Notes under the pieces: model-generated
Databases searched by the model: none
What the model was told of the DNA's origin: nothing
Seen by the model: the letters and a program-made list of their open reading frames with translations, nothing else
Assembly: GCA_024741835.1 (NCBI GenBank)
Contig: JAENRP010000132.1
Location: 1 to 64,000, forward strand
Reading direction: 5' to 3'
Length of the DNA: 64,000 nt
Source: Diplocarpon mali
Taxonomy: Eukaryota; Ascomycota; Leotiomycetes; Helotiales; Drepanopezizaceae
Position numbers and translations under genes: made by a program
Part shown: positions 1 to 64,000 of the stretch, in pieces
Layout of the letters: every line of letters starts with the position of its first letter
Numbering within the stretch: position 1 is the first letter of the stretch

Positions 1-111
1 GTTAGGAATCAAGCCTCCTAAGTCTCCAAGTTCTTCAACTACTACTATTACTTACTACTCAATACTACCTTATACTCTCTTTACCATATCGGCCAGCCCT
101 CATATTTCACA
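1..111. other. Unassigned sequence at window start
   Basis: These bases have no counterpart in the related copia A copy near 32.0-32.1 kb, whose similarity to the left copy begins at base 112. They therefore mark a 5' truncation or another insertion. No coding potential is seen. Confidence 0.4.
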
Positions 112-1872
112 ATCTTTAGCTACTATTCTATATAAGAATAGAAATGGCTTAAGGGCTTTAAGATAAAGTCTTCAGTTATAAAGGCAAGCCTTAGTAAATT
201 CTAGTAGAAGGCTAAAGGTAGTACTATTAAGATCTAGGAGGAGCTTTAACAGTCTTATAAGAAGCGACTTAATAAGAGGAGCAGGCTTTAATAATATAAT
301 ACCTTAAGTTATAATACTAGCTTAAAGACTATAGACTTAGGAGATAAAGCTACTTAGACTCTTAAAGGAACCTTTAGTAATAATAAAAATAGAGGAAGAG
401 ACCTATAGAGAAAAGCGCAAGGAGGAACTCCCTCTTCTTAAGCAAAAGAGGATAAGATGCTTAAGCGTTAAGTAATAGGAGACTTTAAAAGTATATACTA
501 CTGCTTTAAAGCATATACTCTTTTAAAGTAATATTGATTTACTTTACTCCTTATATACATAAGAGTTTATATCAACCTTTTAAGTGAACGAATAGATAAA
601 GGAGGATAAGAAGGACTATTTGATAATTTATATAATTGTTAAAGCTGCAGTTAATAGTTAGGCAAAAGATAGAGCGCAATCTCTCAACTGCCTATAGTAT
701 TAAGGCTCTCTACTAAAGCCTTTAAAAGGATAGCTAAACTTAGAGAAGTACCCTTTTAGCGAATGATTTAAGAAAGGAAGGCGCTAAGAGATTAGGAATT
801 TAGAATCTCGGAGTTACTAGAGAATTATATAAAGGGACTACTCAAAGCCCTTACTAATACTATTAAAATAGGTTTTTACCTATAAGGTTAATAGCTTTAG
901 CAAGCTTTTAAAGTGCTAATTATAGCTAATTATATAAAGGGATCTTTAAAACAAAGCTTTAATTTTCTCAACTTATATAGCTACGCTTATAGTAAGGTCT
1001 TTTAAAGTACTTATAGCGCTTACTATATACTTTAATATAAAAGTAAAGTAGTTTAATATTATTAATGCGTTTATCAATGCTTCTAAAGACCTAAGGAGTG
1101 CTTTAGTCATATGCTTCCTACTAAATGGCTTTAAGCGCCCTAGTATAATAGTAGAACTGGATCGTATACTCTATAAGCTGAAAGACTCTTTAGCGCTATA
1201 GTATAAGAACTTCGTAAGAACGCTTAAGGGCCTTTAACTTAAGCTACTAGGCGAGGAGCCTTATATTTTTATAATAAAGGATCATATAGTCTTTATAGTA
1301 TTTTATATTAATAATATTTAAGTATTATATAAGGCCTTTAACTTAGATCAGGCGACTCGTCTAATTAAAGACCTAAAGAGGGCGTATAAGCTTACTATTA
1401 TAAGAGATATCTCCTAGTTCCTTAAAGTAAGGATTATTTGAGATAAGAAGGTAAAGAGGATCTCCTTAGTTTATAATACCTATATTAAGAAGATCGCTTA
1501 AAAGTTTAAAGCTAATATAAGAAGAGTACTTAGTACTCTATTACTAAAGAAGGAGTTTATTAAGAACTTAAGGTAAGCTTCTTTAAAAAAGGTAAAGGAG
1601 TACTAAGAGAAAATAGGCTCTATTCTCTATATAGCGATTATAATACGCCTAGACGTTGCATTCGCAGCCTTCTAACTGTCTTTCTTCCTAACTAATCCAA
1701 GCTTTAAGTACCTTTTAGCCGCAGACTAGACGCTTTAATACCTATATAGTATGCGCTTCTTAGGAATTGCCTATAGCTTTAAGGCTAAGGAATACCAACT
1801 GGTTGCATCTTCAAATGCTTCTTTCAAAGATGATCGAAAGACCTGCAGATCCTCCTAAGGATATGTCTTCTT
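112..1872 (+). pseudogene. RIP-degraded copia A reverse transcriptase (left half of a split element)
   Basis: On the plus strand this reads as the reverse transcriptase part of a Ty1/copia polyprotein with many TAG/TAA stops at former CAG/CAA codons. Recognisable blocks are the INAF..A region near 1.07 kb, ELDRILxKLKDSLAL near 1.16 kb, and FYINNI near 1.30 kb in place of the catalytic YVDD. Both catalytic Asp codons have become Asn, as RIP would do. It is nearly colinear with 32.1-33.87 kb. The frame stops at 1872, where copia B is inserted, and resumes at 8062. No function is expected. Confidence 0.85.
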
Positions 1873-2067
1873 TATTAAGATAGGTGATACAGCCATTACT
1901 CCAATGTATTATCATATGACCCTACTGCTTAGTCAGTAGGATATTGATACGTATATAGCTATAGGGAAGAAAGGGGTAACCTTCCTTCCTTAACTCTTAC
2001 TAATATATCGACCATCGACCTTTAAAAGCCTCCTTTACCTATTACGCCAACTTACTTAAGCTTAATA
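1873..2067 (+). repeat. 5' LTR of copia B
   Basis: 195 bp, nearly identical to 7862-8056 apart from RIP-type transitions. It contains a short palindrome-like run (CTTAGTCAGTAGG) and the shared block GAAGAAAGGGGTAACC. It begins immediately after the left TTCTT target duplication. Confidence 0.93.
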
Positions 2068-2078
2068 AGTTATAAGCC
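2068..2078 (+). promoter_or_regulatory. Primer binding site of copia B (half initiator-tRNA type)
   Basis: Reads AGTTATAAGCC directly after the 5' LTR. Undoing one RIP transition gives GTTATGAGCC, complementary to the anticodon region GGGCUCAUAAC of initiator tRNA-Met. Priming from an internal iMet fragment is known for Drosophila copia-type elements. The same motif follows the LTRs of copia A and the TRIM. Confidence 0.65.
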
Positions 2079-2188
2079 TTAGCTAGACTGATAATAGATT
2101 ATTAACTTTCCTTAAAAAGCACTTGCGCTATAACTATTAGTAGGAAGTTAAATAAGACTTATAGTAAGAGGCAAGCAATCGGCGAATA

Positions 2189-2317
2189 GGAGGTATGATT
2201 CCCTATTTAGCTAATCTATATTATAAGAGGTATAATTCCTTACTCTATAACCCTTTAATACTACAAGAGGTATAATTCCTTACTTTATTATATTTTATAA
2301 AAGGTGTGATTCCTTAC
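2189..2317 (+). repeat. Four leader repeats of GAGGTATAATTCCTTA type in copia B
   Basis: Four imperfect direct copies of GAGGTATGATTCCCTA / GAGGTATAATTCCTTA start near 2190, 2227, 2266 and 2300, between the primer binding site and gag. The same series is found near 35.49-35.61 kb in an orphan copy of the leader, so it belongs to the family. Confidence 0.75.
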
Positions 2318-3992
2318 ATTATAGCCTAAAAACCCTTTTTAATAAGAGGACTTCCTTCCTATTTAATACTTCTATAATACCTGCTATTTAATCATTTCGA
2401 CTTTTCGATAGGAGGAGTGCCCTTAACTATTTAATTTATCTAATTTTAATCGCAATTCTATTTGAAATAGTAATAGCTTCCGATTCCAATCGAAACACTA
2501 AGCCTAAAGACCTTTAACTCTCTTAAAAGAACTGGCAATAATAGTTCGATAATTTAAAACTTTACTTTAAGAGTAAAGGCATTAAAATAGCGATTTAAAA
2601 GACACTTATTAAATACGTAAGAATAGCCTCTTATACTCCTTCTACTGATTTATCTACTTCTACTTTAATAGCTAATACAAATGCTAAAGATTTGCCAAAT
2701 ATATTAAATAAGCTTAGCTTAAGAGCTTTAGTAGATAATAACCGAGAATCCTAAAGGTAGATTTTAAATATAGAAAAGGAGAAGAAGTATAAGCTAGCCT
2801 TAGCTAAATATAAGCTTAAGATTAATAGAAGTTTAAGCGATAAAGATTGAGATTTTATTTAAGTTTATAATAATATAAAGATAAGATAGGATACTTTGAA
2901 GGTAAAATACTTTTAAACAATTGCCTTTAATACTTAGCATCTACTATAGTAGATCACTTTATTTTAATATAAAAAAGATAAAGATAGTAAAGATATAGAT
3001 ATAAATATAGACTTTGCCTAATTTATACTACGTAAAGTAAGGAGAAGAGTAAAAGCCGCAGATCCTAAGATAGCTATAACTTTTAAAGAAACTTAGCTTT
3101 TTAATTTCCTACTTAATAGTCTCCCTTTTAAGTTCGCTATTATAAAACAATCTCTTCTTATCTAACCTAACTTTAAGATTTATAAAAAGATCGACCTCCT
3201 TTAAACTATTAAGTAAGACCTTAAAGGATGCATTAAATCGGCAAATGCCGCATTATAAGGCAATAATAAGCCTAAGAAGAGGAAGGAGCGCAAGATAAGC
3301 CCTTAAGCTTATTAAGGATACTACTTCTATAATAGTGCTTATAATATTATTAATTATAAAGTTAAAAGGCAATTGATTAATATAGTCGCTAGCTTTAATA
3401 TTAAGAAGTAATTGAAGTAAAAGTTAAAAAGCAAACTGCCCTTATCTTGCCGAAGGCTGCAACTACTAAGGAAAGGCAAAGGAAAAGGCTATTTAGCTAA
3501 AACTTTAGCAAATACTTCTAATAATAATAGTAAATTATTTAAACCTAAATCTACTTTTGATAATTTAAATGATAATTATAATAAAGATGCCTATATCTTA
3601 AAAGCCGATCTTTATAAGATCCTTGAATCTAACTAGTATAGTAATACTAGTTATATAGCATATATAATTAATAAACCTTACCTATTTAAAGGCCCGCTTA
3701 TTAAAATAAAAAGGCGCTTTATTAAAGTTAGTAGTAGAAGGTTATATATAGACTCGATAGGTATAATAGAGATAAATATCGCTAGCATTTCTTTCCTTTT
3801 ATAAAATATTCTCCTTATACCTAGCTTAAGTATTAATCTTTTATCTAACTATAAGATTTATATAAAGTTAAATTATATAGGAGTTTTTAATAATTAATTT
3901 ATATAGTTTATAAATAATAATTATAAAGTGATCTTTAAAGCTAAAATTAAAAATAGACTTTATATTATCTTAAAGGTGATATTATAGAAATT

Positions 3993-4465
3993 AACTTTTA
4001 AGCCAGACTTATAAATAGATTCCTTTAAGGAAAGTATACTTTCTGCCCTAATATAATTAAGCGAGGATAAAGAGAATAGATAGACTCTTAAGCTAGGATT
4101 ATAAGTGAAATTTGCGAAAATGATCCTTAAGCTAGGATTATAAGTAGATTATAAAGTATTTTTAAAGATGACTTTTAAGCTAAGATTATAAGTGAATTTA
4201 ATAGAAATAACTCTTAGGCTAAGACTGCAAGTAGATTCTATAGATTTACTAATAATAACTCTTAGGCTAAGATCGTAAGTGAAATTCGCGGAAATGACTC
4301 TTAAGCTAGGACTATAAGTGAAATTCGCAAATTCATTAGAAATAACTCTTAAGCTAAGACCGTAAGTAGATCTTGCTACTTCTAGGAAATCGACTCTTAA
4401 GCCAGGACTATAAGTAGATCTTGCAGTTTTATTAAAAACGACTCCTAAGCTAGGCTTACAATTAG
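3993..4465 (+). repeat. In-frame array of ten 26-bp palindromic elements in copia B
   Basis: Copies start at 3993, 4083, 4122, 4170, 4209, 4257, 4296, 4344, 4392 and 4440, all variants of ACTCYTARGCC-N-GGACYGYAAGT. From the second copy on, steps are only 39 or 48 bp, multiples of three, so every copy is read in the polyprotein frame as T-L-K-L/P-G/R-L-Q*-V (the Q codon is now usually TAA or TAG). The array lies in the linker between the protease/GAG-pre-integrase part and integrase. It looks superficially like a repeat-spacer array but is coding DNA. Confidence 0.9.
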
Positions 4466-7400
4466 AAAATAGTAAAACCTTAAACTACTATTACTAGTCC
4501 TTTTTAGCCGCCGATAATAAAGCATCGATTAATAATAGGCTATTAAAGCTATTAGAAGCCGAAAGCCTATTAAAGTATTAGCTAATATATAAAAGATTTG
4601 CATATCTAAGGCTAGAGAAATTAAAGGGCCTATATAAGGTCTTAACCTTAAAATAGAAGATTTAAATACTAAAGGATCGCCTAGTATACCGAATTTATAA
4701 GCTAATAAAACTTTAAAATCGGATATAAACTAAGCTTAGTTTATAAAAAGATTTAATACTAGTACTAATATCTATTGATATTACTAAACTATTTATAACC
4801 TTAATTAAAGGAAATAATTAGTTTTTTTAAATAGTAGATAATTCTACTTAATAAATATAGACTATTTGCGCTAGGACTAAATTTAAGCTTATAGAAAAGC
4901 TAGAAACTTAGAAAGTAATAGAAGAACGCTAGACCTAGTTAAAGCTAATAGCTATTAGGTCTAATAATATATTAAAGATTAGGGCAAAGCTTAATAAATA
5001 AGTAAAATAAGGTGTTTATTATAAACTAATTATAATATATAAAGGTTCCTATTAGAATAGCATTGCTAAGCAAAGCATTTAGTAAGTAAAGACTGACTAT
5101 CGCGCTCTACTATAAGATACTAACTTACTATTAGAATTTTAAGACCTTGCGGTTAAGGCAAACGTATACTTGCGAAATAGAATAGATAATAAACTAATAG
5201 TTAATAGCACCCGAATATTGCTATATAAGGCATATTTCAAATAGAAACTAAGCCTAGACTATATCTATGTCTTTAAAAGCGTCTGCTATTCCTATATTAG
5301 CCTAAAGTCCTAGCCTATAGGTATAAAGAGCAAGAAGCTAATAGATTAAGGTAGAAAGTATATATTTATTAAGTATATTAAATAGATAATAAAGTAATAG
5401 ATAGTAAATGCGCTAGATCTAAGGTAAGTAATTATATCCTTAATAGTTAAGTTTAATAAATCTTAAAATAGGAAGGAGCTGTCTTTAAAGCTTTATATAC
5501 CTAAAGATTCATAAGGTATACTAATCAATAGTAATACTATTAAGTCGAACTAATAACCCCTTTCTCTTAGCTTAGGTATATTAAGCGTACCCGCTGATCA
5601 ACGACCTACTAATCGCTTAAAGGCCGAATAGACTATTCCTATTATCTGCGAACTACTTAAAGTATAGAACAACTTTAATATTATTATCCCTTTAGTTAAA
5701 GAACCTATAGTAAATGATATTCCTAAAATAGGTATAAGTAATAATAAGCCTCTACTACTAGAAAGCGCTTCCTTAGATAATAAGCCTATAGAACCTATAG
5801 CTGAACCTACGCCTTTGAAGAGGAATAGAGACCTAGAATTAGAAGATACCTTAGATAAACGCAAGTCTAAGCGTATTTAGGCTATAATAGCGCATAGGAT
5901 CTATAAGCTCGAACTTTAATAAAGCTTCGATAAAGATAATACGTTCCTAGCCACTAGGGGAATAATGAAAATCTCTCTTTTAAAGACGTATAATAAAGCT
6001 ATTAATAATTTAAAGAATAGAGTAGTATAGAATAAGGCAATCTAAGAGGAGATAAGTTCTCTTACTGCGAATAGCATATAGATAAAGGAACTAATGCCAA
6101 AGGATATAAACCTAGTTTTAATAAAGTAGGTCTTTATAATTAAGATATATGTAAATAGGACCCTAGAATATTATAAGGTAAGGCTTATAGCTAAAGGCTT
6201 CTCTTAATAGTATAAAGAAGACTACTTTAATATATTTGCGCCGATAGTTCGCATAGATACCCTTTGTATATTTATAGTAATAGTAATTGCTAAGGACTTT
6301 AAATGCAGATAGTATAATATTAAAAATGCATTTATTAAAGCGATTATAAAGGAACGGATTTTTCTCTCCTAACCTAATAGTATTCCTATACGCGCTAGCC
6401 ACTCTTTCTATATACTCCGCAGTATCTATAGGCTAAAGCAATCAGCTTATAATTAGAACCTTTTATATAGTTCTGCTTTAATAGAAATAGGATTCATTTA
6501 AAGCCTAGCTAACCCTTATCTATTTACCTATGCTAAGTATAGAATCAAGTTGCTATTATATATTAATAATATTGCTATAGCTGTAAAAACAACTACTTAA
6601 TTAGATTGGTTCTTTATAATAATTTAGAAACATTTTAATATTAAGGATCTAAGGGGAATTTATAAGATCCTTAGCATTTGCGTTATAAGGAACCGCTCTA
6701 CTTAAGAACTCTGGTTAGACTAAGAGTAATATATTAAGAAGATCTTAGACTAAATAGGACTCTTCGCTTATACTCCCAACTTTAAGCTAAAGTATACTCT
6801 AATCGAAGGAAAGTATAATAAGTTAAAGCCTATTAATGAAAATAAGTAAAAAGGAGATTTGAAGAAGTACTAATAGGATATTAGAGCGATTATATATACT
6901 ATAGTATATATAAGACCAGATATCGCCTTTATTATAAGGCAACTTAGTTAGAACTTAAAGGATTTAATAATTCGATATAAGAATATAGTTAAGCGACTTA
7001 AAAGGTACCTTTAATTAATAATCATATAGAAAGTAAGATATAGACTAATAAAATATATAAGTGTAAAGCTTAAGGTATATACCGATTCTAACTAGGTAAA
7101 TATAAAAGGTCGGAAAAGTATATTTAAAAGCGTAGTAGTACTATATGGCAGACCTATATTATAAGGAAGTAAGAAGTAGAAATCAATAGCTATTATAAGT
7201 ACTAAGGCCGAATATATATTAATATTATCAAATTATAAGTAAGGATTATAAATTACCTAAGTTTTAAAAGATATAGGTTTCGCTAAGTATATTAAATAAG
7301 ATAGGAATTATATTAATCTTTAAGTAGATAATATAAAAGCGATTGCACTTATAAAGAATCTATACTTATATAAGCGATTAAAATATATCGATATTACCTA

Positions 7401-7573
7401 CTACTTTATCTATAACCTTATTATAAAGAATAAGTTATTAATTACCTATATTCTAATTAATCGAATAGTAGTAGATGGATTTATAAAGCTATTAAAGATA
7501 ATTGCAAAGTTCAAAGCATTTAAAGATATGCTAGAATTGCAAAAGATAGTAAGGGCTTAGTAGGCTTAAGGAC

Positions 7574-7724
7574 GACTCCTAGGCCTGCTTTATAAGTTAG
7601 GTTATATAGTCTTATAAAGGAAAGTTTTTAAATCGACTCCTAGGCCTAGACCGCGAGTTAAGTTATATAGTCTTATAAAGGAATGCTTTTGGGAAAATTA
7701 ACTCCTAGTCCTACCCTGCGAGTA
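7574..7724 (+). repeat. Three palindromic elements at the copia B polyprotein tail
   Basis: Copies at 7574-7599, 7635-7660 and 7700-7724, each followed by a shared sequence (GTTATATAGTCTTATAAAGGA after the first two, without its last base). The middle copy is in the pol frame and reads STPRPRPRV; the first and third are in another frame. They lie just after RNase H, so they extend or follow the C-terminus. Confidence 0.85.
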
Positions 7725-7861
7725 GGGTTAGTGATTTTAATAAAGGTTGCTATTAATTAATTATTTTTAATTTAAAAAGATACTTAAGAGTTAGATTAGT
7801 GCAAAAGGATAGTTGTTATTTTCCCAACTATAGGTCAATCGGAGTAAGGTTTAAGTAAGGG

Positions 7862-8056
7862 TATTAAGATAGGTAATATAGCTATTACTCTAATATATTA
7901 TCATATAACCCTACTACTTAGTTAGTAGGATATTAATATATATATAGCTATAAGGAAGAAAGGGGTAACCTTCCTTCCTTAACTCTTACTAATATATCGA
8001 CCATCGACCTCTAGAAGCCTCCTTTACCTACTGCGCCGACTTACTTAAGCTCAATA
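7862..8056 (+). repeat. 3' LTR of copia B
   Basis: 195 bp, matching 1873-2067 and ending CTCAATA before the right TTCTT target duplication at 8057-8061. Confidence 0.93.
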
Positions 8057-8061
8057 TTCTT

Positions 8062-8567
8062 CCTATTTAAAGGACCGATTATTTAAAAAGCGAATCGCTA
8101 AGCGACTATCACGCTCTCCTCTATTGAAGTAGAACTCTATAGCATGGTTTCTATTACAAAGGAGATGATAGCTATAAAACGCCTTTTTAAGGAGATTCGC
8201 ATAAACTCCCTCTTTAAATAGAATATATATTATAATAACTAATAAACGATTCGGCTAATTATTATAAAGAATAAGAAGATTAAGATAAGCCTCTGATATA
8301 TCGAAATCAATAATATATAGATCCGCTAAGAGTATTAGAGAGGAAGCTTTTAAATAATCTACCTCCTTATTAAAGAGATATACGCAAATAGGCTTATTAA
8401 GAACTTAAACCGCCAGAAGTTTAAAAGCTTTATTTATTTATTAAACCTTTAAAGCTTTCAAATAATCATTTAATAACTCGCACTTATTAGCAAGTAGTTA
8501 CTTATTATTAAGAGACTTATACTTATAAGCTTTTACTCTCTTATAGTTATATTCATTTGTTTTCTCT
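8062..8567 (+). pseudogene. RIP-degraded copia A RNase H (right half of the split element)
   Basis: Continues the copia A frame interrupted at 1872. It begins FKGPIIWKANRQAT, then TLSSIEVELYSM (the RNase H TLSSTEAEL block), then YANRLIKNLNRQKFK, matching the usual C-terminal ADxLTK helix region. Colinear with about 33.87-34.37 kb. Stops come from RIP. Confidence 0.85.
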
Positions 8568-9080
8568 TATAAAGCGTATTATAAAAGCTCTCCTTTTTTA
8601 AAAATATAAGATAGGTAACGTTCCTAAGCCGCTATTATAAGGCGCGACCTTCTCTTAGATTCTCTTAGCTAAGGCTAAGAGCCGAGATGCTATAACTATA
8701 AGCTTTGTATAGATCTCCTCTTAAGAGAGGCCTACTGGTACTCCCTTGGCCAAAGGCCTACTGGCAAATATACTAGCGATAGTAGGGGCGAAGGCAAGGG
8801 GTGCGGCAATAGCAGGGGCTAAGGAGACAAACGGGGAGACTATAGCAGTAGCTGCGATAGCAGAGGCAGAGGGAACGGGAGTGGCAGTAATAATAGGTGC
8901 GAACGGGTCTAAGCTAAAGGGGCTGGGAGCGAATAGGAACGGTACGCTAAGAGCGGGGGAGGCAGTAGTACTACTACTCGCAGGAGTAGCAGGCCCTCTT
9001 AGTACTAGGGTCCAATCGCTCCTATCTTTTAAAATCAGCCTAGAACTTAACAAGATTCGACAAATATACTATAGAAGCTT
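8568..9080 (+). repeat. 467-bp insert in copia A flanked by 23-bp direct repeats
   Basis: The insert (8591-9057) is bounded by related 23-mers, TATAAAGCGTATTATAAAAG.. (8568-8590) and CGACAAATATACTATAGAAG.. (9058-9080). The copy at 34372-34394 has a single such 23-mer and no insert. A related insert occupies about 23882-24374 in the inner copia A. It is less RIP-damaged than its surroundings and holds Ala/Gly-rich open frames on both strands (8746-9105 plus; 8721-9053 minus). I would not call either a protein. It could be a captured segment, or a part lost from the other copy by recombination between the direct repeats. Confidence 0.65.
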
Positions 9081-9339
9081 TAAAGCGCACCTTTTACTAT
9101 ATTAAGCAATAGTGCTACCTCCTCTTTAAAGGCGCCGCGGGCGCAGGCCGATACGATAGCCTCTTAAGAGGCGAGGAGAGGTCCGCTGGCCTATTAGCAG
9201 CTATTACTTAATACTATATAATAAACGTAATACGTATTAAAGGTACTATTAAAGTACTAATAATCAAGATTGCTAGTACTCTTATATATAATATAATATA
9301 CGCATGCATTATCGCGCTTTATTATAGGCTTAGGTATAC

Positions 9340-9480
9340 GGCGCGCAGTAGGGGCGGGGCTCTTAGGCAGCAGCGGCAGTAGCAGCAGCAGCAGGGGCGG
9401 CAGGGACAGCAGCGGCGGCTTATTGCCTAGTAAGCACTAAGAGGACCGCGCTAAGGTTGCGGCTCTTAAAGGAGCGCTAG
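9340..9480 (+). repeat. GGC/AGC trinucleotide tract in copia A 3' region
   Basis: A run of GCAGCAGCGGCAGTAGCAGC-like triplets stands out as GC-rich in AT-rich DNA. Counterparts lie near 34.66-34.74 kb and, on the other strand, near 23.50-23.60 kb. Lengths differ among copies, as expected of an unstable triplet tract. Confidence 0.7.
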
Positions 9481-9881
9481 TAACCTAGCGCAAAGTTAGT
9501 ATAATAATATAAGGTATAAAGACTCTAAGGGTCTTACTTTATAAGGGCAGCCAAGGCTATAATAAGTAGGAGCTCTTTCTATATTTAAAAACTATTAGTA
9601 TAAAGATAATATTTTTAAATAATAAAAGAGGGTTATTTTTAAAAGAAGGGAAGGAGAACCTCTGCAATAGAAATACTTTATAAGAAGCCAAATAGAGTAC
9701 TAGTATAGAATCGCAAAGATTCTTAAGCGCGCTTATTGCTTATAGCGACCCTTCTTATTCTAGAAGGAATGACCTTTAAAGGGGCGGCACGTAAAATAGA
9801 GCCTCTTTTCTTTACAACTGCTATTCTTTCTTTTGTTTTTATAATTAAGCGATTCTAAGAGCATCGCCTAACTAAGGGGTA

Positions 9882-10078
9882 TATTATATAGAATAGGCGG
9901 AGTCTCTACTTATTCTAAAGACCCTCTATGTGACTCTGCTAAGTTATAGACTCTCCTTTTTCTTTCCGAAGTCTCCTTACTATATATATACTAAAGAATA
10001 ATATAATAAATCATCTTCTCTTACTTCTGCGAGCCTCTTAAGCGACCTAATAAAGGCCCTCCAGCCGACCGCACCACA
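9882..10078 (+). repeat. 3' LTR of copia A (left copy)
   Basis: 197 bp, TATTATATAGAATAGG to CCGCACCACA; unmutated ends are TGTTGTGCAGAATGGG and CCGCACCACA. Equivalent LTRs are at 20766-20964, 22857-23053, 30231-30427 and 35198-35394. The region between 9080 and 9882 is the element's untranslated 3' part. Confidence 0.93.
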
Positions 10079-10139
10079 CTATATAATATGCCTCTACTAC
10101 GATTGTCTCTATATCGATAGCCTCTATCGGTATAGAATT

Positions 10140-11745
10140 GGTCATATTCGGTTTCGTCTTATCTATATTCAGCTTATCGAGTAGTATTATATGCAGAATT
10201 AGCTATAAATATAGATAAAGAAGAAGAAGGTGCAACTCTTATTGCTATACCAATAGTACTAGTCAATTGAGAATAAAGGCTTTTAAAAGTAATTGCCGGA
10301 TTGTATAATATAAAGCTAGCCTTAGGAATACCTCTTATTGCATTTAAGAGTATATTTCTAGCAGATCGATTATCGCTATACGCCTTAGGTAAGTTATATT
10401 AAAGAAGAATAATCTTATCAACTATAAGCTTAAGGTATTCACTTCGAGACTTGCTAATATGCTTTTAATAAATACGATCGAAAGCGAGCTCCTTCTATTT
10501 AGAAAGGTATCTTTAAATCGTTTTATCCTTAATGAACTTAGCAATCATTAGGTTATAGATTTAGGTTATATTAAAACCTTTCTTCTATATAGCTTAATAG
10601 AAATAATCAAGAGCTTTGCCTTTTAGCATTATTAAGAAAGCAGAAGGTTATTAATCTTTAAAGAGGCTAAAATTATCGCATGCTTTATAAAAAATCTTAA
10701 GAAAATCGGCTAAGACTTTATATTCGTTACTGCTATACTTCTTCTTTTCACTTTAGTAGATTTTCGCAATATCTTTAAAAGCTTTTATATAGCTTAATGC
10801 TCTATTGTTTATAAAGTCTGATTTAAGGGGTTTAAAGTATACGTTTAATTAAGTAAAAGACGCGGTTATTATAGTAAAGGTGAAAATTGCAATAGACTTG
10901 GAGTATGATTATAATTATTAGAGGTCTATCTCTAATTAATTAAAAAGTCGGATTATAAAAAAAGGAGTAATTGTTTTATTTCCTCCTCAATTTATTAAAG
11001 GTCTTATTTATTACCTCTTAATTCGTTATATTATCTCTTGAGTCTCTTAATATTCTTTATAAATATATAGCTCTTTCGTTATCTAAAAGCTATATATATA
11101 TAGGGATCGAATTGCTAAGTATATTATTATTAAGAAGTGCTAGGTTTATATTATTAAGAATTGCTAGCTTTAGATATAGTATTGTCGACTTAAGTTATAA
11201 AAGGAAGAGGCAGTCGAGTTATCTTTATAAGTGATAGTAGAGCATATGCGTTTCTTATACTCTTTTGTCGTTTAACCTTATAGTTAGCTATCCATTTGGG
11301 GAAATTCTCTTGTAATAAGTAAGCTAAGGTAGTAGCATATAATGATATACCGCCTTTGGCTCTTTGCACTAAAACACCTTAAATAAGGAGATAATCTCGT
11401 AACTAGCAGAGTAATCTCTTATTTACAAAGCTGAAGATTTCTTAAGGCTAATTAGCAAAATCTTTAGTAAATAAATCCTATAAGCCTTCTCCTTAATAAT
11501 ACTTATACTTAGTCTTATAAAGTTGAAGTTGAAATAGCATATAGTTATTAATAATAGCTAGGGTCAGGTTTCGTTAAATATCCTTAATCTTAAGCTCTTT
11601 TTCCTATATGGCCTTATTAACTTCGATATCAGTTTCTCTTATATCTCTTGAGTCTCTTGCTCTTAGAGCTTCGATCTTATTATTTGATTCGCTTATGGTT
11701 TCAATAGGTTTAGTACTCTTTAAATGCTCTCGAACCATTCTTATA
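10140..11745 (-). pseudogene. Orphan RIP-degraded retrotransposon gag
   Basis: Reading the minus strand from about 11745 gives one frame of more than 500 codons interrupted only by TAG/TAA. It starts MVREHLKSTKPIE and includes SYIKAFKDIAKIY and LKGKALDYFYxAI, which resembles the helical gag block before a zinc knuckle (MLKGxALDYY-type motifs are common in fungal gypsy/copia gags). The frame ends close to the right edge of copia A, so copia A may have cut off its pol. LTRs of this element were not found. Family uncertain. Confidence 0.55.
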
Positions 11746-12130
11746 TTAGTACGCGAAGGTAACGATTCGCATTAGTAGCTAAAGGGGATGTATTTATAGT
11801 AATATACCGTTTAGTCTCTCTAACCCAAAGGAAAAGACGCGCTAATAGCAGCGTGAAAGGACGCAAATCACTTTAATTCTCCTTAATAAGAGAGGAAAAT
11901 CTCAGTAATCTCTCGAATACTTTTCGAAGCTTTTTAATAAGAGAGAAAAATTAAAAGAACTTATTAGCATATACTAGTAGATCGCAATAAGAGCTTTCTA
12001 CTAATTCATCTCTTTTAATCACCTAACTATCTATAGTTATATATTTAACCACTGATTAGTATTAGTTTTATAAGTATGCGCATTGAATTGATTCTTCTAA
12101 TTATTATATTATATTATTTATAATTAGAAT
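11746..12130. other. AT-rich stretch upstream of the orphan gag
   Basis: Partly RIP-like. It holds two similar blocks (CTTAATAAGAGAGGAAAATC near 11883 and TTTTAATAAGAGAGAAAAAT near 11934). It may be leader or LTR of the gag element. No gene is seen. Composition changes sharply at about 12130 into the gene island. Confidence 0.35.
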
Positions 12131-12563
12131 ACAGAGGGAGCGAGGACTCGAGGTATACTACCCCGCGTCTGCCTACGCGCTAGCCTGCGCGCTAAGTCAC
12201 GTGCCAATCGATTCCCTAGTCACCTGACCACCTGACCAACTCCATGCCACTTATTCCTACAGAATCCTTGATGCATTTTCATAGCCTATACGCGTGATCT
12301 TGATGCTGAAAAGGGGGGGAGGACAAAATGCTAGAATAGTCAAGGGCTTAATAGCAATCAAACAAGATTAGATACACAACCAGCGCCTACCACTTGAAGT
12401 GTTTCCACAAGAATCAACCACAAAGTCACCTACGAGCCAAGTCATTATTCGGTAAGTTGGTGCCAAGTTAGCTGCTGAGCTTGAAGCTATTCATTTACGG
12501 GTTCATCCATCTAGCTAATTGATCTCTATCCATTTGCCTGCTCGTCATCTCTTCCTCGAAGTC
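12131..12563. other. 3' flank of the Ulp1-like gene
   Basis: Normal-composition DNA downstream of the gene's stop codon. It has a short direct repeat (CACCTGACCA twice near 12220) and a G8 run near 12314. No other gene or clear terminator is seen. Confidence 0.4.
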
Positions 12564-15511
12564 TCAACCAGATTCTCCAAATGCTAAAAATCTCAGCAGT
12601 CGTTTTGCAGGCCTTTCCCTCTCGTTTTCCCATCTTATCTCTGCCTCAACAAATTTCACCACCGCAGCACGCGTCCTCCTCATATTCTCAGCATAAAACT
12701 CCTGTAGCCGCACTGTGTTGTTACGCATAGAAGAGGCAGCAGTCTTTGCAGCGAGTGTCCAAACAGTCAATTGGTTTGTAGCAGTGTAGCTCATCTCCAG
12801 GTCAGAGATAGTAGCTTTAATGTCTTTAAGCCAGGCCCCTCGGTGAAGAGAAAATCGTCCCTCATTTAAAATCTCGCGCTCCAGATCCTTTTCCTTAATG
12901 ATCTGCTGTGATATTGTGTTTGATTCAAGCTTTTGGGTTTGCTCAGCAGAATCCAAAGTGAGTATGACAGCGTCAAGGAGCTCAAACAATGTTTTTACGT
13001 AGTTCGTTTTCTTTTCGGTCTCCTCTAAGCGCTGTTCAAGATCGGATGCTTCAGATCCTGCCATTTCGTGATATCTTTTCCTCATTTCTTGAGCAGACAC
13101 AGACGCAGACGCATCAGGAGTATCTTATAGGGAAGTTAGTCCATTTCAAAGTACAAAGACCAATAGCAAGAGAGCTACTCACAGTCTTTATTCTCAGAGC
13201 CATATGGTGACACTTTCGTAATAGGAGAGAGACAGGCCGCTTCGTCAGCTTGAAGTAGAAACGCCCAGTGCTCCTCCCAGACAACAAACAAGGCCCAATC
13301 ACCGGGTACATTTTCAAGCACAGCTTGGAAGCCATCCAGGTCAATTTCGCAGGTCTTGACAATGGCCTCTAGCGCAGTGCGTTGAGACAGGACTCGGGTA
13401 TCACAGCTCACCACAGGGCTCATAGAACGAGACATAGGATCAGGGGGCTCAAGATACCACCCACTATCATCATCGATGGCATTACGATCCTCAACCTCGG
13501 GCGGATGCCCTAGTTGTGAAGGAGATCCTTTTGTCGATAGTGGATCGAAAGTAGATTCCAAGCATATACTTAAATCTAGTGGAGAATCTGCTGCTTGTCG
13601 ATGGTTAACGTCCGATGAATTGGAGGGCTCGCGAGTGGGCGTTTGCTGCTGGAGGGATGATGGAAGAAGCGAGCGCGAGGAGGATCCTTGACTTGAGACT
13701 GCCGTTGAGACCTCGACAGGGTGTGATTTCTGTCTTTGCAATAATAGGTATGCTTGAAGTCTTGATTGCATCTCTTTCCTGGTCGAGGCTGCGTTGAAGT
13801 TCCATTCCTTATCACCTGAAGAGATCTGCTGACAACTGAGAAGAAAGCTATGCGGACCCTTAACAAAACAGGATAGGTAGGCAAGAACGTAGACGCCACA
13901 GTCATAAGAGTTATACTGCCGAGGCAGCGTGGTAGCATGCTTCCACGCGATATCTTTGCTGCGAACGGTGACCTGGGCTCTGCTCTCACCTTCTGCCTTG
14001 ATGTACGCCGCCAGCTTAAAATAGATCAAGCGGTTGTTCTCGTTACCGATGGCATCCATGCTGTCCATTGTTGTAATTTGGAAAGTTGGAGCAGTGTTGG
14101 AATCATTCCCGGTAGCAGATGAGGACGTAGACGCTGAGACGTTGGTGATGATAGCCAGAACCCAGTGGACATTACCTCGGTTTATCGGCAAAATCATGTG
14201 CTGTTTCTTGAAGATGTTCGCTTCCTCATTTATCCACTTCTGAATAGCGGGATAGTTGATTTCATACCCAGGCAGCAGCAATTGTGCAGACCCGGAGCTT
14301 GCCAACTTTTCAAAGAAGAATGTTGACACAGAAAACATGCTTGTAATGCCGGCCAGAATGAGAGCTGTGCATGCGTTGATTAACTCGTCGTTGAGCCATG
14401 TATTGCCCGTCAACCTGTCAAAATCCCCCTTGCGAACCTCTTGCTTGTTGATGAGCAAGGTCTCATCATCTCGCCAGCGCAGGACTTCTGTTGCACCTTT
14501 CTGCTCATGTTCCGATTGTCTTGCTGGTTGCCACCATGGTAGACCTGTTTTGAAGTTTGTTCGCCTGTATATAGCCACAGAATCTGGCAAGTCCCGATCA
14601 GGTATACACGTGTCATCGAAGTCGTGCCCAGCCCCAGAGGGCATTGGAGCTCGGCGACCATATTCTACCTCGACGGTCTTATCAACTGCGTAGTCCGAAA
14701 CCGCATGAGAGGAATCTTCCTGCAAGTTCCCTGCCACAGAGCTTCCTTCGCCCTCCTCGTCTTCTTGCGCATTATCATCAGGCTTAGGTCCCTGAAAAGA
14801 CTCTTCCTCCAAGTTCCCTGCGAAAAAGATTCCTTTGCCCTTATCCTCGCCCTCGCCGTCGCCCTCGCCCTCAGCCATCGCAAGGTCTTCTGCCCCAGAT
14901 GCGACTATCAACCTCTCGTTTGGAATGGGGTCAACTTTCAGAGCTGGTTTTCTTTCGCCGGCTGCTTGCTGAGTGTGTGATGCCGGTACCGAAGAGCCGC
15001 CATCCAACAGCGGAGGATGCATCATCTTCTCTGCTCTCCTGACGTCCACCAGAGTGAAATCTGTCTTGTGACTGGAGAAGTCCGATATCGTCTTCCGACG
15101 GCTATCTCGAGCCGACCTCAAGGCTCGCAGAAGCTTCAGGAAGTCCGTTTCATGATACTTCTTCGCGATTCGAATGAGGAGCTGGAGGGAATCCCGGGAC
15201 TTCACTACAGCCATACCACAGCCTAGACACAAATCCCAATAACCTTCGAGCCCAAGGAGGCGGACTAGAGCTGCAATCAAACTTTTTTGGTTCTGGTTCA
15301 GCATCAGGTAGAATTTTTCAAACTGCACCTCACCAGTAATCCTCAATACCGACTTCCGGATCCTACCCGATGCGAAGACCCATTCGGTAAAGGACAGGTT
15401 CGGATCAAGCGTTTCCTTGATATAGGCTTGTTTTACTGCCTGCCAACTCTGAAGAATAGCGTCGCGCGACAGATTTAAATCGAGTGCTGCAAGAGCCTGC
15501 TCTAGATCCAT
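12564..15511 (-). CDS. Ulp1-like C48 cysteine peptidase with C-terminal coiled coil, two exons
   Basis: Predicted SUMO-type cysteine protease of the Ulp1/SENP fold, probably 962 residues. Exon 1 is 15511-13183 and exon 2 is 13123-12564. The 59-nt intron (13124-13182) begins GTGAGT, has CTAAC about 10 nt before the acceptor, and ends AAG. Splicing removes the in-frame TAG at 13175-13177 and joins phase-1 exons as KDY-TPDASAS. The start MDLEQALAAL is chosen because the 51 codons upstream are low complexity. The catalytic domain covers about residues 355-560: TWLNDELIN 371-379, His449 in NVHWVLA, Asp483 in TMDSMD, Gln532 and Cys538 in QYNSYDCGVY, so the triad and oxyanion Gln are present with Ulp1 spacing. 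An acidic segment with a duplicated AGNL motif lies near 230-270. Residues 775 to the end are Glu/Lys/Arg-rich and likely coiled coil. No RIP damage. The substrate is unknown; such genes also occur in lineage-specific fungal families and inside some DNA transposons, but no transposase is adjacent. Confidence 0.85.
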
Positions 15512-16556
15512 GGATAGGGTGATGGTAGGGATAGCGGAGGGCGGGAATGAGGACGAGGGCGAGTAAGATCTTTGGATTCGGATCGCAGGTCTTTGCAGGA
15601 GCAGAGAGCGTATCGTGCCTGGGCATCTCCCTGGCTCACCTATACCAAGTCCCGAGTGTCCCAATTGTGCCTCGCCAGTAGCTCGGTCTTCACAAGGAAA
15701 TTGTTAGTAGATGGTCTTGGGATTTTGCGAGGACGCGTACCAGCTGGCTCTCTGCGATCGTCTACCTGCTACGTTCTGTACAGGTCTGTAACTGGCCTTG
15801 AAGTCGTGTGTACCGGTTCCCTCCACCTGCCGTTCAAGTGGGAGCCTCCTCAACGTGCCCGAGTCATTCGAGATACTCTCATTGATACGTTCGCTATCTC
15901 CCTTGCTCTGTCCAGAGAGAGGGGCTGCTGCCTGCCGCGAGGAATCAGTACAATGCCGCGGGGAGGCGAATGCAGAGAAGTGGAAGAGAGGTGAAAGAGA
16001 GGAGGAAGAAGAGAAGCAGAGATTTTTAACACGACGCACACGGGGATCGGGCGAGGACCTACCGTGCCTGCGTGTTGTTAAAGGTGACTGGGAGCAGCTT
16101 CTAGAATCGGCTGTCGACGCACTGGAAAAGCCGCTGGTGACTTCATCGACGAACTCCCGGAAAATCTCCTTTTCACCATCATCATTGTCACCCTCGTCCT
16201 CGCCCTCGAACGCTCGATACCGAGCCTCGGTGCAGCAACTCGAGTCCTTCCACCATGGCGACGACCATCACGGCGGCAGTCGTTACCAGGAGGATAATAG
16301 CGATAGTTATGACGAGGAGTAGGGCGAGGAGGTTACGGCCAATGATTGCGGCAGCGATTACCACGAGAATTGCGGCGACGCAATTACTAGCACGACGATT
16401 AAAGCGAAGATTATTTCGAGGAGGATTGTGAAGACCATAAGCGGGAAGCTCGCGAGAACAATGATCATGTGAGCGCACGGAGGCGACGGCGAGGATAGCA
16501 ATAGCGAGATTGACGAGGACGGTTTCGCTATCGAGAGGCCAGGTCCGAGGCGGAGG
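15512..16556. other. Upstream region of the Ulp1-like gene
   Basis: GC-balanced sequence that should contain the divergent promoter. A possible 5'-UTR donor (GTGAGC near 15635, minus strand) is visible but unproven. Many short open frames overlap on both strands, as expected in GC-rich DNA. Confidence 0.35.
15798..16322 (+). CDS. Doubtful open frame, Ser-rich with acidic C-terminus
   Basis: A 174-codon plus-strand frame whose second half (KGDWEQLLESAVDALEKP, then Ser/Pro-rich, ending DNSDSYDEE) reads like protein. The first half (Cys/Arg/Glu-rich) does not. It could be the last exon of a gene or a decayed fragment. No homologue is recognised, and the opposite strand is open as well. Low confidence. 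Confidence 0.2.
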   Translation: MKSCVPVPSTCRSSGSLLNVPESFEILSLIRSLSPLLCPERGAAACREESVQCRGEANAEKWKRGEREEEEEKQRFLTRRTRGSGEDLPCLRVVKGDWEQLLESAVDALEKPLVTSSTNSRKISFSPSSLSPSSSPSNARYRASVQQLESFHHGDDHHGGSRYQEDNSDSYDEE

Positions 16557-17054
16557 GGTGGGTGGATATTGGGTAGAGCGTGGTTTGACCAGTGACTAAA
16601 GCTTGGCGCCAAGGGTAGATCTCGTAACTTTTGTTAAGGAAAGTTGCGAGATTTCATCCACTGCGGCGGGATTCCCTAATCAGGTAAGTTTCCGCTCTAT
16701 TATGCCAAGTACAATCTTCATAACTTTTTCGAAATAAAGAGTTCAATAAGCTAGAAGAATAGCTTTCGAACCCTATAGTACTTACCTTGATCTGGCGAGG
16801 CTATAGGTAGGTGGAGCTTGGGTGGAGCGTGATTTGACCAATGACTAAAGCTTGGCGCCAAGGGTAGATCTCGTAACTTTTGTTAAGGAAAGTTGCGAGA
16901 TTTCATCCGCGGCAGCGGGACTCCCTAATCAGGTAAGTTTCCGCTCTATTATGCCAAGTACAATTTTCATAACTTTTTCGAAACAAAGAGTTCAATACAC
17001 TAGAAGAATAGCTTTCGAACCCTATAACACTTACCTTAATCTGGCGAGACGGCA
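16557..17054. repeat. 249-bp tandem duplication with internal hairpins
   Basis: Two adjacent units, about 16557-16805 and 16806-17054, differ mainly by transitions (for example GGCGGGATTCC against GGCAGCGGGACTCC). Each has the palindrome CTTGGCGCCAAG and an inverted pair ATCTCGTAACTTT / AAAGTTGCGAGAT. Each also has imperfect inverted ends TAATCAGGTAAGT ... ACTTACCTTRATCTGG. It lies at the edge of the gene island. No protein is supported in it. Confidence 0.8.
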
Positions 17055-17738
17055 GGTCCTATGGATCGGCACTTTGTCGCGCGAAGGTATTTTGGTGCCA
17101 TCAAGCACTAACTTATGAAATGCAGTATATCATACAATATATCATCCATTTGCGCGCGTAACGCAGTGATCCCTTAATCAAGATACTGCGATTTTATACT
17201 CGCAGCAGCCGTCGGCTATAATAGCTGCCGGGCTCAACTCTCCTTCGCCAGCCAGACTGGAGAGTGTTCCAAAATGCAAATGCAACAGACCGCGTCCAGG
17301 CGTCCTCTGCGCTTCCAGCTGACACGGCCGCCATCTTTCGTAAGGTAACGCAGCTCTGACACCAGCCTGCCAGTACGCAGCTTATTGCATATACTCAAAT
17401 GCAGAGGTTTCAAAAGCAGCGACTGATGATTCGTGGATTTACAGCTCTGCAAATTCTCTCTCTGCCTTCGACCCGTCTCTTTATTACGGACAGGACAGCA
17501 GCTAGTGCCTAAGGCTAGCAAGGCTGTATCACGTGCACGCTAGTAAAGCACCTGTACTTATTCCTTAAAAGCTCTACTAATCAGACTCTCTTCTTTTTAT
17601 CTTTTCTTCTTTATTATATAATATACCTTTAAAGGTAATATAGTTGGTATTATTTATTTATTATTCCTTTATATGCTTTAAAGCGAGTTATAATGTAAGA
17701 AGAATCTATTAACCTTTGCTAAGAAGCTTAATATTTAC
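17055..17738. other. Island edge and transition to AT-rich DNA
   Basis: Normal composition to about 17530, then RIP-like AT-rich DNA. A 95-codon minus-strand frame at 17234-17521 is open, but it has no recognisable domain and is not called. Nothing else seen. Confidence 0.4.
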
Positions 17739-17990
17739 TATAGAGACCTGGAAGTGGAGGATCTTGTGACATAGGTCATATAGTCGGATAAGGATTAAGA
17801 AAGGGGTATATATAAGACTACTATTATACTTAGAGATAGCGCGCAATGCTAACTACCTATTTTACCCTTAACTAGTGAATTGTCCTAGTTCTTATCTTCG
17901 GAGAGCCCGCTTATAATGCTTCCTCCCTCTTTATCTTTAGTCTTCCCTTAGGCCTATTCTCAGGTGTTATTCCTGCTCTCTCTTATATTA
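17739..17990 (+). repeat. 5' LTR of the gag-only element
   Basis: 252 bp, from TATAGAGACCTGGAAGTGG to CTCTCTTATATTA, followed by GTGACCTACGCAAGGACG, a leader start also seen in the giant gypsy copies. Confidence 0.8.
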
Positions 17991-18667
17991 GTGACCTACG
18001 CAAGGACGATTCCTTTGAGATTTTGTCTTTATACGACCTTATCGATCTTTTAGTTTGCAAATAAGAGACCGGCCTTTGAAAAACCTTTTCGAAACACTTA
18101 TAGCATTTTGTTTAGCTTTAAAAATCATTAATATCTCTATCCTTAATCGCCTAGTTACTTAAAACTGTCGATTTTCGTTTAGCAACTATTAATAACCTTA
18201 GATTTTCCCTTTTCGGCTCTGCTTCGAAAACCCCTATTTTCTTCCTTAACTCTGAGATTTTCGGAATTTTCGGCTTTCTAATATGAAAAGTTTGGCGAAC
18301 CCTATAATAGTAATCTCAAATAGCAGTAGTTTCAAGTACTTAAGTAATACTAAGCGCAAACTCCAATTGGAAGTATCTTCTTAGAATCCTTAGAAATCCG
18401 AATCTGATAATTCAACTGCCTTAGCTTAATAGAGCTTTAAAAATTGCTTTAGAATCGTCTCTAGAGACCCCCTTATTTTAAGGACTAATGGGAATTGGCC
18501 TAAAGGCTAAGAAGACTCTTGCATATAAACCTTATCTTAGAAATTAGTCCTTAATTAGGTAAACCTTATCTTATTGCGATTAGTTATAATGCTCCTATTA
18601 GCTGTTTAGTACTTACTTAGAATCTCTTAATAAACTTAGATTAAACTTTTAGCAGAATCCGGAATTC

Positions 18668-18693
18668 CACTCCTAGGCCTAGCCTACGAGTAG
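18668..18693 (+). repeat. Palindromic element in gypsy leader/gag start
   Basis: Full copy (ACTCCTAGGCC-T-AGCCTACGAGT), near the start of gag. Orthologous copies lie at 55717-55742 and 63713-63738 in the two other family members, so this insertion is ancestral to the family. Confidence 0.85.
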
Positions 18694-19930
18694 GAATATA
18701 AAAATGTAATTTTATATAACTCGAGTTCTTTACCTTCCCCTTTGATAACTATACTTGCTTTTTTAATATCGATATTAGAAAATATTAAAAATATCAATTT
18801 TGAATATCCTATTAACCCTTTGCCCGAATCTTTTTAAGCTTGTCTTAATTACTTTAAGATTGACTCAGATTCTGAAAACTCTTTAGAATACCTTAAGCCT
18901 TATATTCGACCTAGCTCTCCTCCTATCGAAATAAATAAAGTAATAATAGCTGCCTTTAAAGCTATTACTAATTATTTTCCCTTTCCTAGTTCCCCTAGCG
19001 CTCCTTATTTCACTAGAGCTAATATTACTAATTTCCTTAAATAATATAAGGAGACTTATTATAATTTTAGCATTAGACTTAATAAGATAATCAATCAACT
19101 TCCTTACTACTATAACTAATCTAATAAAGATATTATCAAATCTCTACTTAAGTAGAAGCTTCGCAAGTCTTAGGAACTACTTATTAAGGCTCTTAAGTTT
19201 GAATTCCGAGAATTTAATAGATAGCAGATTTGCGATACTTTAGCTTTCTTAAAGGAATTTATTCTAATTACTTAAACTCCTAAGGAACTTAAGAACTACT
19301 ATTAGACTTTTACTTATATATCGAATACCTTAATTAGCTAGAAAATACTTAATAAAGTTGAAAGAGGCTGCCTTTTCTTACTTAGATTACCTACTAGCCT
19401 TAGAAATAAGATCATCAAGTATTTTAAGATCGATAAGTAAGATCTTATAACATTCGCCTTATTTAAGGAATTCTCGGCCTTTGCTTTAAAATCAGATCTT
19501 AGTAAAAGAACTATTAATACTATAGAGTAGGAAAAAGCCTTTACTCCCTCTTATACTAAAGACCTTAAGAGCTTGGTGCAAGAATATTCAAAGGCTCTAA
19601 AGGTTATTAAAGAAGTAAAGAGAAATCCAATAGTAATTCCCTTTACTCGCAGGCCTAGCCTAAGAGTAAAATTTGCCTTAAAAATCAAGGAACTTAAAGC
19701 CCAGTTTTCTAAACTCTATATCTAATATTTAGAAACCTTAATCGAAGGCCTTCTTTAAGAAAATCATTATACCTTTTAGTTTAATAATCGATAGGCTTTA
19801 AAGGGTAAAAACTAGCACGCGAACCTTAAATACTTAAATCCAGCTTTCCTTAAGTTGAATTAGCGAGTTGCTACCTTAAAAAGGTACGATAATTGTATAC
19901 GATTATATTAAAGAAATTTTTAAATTATCA
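18690..19930 (+). pseudogene. RIP-degraded gypsy gag of the short element
   Basis: Plus-strand frame with blocks INFEYPINPLPES near 18.8 kb, FTRANITNFLK near 19.02 kb and LRLPTSLRNKIIKYF near 19.39 kb, interrupted by TAG/TAA. It is colinear with the gag at about 55.6-54.0 kb (minus strand). A palindromic element at 19644-19669 is read as FTRRPSLRVKF in the gag frame. No zinc knuckle is visible before the frame decays. Confidence 0.75.
19644..19669 (+). repeat. Palindromic element in gag
   Basis: ACTCGCAGGCC-T-AGCCTAAGAGT, in frame as TRRPSLRV. The orthologous copy is at 54708-54733 in the giant element. Confidence 0.85.
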
Positions 19931-20074
19931 ATCGAATTTTATATAAAGCCTAGATTTTCTTTAGCGAAGATGCCTTTTAAGTTAGTTAGGGCATATATGC
20001 TTAAGATTACTTGAAATTGTCTTCGAATTTTCTTTAAAATTGCAATTTAATAGCTTTAACAATTTCGAGCTTTT

Positions 20075-20100
20075 GACTTATAGGCCCAGCCTAGGAGTTA
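20075..20100 (+). repeat. Palindromic element after gag
   Basis: ACTTATAGGCC-C-AGCCTAGGAGT, in the non-gag 3' part of the short gypsy element. Confidence 0.85.
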
Positions 20101-20198
20101 TATTACTAAAGGAGAAAAAGGAGTTTTTTATTATTTTTATTTATTTACTATTGCACCTCCCTCCTTCCCTCTTTACTTTTATATATTTCTTTAAAATC

Positions 20199-20245
20199 CA
20201 CTCGCAGGCCTGACCCGCGAGTTAAAAAAAAAAAAAAAAAAAAAA
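20199..20245 (+). repeat. Palindromic element followed by a 22-A tract
   Basis: A well preserved copy (ACTCGCAGGCC-T-GACCCGCGAGT, 20199-20224) runs directly into 22 consecutive A residues (20224-20245). A second A-rich association is at 36152. The poly-A may be a microsatellite rather than a tail. Confidence 0.8.
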
Positions 20246-20398
20246 CCCTTTCTCCTCTTCTTACCTTTACAACTTTAGGTACTAACCTTACTTGCACTTA
20301 TTGTTTTTACAAATAGGAATTAGTATTCTCGACTTGCAAAAGTCTTATATTCTTTACTAATAGTAGCAAGGGCTACTACTTAAGTTGATTAGGGCATA

Positions 20399-20650
20399 TA
20401 TAAAGACTTAGAAGTAAAGGATCTTATAATATAAGTTATATAGTTAGATAAGGATTAAGAAAGGGGTATATATAAGACTACTATTATACTTAAAGATAGT
20501 GCGCAATGCTAATTACCTATTCTACCCCTAACTAGTGAATTATCCTAATTCTTATCTTCGGAGAGCCCGCTTATAGTGCTTCCTCCCTCTTTATCTTTGG
20601 TCTTCCTTTAGGCCTATTCTCAGGTGTTATTCCTGCTCTCTCTTATATTA
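20399..20650 (+). repeat. 3' LTR of the gag-only element
   Basis: 252 bp, TATAAAGACTTAGAAG to CTCTCTTATATTA, the same length as the 5' LTR. Confidence 0.8.
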
Positions 20651-20765
20651 CCTTTTTTAGAATCGTTACTTTGAACTACTTTAAGCAACTCGACCTTTCG
20701 ATCTCGACTCTATTATTATAACCTGCCTTAAGCAATTTATACGCAGTACCTAGATCTTATTAATT
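20651..20765. other. Unassigned AT-rich spacer between LTR elements
   Basis: 115 bp ending in TAATT (20761-20765), probably the RIP-altered partner of the target-site duplication TAACT at 35395-35399. No gene seen. Confidence 0.4.
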
Positions 20766-20964
20766 TATGTCGTGCAGAATGGGCGGAGTCTCCACTTATT
20801 CTAAAGACCCTCTACGTGACTCTGCTGAGTCATAGACTCTCCCTTTTCTTTCCGAAGTCTTCTTACTATATATATACTAAATAATAATATAATCAATTAT
20901 CTTCTCTTACTTCTGCAAGCCTCTTAAGCGACCTAATAAAGGCCCTCCAGCCGACTATACTATA
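20766..20964 (+). repeat. 5' LTR of outer copia A, followed by primer binding site
   Basis: Starts TATGTCGTGCAGAATGGG and ends CCGACTATACTATA (RIP form of CCGACCGCACCACA). Directly after it, 20965-20975 reads ATTATAAGCCC, the RIP form of the initiator-tRNA anticodon-loop complement. Confidence 0.9.
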
Positions 20965-20999
20965 ATTATAAGCCCTATAAGCACTTTAATATGCTTTCT

Positions 21000-22856
21000 C
21001 TTTATATATAACCGGCTAAAGGGCCCTTTAAGCTCTTAACCGACTTTTCGAATACTTATAACAATTTAAAGGACCTTTATTTTCAATTAACAAATCTCCA
21101 TTTTCCGATCGAACCTTATTTGCAAACTTCATTTATATACCTAACCTTTTTCATTAGACTCTATTTAATATATCTAACTCTTTAAGTATCTCTAAGCCTT
21201 ACCTTAATACCTCTGCCTTTTAAGTAAAGTAGTTTAGTAAATACATATTCTTCGCTAAGCTTTATAATATTACTATTTTTACCAATCTAAGACTCCTATT
21301 TAAATCAATTATAAAGACTAAGCCTTAAGCTCCTTCTATATAAGAGCTTAAGGAATTAGAAACGGCCAACTTCTATATAGTATACGTAAGGTCGTATAAA
21401 GAGTATATAGCGACTCTATCTAAATAGATTTACGCCTGCTTTCCCTTAGGAGATCTATTAAAGGCTCTTCCTTTATAGGCCTTTTATAAGAATATTAAAA
21501 ATAAATATAAAATCCTAATAAAGGAGCACCTTATATATAAGGAAACTTAAAAGACCTAATGCAAATACTATAAACTATTATTAGAATAGGTCTTTAAGAC
21601 TATTGATAAAATGCTTTTAACTTCTATAATAGCTTAAGTATAAATCCAAGCTAAGAAGCTCTCTTCCTTAATACCTAATAGAGATACTCTAATAAGTAGA
21701 ACTACTATTAACGACCTATATACCAATTTAATAAATTAATAACTCTTACTTTAAGGCCTAGTATCTATTTTAAAGCGTAATATTACGCCTTCCGATAAGG
21801 CTATTCAATCTTAAACAAGGCTCTAGTACCGCGATATACTATACTAAGGCAAGACTAAGAGAATTAACACTTAATAGTAGATCTAGGAGTAGCAGGAGGC
21901 GTATTGCCTAGCAGAATAATACAGTCTTCCTAAGATCAAAGGGAAACTAAAAGTAACTGACTTTTTAAACTTAATTATAATGAAAATTAATCTAAATTAA
22001 GCGACCTGCCTAAAGGAGGAAATAATTACTAATAAGCAAATAGGAACCCTATGCAAGTACAACCTAATGCAACTAAGCCGCGCCCTAGCAGGCATTAAAT
22101 CCAATAGAATAATTAATAATAAAGGGCTAGCAGTTTTTACTACTCAAGAGTCTCTCTTAAATACTAAAACCCCTTCGCAGGCTTTAGTAAGCAGCTCCTA
22201 AAATCGCTCTACAAGCTTTAAAAGGGAGATTAGGCCTAAGTGCCTTTATAAAGGCTTTATTAATCACTATTAAAAGCCCTAGGACTATTAGAAACTATTA
22301 TATGCTATAAATAGGCATAAGGAAAATATAAAGGTTCTCCCCACGCAAAAGGAGGTCCTATAAATATAAAAGGTGTTAAACGCAAGAAACTAGTTCAAGG
22401 GTCTTTAAGTATAGCTTAAAGAGAATGATATTATAATAATAGCAATTGACAAATTTAAAGGAAAGGCTTCAGCCTTTAAGAAGGATAGTTTAAGTAAAAG
22501 GGAGAACTCACTAGTCTTTATAGTAATAGATCCCTTTGCCTTCGACGCTTTTAAAGAATCGTTTAATATCTACTACCTCTTTAAGCTAAAATGCCACTTG
22601 CTCTTCTTAAGTATACTCTTTAACAATTGCGCAGCTACTTATATTATTAATTCAAAGGATTTACTTATCGCAGGCACCTTTAAGCCTTTTGGCAATTCGT
22701 AGCAATATATTAAAGTAGGTACCTTAAGACTCCTAATCATTAAGAGAGGTGATAGATATATAGCAAACTCTCTTCTATAGTATAATAGCTCTTTTATAAG
22801 AATAATGCTACGCAATATTACTATTATAAAGGAGTTTACTACTAATATTATCTTAG
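21000..22856 (+). pseudogene. Outer copia A gag and protease region, RIP-degraded
   Basis: Plus-strand frame with gag (ELKELETANFYIVYV near 21.34 kb) and a zinc-knuckle-like RPKCLYKGFINHY near 22.23 kb (second Cys lost). The protease/GAG-pre-integrase block ATYIINSKDLLIAGTFKPF is near 22.63 kb. It is cut at 22856 by the inner element, and all stops are TAG/TAA. Codon for codon it parallels the inner copy on the other strand. Confidence 0.85.
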
Positions 22857-23053
22857 TATAGTGCGGTCGGCTGGAGGGCCTTTATTAAGTCGCTCAAGAG
22901 GCTCGCAGAAGTAGGGGAAGATGATTAATTGTATTATTATCTAATATATATATAGTAAGGAGACTTTGGAAAGAAAAGAGAGAGTCTATAATTTAATAGA
23001 ATCATATAAAGGGTCTTTAGAATAAATGGAGACTTCGCCTATTCTATATAATA
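22857..23053 (-). repeat. 3' LTR of inner copia A
   Basis: 197 bp; on the plus strand it runs TATAGTGCGGTCGG to ATTCTATATAATA. Confidence 0.93.
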
Positions 23054-23479
23054 TACCCTTTAGTTAAGCGATACTCTTAAAATCGCTTAGCTATATAGAT
23101 AAAATAAAAGAAAGAATAGCAGTTATAAAGAAAAGAGGCTCTATCTTATATACTACCCTTTTAAAGGTCGTTCCTTTTAAAATAAAAAGGGTTACTATAA
23201 GTAATAAGTACGCTTAAGAATCTTTGCGATTCTATACTAATACTCTATTAGGCTTCTTATAGAGTATTTCTATTGCAGAGGTTCTCCTTCCCTTCTTTTA
23301 AAAATAACCCTTCTTTATTATTTAAAATATCGTCTTTATACTAATAATTTTTAAATATAAAAGGAACTCCTACTTATTATAGCCTTAGCCGCCTTTGCAA
23401 AGTAAGACCCTTAGAGTCTTTATACCTTACGTTATTATACTAACTTTATACTAAGTCGCTAGCGCTCCTTAGGGAGTAG

Positions 23480-23600
23480 GAACCCTAGCCCGGTCGTCCT
23501 AGCGCCTGCTAGGTAATAAGCCGCTGCTACTATCCTTGCCGCCCCTGCCGCTGCTGCTACTACCGCCGCTGCCTAAGAGCCCTGCCCTTGCTATGCATTA
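23480..23600 (-). repeat. GCN trinucleotide tract of inner copia A
   Basis: Plus-strand GCCGCTGCTACTATCC-type triplets, the reverse-strand counterpart of the tract near 9.34-9.48 kb. Confidence 0.65.
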
Positions 23601-23858
23601 TATATTAAAGCCTATAATAGAATATAATAATGCGTATATACGCTATATTATATATAAGAGTATTAGCAATCTCGATTATTAGTACTTTAATAGTACCTTT
23701 AGTATGCGTTGCGTCTATTATACTATACTAAGTAATAGCTGCTAATAGGCCAGCGGCCCTCTTCTTGCCTTTTAAAAGGCTATTATATTAGCTTGCGCCT
23801 ATAGTACCTTTAAAAAGGAGGTAGTACTATTACTTAATATAATAAAGGGTACGCTTTA

Positions 23859-24397
23859 GAGCTTTTATAATACGTTTATTAAGTCTTATTAAGTTCTAAG
23901 CTGATTTTAAAAGATAGGAGCGATTAAACCCTAATGCTAAAAGGGCCTGCTACTTCTGCAAGTGGTAGTACTACTGCCTTTCTTACTCCTAGCATTCTAT
24001 TTCCGTTTGCTGCCAGCCTATCCTCTGCTGCCCTATTTCCCCTGCTTGCTACTACTGCTTCTATCCCTGCCGCTGCTGCTAACGCTAACCTATTTATATT
24101 TCCATTTATCTCCTTAGCTCCTGCTATCGCCGCGCTTGCCTTTGCCGCCGCCTTTGCCGCACCTTCTGCCTTTGCCCCTACTATCGCTAGTATATTCGCT
24201 AGTAGGCCTTTAGCCAAGGGAGTGCCTCTAGGCCTCTTTTAAAAAGAGATCCGTATAAAGCTAATAGCTATAGCTTCGCAGCTCTTAGCCTTAGCTAGGA
24301 GAATCTGAAAGAGGATCGCGCCTTATAATAGTAGCTTAAAAACGTTATCTATTCTTATATTTTTAAAAAAGGAGAAGCTTCTATAGTATGCTTTATA
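23859..24397 (-). repeat. Low-complexity insert of inner copia A with flanking direct repeats
   Basis: Counterpart of 8568-9080. The flanks are GAGCTTTTATAATACGTTTA.. (from 23859) and AAGCTTCTATAGTATGCTTT.. (to 24397). The interior is Ala-rich in two strands (23924-24217 minus; 23934-24242 plus) and less RIP-damaged than its surroundings. The plus-strand frame is antisense to the element and not called. Confidence 0.6.
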
Positions 24398-24399
24398 AA

Positions 24400-27300
24400 A
24401 GAAAATAAATAAATGTAATTATAAGAGAATAAGAGCTTATAAGTATAAGTCTTTTAATAATAAGTGACTACTTGCTAATAAGTATAAGTTATTAAACGAT
24501 TGTTTAAAAGCTTTAGAAGTTTAATAAATAAATAAAGCTCTTAAACTTCTGGCAGTCTAGGTTCTTTATAAGCCTATCTATATACATCTCCTTAATAAGG
24601 AGGTAGATTATTTAAAAGCTTCTTCTTTAGTACTTTTAGTAGATTTATATATTACTAATTTTAATATATTAAAGGCTTGTTTTAATCTTCTTATTCTTTA
24701 TAATAATTAGCCGAATTATCTATTAATTATTATAATATATATTCTATTTAAAGAGGGAGTCTATGCGAATCTCCTTAAAGAGGCGTTTTATAGCTATTAT
24801 CTCCTTTGCAATAGAAACTATACTATAGAGTTCTGCTTTAGTAGAGGAGAGTATAATAGTCGCTTGGCGATTCGCTTTTTAAATAATCAGTCCTTTAAAT
24901 AGGAAGAAGATATATCCTTAAGAGGATCTATAGGTCTTTTGATCATTTTTAAAAGAAGCATTTAAAGACGCGACCAGTTGGTATTCCTTAGCCTTAAAGC
25001 TATAGGCAATTCTTAAGAAGCACATACTATATAGGTATTAAAGCGTCTAGTCTATAGCTAAGAGGTACTTAAAGCTTAGATTAGTTAGGAAGAAAGATAA
25101 TTAAAAGGCTATAAACGCAATGTCTAAGCGTATTATAATTACTATATAAAGAATAGAGCCTATTTTCTCTTAATACTCCTTTACCTTTTCTAAAGAAGCT
25201 TATCCTAAGTTCTTAATAAACTCCTTCTTTAGTAATAGAGTATTAAACATTTTCCTTATATTAGCTCCGAACTTTTAAGCGATCTTTTTAATATAGGTAT
25301 TATAAACTAAAGAGATCCTCTTTACCTTTCTATTTCGAATAATCCTTACTTTAAGGAATTAGGAGATATCTCCTATAATAGTAAGCTTATACGCCCTCTT
25401 TAAGTCTTTAATTAAACGAGTCGCCTGATCTAGGTTAAAGGCCTTATATAACATTTGAATATTATTAATATAAAATGCTATAAAGATTATACAATCCTTT
25501 ATTATAAAAATACAAGGCTCCTCGCTTAATAGCTTAAGTTAAAGACCTTTAAGCGTTCCTGCAAAGTTCTTATACTATAGTGCTAAAGAGTCTTTTAGCT
25601 TATAAAGCGCGCAGTCCAGTTCTACTACTATACTAAGGCGCTTAAAGCCATTTAATAGGAAGCATATGACTAAAGCACTCCTTAGGTCTTTAAGAGCGTT
25701 AATAAATATATTAATAATATTGAATTGCTTTATTTCTATATTAAAGTACGCAGTAAGCGCTATTAGTACCTTAAAAGACCTTACTATAAGCGTGGCTATA
25801 TAGGTTGAGAAAATTGAAGCTTTATCTTAAAGATCCCTTTATATAATTAGCTATAATCGGCACTTTAGAAGCTTGCTAAAGCTATTGACCTTATAGGTAA
25901 AAACCTATTTTAATAGTATTAGCAAGGGCTTTAAGTAATCCCTTTGCATAATTCTCTAGCAACTTTAAGATTCTAAATTCCTGATCTTCTAATGCCTTCC
26001 TTTTTTAAATCGTTTGCTAAAAGGGTGCTTCTTTAAGTCTAGCCATCCTTTCAAAGGCTTTAGTAAAAAGCCTTAGTACTATAAGCGGTTAAGAGACTAC
26101 GCTTTATCCTTTACCTAACTATTAATTGCAACTTTAATAATTATATAAACTATTAAATAATCCTTCTTATCCTCCCTTATCTATTTATTTACTTAAAAGG
26201 TTAATACAAACTCCTATATATATAAGGAGTAGGGTAAATTAATATTACTTTAAAAGAGTATATACTTTAAAGTAGTAGCGTATACTTTTAAAGTCTCCTA
26301 TTATTTAACGCTTAAGCGTCTTATCCTCTTTTAGTTAAGAAGAGGGAGTTCCTCCTTGCGCTTTTCTCTATAAGTCTCCTCCTCTATTTTTATTATTACT
26401 AAAGGTTCCTTTAAAAGTCTAAGTAGCTTTATCTCTTAAGCCTATAGTCTTTAAGCTAGTATTATAACTTAAGGTATTATATTATTAAGGCCTATTCCTT
26501 TTATTAGGTCGCTTCTTATAAGACTATTAAAGCTCCTCCCAAATCTTAATAGTAATACCTTTAGCCTTTTACTAAAGTTTACTAAGGCTTGCCTTTATAA
26601 CTAAAGACTCTATCTTAAAGCCCTTAAGCCATTTCTATTCCTATATAAAATAGTAGCTAAAGATCTGCTAATCGCCTTATAGAACTTGTCTTTAAAGACT
26701 CCTTTAGAGTTATCTATAGTTTCTTCTTTAATAGGGCCTTTGTAAGGAATTATCACCCTTAAGCTTTAGTTGCTATTTGCCTTTTTAAAGACTGGCGAAG
26801 TAGCTTCTAGTTCGCTTACTTTTACCTTTAAGTTTTTAAGCGGGTCTTTTAAAGAATTTGGATTTAAGTTAAGGCCTTCTATATTATTAATTAAAGGCTA
26901 TAGAGTAGCATTAGTCTATAATATAGGCTCTTCTTATATAGCGGCTTCTTCTATAGCGATTGCATTTAGCTTTATAATAAGCTTTGATTCTTCGAAAATG
27001 CCTTTAAACTTAGCATTCTAAGCTCCCTTTCCTTCTTTAATCAATTGGAGGGTTATCTTAAGTTCTTAGCGCAATATAGGATTTGCGCGCTTAGCTTTTA
27101 AATTATAAAAGAGAGACTTATCGAATTCGATATTATAAGTTATTATTACTCGCTAGAGTATAAGAACCTAGATTCTATAAATATTAAAGGTAATATATCT
27201 AATTAAGTAACCTAAGTACCCTTATAGTTTAATTTTAAAGGTTCAGCAGTCCCTTCCTACCTTCCTCTCTTTAATTAAAGGGTATACGCAAGTACTATAT

Positions 27301-30100
27301 ATATAAATGCGACTCTAGTTAGGCTTTAAGTTTGCTATAATCTACTTAATAAGTAGCGGCTTATAAAATTGAAAATACTACTTAAACTAATTATAAAAAG
27401 CCTTACTTAATAAGATCATCTTCTTCTTAGCAAGTAGGGAGATATTATAGAAGTATATAATAGCCTTTATAACCTCTGGCCAAAGGCTTGCTAAAAGCCT
27501 AGCGTAAATCCTTATTTTAATAGAGCGTTTAATCAACTCCTTTCCTATTTGCTTTACGCCTTTATTAGATTAGTATATATAGGTAGGAGTAAGCTTTAAA
27601 TCAATTCCCTCCTCTTTTACCTATCTTTAGTACTTTATAAGAGAGTCTTTTTTTAAGGAGATTACTAAAGTATTATTATCTTATCTAATCTTGTAAATAG
27701 AAAGCCTATATTAGCGTTTCACTTATACTTTAAAGGCCTAAAGGACCTTTATAACTATATCTTTACCCTTTAATCTTAGTAAAAACGTCTAAAGCATACT
27801 ACTATACTTATCTTTAATTAAAAGAACCTATAAGCAATTATTATATAAGTTGTTTAAAAAATCAAAGAGATCCTAGGAGATCTTAAAGAAGGGCCTTAGA
27901 GATCGGTTCTTAAAGGTAGCGTAAGAAATAACTTACTTAGCAGACGCTATTGCGTATATAAGGCACTCTAACCTTTATATTCCCTTGATCTTCACTCCTT
28001 TAGTGCACTTAACTAGCACTTAAAGAGCCTCTGCGCTTAGATAGCTAATACAAAGGTACTAAGTATACGCATTATTATTCTATACCTTAATAGGTATATA
28101 GCTAGACTAGAACCTATTATAAAGCGTTATCTTAGCTATAGGAAATGCTATTAAAGTAGAGAAGTTATATTAAAGTATATTTAAGAGATTTAAATAGTTA
28201 ATAAGCTTATATTTAAAGAAAACGAGATTATAGTAACGCTTTAATTAAGCTTGCTTTATAGAATCTTTAATACTCTTAGAGCGCAAAGTAAGGTCTACTT
28301 TAGAGTACCAAAAACCCTTATCCGCAAGGAGCCTCTTTAAGATAATATTAATAGTAAACTCCTTTATAAAAGTAATATTGCAAAGCGTTATCCCTATAAG
28401 AGAGCTATCATACTATAAAAGAGAGTCTACTATATATCTATTACCTCTCTTAATAATTAGGAGTCTTAAGGTACCTGCTTTAATATATTACTATAAGTCG
28501 CCAAAAGGCTTAAAGGTGCTTGCGATAAGTAAATCCTTTGAATTAACGATATAAGTAGCTACGCAATTATTAAAGAGTATACTTAAGGAAAGCAGGTAGC
28601 GTTTTAGCTTAGAAAGGTAGTAGACGTTAAACGATTCTTTAAAAGCGTTAAAGGCAAAGGGATCTATTACTATAAAGACTGATAAATTCTCCCTTTTACT
28701 ACTTAAACTATCCTCCTTAAAGGCTAAAGCCTTTCCCTTAAATTTATCAATTGCTATTATTATAATATTATTCTCCTTAAGCTATGCTTAAAGACCTTTG
28801 AACTAGTCTCCTGCATTTAACGCCTTTCGTATTCGTAGGACCTCCTCTCGCAAGGGGAGAACCTTTATATTTTCCTTACGCCTATCTATAGCATATAATA
28901 GTTTCCGATAGTCCTAGGGCTTTTAATAGTAATTTTTAAAGCCTTTATAAGGGCACTTAGGCCTAATCTCCCTTTTAAAGCTTATAGAGCGATTTCGGAA
29001 GCTACTTGCTAGAGCTTGCAAAGGGGTTTCAGCATCTAGGAAAGACTCTTAAGTAGTAAAAACTACTAGCCCTTTATTATTAATTGCTCTATTAGATTTA
29101 ATACCAGCTAAGGCGCGGCTTAGCTGTATTAGGTTGTACTTATATAAGGTTCCTATCTACTTATTAGTAATAATTTCCTCCTTTAAGCGAGTCGCCTAAC
29201 TTAGATTAATCTTTACTATAATTAAGTTTAAAAAGTCAATTACTTTTAATCTCCCTTTAATCTTAGGAAGACTGTATTATTCTACTAGGCGGTATGCCTC
29301 CTACTACTCCTAGATCTACTATTAAGTGTTAGTTCTCTTAATCTTGCCTTAGTATAGTATATTGCGATACTAAAGCCTTATTTAAAACTAAATAGCCTTA
29401 TTAAAAGGTGCAATATCATACTTTAAAATAGATACTAAGCCTTAGAGTAAGAATTGCTAGTTTACTAAAATGGAATGCAAATTGTTAATAGTAGTTCTAG
29501 TTATAGGAGTATTTCTATTAGGTATTAAAGAGGAGAGCTTTTCAGCTTGGATTTATACTTAAGCTATCGTAGAAGCTAGAAGCGTTCTATCGACAGTCTT
29601 AAAGACCTATTTTAAAAGTAGCTTATAGTATTTGCATTAGGTCTTCTAAGTTTCCTTACATATATAGTGCTCCTTTATTAGGATTTTATATTTATCCTTA
29701 ATATCCTTATAAGAAGCCTATAGAGGAAGAACCTTTAATAGATCTCCTAAGGGAAAGCAGGCGTAAATCTATTTAAATAGAGTTACTATATACTCTTTAT
29801 ACAACCTTGCGTATATTATACAAAGGTTAGCCGTTTCCAATTCCTTAAGCTCTTATATAAAGGGAGCTTAAGGCTCAGTCTTTATAATTGACTTAAATAG
29901 GAGTCTCGGATTAGTAAAAATAGTAATATTATAAAGTTTAATAAAAAATATATATTTACTAAACTACTTTACCTAAGAGGCAAAGGTATTAAGGCGAGGC
30001 TTAAAGATACTTAAAGAGTTAGATATATTAAATAGAGTCTAGTGAAAAGGTTAGGTATATAAATAAAGTTTGCAAATAAGGTTCGATTAGAAAATAGAGA
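24400..30100 (-). pseudogene. Inner copia A gag-pol polyprotein, RIP-degraded
   Basis: Minus-strand order: gag about 30.0-29.0 kb; RPKCPYKGFKNYY knuckle remnant near 28.96 kb; protease block TYIVNSKDLLIASTF near 28.55 kb; integrase about 28.1-27.2 kb; reverse transcriptase about 26.7-25.0 kb, with FYINNI replacing YVDD near 25.47 kb; RNase H about 24.9-24.45 kb. All stops are TAG/TAA. The plus-strand open frame at 26770-27021 is a shadow of the linker before reverse transcriptase. Confidence 0.85.
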
Positions 30101-30230
30101 TTTATTAATTAAAAATAAAGGTCCTTCGAGTTATTATAAATACTCGAAAAGTCGGTTAGGAGCTCAAAGGGCCCTTTAGCTAGTTATATGCAAAGAGAAA
30201 GCATATTAAAGTGCTTATAAGGCTTATAAC

Positions 30231-30427
30231 TATAGTACGGTCGGCTAGAGGGCCTTTATTAGGTCGCTTAAGAGGCTCGCAGAAGTAGGGGAAGATAATT
30301 AATTGTATTATTATCTAATATATATATAGTAAAGAGACTTCGGAAAGAAAAGGGAGAGTCTATGACTCAGCAGAGTCACGTGGAGGGTCTTTGGAATAAG
30401 TGGAGACTCCGCCCATTCTGCACAACA
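30231..30427 (-). repeat. 5' LTR of inner copia A
   Basis: 197 bp and the least mutated copia A LTR in the window (plus strand ends CCCATTCTGCACAACA). Best template for the family's original LTR ends TGTTGTGCAG... Confidence 0.93.
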
Positions 30428-30432
30428 CTTAG

Positions 30433-33400
30433 AAAGGCTCCTTACAGACAAGGGTTTTTAATACTCTAAGGTAGACCTCACTTTGCGCTTTAAAAGTATT
30501 ACAGATTCTATAAAGCGAGCTTAATTAAAGTATTATTATAATCTTATTTTCTTTAAATATAAGCTTATCAACTATTTAAATCTCTTAAATATACTTTAAT
30601 ATAACTTCTCTACCTTAATAGTATTCCCTATAGCTAAGATAACGCTTTATAATAGGTTCTAGTCTAGCTATACGCCTATTAAAGTGCAAGATAATAACGC
30701 ATATATATAGTACCTTTGTGCTAACTACTTAGGCGCAAAGGCTCTCTAAGCGCTAATCAAATGCGCTAAAGGAGTAAAGATCAAAGGAATATAAAGGCTA
30801 AAGTGCCTTATATATATAGTAGCGTCTGCTAGGCAAGTTATTTCTTGCGCTACCTTTAAGAACCGATCTTTAAGGCCCTTCTTTACGATCTCTTAAGATC
30901 TTTTTAACTTTTTAAATAACTTATATAATAGTTGCTTATAGGTTCTTTTAATTAAGGATAAGTATAGTAGTATACTTTAGACGTTCCTACTAAGATTAAA
31001 GGGCGAAGATATAATTATAAAGGTCCTTTAGGCCTTTAAAGTATAGGTAAAACGCTAATATAGGCTTTTTATTTATAAGATTAGATAAGATAATAATACT
31101 TTAATAATCTCCTTAAAGGAAGACTCTCTTATAAAGTACTAAAGATAGGTAAAAAAGGAGGGAATCAATTTAAAGCTTACTCCTACCTATATATACCAAC
31201 CTAATAGAGGCGCAGAGCGAGTAAGAAGGGAGTTGATTAAATGTTCTATTAAAATAAGGATATACGCTAGGCTTCTAGTAAGCCTTTGGCTAAAGGTTAT
31301 AAAGGCTGCTATATACTTTTATAATATCTCCTTACTTATTAAAAAGAAGATGATCTTATTAAGCGAGGCTTTTTACAATTAGTTTAAATAATATTTTCGA
31401 TTTTATAAACCGCTACTTACTAAGTAGATAATAGTAAGCTTAAAGCCTAACTAAAGTCGCATTTATATATATAGCGCTTGCGTATACCCTTTAATTAAAG
31501 AGAGGGAGGTAGGAAGGGACCGCCGAACCTTTAAAATTAAATTAAAAGGGGAGCTAGGTTACTTAATTAGATATATTACCTTTAATATTTATAAAATCTA
31601 GGTTCTTATACTTTAGTAAGTAATAATAACTTATAATATCGAATTCGATAAGTCTCTCTTCTATAGTCCAGAAGCTAAGCGCGCAAATCCTATATTATAC
31701 TAAGAACTTAAGACGACCTTCTAATTGATTAGAAAGGGAGAGGGAGCTTAGGACGCTAAGTTCGAAGGTATTTTTAAAGAATTAGAGCTTATTATAAGGT
31801 TAAACGCAATCGCTGTAGAAGAAGCTACTATATAAGAAGAGCCTATATTATAAACCGACGCTGCTTTATAGCCTTTAACTAATAATATAAAAGGCTTTAA
31901 GTTAAATCTAAATTCTTTAAAAGACCTACTTAAAAACTTAAAGGTAGAAGTAAGCGAATTAGAAGCCACTTCGCCAGTCTTTAAAAAGGCAAATGGCAAC
32001 TAAAGCTTAAGGGTGATAATTCCCTATAAAGGCCCTACTAAAGAAGGAACTATAGACGACTCTAAGAGAGTCTTTAAAAACGAATTCTATAAGGCGATTG
32101 GCAAATCTTTAGCTACTATTCTATATAAGAATAGAAATAGCTTAAGGGCTTTAAGATAGAGTCTTTAATTATAAAGGTAAGCCTTAGTAAACTTTAATAG
32201 AAGGCTAGAAGTACTATTACTAAAATCCAAGAGGAGCTCTAATAGTCTTATAAGAAGCGACTTAATAAAAGAAGCAGGCCTTAATAATATAATACCTTAA
32301 GTTGTAATACTAGCTTAAAGACTATAGGCTTAAGAGATAGAGCTACCTAGACTCCTAGAGGAACCTTTAGTAATAATAAAAATAAAAGAAGAGACTTATA
32401 AAGAAAAGCGCAAGGAGGAACTCCCTCTTCTTAGGCAAAAGAGGATAAGACGCTTAAGCGTTAAGCAATAGGAGACTTTAAAAGTGTATACTACTACTTT
32501 AAAGCATATGCTCTCTTAAAGCAATATTGATTTACCCTACTCCTTATATGCGTAGGAGTTTATATCGACCTTTTAAGCAAACAAATAAATAAAAGAGGAT
32601 AGGAAGGACTATTTAACAGTTTATACAATTATTAAAGCTATAGTTAATAGTTAGGCAAAGGATAGAGCGCAGTCTCTTAATTGCCTATAGTATTAAAGCT
32701 TTCTACTAAAGCCTTCGAAAGGATAGTAGGACTTAAAGAAGCACCCTTTTAGCAAACGATTTAAAAAAGGAGGGCGCTAGGAGATTAGGAATCTATAATC
32801 TCAGAGTTGCTAGAGAATTATACAGAAGGACTACTTAAAGCCCTTACTAATACTATTAAAATGGGTTTTTACTTATAAGGTCAATAGCTCTAGTAAGCTT
32901 TTAAAGTACCGATTATAGCTAATTATATAAAGGGATCTTTAAGATAAAGCTTCAATTTTCTTAACCTATATAGCCACGCTTATAGCAAGGTCTTTTAAGG
33001 TACTAATAGCACTTGCTACGTACTTCGATATAGAAGTAAAGCAGTTCGACGTTATTAATGCATTTGTTAACGCTCTTAAAGACCTAAGGAGTACTCTAGT
33101 CATATACTTCCTATTAGATGGCTTTAAGCGCCCTAGTATAGTAGTAGAACTGGACCGCGCGCTTTATAAGCTAAATAACTCTCTAGCGCTATAGTATAGG
33201 AACTTCGCAAGAACGCTTAAGGGCCTTTAACTTAAGCTACTAGGCGAGGAGCCTTATATTTTCATAACAAAGGATCGCATAGTCTTTATAGCATTTTATA
33301 TTAATAATATTCAAGTATTATATAAGGCCTTTAACCTAGATCAGGCGACTCATCTAATTAAAGACCTAAAGAGGGCATATAAGCTTACTATTATAGGAGA

Positions 33401-34370
33401 TATCTCCTAGTTCCTTAAAGTAAGGATTATTTAAAATAAGAAGGTAAAGAGGATCTCCTTAGTTTATAATACTTATATTAAGAAGATCGCTTAAAAGTTT
33501 AGAGCTAATATAAGAAGAGTGCCTAATACTCTACTATTAAAGAAGGAGTTTATTAAGAACTTAGGGCAAGCTTCCTTAGAAAAGGTAAAGGAGTATTAAG
33601 AGAAAATAGGCTCTATTCTTTATATAGTAATTATAATACGCCTAGATATTGCATTCGCAGCCTCCTAACTATCTTTCTTCTTAACTAATCTAAGCTTTAA
33701 GCACCTCTTAGCTACGGACTAGACGCTTCGATACCTATATAGCACGCGCTTCTTAAGAATTGCCTATAGCTTTAAGGCTAAGGAATACTAATTAGTCGCA
33801 TCTTTAGATACTTCTTTTAAAGATGATTAAGAGACCTGTAGATCCTCTTAAGGATATATCTTCTTCTTATTTAAAGGACCGATTATTTAGAAAGCGAATC
33901 GCCAAGCGACTATCATGCTCTCCTTTACTAAAGTAGAACTCTATAGCATAGTTTCTACTATAAAGAAGATAATAGTTATAAAACGCCTCTTTAAGGAGAT
34001 TCGCATAGACTCCTTCTTTAAATGGAATATATATTACGACAATTAATAGACGATTCAGCTAATTGTTATAAAGAATAAGAAGATCAAGACAAGCCTTTAA
34101 CATATCGAAATCAGCAATATATAGATCTACTAGAAGTATTAGAAAGGAAGCTTCCAGATAATCTACCTCCCTACTAGAGAGATATACGCAAATAGGCTTA
34201 CTAAGAACCTAGACCGCCAGAAGTTTAAGAGCTTCGTTCGTTTATTAAACCTCCAGAGCTTCCAAACAATCGTTTAGTAACTCGCACTCGCCAGCGAGTA
34301 GTCACTCATTACTAGGAGACTCGTACTTACGAGCTCCTACTCTCTTACAGTCACGTTCATTTGTTTTCTC
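30433..34370 (+). pseudogene. Outer copia A integrase, reverse transcriptase and RNase H, RIP-degraded
   Basis: Continues the frame broken at 22856. Integrase lies at about 30.6-31.25 kb (CLIYIVASARQVIS near 30.81 kb; YIYQPNRGAERVRREL near 31.2 kb matches the N-GxxER block). Reverse transcriptase lies at about 32.4-33.6 kb (KQFDVINAFVNALKDL near 33.05 kb; ELDRALYKLNNSLAL near 33.15 kb; FYINNI near 33.30 kb). RNase H lies at about 33.87-34.3 kb. This copy lacks the 467-bp insert of its relatives at 34372-34394. Shadow minus-strand frame 31748-31999 ignored. Confidence 0.85.
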
Positions 34371-34639
34371 TCGACAAGACATACCACGGAAGCTCCGAAG
34401 CGCACCCTTTACTGCGTTGAGCAGTAGCGCCACCTCCTCCTTAGAGGCGCCGCAGGCGCAGGCCGATACAATAGCCTTTTAAGAGGCAAAGAGAGGTCCG
34501 CTAGCCTACTAGTAGCTATTGCTTAATATTATATAACAAATGTAATACATACTAAAGGTGCTATTAAAGTATTAATAATCGAGATTGCTAGTGCTCTTGC
34601 GTGCAATATAACGTAAGTACGCGTTATTGCGCTCTATTA

Positions 34640-34790
34640 TAGGCTTAGGCATATAGTACGCAATAGGGGCAGGGCTCTTAAGTAGCGGCAGCAGCGGCAG
34701 GGGCGGCGGCGGCGGTAGGAATAGCAGCAGCGGCTTATTACCCAGCAGGCGCTAAGAGGACTAGGATAGGGTTCCTACTCTTAAGGGAGC
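34640..34790 (+). repeat. GGC/AGC trinucleotide tract of outer copia A
   Basis: GGCAGCAGCGGCAGGGGCGG-like triplets near 34.68-34.72 kb, counterpart of 9340-9480. Confidence 0.65.
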
Positions 34791-35197
34791 ATTAGCAACC
34801 TAGCGCAAAGTTAGTATAACGCAAGGTATAGGGACTTTAAGGGTCTTACTTTATAAGGGCGGCTAGGGCTATAATAAGTAGGAGTTCCTTTTATATTTAA
34901 AAATTATTAATATAAAGATAATATTTTAAATAATAAAGGAGGGTTATTTTTAAAAGAAGGGAAGGAGAACCTTTGCGATAGAAATACTCTATAGGAAGCC
35001 TAATAAAGCACTAGCGTAGAATTGCAAAGATTCTTAAGTGCGCTTATTACCTATAGTAACCCTTTTTATTTTAAAAGGAACGACCTTTAAAGGGGCGGCA
35101 TATAAGATAAAGCCTCTTTTCTTTACAATTGCTATTCTTTCTTTTATTTTATCTATATAGCTAAGCGATTTTAAGAGTATCGCCTAATTAGGGGGTA

Positions 35198-35394
35198 TAT
35201 TATATAGAATAGGCAGAGTCTTTACTTATTCTAAAGATCCTTTATATAATTCTGCTAAGTTATAGACTCTCTCTTTTCTTTCTGAAGTCTCCTTACTATA
35301 TATATACTAGATAATAATACAATTAATCATCTTCTCCTACTTCTATAAGCCTCCTAAGCGACCTAATAAAGGCCCTCCAGCCGACCGCACCACA
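35198..35394 (+). repeat. 3' LTR of outer copia A
   Basis: 197 bp, TATTATATAGAATAGG to CCGACCGCACCACA, then TAACT. Confidence 0.93.
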
Positions 35395-35746
35395 TAACTT
35401 CCTTTAGAAAGCACTTACGCTATAATTATTAATAGGAAGTTGAACGAGACTTATAGTAAAAGGCGAGCAATCGGCGAATAAGAGGTATAGTTCCCTATTT
35501 AGCTAACTTATATTATAAGAGGTATAATTCTTTACTTTTTAGCCTTAGTATTGCAAAAGGTATAATTCCTTACTTTATTATATTTTATAAGAGGTATAAT
35601 TCCTTGCGTTATAACTTAAAAATCCTTTTTAATAAAAGGACTTCCTTCCTATTTAATACTTTTATAATACCTACTATTTAATTATTTCGACTTTTCGATA
35701 AAAGGAGCGCCTTTAACTATCTAATTTATATAGCAAGGAGGTTCTC
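35395..35746 (+). repeat. Orphan copia B leader fragment
   Basis: Matches the copia B leader at about 2100-2440 (AAGCACTTACGCTATAA.., then the GAGGTATAATTCCTTA repeats), without its LTR or gag. It appears to be the target into which copia A landed on its left and copia C on its right. Confidence 0.75.
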
Positions 35747-35975
35747 TGATAGTAAACTTGATAGTAAACTAGAAGAGGGTACGAAGAAGTATGAGGTGCA
35801 AACGACGATGTTGGATATCTTGATTCATAAGAGCTCTCTAACTAAGAGCTATTTAAGGTAAGCGGCCTTCTTAGTGAAGGCGCTAAGTCATATGGCAAGT
35901 TATATAACATATTATATATATGATATATTATATAATAGATCATATGATAAATATATAATGGGCATACCTGCAACA
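35747..35975 (-). repeat. 3' LTR of copia C
   Basis: 229 bp; on the minus strand it begins TGTTGCAGGTATGCCC and ends TACTATCA (TG..CA). The purine tract CTCAAAGGGGTG abuts its start, the usual copia arrangement. It is little RIP-mutated compared with its neighbours. Confidence 0.75.
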
Positions 35976-36086
35976 CACCCCTTTGAGGAGACCTTTAAAG
36001 GTACTTGCTAGTAATACATATGATATTATAACTTTTGTTATAATTTACAGTTTCGTATGAAAAATCAACCTGCAGATATGGGAAAT

Positions 36087-36116
36087 AGAGTAGAGTTCGC
36101 TAGCGCGCTCTACTCT
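36087..36116. repeat. Perfect 9-bp inverted repeat near the copia C 3' end
   Basis: AGAGTAGAG (36087-36095) and CTCTACTCT (36108-36116) around a 12-nt loop TTCGCTAGCGCG, in a stretch that escaped most RIP. Could form a hairpin in the 3' UTR. Role unknown. Confidence 0.6.
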
Positions 36117-36151
36117 AGAGTAGGAAATCCGCCCTTTAAAAAGTAAAAATC

Positions 36152-36177
36152 AACTCGCGGGCCTGGCCCGGGAGTAA
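36152..36177. repeat. Best preserved palindromic element
   Basis: ACTCGCGGGCC-T-GGCCCGGGAGT; the two 11-nt arms are complementary except for one position. Nearly unmutated and outside any reading frame, downstream of copia C pol and followed by an A-tract. Confidence 0.9.
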
Positions 36178-36182
36178 AAAAA

Positions 36183-36265
36183 ATCACCTCTTAATAGAAG
36201 CGCAAAAAAAAAAATTCACCTTATAATAGAGATATAAAAAAAAAATCACCTCTTAATCGAGGTGC
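36183..36265. repeat. Three tandem A-tract/hairpin units
   Basis: Roughly 30-bp units of an A-run followed by TCACCTCTTAATAGAAGCGC-like sequence. The last holds the perfect pair CACCTC / GAGGTG around TTAATC. It lies just downstream of copia C RNase H. Confidence 0.6.
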
Positions 36266-38064
36266 AGAACCTTCATATTTAACAATTTGATAAAGGCGGC
36301 GTAGTTAGAGCTATTTAAGCTCTTAATAAGTCCATCGGCGGCATTATCTTTAGTATTAGTATACTAGAGGTCTAAATGGCCTTTCCGAAGCTTTTGCCGA
36401 ATATAATAGAACTTGATATTAATATGCTTTATTCTCTAATAATATTCGGGGTTTTCGATAAGATAAAGGGCTCCTTAGTTATTATAGATTATCTCGACTT
36501 TAGTAGCATTATCGCTATTATAGCCTATTTCTTTAAGTACCTAGCATATTTAAAAGGCTTCTTATACGAATTTGCATATAGCGATATACTCTGCCTTTAT
36601 AAATAAGAGAGCGATAATAGTTTATTGCTTAAAGGAGGCGGTAATTATGCTATTATTAAGGAAGAAGACGGCCTTAGAATAGGAGGCTTTAGTTCTTCTA
36701 TCACCTGCCTAGTTAGAATTGTAGTAGCTATGCAATTTCTAAAGCTCTAGGTCAGTTCTTTTACTTCTAAATATAGTATAATAGAATCGCGTTCCTTATA
36801 AGTATTATAAAACTCGTTTTAAAGCTACTATATATTATAACAAAGGGTTAGTAAGGAATTTATTAAAAATAGAGCAGTAGTATAGTATATCCTAATGCGT
36901 ATAATGCGCAAGGTACTATAGAGAACCATAGATCTCTTAGTATAGCTTTACTTCCGATAGAGTAGCTTGGCCTTCAAATTTGACCATATAAACTTTATAG
37001 CTATTAGCAAAAGGCGTTGGTACGCTTTTGCAATTAGTTATATAAAAACGTTTAAGAACCTTATTAATATAGGCGTTTTAATAAAGTGAGATTATTCTAT
37101 TTTATCGATCTCTAACTATACGTACTCTTAAGAAGTAGTTAGCCGGTTTGCTACCTATGATTTCAAAGAGGTTGCGAAGATCTCTTTTGAACTTATCATA
37201 TATATCACCCTTCTTTACTACTATAAGGAAGTTGTCAACGTAGGTAATAATAAGAATCTAAAAGGCGCAGTTAATATATACGCAATTGTTAGTATTAAGA
37301 GGTTGAAAATCGAGCTTTTATAGCTCGGACCGTAGCTTTTCTTACTATAGTCGTAGAGATTGCTTTAAGCTATATAAGGCCTTAAGAAGCTTAAGATAGT
37401 AGTCTTAAGGTAATAGAATAACCTTATTTTGAATATATCTAAGAGGTAACTTAATATAGATATTAGAGTCAGCTTTTAAATTAAGGAAAGCTATCTTAAT
37501 ATCGAACTGATCTAGCTTAAAGTTATAAAGAGCTGCAAGCATAATTGCAATCTTTTAAATAGCAGATTTGCAGACGCTAGTAAAGGTTTAGTTATAATCT
37601 CGACCTTATTATTACATATAGCCTTATATAATAAATCTAACCTTCTATTAGGAGATTTCCCTATTTTAATCTCTTTTTATTTTAAAGATAAGCCTCGATC
37701 TAAGTACTCTATTATCTTTAGAGAGTTTTAAGCGTTTTACTATTACCTATATATCCTTATAAGCGAGGGAATTGTACTTAAAGTTGATCGCAGATCGCCA
37801 TTTATTAGCGTCGGCGCAAGAGAGGGCTTATTCGACTGTTTTTAGGTCATTTAGGTATAGAGAATCGAGTAAGGCTATATAGAAGGCGCTTAAATAGGCT
37901 TCCTTATCATTAGAGTTATCAGCTTTGAATCCAAGAGCATAAGTTAAGCGAGTAGCTCTTATCTTAAAAGGCTAAGGGTAAGCCTTATTCTTTAAACTAG
38001 GATATCTTCCTCTTTTTCTTAGAGTTGGAAGATCAGCTTTATTAGCTTCTTTTGAATTAGAATT

Positions 38065-38138
38065 GACTTGCGGTCCCGGCCTAGGAGTGAAATTATCGTA
38101 AGAGTTAGAATTGACTCGCGGTCCTGGCCTAGGAGTGA
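38065..38138 (-). repeat. Two in-frame palindromic elements between integrase and reverse transcriptase of copia C
   Basis: Copies 38065-38090 and 38113-38138, 48 bp apart as in the copia B array. Both are in the pol frame and read FTPRPGPRVNS and FTPRPGPQVNS within a still-open stretch (37972-38256). Confidence 0.9.
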
Positions 38139-39548
38139 AATCACCCTTTAATTGAGAATAGGAGTTTTCCTTAAGGTATGGCTCTATAATCAGGCCATCT
38201 TTATTGAATCGAATGTAAGAAGATCGAATAATCTTTTCCCTTATTTGCAATAGCATATAGATCTAATAGATACTTCTACTATCAAATCCGATAAGAGTAC
38301 CTACCTCTGCTCTTAAAGTAAGTTTATTACTTTAAGTTCGCTTTTCTTTCTCGATTAGTATATAAATGCGATAGCCTAGTACTTTAAGATACTTGATTAA
38401 GGGAGTATAAGGCTTATTAGGCTTAATATTATCTTAAAAGACCTTATATAGAGTCTTGCTACCTAGGATATTAAAGGTAGTAAGATTAGTGATATATATT
38501 ACTAAAAGAAGGAGGTAAGGCTAAAGAAAGGAGGGGATATTTTAGTCAATTATAGCTATTTGCAACTTTTCTATTAGTATATGAATTGATCGTTCTAATC
38601 TACTATCTTATTCTAGCATATATAAAGTAGATTCCTTCAAAATCATACTAAGGTTTTCTATAAGTATTCGCATCTATATAAAAGAGTACTCCTTGCTTCT
38701 ATTAGTTCTCTACCGCTTGATTATACGATTATACTAAGTTTATAAGAGGCTGATTATCTTCTTATTTGCCTTAAAGGCATTAGATTTATTTATATAAGTC
38801 TATCCCTATCTAGCTATTATAGCTAGGCAAGTGAAGATAGAAGCGTATTTATAGCTATTAAGGCCAGTTGGCTTCAGATGAACCATATCGATATATAGCT
38901 TATTAAGTGCCTTTATAAGTCGAGGGCAAGTTAAACGTTTATTAATATATTAGAAAGGTCTACCTTTCTTGTAAGGAGCGCAAATTCGCGTCTTCCTTGA
39001 TTTTGTTTCCTTAATCTATATATTAGTAATAGCAGATTAGGTCTTTCTAACCGTTTATAAACTAGCGTGGCCTAATCGACGGTACTAGAGCTTAATATTA
39101 AGAGGTCTATTCTTAATAGCAGCTAAGAGAGCATATCCACTTACGTAACTAAAGGAGTTAGTAGAAGGCTATTCCTTATTAATATACATATTATTATCGA
39201 TAGTGCAAATTTCCTTCTTATTAGATAGGAATAGCTTGCTATTTTGATAAAAGCCTTTGATCTTATTAAATTTATACTTAAGTATAGGCAGATAGGTGAT
39301 TAAGGTATATAAAGAGTATTAATTAACTTAAGAATATATACCTTTCTATTGGATTTAAGTGTATTGACTTTGCAAATGCTAACGCTAAGAGGTTGAATAG
39401 ATCTATTAACTATACTTAAAGAGGGTAGATTATCTTAAGCAGTATAAGAGGTGAACTTTGAAAGATTATTAGAAATATGCTTATTAATACCTATATTATA
39501 TAGCTAACGATTCCTTAATTTTAATAAGAAGTAAGAAGTAGAAGAACT

Positions 39549-39640
39549 GACTCCTAGGCCCGGCCTACGAGTGGAAATTAGCCCTAGGGAGGAGTTGCCT
39601 CCTAATAAGGAATTGACTCCTAGGCCTGGCTCGCAAGTGA
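39549..39640 (-). repeat. Two in-frame palindromic elements between zinc knuckle and protease of copia C
   Basis: Copies 39549-39574 and 39615-39640, read STRRPGLGVSS and LTCEPGLGVNS in the gag/protease frame (open 39504-39755). The steps differ from the other pair, so these are separate insertions. Confidence 0.9.
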
Positions 39641-40744
39641 GAATTGGCCCTAAGGTTAGTAATAGTATAGTATGCCTAAAGAGGTTATTATCTGACTCTT
39701 CGTCTTCCTTTTGAATCTTCTTAAAAGGCTTCTTGCCTTTTAGTAATAATAGCAAGGACTTGTCGTCCTTGCCTTTAAAGTGACGGAATATGTACTTCTT
39801 CCCTAAGTCCTTCTCCTAGGCCTCTCTTTTCGATTTATTAATTGTAAAGCAATCTTCTGCCTTATAGTATAGCTTTGATTGCTTGCAATAAGGATAGAAG
39901 GAGTTAAGGGAGGTAGTAGTATTCTTAAAGGTGCTTTTCTTTAAGTCTTTAAAACCTCCTTTGTTTTTTAACTTCTTATAATTAAATAAATGCAGCTTAC
40001 TAGCCGATTTGTTACTATATAAGACGGTTCCGTTTATTTTTAAACTTTATAAGGCTTAAGCTTCATTAGTAATATCTTTAATAAGAGCTTTAAGTATGAT
40101 CTTTGATTTTCGTCCAGCTGCTATAGTTAAGCGAAGGTTAAAGCATTGTTAATCTGCCTAAATGGGCTATCTATTAGAATAGCTAGCAATAAATATAATA
40201 GGGTGCTAGTAAGAGGGAAGGGCAGAGTCGAGAGCTTCTAATTTAGTGATTAAAAGCCTAAAGGCGACGACGTAAGCTTTGAGTAAGTTAAAGTTATTAT
40301 ATTTAATAGTGATATAGGTCTATATAGCGTTATATTCAAGTACTATTCCAGATCCTTTATACTATTTTTAAAGAGCTTTCCATATATTTAAGGCAGATTT
40401 ATCGCCTTTTATATAAGCTAGTAGGCCTGGTTTACAGTTAAGTGTAATAGCAAGCTTTATCTGAGATTCCTTAGCTTCCTATTTAACCTAACTATCCCTT
40501 TCCTTAAGAGTAATAGAACGGTCCTATAAGTCAACCTTAGGTAAAGCATATATTCTAGCTTTTATATAGAGATATATAGTTAAGGCGTTTAACTTTGCAA
40601 GGTTTAAAACCTTATTCCTTTGCTAACTATAGTCCTTTGCGCCTTTAAGCTTTTAAGACTTAGGGAGGCTAAGGGCAGCCGAAGATAACGATATCTTATT
40701 TGTATATATATATATAGAGTTATCGAAAGGAGGAGAAGGAGAAG

Positions 40745-40869
40745 GAGGAGTGTAACAGCTGCACCCCTAACTGGTGCAATTACCTAGGAGTATAGCGTTT
40801 AAGGTTTTACAATCTCGATTCGATATAGGGTTATTTCAAATCGACCCCGAAGGTGTAAAAGGATATTCT
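40745..40869 (+). repeat. Gypsy-type LTR fragment, probable 5' LTR start of the chromodomain element
   Basis: Begins TGTAACAGCTGCACCCC just upstream of copia C gag and stops at the left LTR of the giant gypsy. The sequence right of the giant element (56657 on) continues like the promoter half of such an LTR (TATATATATAAGGG near 56.70 kb). I infer that one LTR was split. No intact second LTR is available to prove it. Confidence 0.5.
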
Positions 40870-41117
40870 TATTATAAAACTGAGGGGAGACAATACAAGA
40901 ATAGGCCTAAGGGAAGACCTAAAAACAAGAGGAGGAAGCACTATAAGCGGGCTCTCTTAGATAAGATGTTAGGAATAAGTCTTAAGTATGGAGTATATTT
41001 AATACTATAGCGATACGCGCTGTTTCTATATATAGAAGATGGCCCTTTTATCCTCCTACTATCCTATATCGATTATATAATATATATTATAAGACCTATC
41101 TATCTTAGGTCTTTATA
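40870..41117 (-). repeat. 3' LTR of giant gypsy
   Basis: 248 bp, minus strand TATAAAGACCTAAGATAG to the GTTTTATAATA end. It closely matches 56409-56656 and 62793-63040. Confidence 0.85.
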
Positions 41118-41279
41118 TATGTCTTAAATAATAAAAGTAGTGGCTCCTACTACTATTAGCAAAGAATATAAAATAATATAGGTTAAGGCAATAGTATATT
41201 AATCACTAGTAAACCTTAAGTGCGAGAAAACTAATATATTAAAAGGCCTAAACTAGGGTTATATTATTATTAAAGGTAA

Positions 41280-41365
41280 NNNNNNNNNNNNNNNNNNNNN
41301 NNNNNNNNNNNNNNNNNNNNNNNNNNNNNNNNNNNNNNNNNNNNNNNNNNNNNNNNNNNNNNNNN
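41280..41365. other. Assembly gap (86 N)
   Basis: Unknown bases inside the giant gypsy 3' region, next to a T-run. The true length is unknown. Confidence 1.
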
Positions 41366-41388
41366 TTTTTTTTATATATGCGCTTTTC

Positions 41389-41414
41389 ACCTACGGGCTG
41401 GGCCTAGGAGTTAG
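41389..41414 (-). repeat. Palindromic element downstream of ORF X2
   Basis: ACCTACGGGCT-G-GGCCTAGGAGT, after the X2 stop codon and next to the assembly gap. Confidence 0.8.
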
Positions 41415-41806
41415 AAAAAGAAACTAGTAAAACAAACAAATAAGCTATAGAATTGTAAAAAAAAACAATTAAAATAGAACCAACCTAAGCGTTAGTTTTC
41501 CTTAGTTCTCTTTAGAGGATAGGAAGAACTATTATTAGATAATACTCTTTTCGCTAAACAACTACTTCTTTTTATAGTATTGCTATTAGTGTCTAATAAG
41601 GTAGGTTTTGGTATAGTAGGAGCTTCTATACTCCTTGCGGATGCTAGTATAGTATAACAGCTTCTACTAATAGGAAGAGAGACTTATATAGTAGCATTAT
41701 CGTTATTATTATTATTATTATCCTTAAAGGAATTGTCGGTAATAGAAGAGGGGGAGGTAGGAGATTCTATAGATACTACTTCCTTAGCCTTGCCCTTTAA
41801 TAGATC

Positions 41807-41832
41807 AAGTTGCAGGCTAGGCCTAGGAGTTA
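41807..41832 (-). repeat. Palindromic element in X2, codon 1033
   Basis: In frame as ITPRPSLQLDL; matches the X1 copy at codon 1040. Confidence 0.85.
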
Positions 41833-42628
41833 TATTAAGTATCTTTGCATAAGGCTTCTTAATACTATACTTCTTAAGGAGTATCGTCTTATCAATTATA
41901 TTATTAGCTTTAATATTATTATTTATATCTTTAGTCTTTATCTAAGACTTATTACTATACAACTATAGCTTTAGTTGTTGAACTAGCTTTTAGGTATTAG
42001 TAAAATCTTTAAAAAGTTCTTATTTATACTTCTTTAGATATGCTATTAGCTAAGATACGTCTTTTGCGAATAAATCCTTTATAGTTATTACTACTAATAG
42101 ATCACTCTATAATCGTCTTCTTATAAGAGCGTCTGATAGTAGACTACCTTTTATTATACTAAGCGTTATATAAAACTTGGCTAAGGCTTCTTTAGTAATA
42201 CTCTATCTTACTATACTTGGTTTCTTTATATAGATAGAATCGATAATAAATTCTTTTAAATCAGCGCTATTCTTAAGTAATTTATTACTAATAACTTCTA
42301 TATAGTTATTGCTAATAGTAAGAAAACCACCCTTTCTAGGTTCTCTATTAGAATCTAGGTTAATAAAGGTACCTTATCTTATAAATACTAAGAATAGAAT
42401 AGTCTTATTAAAGATATACTCCTTTAGAATTGTTCTATCCTTAGTATTTAATTCTTTTTATTAAGCTGCGCTTTATGCTAGATTTAATAAGATCTATTAA
42501 GAGTTCTTAAGGCGATAGGGTATAAGTATAAATGATTTGTAAGACTTTTCTTATATAGTAAATTCTTTAGTCGATTGTTTAACTGCTAGAATTATATAGT
42601 AGTTAATAGTTCTATTATTAAGTAGATT

Positions 42629-42654
42629 AACCTGCGAGTTAGGCCTAGGAGTCA
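42629..42654 (-). repeat. Palindromic element in X2, codon 759
   Basis: In frame as LTPRPNSQVNL; matches the X1 copy at codon 745. Confidence 0.85.
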
Positions 42655-43858
42655 ATCTTACGAATCTTATATTAGTATTAATCTTAGTAGAAATAATTCG
42701 CAAATAGTAATTAATGCTTATAAATTATATAGGCTTAGGATACGCTACTAGCTTGTATAAAGAATTATAATAAGTTAATAGAGCATTAAGATATAGACTA
42801 TAGTGCATCCTTAAGGTCTGCTGTATTAAGCTGTGAGTTATATTATAAAGGAAGGCGGAAGGGGGGCTTAGCTTCTTATCTAAGGTCCGGAAATGGTATC
42901 GGTACATTTCTAGCTCCTCTTATACTAATATTAAAAATGAATTCTTTCTATAATTACTATGATTATACGTATATATAGTACTTAGGAAAGCGTAGCTAAA
43001 TAATTTAAGCATATTTAAAAAACCTTTGCTACAGAGTAATATTAGGTTATCATTAGTTAGTATAGCATTATATTAAGCGGGAGTCCAGGCGATATTATAG
43101 AATAATTTCAAAGCTTTAAGCTTTACCTTAAACTTAGCGAAACCTAATAATATATCTTTCTTAACCTGGCTTGCTATTCTATTGCTAGTAGCTATAATTG
43201 CATAATTCCTTAGGTATAGTAAAAACAACTTTAGGTTAGGTGTAGTATAAAATTTATATATATTAAAGGAAACTTGCTTATTAGTTAAAGATACTATTAT
43301 CAGCTTATAATATTATATATATTATCATTTATATAGAATATAAAATTTTTTAAAACTAAAGTCCTCGAATATCCCTATTACAAATTTGCTTAATTATATC
43401 TTTATCTTTAGTATTACTGCAATCTTAAATCTATTGCTATATTAAAGTATTATCTTAATATTAAAGGGAACTTTATAGCACTCTATAGATATGATTATTA
43501 TACTATTTTCTGGCTTTTCTTTAAGGATATAGTAGTCGCCTTTCGATTTCTTATACTTAATAAAGAAATGCATAATATTATCTATAGAAAATTCGTCTTA
43601 TTATAGCTTTATGATTTATTTAATAGCTCTTATTATCGCTTCCTATATTAGTAAAACTTCTTCTTGACCTTCCTTTTTCAAATGCTTTATTATTAACTTA
43701 TAGAATTTCAAAACAAATTTTTATAGGTCTTTGGAAAAGGTTTATATAATATCGGCTGTATCCTTTTTAGTATTATTAAAAATTTCTATTATATTAATAA
43801 TAGGGTTATTCTCTTTATCTGTCAGATTATCTTTAAAGTTTATATTATTATATATTCT

Positions 43859-43884
43859 AACCTATAGGCTAGGCTTATAAGTCA
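43859..43884 (-). repeat. Palindromic element in X2, codon 349
   Basis: In frame as LTYKPSLxVRI. No counterpart in X1, so gained in X2 or lost in X1. Confidence 0.85.
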
Positions 43885-44044
43885 ACTTCTTTGCTACTAG
43901 TGTTCTAGGTATTTAAGGTATCTCTAAAGATAGTAAATTAAACTCATCTAAGTCTAATAATTAGTAATCGCAATAGTTAGCTATTTGAGTTCTAGGTATT
44001 ATAGGCACCTTTAGCTTAAGGACATCCTCCTTACGTAGTACTTC

Positions 44045-44070
44045 TACCTATAGGCCAGGCCTATAGGTCA
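44045..44070 (-). repeat. Palindromic element in X2, codon 287
   Basis: In frame as LTYRPGLxVEV; nearly perfect palindrome ACCTATAGGCC-A-GGCCTATAGGT; matches the X1 copy at codon 282. Confidence 0.88.
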
Positions 44071-44926
44071 AATTTTGCTTATTAGTTGAATCTTTTAAAG
44101 GTGGTAGCATTTTCTAAGCGGCAGGTATAATAAACTCCTATCTTTCTATCTTATTATCGAAGTAGTTTATAGTATACTTAGCTAGATAGATCATCTTTTC
44201 TTTTATAATAAGTAAACTATATTATAACTATTATAAACTAAGGGTATCTAGAACTATTTAGTCTGGCAACGCAATATTGTTATACTAAAAGGGGCTATCC
44301 TTTATAGTCTAAATAGCAGAGTGGATAATAGTACTTAAGAAACCTATAAATTTTCTACCTTACGCATTATTTCCTTATAGCTTTTTCATACCCTTTTAAA
44401 TAGTGAAATAATTCAATACCTATATAGCCTTTGCTACTAATTAGTATATCTTAAAAATTTTGCTAAGCCTTTGCAAGGCGTTATTAGCAGTAATATTAAT
44501 TATAAAGTATATTTGAAAAAGTGTACTATAGGTGCTACTTATAAACTGTAATAACCTTTTTATATACTTATTTTTCTTATCTTGATTCTTTTAAAATAGA
44601 TCAATTGAATTAACATACCTTTAATATTCCTATAGGAATTTTTCACAATCGATTCCCTTTGTCTTAAGCTTATTCTTAAGAAAATCATTAAAGTCTAAAA
44701 ATCCTTCTTTAACTATAGAGATTCTATAGTTTAATACTTTAATAGATGAGTTTAGGAATACCTATTGTTTTATTTTACCTAACGTTCTATAAGTGCTTAC
44801 TATATCTTCTAATAATCTTAATGACTTGCCCTCTTATAAAAAGCCACCCTTTAATATTAGCTTATTACTAGTAGTATTTATTGACTTGCTGCCTAAGGCA
44901 ACAATTGATATATTCTTCTTAGGTAT

Positions 44927-45561
44927 GGCTTTCTTATTTGAGCTTAGTAGTACTATAATGAATTAGTCGGCAAAGGGGTAGCTTTAAACGAAGAGATGAT
45001 TATTTAAGAAAGATTAATAATATAAGAGGCCTATATTAGAAAAGATTGATAATAGAAAGATAATAGTAGTAGTGCTGGTATTATAGGTCTGGTAGGGTTA
45101 TAGAGAAAGTAAAAAAAAGTAAAATCGTCGTGCGGAAAGAGGCTTATTTATAGAGTTTAGAATCGCGCTAGTATACAAAGGAAAAGTGGGTATAATAAGC
45201 TTAGAAGTAAGAATAAAAGTAGGGTGTGACGTATATAAGGACTTATAATTAGTAAATGATAATTCTTTAAAGGTAAGGATAATATTTTAAAGGTAAGCGT
45301 TAGAAAGTTGCATATAAAGGAAATAATTAAGAAGTGGATTATATAAAGAATGAAGTAGAGTAAAGAATATATATAGAATAGAATAATAAATAAAGAATAA
45401 AGAAGTATAAGTATATAGAAAGTAGATAATCCTAAAAAAATTCAATATCTAATTTGCAATTTCTTTAAATGGTTTTTAAAAGGAGGGTAGATTATGATTC
45501 TCTAAATTGAGTCGACTCAATTATCAGTTCTATTATTACTTTAAAGTCTTCTTCTCTTATA
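44927..45561 (-). other. Spacer between X1 and X2
   Basis: About 630 bp of AT-rich DNA between the X1 stop and the inferred X2 start. No convincing frame. It may hold an internal promoter or splice signals for X2, but none is recognised. Confidence 0.4.
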
Positions 45562-45693
45562 TTAATTCTCATTTTTCGGCGATTTCTCAGCTTTAGGGAC
45601 CTCTTTTAAAGGATCTTCTATTAATACTCCTAGATTTAGTGACTAAGGTTTATCCGAACCTTCTTATAGACTTAAGCTAGCTAAGTCCAACCT

Positions 45694-45719
45694 TACTTGC
45701 AGGCTGGGCTTGCGAGTCA
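45694..45719 (-). repeat. Palindromic element in X1, codon 1040
   Basis: In frame as LTRKPSLQVRL. Confidence 0.85.
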
Positions 45720-46578
45720 GTCTTAGCGTTTCTAAACTTAAGGGTAAAAACAAGGGATTAGTTCCTAAATTAGGGTCTAATACTATACTAGCGTCTTAAT
45801 TCATCTCTTTTCCGAATTTTCTTATAATAATGCCTTTATCAATTAGTGCATTAGGCTCTTAGATAGCATTTACTTTATCACATTATCCTTAAGACTTAAG
45901 TCTATAAAGAAGCGACTTAGTATTTATAACGTTTGTCTAAGCTTTAATAAAGGCGTTAAAGAGCTTCTAATTATATTTTGCAAAGTGGATTTTCAATTCA
46001 TCTTTATTAAAAAGAAATAACTCTTATACTTCGATTATAACTAATAGATCCGTCTAAGAGTGTTAATTAATAATAGCTTTAAAGAGGCTGCTGCAGTTCT
46101 TAAGATAAAAAGCTGCCTTAAAAGGTGCAGTAGTCCTACTTATATTAATCTATTAAGGTACTAGAGGTTGCTTTAAAGCAGAAATTAAAAAGATAAGATC
46201 AGAGATTCGAGTCTTATTTTCTAAGGTATTCTTATTATAAATGGCTATATAATTATTATAAAAGGCTATAAAACTACTAGTCTTATAAGGATTATCCGAA
46301 AGCATTTTAAGAAGGTATTTCTATTTTATTATTACTATAATTGGATTGCTATTATTAGTAATAGGTCGCAAGATCTCCTTTCGCTTTAATTTTGCGATTA
46401 TTTAAGCTAGTTGAGATTTTGAACTAAGTACTTAAGAAGTCTATTGACTTATCTTCTTTACAAATAGAGTGAGTTTTACATTCGATTGAGAGCCGACCTA
46501 CTTATTAAGGCTTTTAAAAGCTGGCCCTTATCCGATTAGTAGGATCTAATAATCTAAGACTTACTTTTTAATAAAATT

Positions 46579-46604
46579 GACTTATAGGCTAAGACCGCGA
46601 GTGA
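46579..46604 (-). repeat. Palindromic element in X1, codon 745
   Basis: In frame as FTRGLSLxVNF. Confidence 0.85.
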
Positions 46605-47964
46605 AAATCGGAATTTCTTTATTAGTAGCACTTGTATCTCTCTTTATTAAAACGACTTAATTATAAAGACTAAGGCTAATCAATTAGGGAGGTTCGGGGT
46701 AGGCTATAAGCTAATAGGTTCCTCTACTTCTTACTATTATAACTAAGAGGTAGAGTCTATAGTGCATTCAAAGGACTTATTGAATAAGACTGAATATTAT
46801 ATTATAGAGAAAATAAAAAGGTATAGAGGTCGCGCTATCTATAGGGTAGAAGTGATAAAGATACATCTTTGCTTCTTATTTTATAATAGAAAGGAATATA
46901 CTTGTAAAAGTACTATTATTAATAGTAAAATTGTCGGTTAGGAAGCGGCATCCGAAGGGTTCAGGCATTATAATTGACCCTTCTTCTTCTATTTCCTCCT
47001 GCTATTTATTATTTAATAATATTAATAAGAAGGAATTATTTTATTTAATCAGCTCTAACGCCTTTAAGGCTTTGGGATCAGCCTTGAATTTTATAGCACT
47101 TAGAGATGCTTCTATTATTAATAGGTTGGATTTACATATCCTTAAAGAGACAAAGAATTGATTATTAAAGTAGATTAGAAAAAGATTAATATCTTTTACT
47201 ATATAAAGAAGTTTAAGGTATTTAATGATTTTATTAATATTAAATCCTTTATAATTAAGACTATAGTAAATTGAAAGAGAGCAAATATAAAGGTTGCAAA
47301 GTCTTCTTCCTTTGATTCCTACACTAGGAAGATACTATCGAAAGCAAGTTTTTATTACAAAGGATATTTAAATATTATATTATTCTTTAAGTTCAAGGTT
47401 GAGAATAACCGATTAAGGCATATTACTATAATTACAAATATTCTAATTAATAGATTCCTCTTTACGTTCTCTTTTTTATAAGATAAAATAATCCCGCTTG
47501 GCATTTAAGAGACTAGGTTCTTAACTTTTATAATTATTAAAGAATTGAATAATATCTATAAGGGCAAACTTATCTAAAATAAGCTATTAAATCTATCTAA
47601 TAGCTCTTCTAATTGTCTTTAGAATAGGAGGAATAGGGTCTTCCCTTATATTATCATTTTTAAATTGGTTGTATATAAATATAAAGAAGTTAAGAACTAG
47701 CTCCTTTAAGTTATTAAAGAAAGAGTCTAAATAAGTGCGCAATCCTTTGGTTTTAAATTGCAAATTAGCTAAGGTAGCTATTAAACGATCTATCCTTTTT
47801 AAAGGTTAAGTTAAAATTGGTCGTTTAGCTAGAGGAAAGTCCTTTAAAGATTCTGAAAATTCTAAAGAGGCTATATTAAGCGTTTGAGCAGTCTGTTTAG
47901 TAGCGGTTTTTAGAATTATTTTAATAAGAGGTAGGTTAAGTCCAGTTTTAAAATTCTCGTTTTT

Positions 47965-47990
47965 AATTCCTAGTCTAGGACCGCGAGTCA
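47965..47990 (-). repeat. Palindromic element in X1, codon 282
   Basis: In frame as LTRGPRLGIKN, within a still-open stretch. Confidence 0.88.
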
Positions 47991-49227
47991 AATTATATAG
48001 TTTAGCGCTTATTATATCTTTAGGCTAAGAGGCGAATTTCAAGGTAGGCTTAACTATAAATAACCAATTCTCTTCTTTATTATTAAAGAAATCTTATTTA
48101 AACTCTAGCATAAGAGTCCAGTTTTCTTTTAAAATAAGTAAACTATAAGTAAAAGCGCAGAGCCTTAGCATATTAATAATAGTACTATTAGGTAAGGTAA
48201 TATCTATAGCTTAATTTGATCTTTTTATAGCTTTATCAGCTGCTATAAGTACTATATTAGATAGGCCTATAAATCTGCGATTGCAAATTCGATTGCCTTA
48301 GAATTTTACTACTCCTTTTTAAATAATAAAGAAATTGAGAATTTGAATAGCTTTAGCTATAGGAGTATTTTCCTTAAGAATTTTTAATAATACTCGCCTT
48401 CTATTATTAGAATTAATATTTATTAGGAAATGTAAACGAAATAGGAGTCCTCTCTTATTAGTGGCTAAATTATCTAATTGTCGAATAGATTCTTCCCTTT
48501 TGTCTTAGTCTATTTTAAAAGTATCGGCCAAGGTTATATATTAATCTGCATCGGCTAAGAATTCCTCTTTAGAGATTCTCTTTAGTTTTAATTCTTCGAT
48601 TAAGAAGTTGTCAAATTAGAGAATTCCAAGGGCCACCTAGGTTAAAAGGTTGCTAATAGCATTTGCGTAAGCTAAAAGGAGTTTTTATTACTTTATATTT
48701 CCTAAGGCTGCATAGGTCGATTTGAAGTTCTCTAATGATGCAATAGCTCTACTATCCTAAGAGAAGTTTATAACTAGTGCTTATTTATCTTTTATTGCAA
48801 TAGATAAAACCATTTATAAGTTCTTTAAAGGCATATTACTTATAAAAGATAGAGAGTATAAATAAGAGAATTTAATAGGGTATAAGAATTAAAAGGGCAT
48901 ATAAGCTGCAATAGGTTTGCTATATATATATTAAGGAAATTGGACTTTTTATTTATTATTTAAGGAAAGTAATAGGAATATTATAATTAAAGGCTAATAT
49001 TAAGAATGTAAAATAAGTTAAAGTAGGCAAGAATTTAAGGTGATCCTAAAAGATCTATATCTTAAATAATAAAGGAGGCGACTTTGCTAAAAATATAAAA
49101 ATAAGGATTAGAGGAAGGTAAGATAATTAATAGGCTAGGAAATCGTTCGGTATTCCCGCTTGCGTTCTTCGGATATTTTAAGAATAATAACTTAAGGTTG
49201 CGATTAATTAGGTATTTTAATATTCTT

Positions 49228-49253
49228 TACTTATAAGACTAGCTTATAGGTCA
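49228..49253 (-). repeat. Palindromic element in integrase tail
   Basis: In the RT/integrase frame as LTYKLVLxV, just before the pol stop. Confidence 0.8.
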
Positions 49254-50662
49254 AATTGGAAAAATCTTAGTCTTTATCTAAGGGTTTAAAATTGCTTATA
49301 TTACTATCAGTTCTTATAAAAGATTCGGAGGTTATATCAATTTCTAATTCGTCTTCTAAGGGGAATAAGGTCTAGTCGCATTAATAAAAGCGCTTCAGTC
49401 GGTTAGCTGCAAAGGTTCCTTTGATATCAATTCTATTAAGTTCCTAAAGAGAATAGTATTCCTTTTCTTCCTACTCAAACTTAACCTTAAATAGACCAAG
49501 CTATTAATAGTCAAGTTTAATATTTATAGATATATTAATACTTTTTATAATATTATAAACTAGGATAAGATTATCTTTTTAAATAGGGTATATTTTAAGT
49601 ACTTTAGAAGTAGCCTATACTTCCTTAGCTTTTTCCTAATATTATTTCTTTTATAGAATAATTTCCTCTATATCTATATCTTAGAGCTTAAGTTATTAGC
49701 ATCTTATTATAAGTAAATTAGAACGGTTCCGAATTTGACTATAATCAAACAATCTTTAAATAGGCTATTAGGATTTAAAAGGGAGCTATACCTCTCTGCT
49801 ATAGATAAGGAAGAATAGTATAACTCCAATCAGTTTATAGATTATCGTTTAATAAGTAAAGAGTATTTTATAAAAGCGTTTTATCTAATCCTTAAATCCT
49901 TTATAAGTAACTTTGGATAGACTATTAAGAATATTATAGTATCCTTATTCTACTACTCTATTAGCTTTCGAGTTATATACTAAGATTTGAACCCATTTGA
50001 TGCTATATTTTCATAAGAAAGCTTTAACTATTCCTTTGTTTTTAAGGCCTCTATTAATAGTTAATCTATTAAAAAGTCTATAGCGATAGATTACGTCTTT
50101 TTAAAGGAACTTTATAATAGATTTAAAGTTAGTAGATCTTAAAGGTTGTCCTTTAAGTTATCCTAATAGGTCTTCCTTTACTAAAATAAAATATATTATC
50201 CTATTCTTAATAGTTAGTACTTATATAATATTAAAGCTGACTTTATAGAAAAGGCCTAATAGCTAAGTTAAGAATAAGGGATTTTCCTTATAACTAGGTT
50301 TTCATTTCTAATAAGAGATACAACTCTTTATAAAAGCTTTATAGTCTTTAAAAGAGCCTTTCTAAAAGAATTTTCTTAAGAGTTAGTAGTAAGTGGACTT
50401 AGCTTCTTAGTAGCCAGTTTCCTTATAAATATCCTAAATAGCCTTAGCCCTTAGTTTTTCGTCGTCTAAGTAGAGTTATATAGGGAATAAGTTATCGCTC
50501 CTTTTAAACAATCGTCTTCCTTATATTAGATAAATTAAAGCTTTAGCTTTGAATTTCTAAAAATCCTTAAGAGCAACTATCTTTAGTTATTTAAATATAA
50601 TTAAAAACTTTGCGATTTCTTTAAAGTTACTTAAGTAGTTAGGTAATAAAATTCTCTTATTT

Positions 50663-50688
50663 AACTCGCGGGCTAAGCTTACGAGTTA
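50663..50688 (-). repeat. Palindromic element between RNase H and integrase, off-frame
   Basis: Well preserved ACTCGCGGGCT-A-AGCTTACGAGT. Here the surrounding frame reads LVSLARELNK, so this copy is not in the usual T-x-R-P phase. Confidence 0.8.
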
Positions 50689-52629
50689 AGTCCCTTTAAG
50701 GCGATATATTAATAAATAACCAACTTTGTTTTCTACCCACTTATTAATATCTATTTTATCTGCTTTAATCAAATTAAAGGGGTAGGGCCGAGTTCTTTTT
50801 AAAAGGCCGTTAGTAGTAGTATTTTTTATTCCTAGAATATATTTGACTTTAAAGTCTATCAGTCTTATCTAAGCAATCCATTTTATTAGCAAGGCTTTTA
50901 ATAGGTCGCTTGCAGCTCTATTTAATTATTCTACTAGCACTTTAGCATTAGTTTTAAAAATGAAGTAAGTGCTATAGAGGTCGCTTCTTATCTTTTTTAT
51001 TGCCTTTAGAGCGCCTTTGCATTCTTATTTAATAGTATTATACTTTATCTCTACTAGATTCTAAAGACTACTTTTAAAGTGAGCTAGATGTCTTTTCTAT
51101 TAGCTATTAGCTTATTAAAAGATAGCACCCCATTTGATTAAGCTTATATTAACTATTAGTATAATTGGCCTAGCGTCAGCTCTATAGTCTATTTTAATTA
51201 AATAAGGCGCCTTAAGCAACGCTTGCTTTAGTTGTTTTATAGCCTCTATTTAAGGTTTCTCCTATTGAAACTTAGCCCCTTTCTAAAATAAGGAGTAAAT
51301 AGGTGCTGCCTTTTTAATAAAATCCTTAATCTAAATGCAATAGTATACTATAATACTAATAAACGCGCGAGCTTCTACTATATCGTCATACTTCTTCCAT
51401 TTGTCGATTTTAAGTACTTTAGCCCTTTAAGGACTTCGGCTATTAGAATTAGTAATAAAACTAACAATTTCTATTAATAGAAGATAGTATTATAACTTTG
51501 GACCAACTGTTGCTCTTGCCCTTTCGAATTATATAAGCACCTAATCTAAGTTCTAAATATGTTCTATTATAAATCGCTATATATTAAAAAGAACTTCTTT
51601 ATAGTTATAAAATGATTTTGATCCTTTTACTCTTATATCATCTATATAAAGGAGTACAATATTAGGTATATAATCTACTAATATTTTATAGATTACTTAG
51701 ACAAATTGAGCGATCGAATTTATAGCCTCTTAAGGTAATCTTATTATCTAAAGTAGCTTAAAAGGGGTTTGAATTACTATTATATCTTTCGATTTAATAT
51801 TAAGAATAAATTGGTTATATTTAAAGAAGAAGTTAATAAGAGAGCTATAGGTTAATCCTGCGAATTCATTTAAGAGCTTATCTATATTTGAAGGAACGTT
51901 GGCGTCCCTAACTATTACTCGGTTCATCTTTACTACTACTATTATTAGTTTGTAAGTTCCCTTTTCTTTTTTAGCAACTAAGAACCATTTATTCTTATAA
52001 GGGCTATTATAGAACTTAAGAACACTTTGCTTTAGCCTATCCTTTAATATTTCGATTACCTTTTCTTAAAGAGCTTTAAGAACCTTGAATATTTTCTCTT
52101 ATTAGGCTTTATAAGGTATTATCTTAATTTTAATATAAGGCGTGACCTCTTTTTAAATCTGGCTAAGTTCCGTCTAGTTAAAAGCTAAGGCGTCCTCTTG
52201 ATTTATTAAGGTTTTATAAAGTAGTTCGCATTCTTATTCTATTAAATTATCTCCAATTTTTAGTATATTAAAATATTCTTTTATTAGCTAATATCTAATG
52301 GATTTATTAGAAAATCTACTTATAATAAACTTGTCGAATTTGCCACCCGGCTTCGAAGGTCGAAGCTTCTTATCTTATTTAAACTAATCATTTAATCCTT
52401 TAGGCTTTAAGCTATTAGAGATTCCCTAATCTACTAGTTGTACTTTGTCAGCCTTGCTTTTATATATAGTTCGAATATTAGCTAGTACTATGCTTCTCTA
52501 CTTCTTTCCTTTTTTATCAAATCCTATAAAACGGTCCGAATTTTCCTTTTTAAAAATAAATAAAAGATTTTCTAAATTATTAATTTGAAGTGCGTAAATG
52601 GAAATGTTATTAGTAATTTTATTGTTTTT

Positions 52630-52655
52630 CACTTGCGGGTCTAGCCTATAAGTGG
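52630..52655 (-). repeat. Palindromic element in protease-RT linker
   Basis: In the RT frame as TTYRLDPQVKN. Confidence 0.82.
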
Positions 52656-52791
52656 TTTTTAAGTTTTTTAAAATAATTAGTAAATTGTTGAAATTTGTAA
52701 AATAAACTCTCTTCTCTACCTTATTTTTCTTTTTTCTTAATTGTTAAGCCGATAAAACGCTAATTATACTATTTTTTAAAATTCTAGATTT

Positions 52792-52817
52792 AACTCCTAG
52801 TTTAAGACTGCGAGTCA
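52792..52817 (-). repeat. Second palindromic element in protease-RT linker
   Basis: In the RT frame as LTRSLKLGVKS, 162 bp (54 codons) from its neighbour. Confidence 0.82.
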
Positions 52818-54707
52818 AATTACTATTATTTAAAATCGGCAAACTTACCTTTCTTTTGCTATAACTCCTCGCTAAGTGCCTTCCTTTACTAGTATTAAGC
52901 TTAGCCCTTATGCTAACTAATCATTTCCTAAAACCTTATTCTAGAATTCGGCTATATCTTTTGCAATAATCATTTATCCTTTTAAAGATCGATCTGTATT
53001 TTAAAGACTAGCTTTTATAAGACTATCTTTAGGATAGTTAAATATTAGCTAAGATTTTAAAATAAAGGGCATTTTTAAAAGAATATCATTTGAAGAATTC
53101 TCTATTATTAGAAAGTTAATATAATTAACAATTCCTCTGACTTTAACCTTTATATTTTTTACCTATCTATTAAAATTGTATTTTAATCTAGAGATAGTCA
53201 AATAAATAAGGAGTCGATTGCTAATAATTATCAATTGAGCTATTTCTACTACTTTTCTAATTATTATATTAACTTCTAAACTATAATCGATCAAAGCCTT
53301 TACTTTAACTGATTCTTCTATTAAATAAATAATAATAGGGCTTTTTATTACAATTGCTAAATAATTTCGATTGATATTCTAAGATATTAAAGCTATTGCT
53401 ATAATATTATAATACCTTTAAGTTCTTTCGTTTTCTATAATCTAAAGACATTTAATTAAGGCTAAGTGCTTTTTAAAGTTCTTTTATATTACAATTTCCA
53501 TTTCCTTATTATTATTCAAATCTTTAAAGGTAATTAAGATATGCTTTCTTAGCACTTTATCAAAGCGTTTAATTAAACTAAATAGGTCTTTAAACGTAAG
53601 GTTAATTTGCTAAGCTATAATATTCTCTATAGCTTTCTCTATTGCGGTTAAACTAGCGTATTTATTAATGAATTTTTCCTATTTTAATATCTATCTCTTT
53701 CGCTTAAGGTTAAGGGTCTATGCAATAACTTTAACTTCTTAATCTTTAAGCTTAGAGCTATCTTTATCTATTATATCTCTGATCAATTTGTCTACTATAT
53801 TGGCTTTATCCTTATCTATTGTAGTTCTAGATTATTAGGTATCTTTTAGCATTTGGACTCTATATTAAGATTCCTAAGTTGCATATATTGATTTTTAGAC
53901 TTTGGCTAGTTTTATTAGTATTAAGGGAGTGGTAGATCTAAAAGGACGCTAAGTATTTTAAGGGTTTTTAAATATAGAAGTAGTATTAATATTAGCAGAT
54001 ACGTTATTATTAACCTATCTTAAGATAGAGATGCCTTTAACTTCTATAGCTATTTGATTAGAAGCTAGGTCCTTAAGAACTCCCTTAAGTAGGTTGCTAG
54101 TTGGACTAGTATATATATAAGTTGGAATTTTAGCGTTTATATCTATAATACGCTATCGTTCGACTAAATTCTCATCCTATTTTATACTATATATCATTAT
54201 TCAAATAGTCTATAACTATAAGCGATTCTAGTGCTTTTTAATAGGGATAGCTTTTAGCCTAGGATCTTTAATATAAAGCATCTTATACTTATTAATATAT
54301 ATGACCCTAGTATTAATAAAACAATGGAAAAGAGGGCAATTGTTACAATACTTATATAAAGTGTAATTGGGTTCTTTATTATTGCAAAAGTTGTAGGTTA
54401 GTCGTCTTCTATTGCTATTCCCTTAGTACTTTATAGCATTAATATTGGTAGAGTGCTAGTTGGGATTAATTTCTCTTTCTTTAATTAACTATTGAGTTCT
54501 TATATTAGCTAGTTGTTCCGAATAATAAGAAGCAAGAGTCTGGTAATAGGAACTACTGTATTAGCTTATAGTAGCTGAGTTTTGCCTATTATTAAATTAG
54601 AGAATATGCTATTTTTCTTATAAGAGATTATTAATCCTAATTTCTAAGCTTTAGATTTAGAATTCTATAAATTAGGTCTTAAGTTCCTTAATTCTAGGGT
54701 TGGATCT

Positions 54708-54733
54708 TACTCTTAGGTTAGGACCGCAAGTAA
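54708..54733 (-). repeat. Palindromic element in giant gypsy gag
   Basis: Read as FTCGPNLRV; orthologous to 19644-19669 in the short element. Confidence 0.82.
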
Positions 54734-55716
54734 AGGGTATAACTACTAGGTTCTTCTTTGCCTCCTCTATGACTTTTAAAGCCTTTGAGTATTCTTAGAC
54801 TAGGCTTTTGAGGTCTTTAGTATAGGAGGGAGTGGGGGCTTTTTCCTACTCTATAGTATTAATAGTTCTCTTACTAAGATCTGATTTTAAAGCAAAGGCT
54901 GCGAATTCTTCAAATAAGGCAAAGGTTATAAGGTCTTGCTTATTGATCTTAAAATGCTTGATGATCTTATTTTAAAGGCTAATAGGTAATTTAAGTAAGA
55001 AAAGGCGGCCTCTTTCAACTTCGCTAAGTATTTTCTAGCTGATTAAGGTATTTAATATATAAGTAAAAGTCCGATAATAGTTCTTAAGTTCCTTAGGAGT
55101 ATAAGTGATTAAAATAAATTCCTTTAAGAAAGCTAAGGTATCGCAAATCTGCTATCTATTAAATTTGCGAAATTCAGATTTAAGGACCTTAATAAGGAGT
55201 TCCTATAAATTATAAGTTTTCTATTTAGGAAGGGACTTAATAATATCCTTGCTTATATAATTATAGTAGTAAGGAAGTTAAGAAATTATATCCTTTTATA
55301 TAATATTAAAATTGTAATAAGTTTCTTTATATTACTTAAGGAAATTAGTAATATTGGCGCCTATAAAGTAAGGAGCGCTAAGGGAACTAAGGAGGGGAAA
55401 GTGACTAGTAATAGCCTTAAATGCGGCTATTATCATTTTATACTAACTATCTAAGTTGATAGAATCTATAAGGGGTAAAGGAGAAGCTTTGATATTACGA
55501 GATTGATTGCTAAGAGGAGTACTTTAAAATTCAAAAGGGCTTAAAGAATATTTAGAATTTGAGTTAATCTTAAAGTGATTAAGACGAGTTTAAAAAGATT
55601 TAAACAAAGGGTTAGTGAAAAGTTTAAAATTATTATTATTTTTAATATTTTCTAATATTAATATTAAAAAAGTAGGTAGTAGTCTTAAGTTGTTTAAGGA
55701 CGTCTTTTTATCCTCT

Positions 55717-55742
55717 TACTTATAAGCTAAGCCTAAGAGTAG
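55717..55742 (-). repeat. Palindromic element at gag start of giant gypsy
   Basis: Read as STLRLSLxVRG; orthologous to 18668-18693 and 63713-63738. Confidence 0.82.
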
Positions 55743-56408
55743 AATTCCGGATTCTACTAAAAGTTTAATTTAAGTTTGCTAAAAGATTTTAAGTAAGTAT
55801 TAAATAGCTAATAAGAGCGTTGCAACTAATTGCAATAAGATAAGGTTTACTTAATTAAGGACTAATTTCTAAAATAAGGTTTATATTTAAGATTCTTCTT
55901 AGCCTTTAGGCCAATTCCTATTAGTCCTTAGAATAAAGGGGTCTCTAAAGACGATTCTAAGGCAATTCTTAAAGTTCTATTTAGCTAAGGCGGCTGAATT
56001 ATCAGATTCGGATTTCTAAAGATTCTAAAGAGGCACTTTTAGTTAGAGTTTGCGCTTGGTATTACTTAAGTACTTAAAACCACTACTATTTGAGATTGCT
56101 ATTATAAGGTTTATTAAACTTTTCATATTAAGAAGCTGAAAATTCCGAAAATCTCAAAGTTAAGAAAGAAAATAAGGGTTTTTAAAGCAAAGCTAAAAAG
56201 GGAAAATCTAAAGTTATTAATAGTTGCTAAACGAAAATCGATAGTTCTAAGTAACTAAGCGATTAAGGATAAGGTTTTAAAGTTAATTAAAATGCTATAA
56301 GTGTTTCGAAGACGTATTTCAAAGGCCGGTCTCTTATTTATAAACCAAGAGATCGATAAGGTCGTATAAGGACGGAAATCTTAAGAAATTAGTCCTTACG
56401 TAGGTTAT

Positions 56409-56656
56409 TAATATAAATCTAAAGGGAGATAATATAAGAATAGGCCTAAGGGAAGACTTAAAAACAAGAGGAGGAAGCACTATAAGCAGGCTCTCTTAGA
56501 TAAGATATTAGGAATAAGTCCTAAGTATAAAGTATATTTAATACTATAGCAATATATGCTATTTCTATATATAGAAGATGGCCCTTTTATCCTCTTACTA
56601 TCCTACGTCGATTATGTGATATATGTCATAAGACCTATCTATCTTAGGTCTCCATA
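56409..56656 (-). repeat. 5' LTR of giant gypsy
   Basis: 248 bp; minus strand TATGGAGACCTAAGATAG to TTTATATTA, followed by ATAACCTACGTAAGGAC as in other copies. The open frame at 56556-56744 crosses the LTR edge and is spurious. Confidence 0.85.
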
Positions 56657-57259
56657 TTATATAATATTATATAAACAGGCAAAGAGCTTAGAGCTGCTTA
56701 TATATATAAGGGAAAAGGGCTCTCCTATAAGGAGGGCTCTTTAACTTCTTCGTTTCTTTCGTATTAGACCTATAGAATACGCCTTTTATACTACTTCTTA
56801 CTACTATACTTAATCTTGCACTTTAGTAGTTTTGTATTATTATATTAAACGAAGAAGTTCTTCTTTACTAGGGATAGCTTTTAATAATATCCTACCCCTT
56901 TTGAAAATCGATTTGCGATTGTTTCGACTTTCGATAGATTCAGGATCCTAAAGATCTCTTAGATAAACTAAAAGCTTAAGTGTAGCTTATTAACTAATAT
57001 AATCGAGGAACGCTTTTACTAATCGGATTTTCTCAACTACTCCTTTTATAAAAGTGCTATAGGTAGAAGTTAGGAGAGTACTATACTACTAGAACCCTTT
57101 TTCTATAGAACCCCTTTTTTTAACCGAATTACTACCGAAACTAAAATCGGTAAAATGAATTCCCTACTAGCCGGAAGTTAGTAAACCTAGAACGTACCTG
57201 GTTTATTTAAGGAACTAGCTTCTATAAGGAGTACCCCTACCCTAGCTCCTAGGGCCGGA
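56657..57259 (+). other. Probable 5' LTR remainder and leader of the chromodomain gypsy
   Basis: TATA-like run TATATATATAAGGG (about 56.70 kb), direct repeats of AGGGCTCT, and a perfect 13-bp inverted repeat AACTTCTTCGTTT (56743-56755) / AAACGAAGAAGTT (56847-56859). The LTR end and primer site were not identified. No gene. Confidence 0.45.
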
Positions 57260-59080
57260 CCTTCCTCTGCCGCCAAGGGCAAGAGGCAATAATGCTATAG
57301 CCGAGCCAATTGAGATAAATGAGACTTTTCGAACCCGAACGTCTTATAAGGAATAGTCTTAGGTTTAAAGGAATCCTTATAACGCTAAGATCAATCTAAT
57401 CGATAATTATAAAGCGAGATTAGTAGGATTGCTTAAGCTATCTCTAGCCTAGAGACCCTAGCTTATTAAAGCTAAGAGACGGCTTAGCGCATATATTAGA
57501 CTACTAAGCGAGAATCTACCTACCCTTAGGAGACCTAGCCTCCTCTAGAAGTTGATATAGATACGAAATAGCTAAAAATTCAGCTAATTGAAAAGATCAC
57601 CCCCTTTGATAATAAGACCTTTTTAATATATAAGCAGTAGTTAGCTTTAGTCTAAGACCGATTATAAGTCAATGCCGACTTATATCCGAATGAGCGAGCT
57701 CGCCGAGCCCTTATTTAAGGATCTACTATAGGATAAGCCTAAATGTACCTCGAACCCTAATACCTTTCGAAGACTAACCCCTTTCGAAACTATTAAAAAA
57801 TAGTAGAACTGCTAAGCAATTACTTTTTAACTAGCTAGAAGGTAGACCTATTTCGATCTACTTTCTATTACCTTTATATAAGAGAAGCCGATTATTTTAA
57901 AGAAACTTTTCCTTAGTTTCAGGCCTAATTCCAATTAGCTATAATCTAAGGAGAGGTCTTAAGATCTGAGTGGTTCTTCTTTATATAGAATAAGATTACC
58001 CCCTAGCTTAGAGCTACTTGCGCCTTAGCTAAGGCCTCTTAAAGGAAGGACTATACTATTATAGTTAACTATTATACAGAAAATAGGCTAAATATGCTAG
58101 TACGCGCCCTAAGGTATGGATTCACATTTTGGCCAAGCGGTATTATATATAACAGTTATAAGCCCTATAAGCGTAGCGATAATTCTTTCGCATTCCTCTT
58201 GCGCAAGGTTTAGCCGACGTTTCTCTTACTTTGAAGTTCTACCGGTCGCCGATTTTCCAAATTCTCGGCAATGATTATACTCGGTTTCGATAGCTATATC
58301 GATAGAAGTTTCGATAGATTTAAGTAAAAAGACGTCCGATAGCCGTCCGATGTATAGCTAAAGGAAACTGCGGTCTTCCGGCCCTTCCGACCACCTATTT
58401 TCTACTAGCTTAGCAGTCTATGCGCTATATCTACGCTACTATAGACTGGGCTAATACTTAGGCCATTGGAAAAACTGTTCTTCCGGCGACCTAGGAGGTA
58501 TATTATACAGAAAATAGGCTAAATATGCTAGTACGCGCCTTAAGGTATGGATTCACATTTTGGCCGAGCGGTATTATGCACGATATTAACTAATTAAACG
58601 CCCTTAATGCCGAATGCTAAAGCAATCAACTTCTTAACCCTTCGACTAAAAGTAAAGCGACCCTGGTATTATACTAAAAGATATCTAGTTTACTCCTTAA
58701 TAAGACTACTTATAGTCCGAGCGCTAGAAGTACCACTTGAGTTTCTAGGTCACTAGCCCTAAAGCCTATTACCCCTTTTCGCTAAGATACGCCAGCTAAG
58801 GCTAATTCTCTTGCTTTGCCCCTTAAGTAAGCTACCTGCTAGACCTATAGCAAAACTAATTACTATAAGACTAAGTGCCCTTTTATAAGTAAGATTAATA
58901 CTTTAAAAGATATAAAAGAAGCTAATCCGACTCTAGACTTAATTAAGAATAGGATTAAAATAGAAGATAATTAGAAAAACAAAGAGGCTTAAGAAAAGAC
59001 TCCTACTTAAGCCTGCGAAAGTACGACTTATTAAAGCTAGATCTTAACTCTTTAATAAGAGGGAAGCAATTCCTAACCTC
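57260..59080 (+). pseudogene. Chromodomain gypsy gag, RIP-degraded and split by a TRIM
   Basis: Plus-strand frame: IEKITPFDNKTFLIYKQ near 57.57 kb and NADLYPNERARRALI near 57.67 kb, the capsid pattern of gypsy gags. It then runs to DYTIIVN at 58069, resumes in the same frame after 58590, and reaches a zinc knuckle remnant ATCQTYSKTNYYKTKC near 58.83 kb. Stops are TAG/TAA. Confidence 0.8.
58070..58585 (+). mobile_element. TRIM: 516-bp miniature LTR retrotransposon
   Basis: Two 85-bp LTRs (58070-58154 and 58501-58585) begin TATTATACAGAAAATAGG (originally TGTTGTACAG..) and end ..GCACGATA (originally GCACGACA). The 5-bp target duplication TTAAC (58065-58069; 58586-58590) is exact. GTTATAAGCCC directly after the first LTR is the half-iMet primer site, as in copia A and B. 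The 346-bp interior has no coding capacity. It must move with proteins from another, probably copia, element. Confidence 0.88.
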
Positions 59081-62000
59081 TTATACTATTAGTATAAATA
59101 GACTTAAAGTATTATTATTAGCTTTAGTAGATACTAAAGCCCTTAGTTACCTGTTTTTAAATCGTTCCCTTTTTATATATCTTTTAAAAGCGACTAGCTT
59201 TAAAATTCTTCCTCTTCTTACTCTTATTCCTATCTATAGATTTTAAAATACCATTTGCGCGCAAGCTATATACTATATACGCTTTTACTTAACATTTGAT
59301 AAAAGGCGTATTTATAACTGCCCTTAGGTTATTCTCAACCTAGGCTAGCGCGATACTATTATTAGAATTAAATAGATGCGCCGATTCTAATTCAAACTTG
59401 ATCCGAAGGAAAACCGATTTATATAGCCTTTATATTACCTCCTATTTCCCCAATTCGCAAAGGAAATCGTTATTCGTCTTCCCCCTTTTAAAGGACTTTA
59501 GATCCAATCTAATCATTAAGCTAATATTAACTATAAAGAACGGGAAATGGCTATAGATAAAGCTTAATAGATTAATAGAAGATAGTCTTGTATTAATTTG
59601 ATAGCCCTAACTAGGCGCAAGATCCCTATTGCTATTACTAAGCTAGCGCCCTTACCTATAACTAAGCTAGATCTAAGAAAACAGTCTAATACAAATCGAC
59701 TATAATCTAACCTTATTTGCAAATGCTTAAAAGCTGTAGTTCCTATTTGCGAAATTAGTACTAACGCCTTTTATTATAATATAAAGTATAAAGAGATTGA
59801 GTTCTTTTAAACTAATATTTATAAAGTGGATAGGATTCTAAAGGAAAGATATAAGCTTAAGAATCCTAATATTAAAAAGCTAATTAACGATCGACTTTTG
59901 AAATAGTACTAATCTCTAAGATAAGCCTTCTTAAAAAGGGATGTAGATACCCTCCCTTCCTATTAGTATTATAATTATAAGATATAGCTAAAAGGGCCTT
60001 TGCCTAACGCCTATTCGCCCTTTTATTATTAATCTACTAAGGAGCTTAAGGTTATAAAGGAGTACTTATTTAAGAATTTAGACAAAGGCTTTATTAAGAT
60101 AAGTACTAGCTCCTTTGCTTTGCTAGTACTATTTGTAAAGAAGGCCAACGGTAGCCTTTGATTTTATATAGACTACCGGAAGCTAAATGCACTAACTCAA
60201 AAGGACGCTTACCCGATTCTAAGGATAGACGAGCTTTTAAGGCAAGTATTTAAAGCCAAGATTTTTATAAAATTGGATATTTGAGCCGCTTTCAATTGGA
60301 TATAAATAGACCCTAAATTAAAGGAATATACTACCTTTCGAATAAGGTACGGATCCTATAAATGCAAGGTTCTCCTATTTAGCCTTTATAATAGACCTAG
60401 TACTTATTAGTAATATATAAATAATATTCTTTTAAATTACTTAAATAATTTTTATATAGTATATTTAAATAATATTTTAATTTACTTTAAGAATGTTAAA
60501 GAGCACTAAGGTTATATTGAAAAGGTATTAAAACGACTCTTAAAGGCTGGCCTTTAAATAGATATTAAGAAGTGCGAGTTTTATATTACTTAAACTTAAT
60601 ATTTTAAATATATTTTAATAATAACTAGGATTGAACTAGACCTTGAAAAGGTCGAACTACTGCGCAATTAAAAATACTTAAAAACTATTACTAAAGTAAA
60701 GTCTTACTTAGGATTTTGCAAGTTCTATTAATAATTTATTTGCAACTTTAGGCTAATTGCTAAACCTTTCTCTATTTTAACTCAACTGATAGTACTTTAG
60801 AATTAAATAGAAGAGTGCCGAATCGCTTTTAAAGAGCTTTGCAAGCAGTTGCTTTTAATTTAGCAGATTTACTATTTTGACCTTAACTTATTTATAAAGC
60901 TGGAAACTAATGCTTTCGATAGTATTGTCGCTAGAGTACTTTCTTAATAATACTCTAATAAGTAATAGTACCTAATTGGCTTCTATTTATATATACTCTT
61001 TAGCTACGAACCTAATTAGGAAATATATAATAAGGAACTCTTTACTATTATTAAATCTTATTATAAATAGAGACTTAAGCTTATATCACTTAAGGAGCGA
61101 GTTAATATTTACTTAGATTACCGCTCCTTTAAGTACTTTATAACTATTAAGGTTCTGACTGTGAAATAGTGCCGATAGATGGAATTTTTATCTAACTTTA
61201 ATTTTCGAATTATATATACTTTTAATAAAGATAACTAAAAGGCTGATATTATTAGCTGCTAAGAGTAGGATATGCTAGTTTATAAATAAGCAAAGCTAGA
61301 TAGCTAATCCTAAGTTCTGATTTCCCTAGCTTAGTTAGACCCTCGAATTAATACCGAATTAGCCGAAAAATTTCTCGCCGAATCTGCCAAAGGCACCTTA
61401 GCCTTAATATCCACTGATACTCTTAATTCGACCCTAAATCAACTTAAGGATTCCTTTAATTTAATCGAAAAGCTTTATTAAGATAATTGTAAATCCTTTT
61501 AAAAGATTTGTACTAACCTTCTTAAGAACTACTTCTTAAAAGACGGATTGCTTTACTTTAAGGAGCGTCTTTACGTATATTATAACACTCCCTTATACAC
61601 TTATCTAATTTAAGAAGCTTATAACTAACCTTTAAGCGCGCACCCTAGTAGCTTAAAGACCTATTAGCTTCTTGCTTTTAAGTACTATTAAGTCAGGATA
61701 GGTTCGGATTATAAAAGATTTATTGCAAACTGCAGACCTTATTAATTCTTATATTCGAAGATAATTAAATAATAAGGCCTTTTTTAGCCCCTTCCTATTC
61801 CTAACTATCTTATATAGTATTTATATATAGATTTTAAGGATTTTCCTCTTAATAAGTATAGTTTTGATCGAATCCTGATTTTTATAAACCGACTTAGTAA
61901 GAGCGCTATTATAATCCCTTATTAAAAAGATATCGACGCTTAAGGAACTGCCTAATTATTCATTTAATAGATATATTAATTCGGCTATACCTTAAAGATA

Positions 62001-62792
62001 ATTACCTTAGACCGAGGCCCCTAATTCATCTCCTTATTTTAAAGAGAGTTCTATTATATTATCAGTATTAAGATCAAACTCTTTATAGCATATTATAAGG
62101 AGACTAACGGCTAAACGGAGATTATAAATAAGTATATTAATTTAAGGTTACGGCCTTTTATTAATTACTATTAAGATAATTAGAATGAATTGATTCTATT
62201 AATAGATTATGTATAATCGATTCTCTTTTATACTTCGATTAGTATAACCTTATATTAGCTTAAGTATAGAGTTGCGCCTTAGATAAGTTAGGACTGGATC
62301 TTTTTAAAACTGTCCAGCTTATAGGAAAGATTAAACTAAGCAAAGGCTAGGCTAGTAGTAGAAAGGATGCACTTAGCTTAGGAGGTAGCGAAAGGCAATA
62401 TGGAATGCGCTTAGGAGAAAATGCGGAAGTCTATAAATCAATACTAAAGGGAGATTGATTAGAAACCTAAAGATATAGTCTACTTTTTAATAAAAAATCT
62501 TAAGAACTACCGCTTTAATAGGAAACTGGCCAATTAATAGGATAGCCCTTTTAAGGTTCTTAAGAAGGTAGGCAATTTATATTAAATCAAGCTGCCTATA
62601 GGTTTTATAATATATAATATCTTTATACTAAAGCTACTATTTAAAGATCCGCAGAACCCTTTGCTAAGTTAGGAATAACCCTGGCCTATTATAAAAAAGA
62701 TCGCTAAGTAAGAAGAGTATAAAGTGTTTAAGATACTAAGTATACGCCTATCTTAAGGGAACTTAGAGTACTAGGTCAAATGGATTAGTTAT
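59080..62792 (+). pseudogene. Chromodomain gypsy pol, RIP-degraded, 3' end cut by an LTR
   Basis: Plus strand: protease ALVDTKALSYLFLN near 59.13 kb (DSGA site degraded); reverse transcriptase about 60.0-60.6 kb with FYIDYRKLNALTxKDAYP, FIKLDI and VYLNNILIYF in place of YLDD; RNase H about 60.75-61.2 kb. Integrase is about 61.6-62.4 kb, with DRGPQFIS, then an NGQTE-type block near 62.1 kb. The end is a chromodomain start LEYQVKWISYYKD near 62.77 kb. The chromodomain, which in chromoviruses targets integration to heterochromatin, stops at 62793 where a giant-gypsy LTR begins. Confidence 0.85.
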
Positions 62793-63040
62793 TATAAAGA
62801 CCTGAGATGGATAGGTCTTGTGATATATATCATATGATCGGCGTAAGATAGTAGGAGGATAAAAGGGCCATCTTCTATATATAGAGATAGCGCGTGTTGC
62901 TATAGTACTAAATATACCTTATACTTAGGACTTGTTCCTAATATCTTATCTAAGAGAGCCCGCTTATGGTGCTTCCTCCTCTTGTTTTTAGGTCTTCCCT
63001 TAGGCCTATTCTTATATTATTCCTACTCTATCTTATATTA
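62793..63040 (+). repeat. 5' LTR of second giant-gypsy copy
   Basis: 248 bp, the same length as 40870-41117 and 56409-56656; the least mutated of the three. Confidence 0.85.
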
Positions 63041-63712
63041 GTAACCTATACAAGGACGATTTCTTAAGATTTCCGTCCTTATACGACCTTATTAATCTCT
63101 TAGTTTATAGACAAGAGATCGGCCTTTCGAAAAATACATCTTCGAAGCACTTATAGCATTTTAATCAACTTTAAAAATCTTATCTTTAAATCGCTTAATT
63201 ACTTAAAACTATCGATTTTCGTTTAATAACTATTAACAACCTTAGATTTTCCCTTTTCGGCTTTACTTTAAAAAACCCTTATTTTCTTCTTTAACTTTAA
63301 GATTTTCGGAATTTTCGGCTTCTTAGTATGAAAAGTTTAGCAAACCCTATAATAGCAATCTCAAATAGCAGTAGTTTCAAGTACTTAAGTAATACTAAGC
63401 GTAAACTCTAATTGGAAGTGCCTCTTTAGAATCTTTAGAAATCCAAATCTAATAATTTAGCCGCCTTAGCTTAATAGAACTTTAAAAATTGCCTTAGAAT
63501 CGTCTTTAAAGACCCCTTTATTCTAAGGACTAATAGGAATTAGCTTAAAGGCTAAGAAGAATCTTAGATATAAACCTTATCTTAGAAATTAGTCTTTAAT
63601 TAAGTAAACCTTATCTTATTACAATTAGTTGCAACGCTCTTATTAGCTATTTAATACTTACTTAAAATCTTTTAACAAACTTAGATTAAACTTTTAATAG
63701 AATCTGGAATTC

Positions 63713-63738
63713 TACTCCTAATCCCGGCCTATAAGTAA
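63713..63738 (+). repeat. Palindromic element at gag start of second giant-gypsy copy
   Basis: ACTCCTAATCC-C-GGCCTATAAGT; orthologous to 18668 and 55717. Confidence 0.82.
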
Positions 63739-63789
63739 AAGGATAAAAAGACGTTTTTAAATAACTTAAGACTACTACCTACTTTTTTA

Positions 63790-64000
63790 ATATTAATATT
63801 AGAAAATACTAAAAATAATAATAATTTTAAACTTTTCACTAACCCTTTATTTAAATCTTTTCAAACTCGTCCTAGTCACTTTAAGATTGACTTAGATTTT
63901 AAATATTCTTTAAGCCCTTTTAAATTTCGAAGTACTCCTTTTAATAATCAATCTTATAATATCAAAGCTTCCCCTTTACCCTTTATAGATTCTATTAACC
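63790..64000 (+). pseudogene. Gag start of second giant-gypsy copy
   Basis: Degraded plus-strand frame similar to about 18.78-18.9 kb (TTTTCACTAACCCTTT.., ACTTTAAGATTGACTTAG). Truncated by the window end. Confidence 0.6.

Follow-up and report, generated by a model that had tools for sequence, protein, structure and literature searches.

A short, GC-rich palindrome recurs at about 23 non-homologous positions of LTR-retrotransposons in Diplocarpon mali, where its carriers are two families of copia, one of gypsy, and a giant gypsy element together with its relative. We propose tentatively, and at close to even weight, that a palindromic coding mini-element was copied between LTR-retrotransposons across the copia/gypsy divide and then kept in frame. 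The palindrome predates the amplification of each carrier family in this genome, and its free mobility is not supported.

Occurrence of the palindrome in the window and in the genome

An earlier note on the 64,000-nucleotide stretch of DNA analysed here (the window) described a 23-bp palindromic element scattered through retrotransposons, with 37 copies. A transition-tolerant scan returned 39 stretches of the window at a score of at least 10, against 8, 6, 2, 10 and 6 in five first-order Markov shuffles. Thirty-four of the 39 are positions that recur in other loci or are part of the same array, and another, at 50664, is a good match of which a single copy was seen. The stretches at 17243, 27081 and 60794 were taken as chance look-alikes and that at 54791 as doubtful; these were left out, and 35 palindrome sites were accepted, close to the figure given before. 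With the pattern of the earlier note, 26 window stretches had five or fewer mismatches, and three shuffles gave none below six.

The genome-wide pattern search confirmed the element, with 315 exact-core copies in the fungus's own genome (49.4 Mb) against 0 for a reversed-pattern control. When up to two mismatches were allowed, there were 2309 forward and 2345 reverse matches, one place being able to score on both strands, against 7 and 2 in the controls. Shortness, high GC content and many copies are features of palindromic mobile mini-elements of the GC-cluster type. The core contains few CpA steps, and under the canonical rule of repeat-induced mutation such a sequence would resist, which could favour an artefact of C-to-T decay. 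The control counts nevertheless rule out a frequency expected from base composition, and leave chance, base composition or decay with a practically negligible probability as the origin of the palindrome.

Location in copia and gypsy elements

Copia B lies on the plus strand, with an RVT_2 domain at about 6097-6762. Nine palindromes were detected 5' of its RT, on the gag-protease side (3994..4463, plus strand), spaced by 39 or 48 nt from 4171 on and by two wider steps of 90 and 87 nt before. By coordinate arithmetic all nine are in the RT frame, in agreement with the in-frame array reported previously, for which ten copies had been counted. Three others (7575..7723, plus strand; spacing 61 and 65 nt) lie past the end of the copia B pol homology and are taken as non-coding. 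Another copia, at 36-40.7 kb on the minus strand, contains RVT_2 and gag_2 domains. Two palindromes in its integrase-RT linker (38066..38136, minus strand) are in the RVT_2 frame, and two in its gag-protease linker (39550..39638, plus strand) are inverted relative to its coding (minus) strand. A non-coding palindrome (36153..36175, minus strand; cluster 3, 12 copies) is located past the end of the pol homology of this copia (36256).

The giant gypsy element has its pol homology at 50947-52065, and no Pfam match was found in its downstream half (L012:901-5852). Minus-strand palindromes are present at 41389..41411 (cluster 21), 41808..41830 (cluster 20), 42630..42652 (cluster 19) and, in the 5' part, 55718..55740 (cluster 9). 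Those at 43860..43882 (cluster 25), 44046..44068 (cluster 24, symmetric type), 45695..45717 (cluster 10) and 46580..46602 (cluster 18) have no strand assigned. Two are in phase with pol, at 52631..52653 (minus strand, cluster 27) and, inverted, at 52793..52815 (plus strand, cluster 36); that at 50664..50686 (no strand assigned, cluster 41) is out of phase, and a second copy of it was not found. The plus-strand palindromes at 47966..47988 (cluster 23) and 54709..54731 (cluster 16) would be in inverted orientation, provided that pol marks the coding strand. A fragment carries a copy at 63714..63736 (plus strand, cluster 9), the same site as 55718. The relative of the giant gypsy contains one palindrome in its 5' part, at 18669..18691 (plus strand, cluster 9), and others at 19645..19667 (minus strand, cluster 16, the same site as 54709 of the giant gypsy) and at 20076..20098 (minus strand, cluster 28). 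The palindrome at 20200..20222 (no strand assigned, cluster 40) is symmetric, with G5/C19, and an A-run comes after it. The palindrome is also carried in other loci by a gypsy family with RT, RNase H and a weak integrase zinc domain.

Grouped by their flanking sequence, these sites support the claim that copia and gypsy families that are unrelated share the same palindrome, which occurs in either orientation and in polyprotein linkers. Descent of all copies within a single ancestral polyprotein lineage, named in the earlier note as the finding that would overturn its reading, does not hold because copia and gypsy elements are both carriers.

Codon phase and codon choice

Like protein-coding palindromes of the Rickettsia type, the sequence is present in frame in the coding sequence of unrelated genes. 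Frame statistics gave one codon phase (frame 0) at 14 of 19 assessed positions, and the array step was a multiple of 3 in all 53 coding array steps; the non-coding copia B array had nine steps of 61, 62, 64, 65 or 66 nt. The frame had been ascribed to a palindrome that is harmless whichever way it lands. This account is incomplete: the undecayed sequence, before C-to-T decay, is free of stops in each of the six frames, so stop avoidance alone cannot select frame 0, and we rejected it as the cause of the frame.

The detection left third codon positions 6 and 18 unconstrained, yet all 31 site groups have a pyrimidine at 6 and a purine at 18, the latter although CCR accounts for 22% of the Pro codons in the carrier elements. 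Positions 3 and 21 are also fixed, yet belong to the detection core.

Sequence symmetry

The core reads ACTC-S-YRGGCC-N-GGCCYR-S-GAGT, with a weaker RAWTY preference about 1 base outside each end. The palindrome is real, but the description as a 23-bp palindrome needs two corrections: it is not perfect, with C at both 5 and 19 (C·C, unpaired) in 246 of 315 exact-core copies, and its preference extends past 23 bp, -2 being always a pyrimidine and +25 always a purine (25 site groups). By site group, positions 5/19 are unpaired in 27 of 31, and positions 9/15 are G-C in 19, T-A in 5 and unpaired in 7. Site-specific pairing of the outer flanks was rejected (57/130 against 59.4 expected), and the outer RAWTY is therefore shared context and not a paired arm. 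Sites in copia, gypsy and the giant gypsy all show this asymmetry, with C at 5 as well as at 19. It keeps its own direction even where the palindrome is inverted relative to the coding strand, as in the gag-protease linker of the copia and at 52793, an argument that the copies derive from a common source.

A first count of transversions gave 18/1840 (0.0098) in the palindrome against 279/10726 (0.026) in the flanks, but the set contained short loci that had been picked for their palindrome, and two sites entered it twice. After removal of the short loci the figures were 13/1127 against 129/6653, and for non-exact copies only, again without these loci, 13/805 against 94/4727. The difference having shrunk in the recount, a lower substitution rate is not claimed here as DNA-level constraint. 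The low transversion rate of the core across 33 site groups is biased by the detection rule.

Filled sites and presence in relatives

Two sites were searched genome-wide, and all 40 copies scored at each, out of 175 and 239 candidates, were filled. At the giant gypsy site 45695..45717, 23-24 extra bases were present in 40 of 40 scored genome copies. At the gypsy RNase H-integrase site, 12 of the 40 scored copies gave one continuous alignment with 23 extra bases, and for the remaining 28 the alignment was split in two, with about 67-126 bases in between, as expected of arrays; a copy without extra bases was not found among the 40. All 49 single-site copies in long genome stretches were also filled, and 35 of these copies had not themselves been the ground for choosing the stretch. 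Together, the 40 copies scored at each of the two sites and these 49 include no empty allele with precise borders in the fungus's own genome. As all scored copies are filled, the palindrome is older than the amplification of each family here. No target-site duplication was accepted in a permutation test of 60 offset/width combinations (best p 0.007, next 0.014).

Exact-core copies on contigs up to about C520 were sampled at 51 loci, and all of them (20/20 long and 31/31 further short loci) are at recurrent element sites; presence outside one class of host sequence was not found in these 51. The mobility with filled and empty sites suggested earlier was thus not borne out. A palindromic element of the type of mitochondrial GC clusters or Rickettsia palindromic elements, freely mobile throughout the nuclear genome, would agree with the single copies scattered over about 13 positions in one giant element and with the occurrence of both orientations, but the sampled locations, the uniformly filled sites and the failure to find a duplication make it very improbable.

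In Diplocarpon coronariae, one copia contains TREPGPGV twice and TPGPGPRV three times, and a gypsy contains TPGPGPRV at three places (gag amino end, protease-RT and RNase H-integrase). The peptide pattern was not matched in protein alignments of a Rhynchosporium copia (50-53% identical) or of two Drepanopeziza gypsy proteins, absence in these other genera being meant at the level of protein alignments in which the linker aligns poorly. The lack of the peptide in these aligned relatives is counted in favour of the copying proposed below. Two further relatives, P0121 and P0126, have the peptides TREPGARV and TREPGPRV. A search with the array peptide among other proteins (about 820-2609 residues, 120 candidates) returned three D. 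coronariae proteins only, the query among them.

Possible origin of the palindrome

Selection could have favoured a peptide module, T-x-x-P-G-x-x-V, in polyprotein linkers, the palindrome following from complementary Gly-Pro codons. The prevalence of one phase among the 19 assessed positions is in line with this, as is the finding that transversions are frequent only at 9, 12 and 15 (third codon positions) and at 5 (33 site groups), and that position 14 varies by transversion only in two non-coding copia B groups. Seven of the eight first-/second-position pairs of TPGPGPRV are moreover complementary through the genetic code alone. However, the sequence is kept in non-coding copies (clusters 3, 4 and 17), inverted coding copies, in which the same DNA is read in reverse, encode another peptide, TREPGPGV, and positions 6 and 18 are fixed against the codon usage of the elements. 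Peptide selection alone does not fit the codon choice, the inverted copies or the non-coding copies, and we consider it unlikely. A functional nucleic-acid site, either an RNA hairpin or the site of a dimeric DNA- or RNA-binding protein, kept by selection in several retrotransposons, seems slightly less probable still. Half-sites, a free centre and semi-free positions do resemble a dimer site, and arms pair slightly better within sites than when exchanged (272/341 cells; 11 of 2000 exchanges reach 272). A perfect hairpin is nevertheless not kept, given the prevalent C·C at 5/19; the mean predicted energy of the 31 site majority forms is -5.9 kcal/mol against -19.0 kcal/mol for the perfect form, and divergence below that of the flanks was not established in the fairer recount. 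Part of this energy loss is attributable to C-to-T decay.

We infer the copying step between retrotransposons from the presence of one conserved, directional sequence at so many non-homologous positions. In a Diplocarpon lineage, a short palindromic coding element would have entered LTR-retrotransposons by copying many times over and in either orientation, each position being filled in a founder by such an event. Copying would most likely have occurred during element replication, either when reverse transcriptase switched templates among RNAs packaged together or through repair between retrotransposon copies. Some copies may then have multiplied locally into tandem arrays with units of 3n nt, and the frame would have been kept by purifying selection acting on the linkers of the polyprotein. 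The host family would have amplified once the site was filled, and C-to-T decay would have eroded the palindromes afterwards. Counted against copying is that no insertion event was observed, since neither an empty site nor a target-site duplication was found. Two further observations are counted on the same side: the excess of frame 0 goes beyond what stop avoidance explains, and much of the palindrome follows from the peptide TPGPGPRV alone. A more specific idea, conceivable though not probable, is that of a parasite of parasites. Such a palindromic mini-element, a few dozen bases long, would spread at reverse transcription only, by template switching inside virus-like particles, and would hence build up across superfamilies of LTR-retrotransposons but leave host DNA free. 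Its symmetry axis would lie on a third codon position, both orientations encoding a tolerable Gly-Pro linker.

Comparison with known palindromic repeats

Among the top matches listed, the titles and abstracts of the open-licence PMC literature contained no fungal nuclear coding palindrome of this kind. Sponge mitochondrial repetitive hairpin elements and Volvox organelle palindromes, termed hairpin-forming or selfish (PMC2800124, PMC2670323), are short and repeated as here, but organellar. Yeast mitochondrial GC clusters (GC42) are described as short GC-rich palindromes with conserved arms in AT-rich DNA (PMC4478555), and the present palindrome is likewise short and GC-rich with conserved arms; for the mitochondrial GC42, presence/absence positions and target-site nucleotides are reported, whereas neither empty sites nor duplications were found here. 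Coding palindromes have been described before, in Rickettsia (PMC10969869) and, under the name of PARCELs, in bacteria and in eukaryotic microalgae (PMC2996958). Rickettsia palindromic elements lie in frame inside protein-coding genes, as does the palindrome described here, but they are about 150 bp long and were reported in unrelated metabolic genes of a bacterium, whereas ours is 23-35 bp and resides in nuclear fungal retrotransposons. PARCELs share with it coding repeats with dyad symmetry, tandem arrays and, for some, a link to mobile elements. Compared by description, they differ in that their units are 75 nt long and encode an amphipathic domain of 25 residues, many of them within ORFs that also have membrane-targeting sequences; the array units here measure 39-75 nt around a 23-nt Gly-Pro-rich core. 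A nuclear case confined to retrotransposons and common to copia and gypsy would point to the exchange of very short sequence among retroelements that are not related, and would make the entry of palindromes into reading frames tractable for study.

Results

The palindrome occupies 35 sites in the window, part of contig C132. A pattern search of the genome (49.37 Mb, 676 contigs) returned 315 exact-core copies, versus none for a reversed control; with up to two mismatches, 2309 and 2345 matches were found on the two strands, versus 7 and 2 for the controls. The element described in the earlier note is far above chance, and its pattern is both unusual and well supported. Grouping by flanks placed 173 detected copies in 42 groups, nine of which were set aside as chance or doubtful. 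Once groups sharing an array or a site had been merged, a judgement from the listings, some 23 non-homologous positions remained. The giant gypsy accounts for 13 of them and its relative for two; the window copia (36-40.7 kb, minus strand) and another gypsy family have three each, and copia B has two. Likewise by judgement, the segments of the giant gypsy were treated as a single element because their order is constant across the window and four fetched loci (L005, L010, L012 and L016). This gypsy-like element spans at least 14 kb (41389-55740, minus strand); its downstream half gave no Pfam match in the L012 stretch with the same sites.

Confinement to retrotransposons was assessed on exact-core copies, with match listings reaching to about contig C402. 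Every such match within the first 20 long loci, chosen in contig order (C1 to C24), belonged to a recurrent site, L005:5004 included. A second sample, made up of 20 matches hand-picked on other contigs plus the 11 symmetric-type matches not yet covered, fell entirely into known site groups (31/31). The window also contains palindrome-free copia-like pol (24519-26051 and 32730-34253) and gypsy pol (59283-62810), where the only motif matches were taken as chance. The window's sole stop-to-stop ORF of at least 250 residues, at 13175-15703 (minus strand; 842 residues), carries a Ulp1-type Peptidase_C48 domain and is flanked on both sides by shorter open stretches; it may represent either a DNA transposon or a host gene.

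The earlier note had proposed in-frame insertion, and most assessed positions are in frame. Protein homology placed both linkers of the window copia, 9/9 palindromes of the copia B array and five in the other gypsy family in frame 0; the gag palindrome of the latter is off that frame, yet in frame in protein P0158. By coordinate arithmetic, giant-gypsy palindromes 52631 and 52793 are in phase with the pol match and 50664 is out of phase. Stop counts, in which some clusters are represented by one to three copies and which do not distinguish the strands because few stops appear in either frame-0 reading, were lowest in frame 0 on one strand for clusters 10, 19, 20, 23, 24 and 25, and did not single it out for clusters 9, 16, 18, 28 and 41. 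Overall, frame 0 applied at 14 of 19 assessed positions, the other four of 23 being non-coding or unreadable. Considering gaps of 30-75 only, unit length was a multiple of three in 53/53 steps of coding arrays, and in 2/9 steps of the non-coding copia B array (unit 61-66).

The possible mobility raised in the earlier note found no counterpart in pairs of filled and empty sites. At giant-gypsy site 45695, a joined-flank query, which read only the length of the extra bases, found 23 extra bases (once 24) in all 40 copies scored of 239 candidates. A gypsy site yielded 40 scored copies among 175 candidates: 12 had 23 extra bases, 28 had a longer array and none lacked extra bases. A further 49 copies in 21 long stretches (single-site representatives, 70-base flanks, array sites excluded) all had the palindrome, and their indels never exceeded 2; non-exact copies make up 35 of the 49, so their locus was not fetched on their account. 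An earlier tally, whose set included loci picked for the palindrome, gave 79/80 filled and one with 45 extra bases. Since all copies scored or found were filled, the palindrome appears to be fixed in this genome at the positions it occupies.

Around the core, in a profile that includes some site groups from one array, information content was at background up to -7 and elevated between -6 and -1; a second rise at positions 25 and 26 tails off weakly as far as 31. In fetched locus L023 (about 4926-5016), short tandem repeats containing T-runs (AAGGGGTGATTTTTTTTT...) adjoin the non-coding copia palindrome.

Discussion

The palindrome by itself proves little, because the TPGPGPRV peptide alone makes 7/8 first- and second-position pairs complementary. 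Palindromes in non-coding DNA, the same intrinsic asymmetry in inverted coding copies, and third positions 6 and 18 speak for ancestry at the DNA level; these two positions, free in detection, are pyrimidine and purine in 31/31 site groups, although CCR accounts for 22% of the elements' own Pro codons. Positions 3 and 21 are likewise fixed, although the detection core includes them. Within the core, frequent variation by transversion is limited to position 5 and to 9, 12 and 15, the last three being third codon positions, so the peptide, too, seems to have been under purifying selection. Pairing is not strictly maintained, although two alternative pairs occur at 9/15: just 13 exact-core copies pair fully (G5/C19), 246/315 have C.C at 5/19, and site majority forms fold at a mean of -5.9 kcal/mol, versus -19.0 for the perfect form. 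Simple duplication is disfavoured, as a site-by-site comparison showed no correspondence between the contexts on the left and on the right. The best reading is that the palindrome spread by copying between retrotransposons, the copying mechanism being inferred. Some post-palindrome spacers appear similar in the copia B array (3994-4463) and gypsy locus L021 (6906-7018; V-K-F-A-N-S, V-K-S-A-N-S); palindrome and spacer together may thus have been exchanged between copia and gypsy.

The translated L020 copia aligns along its entire length with a D. coronariae protein at 87%, which makes a Diplocarpon or a near relative the probable source of the DNA. In this copia, KRGRPPGSKNK adjoins the palindrome peptides in the integrase-RT linker (minus strand, about 5100). 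This stretch, which we take to be AT-hook-like, is nearly identical in Rhynchosporium relatives. One published D. coronariae assembly is reported to contain 20.74% LTR/Copia and 5.67% Ty3 elements (PMC11527701). In the alignment, D. coronariae copia protein P0001 shows two TREPGPGV blocks ahead of the protease and three TPGPGPRV blocks in the integrase-RT linker; such blocks are absent from Rhynchosporium, Blumeria and the other aligned copia relatives covering these linkers. D. coronariae gypsy-family proteins carry TPGPGPRV in the gag amino end, protease-RT and RNase H-integrase. The strict peptide pattern, missing from Drepanopeziza proteins P0127 and P0129, occurred in six of 157 listed proteins (120 of 322 plus 37/37), four of them from D. 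coronariae. As the other two also match it, P0121 with TREPGARV in the RNase H-integrase linker and P0126 with TREPGPRV in the protease-RT linker, the palindromic element may extend beyond Diplocarpon.
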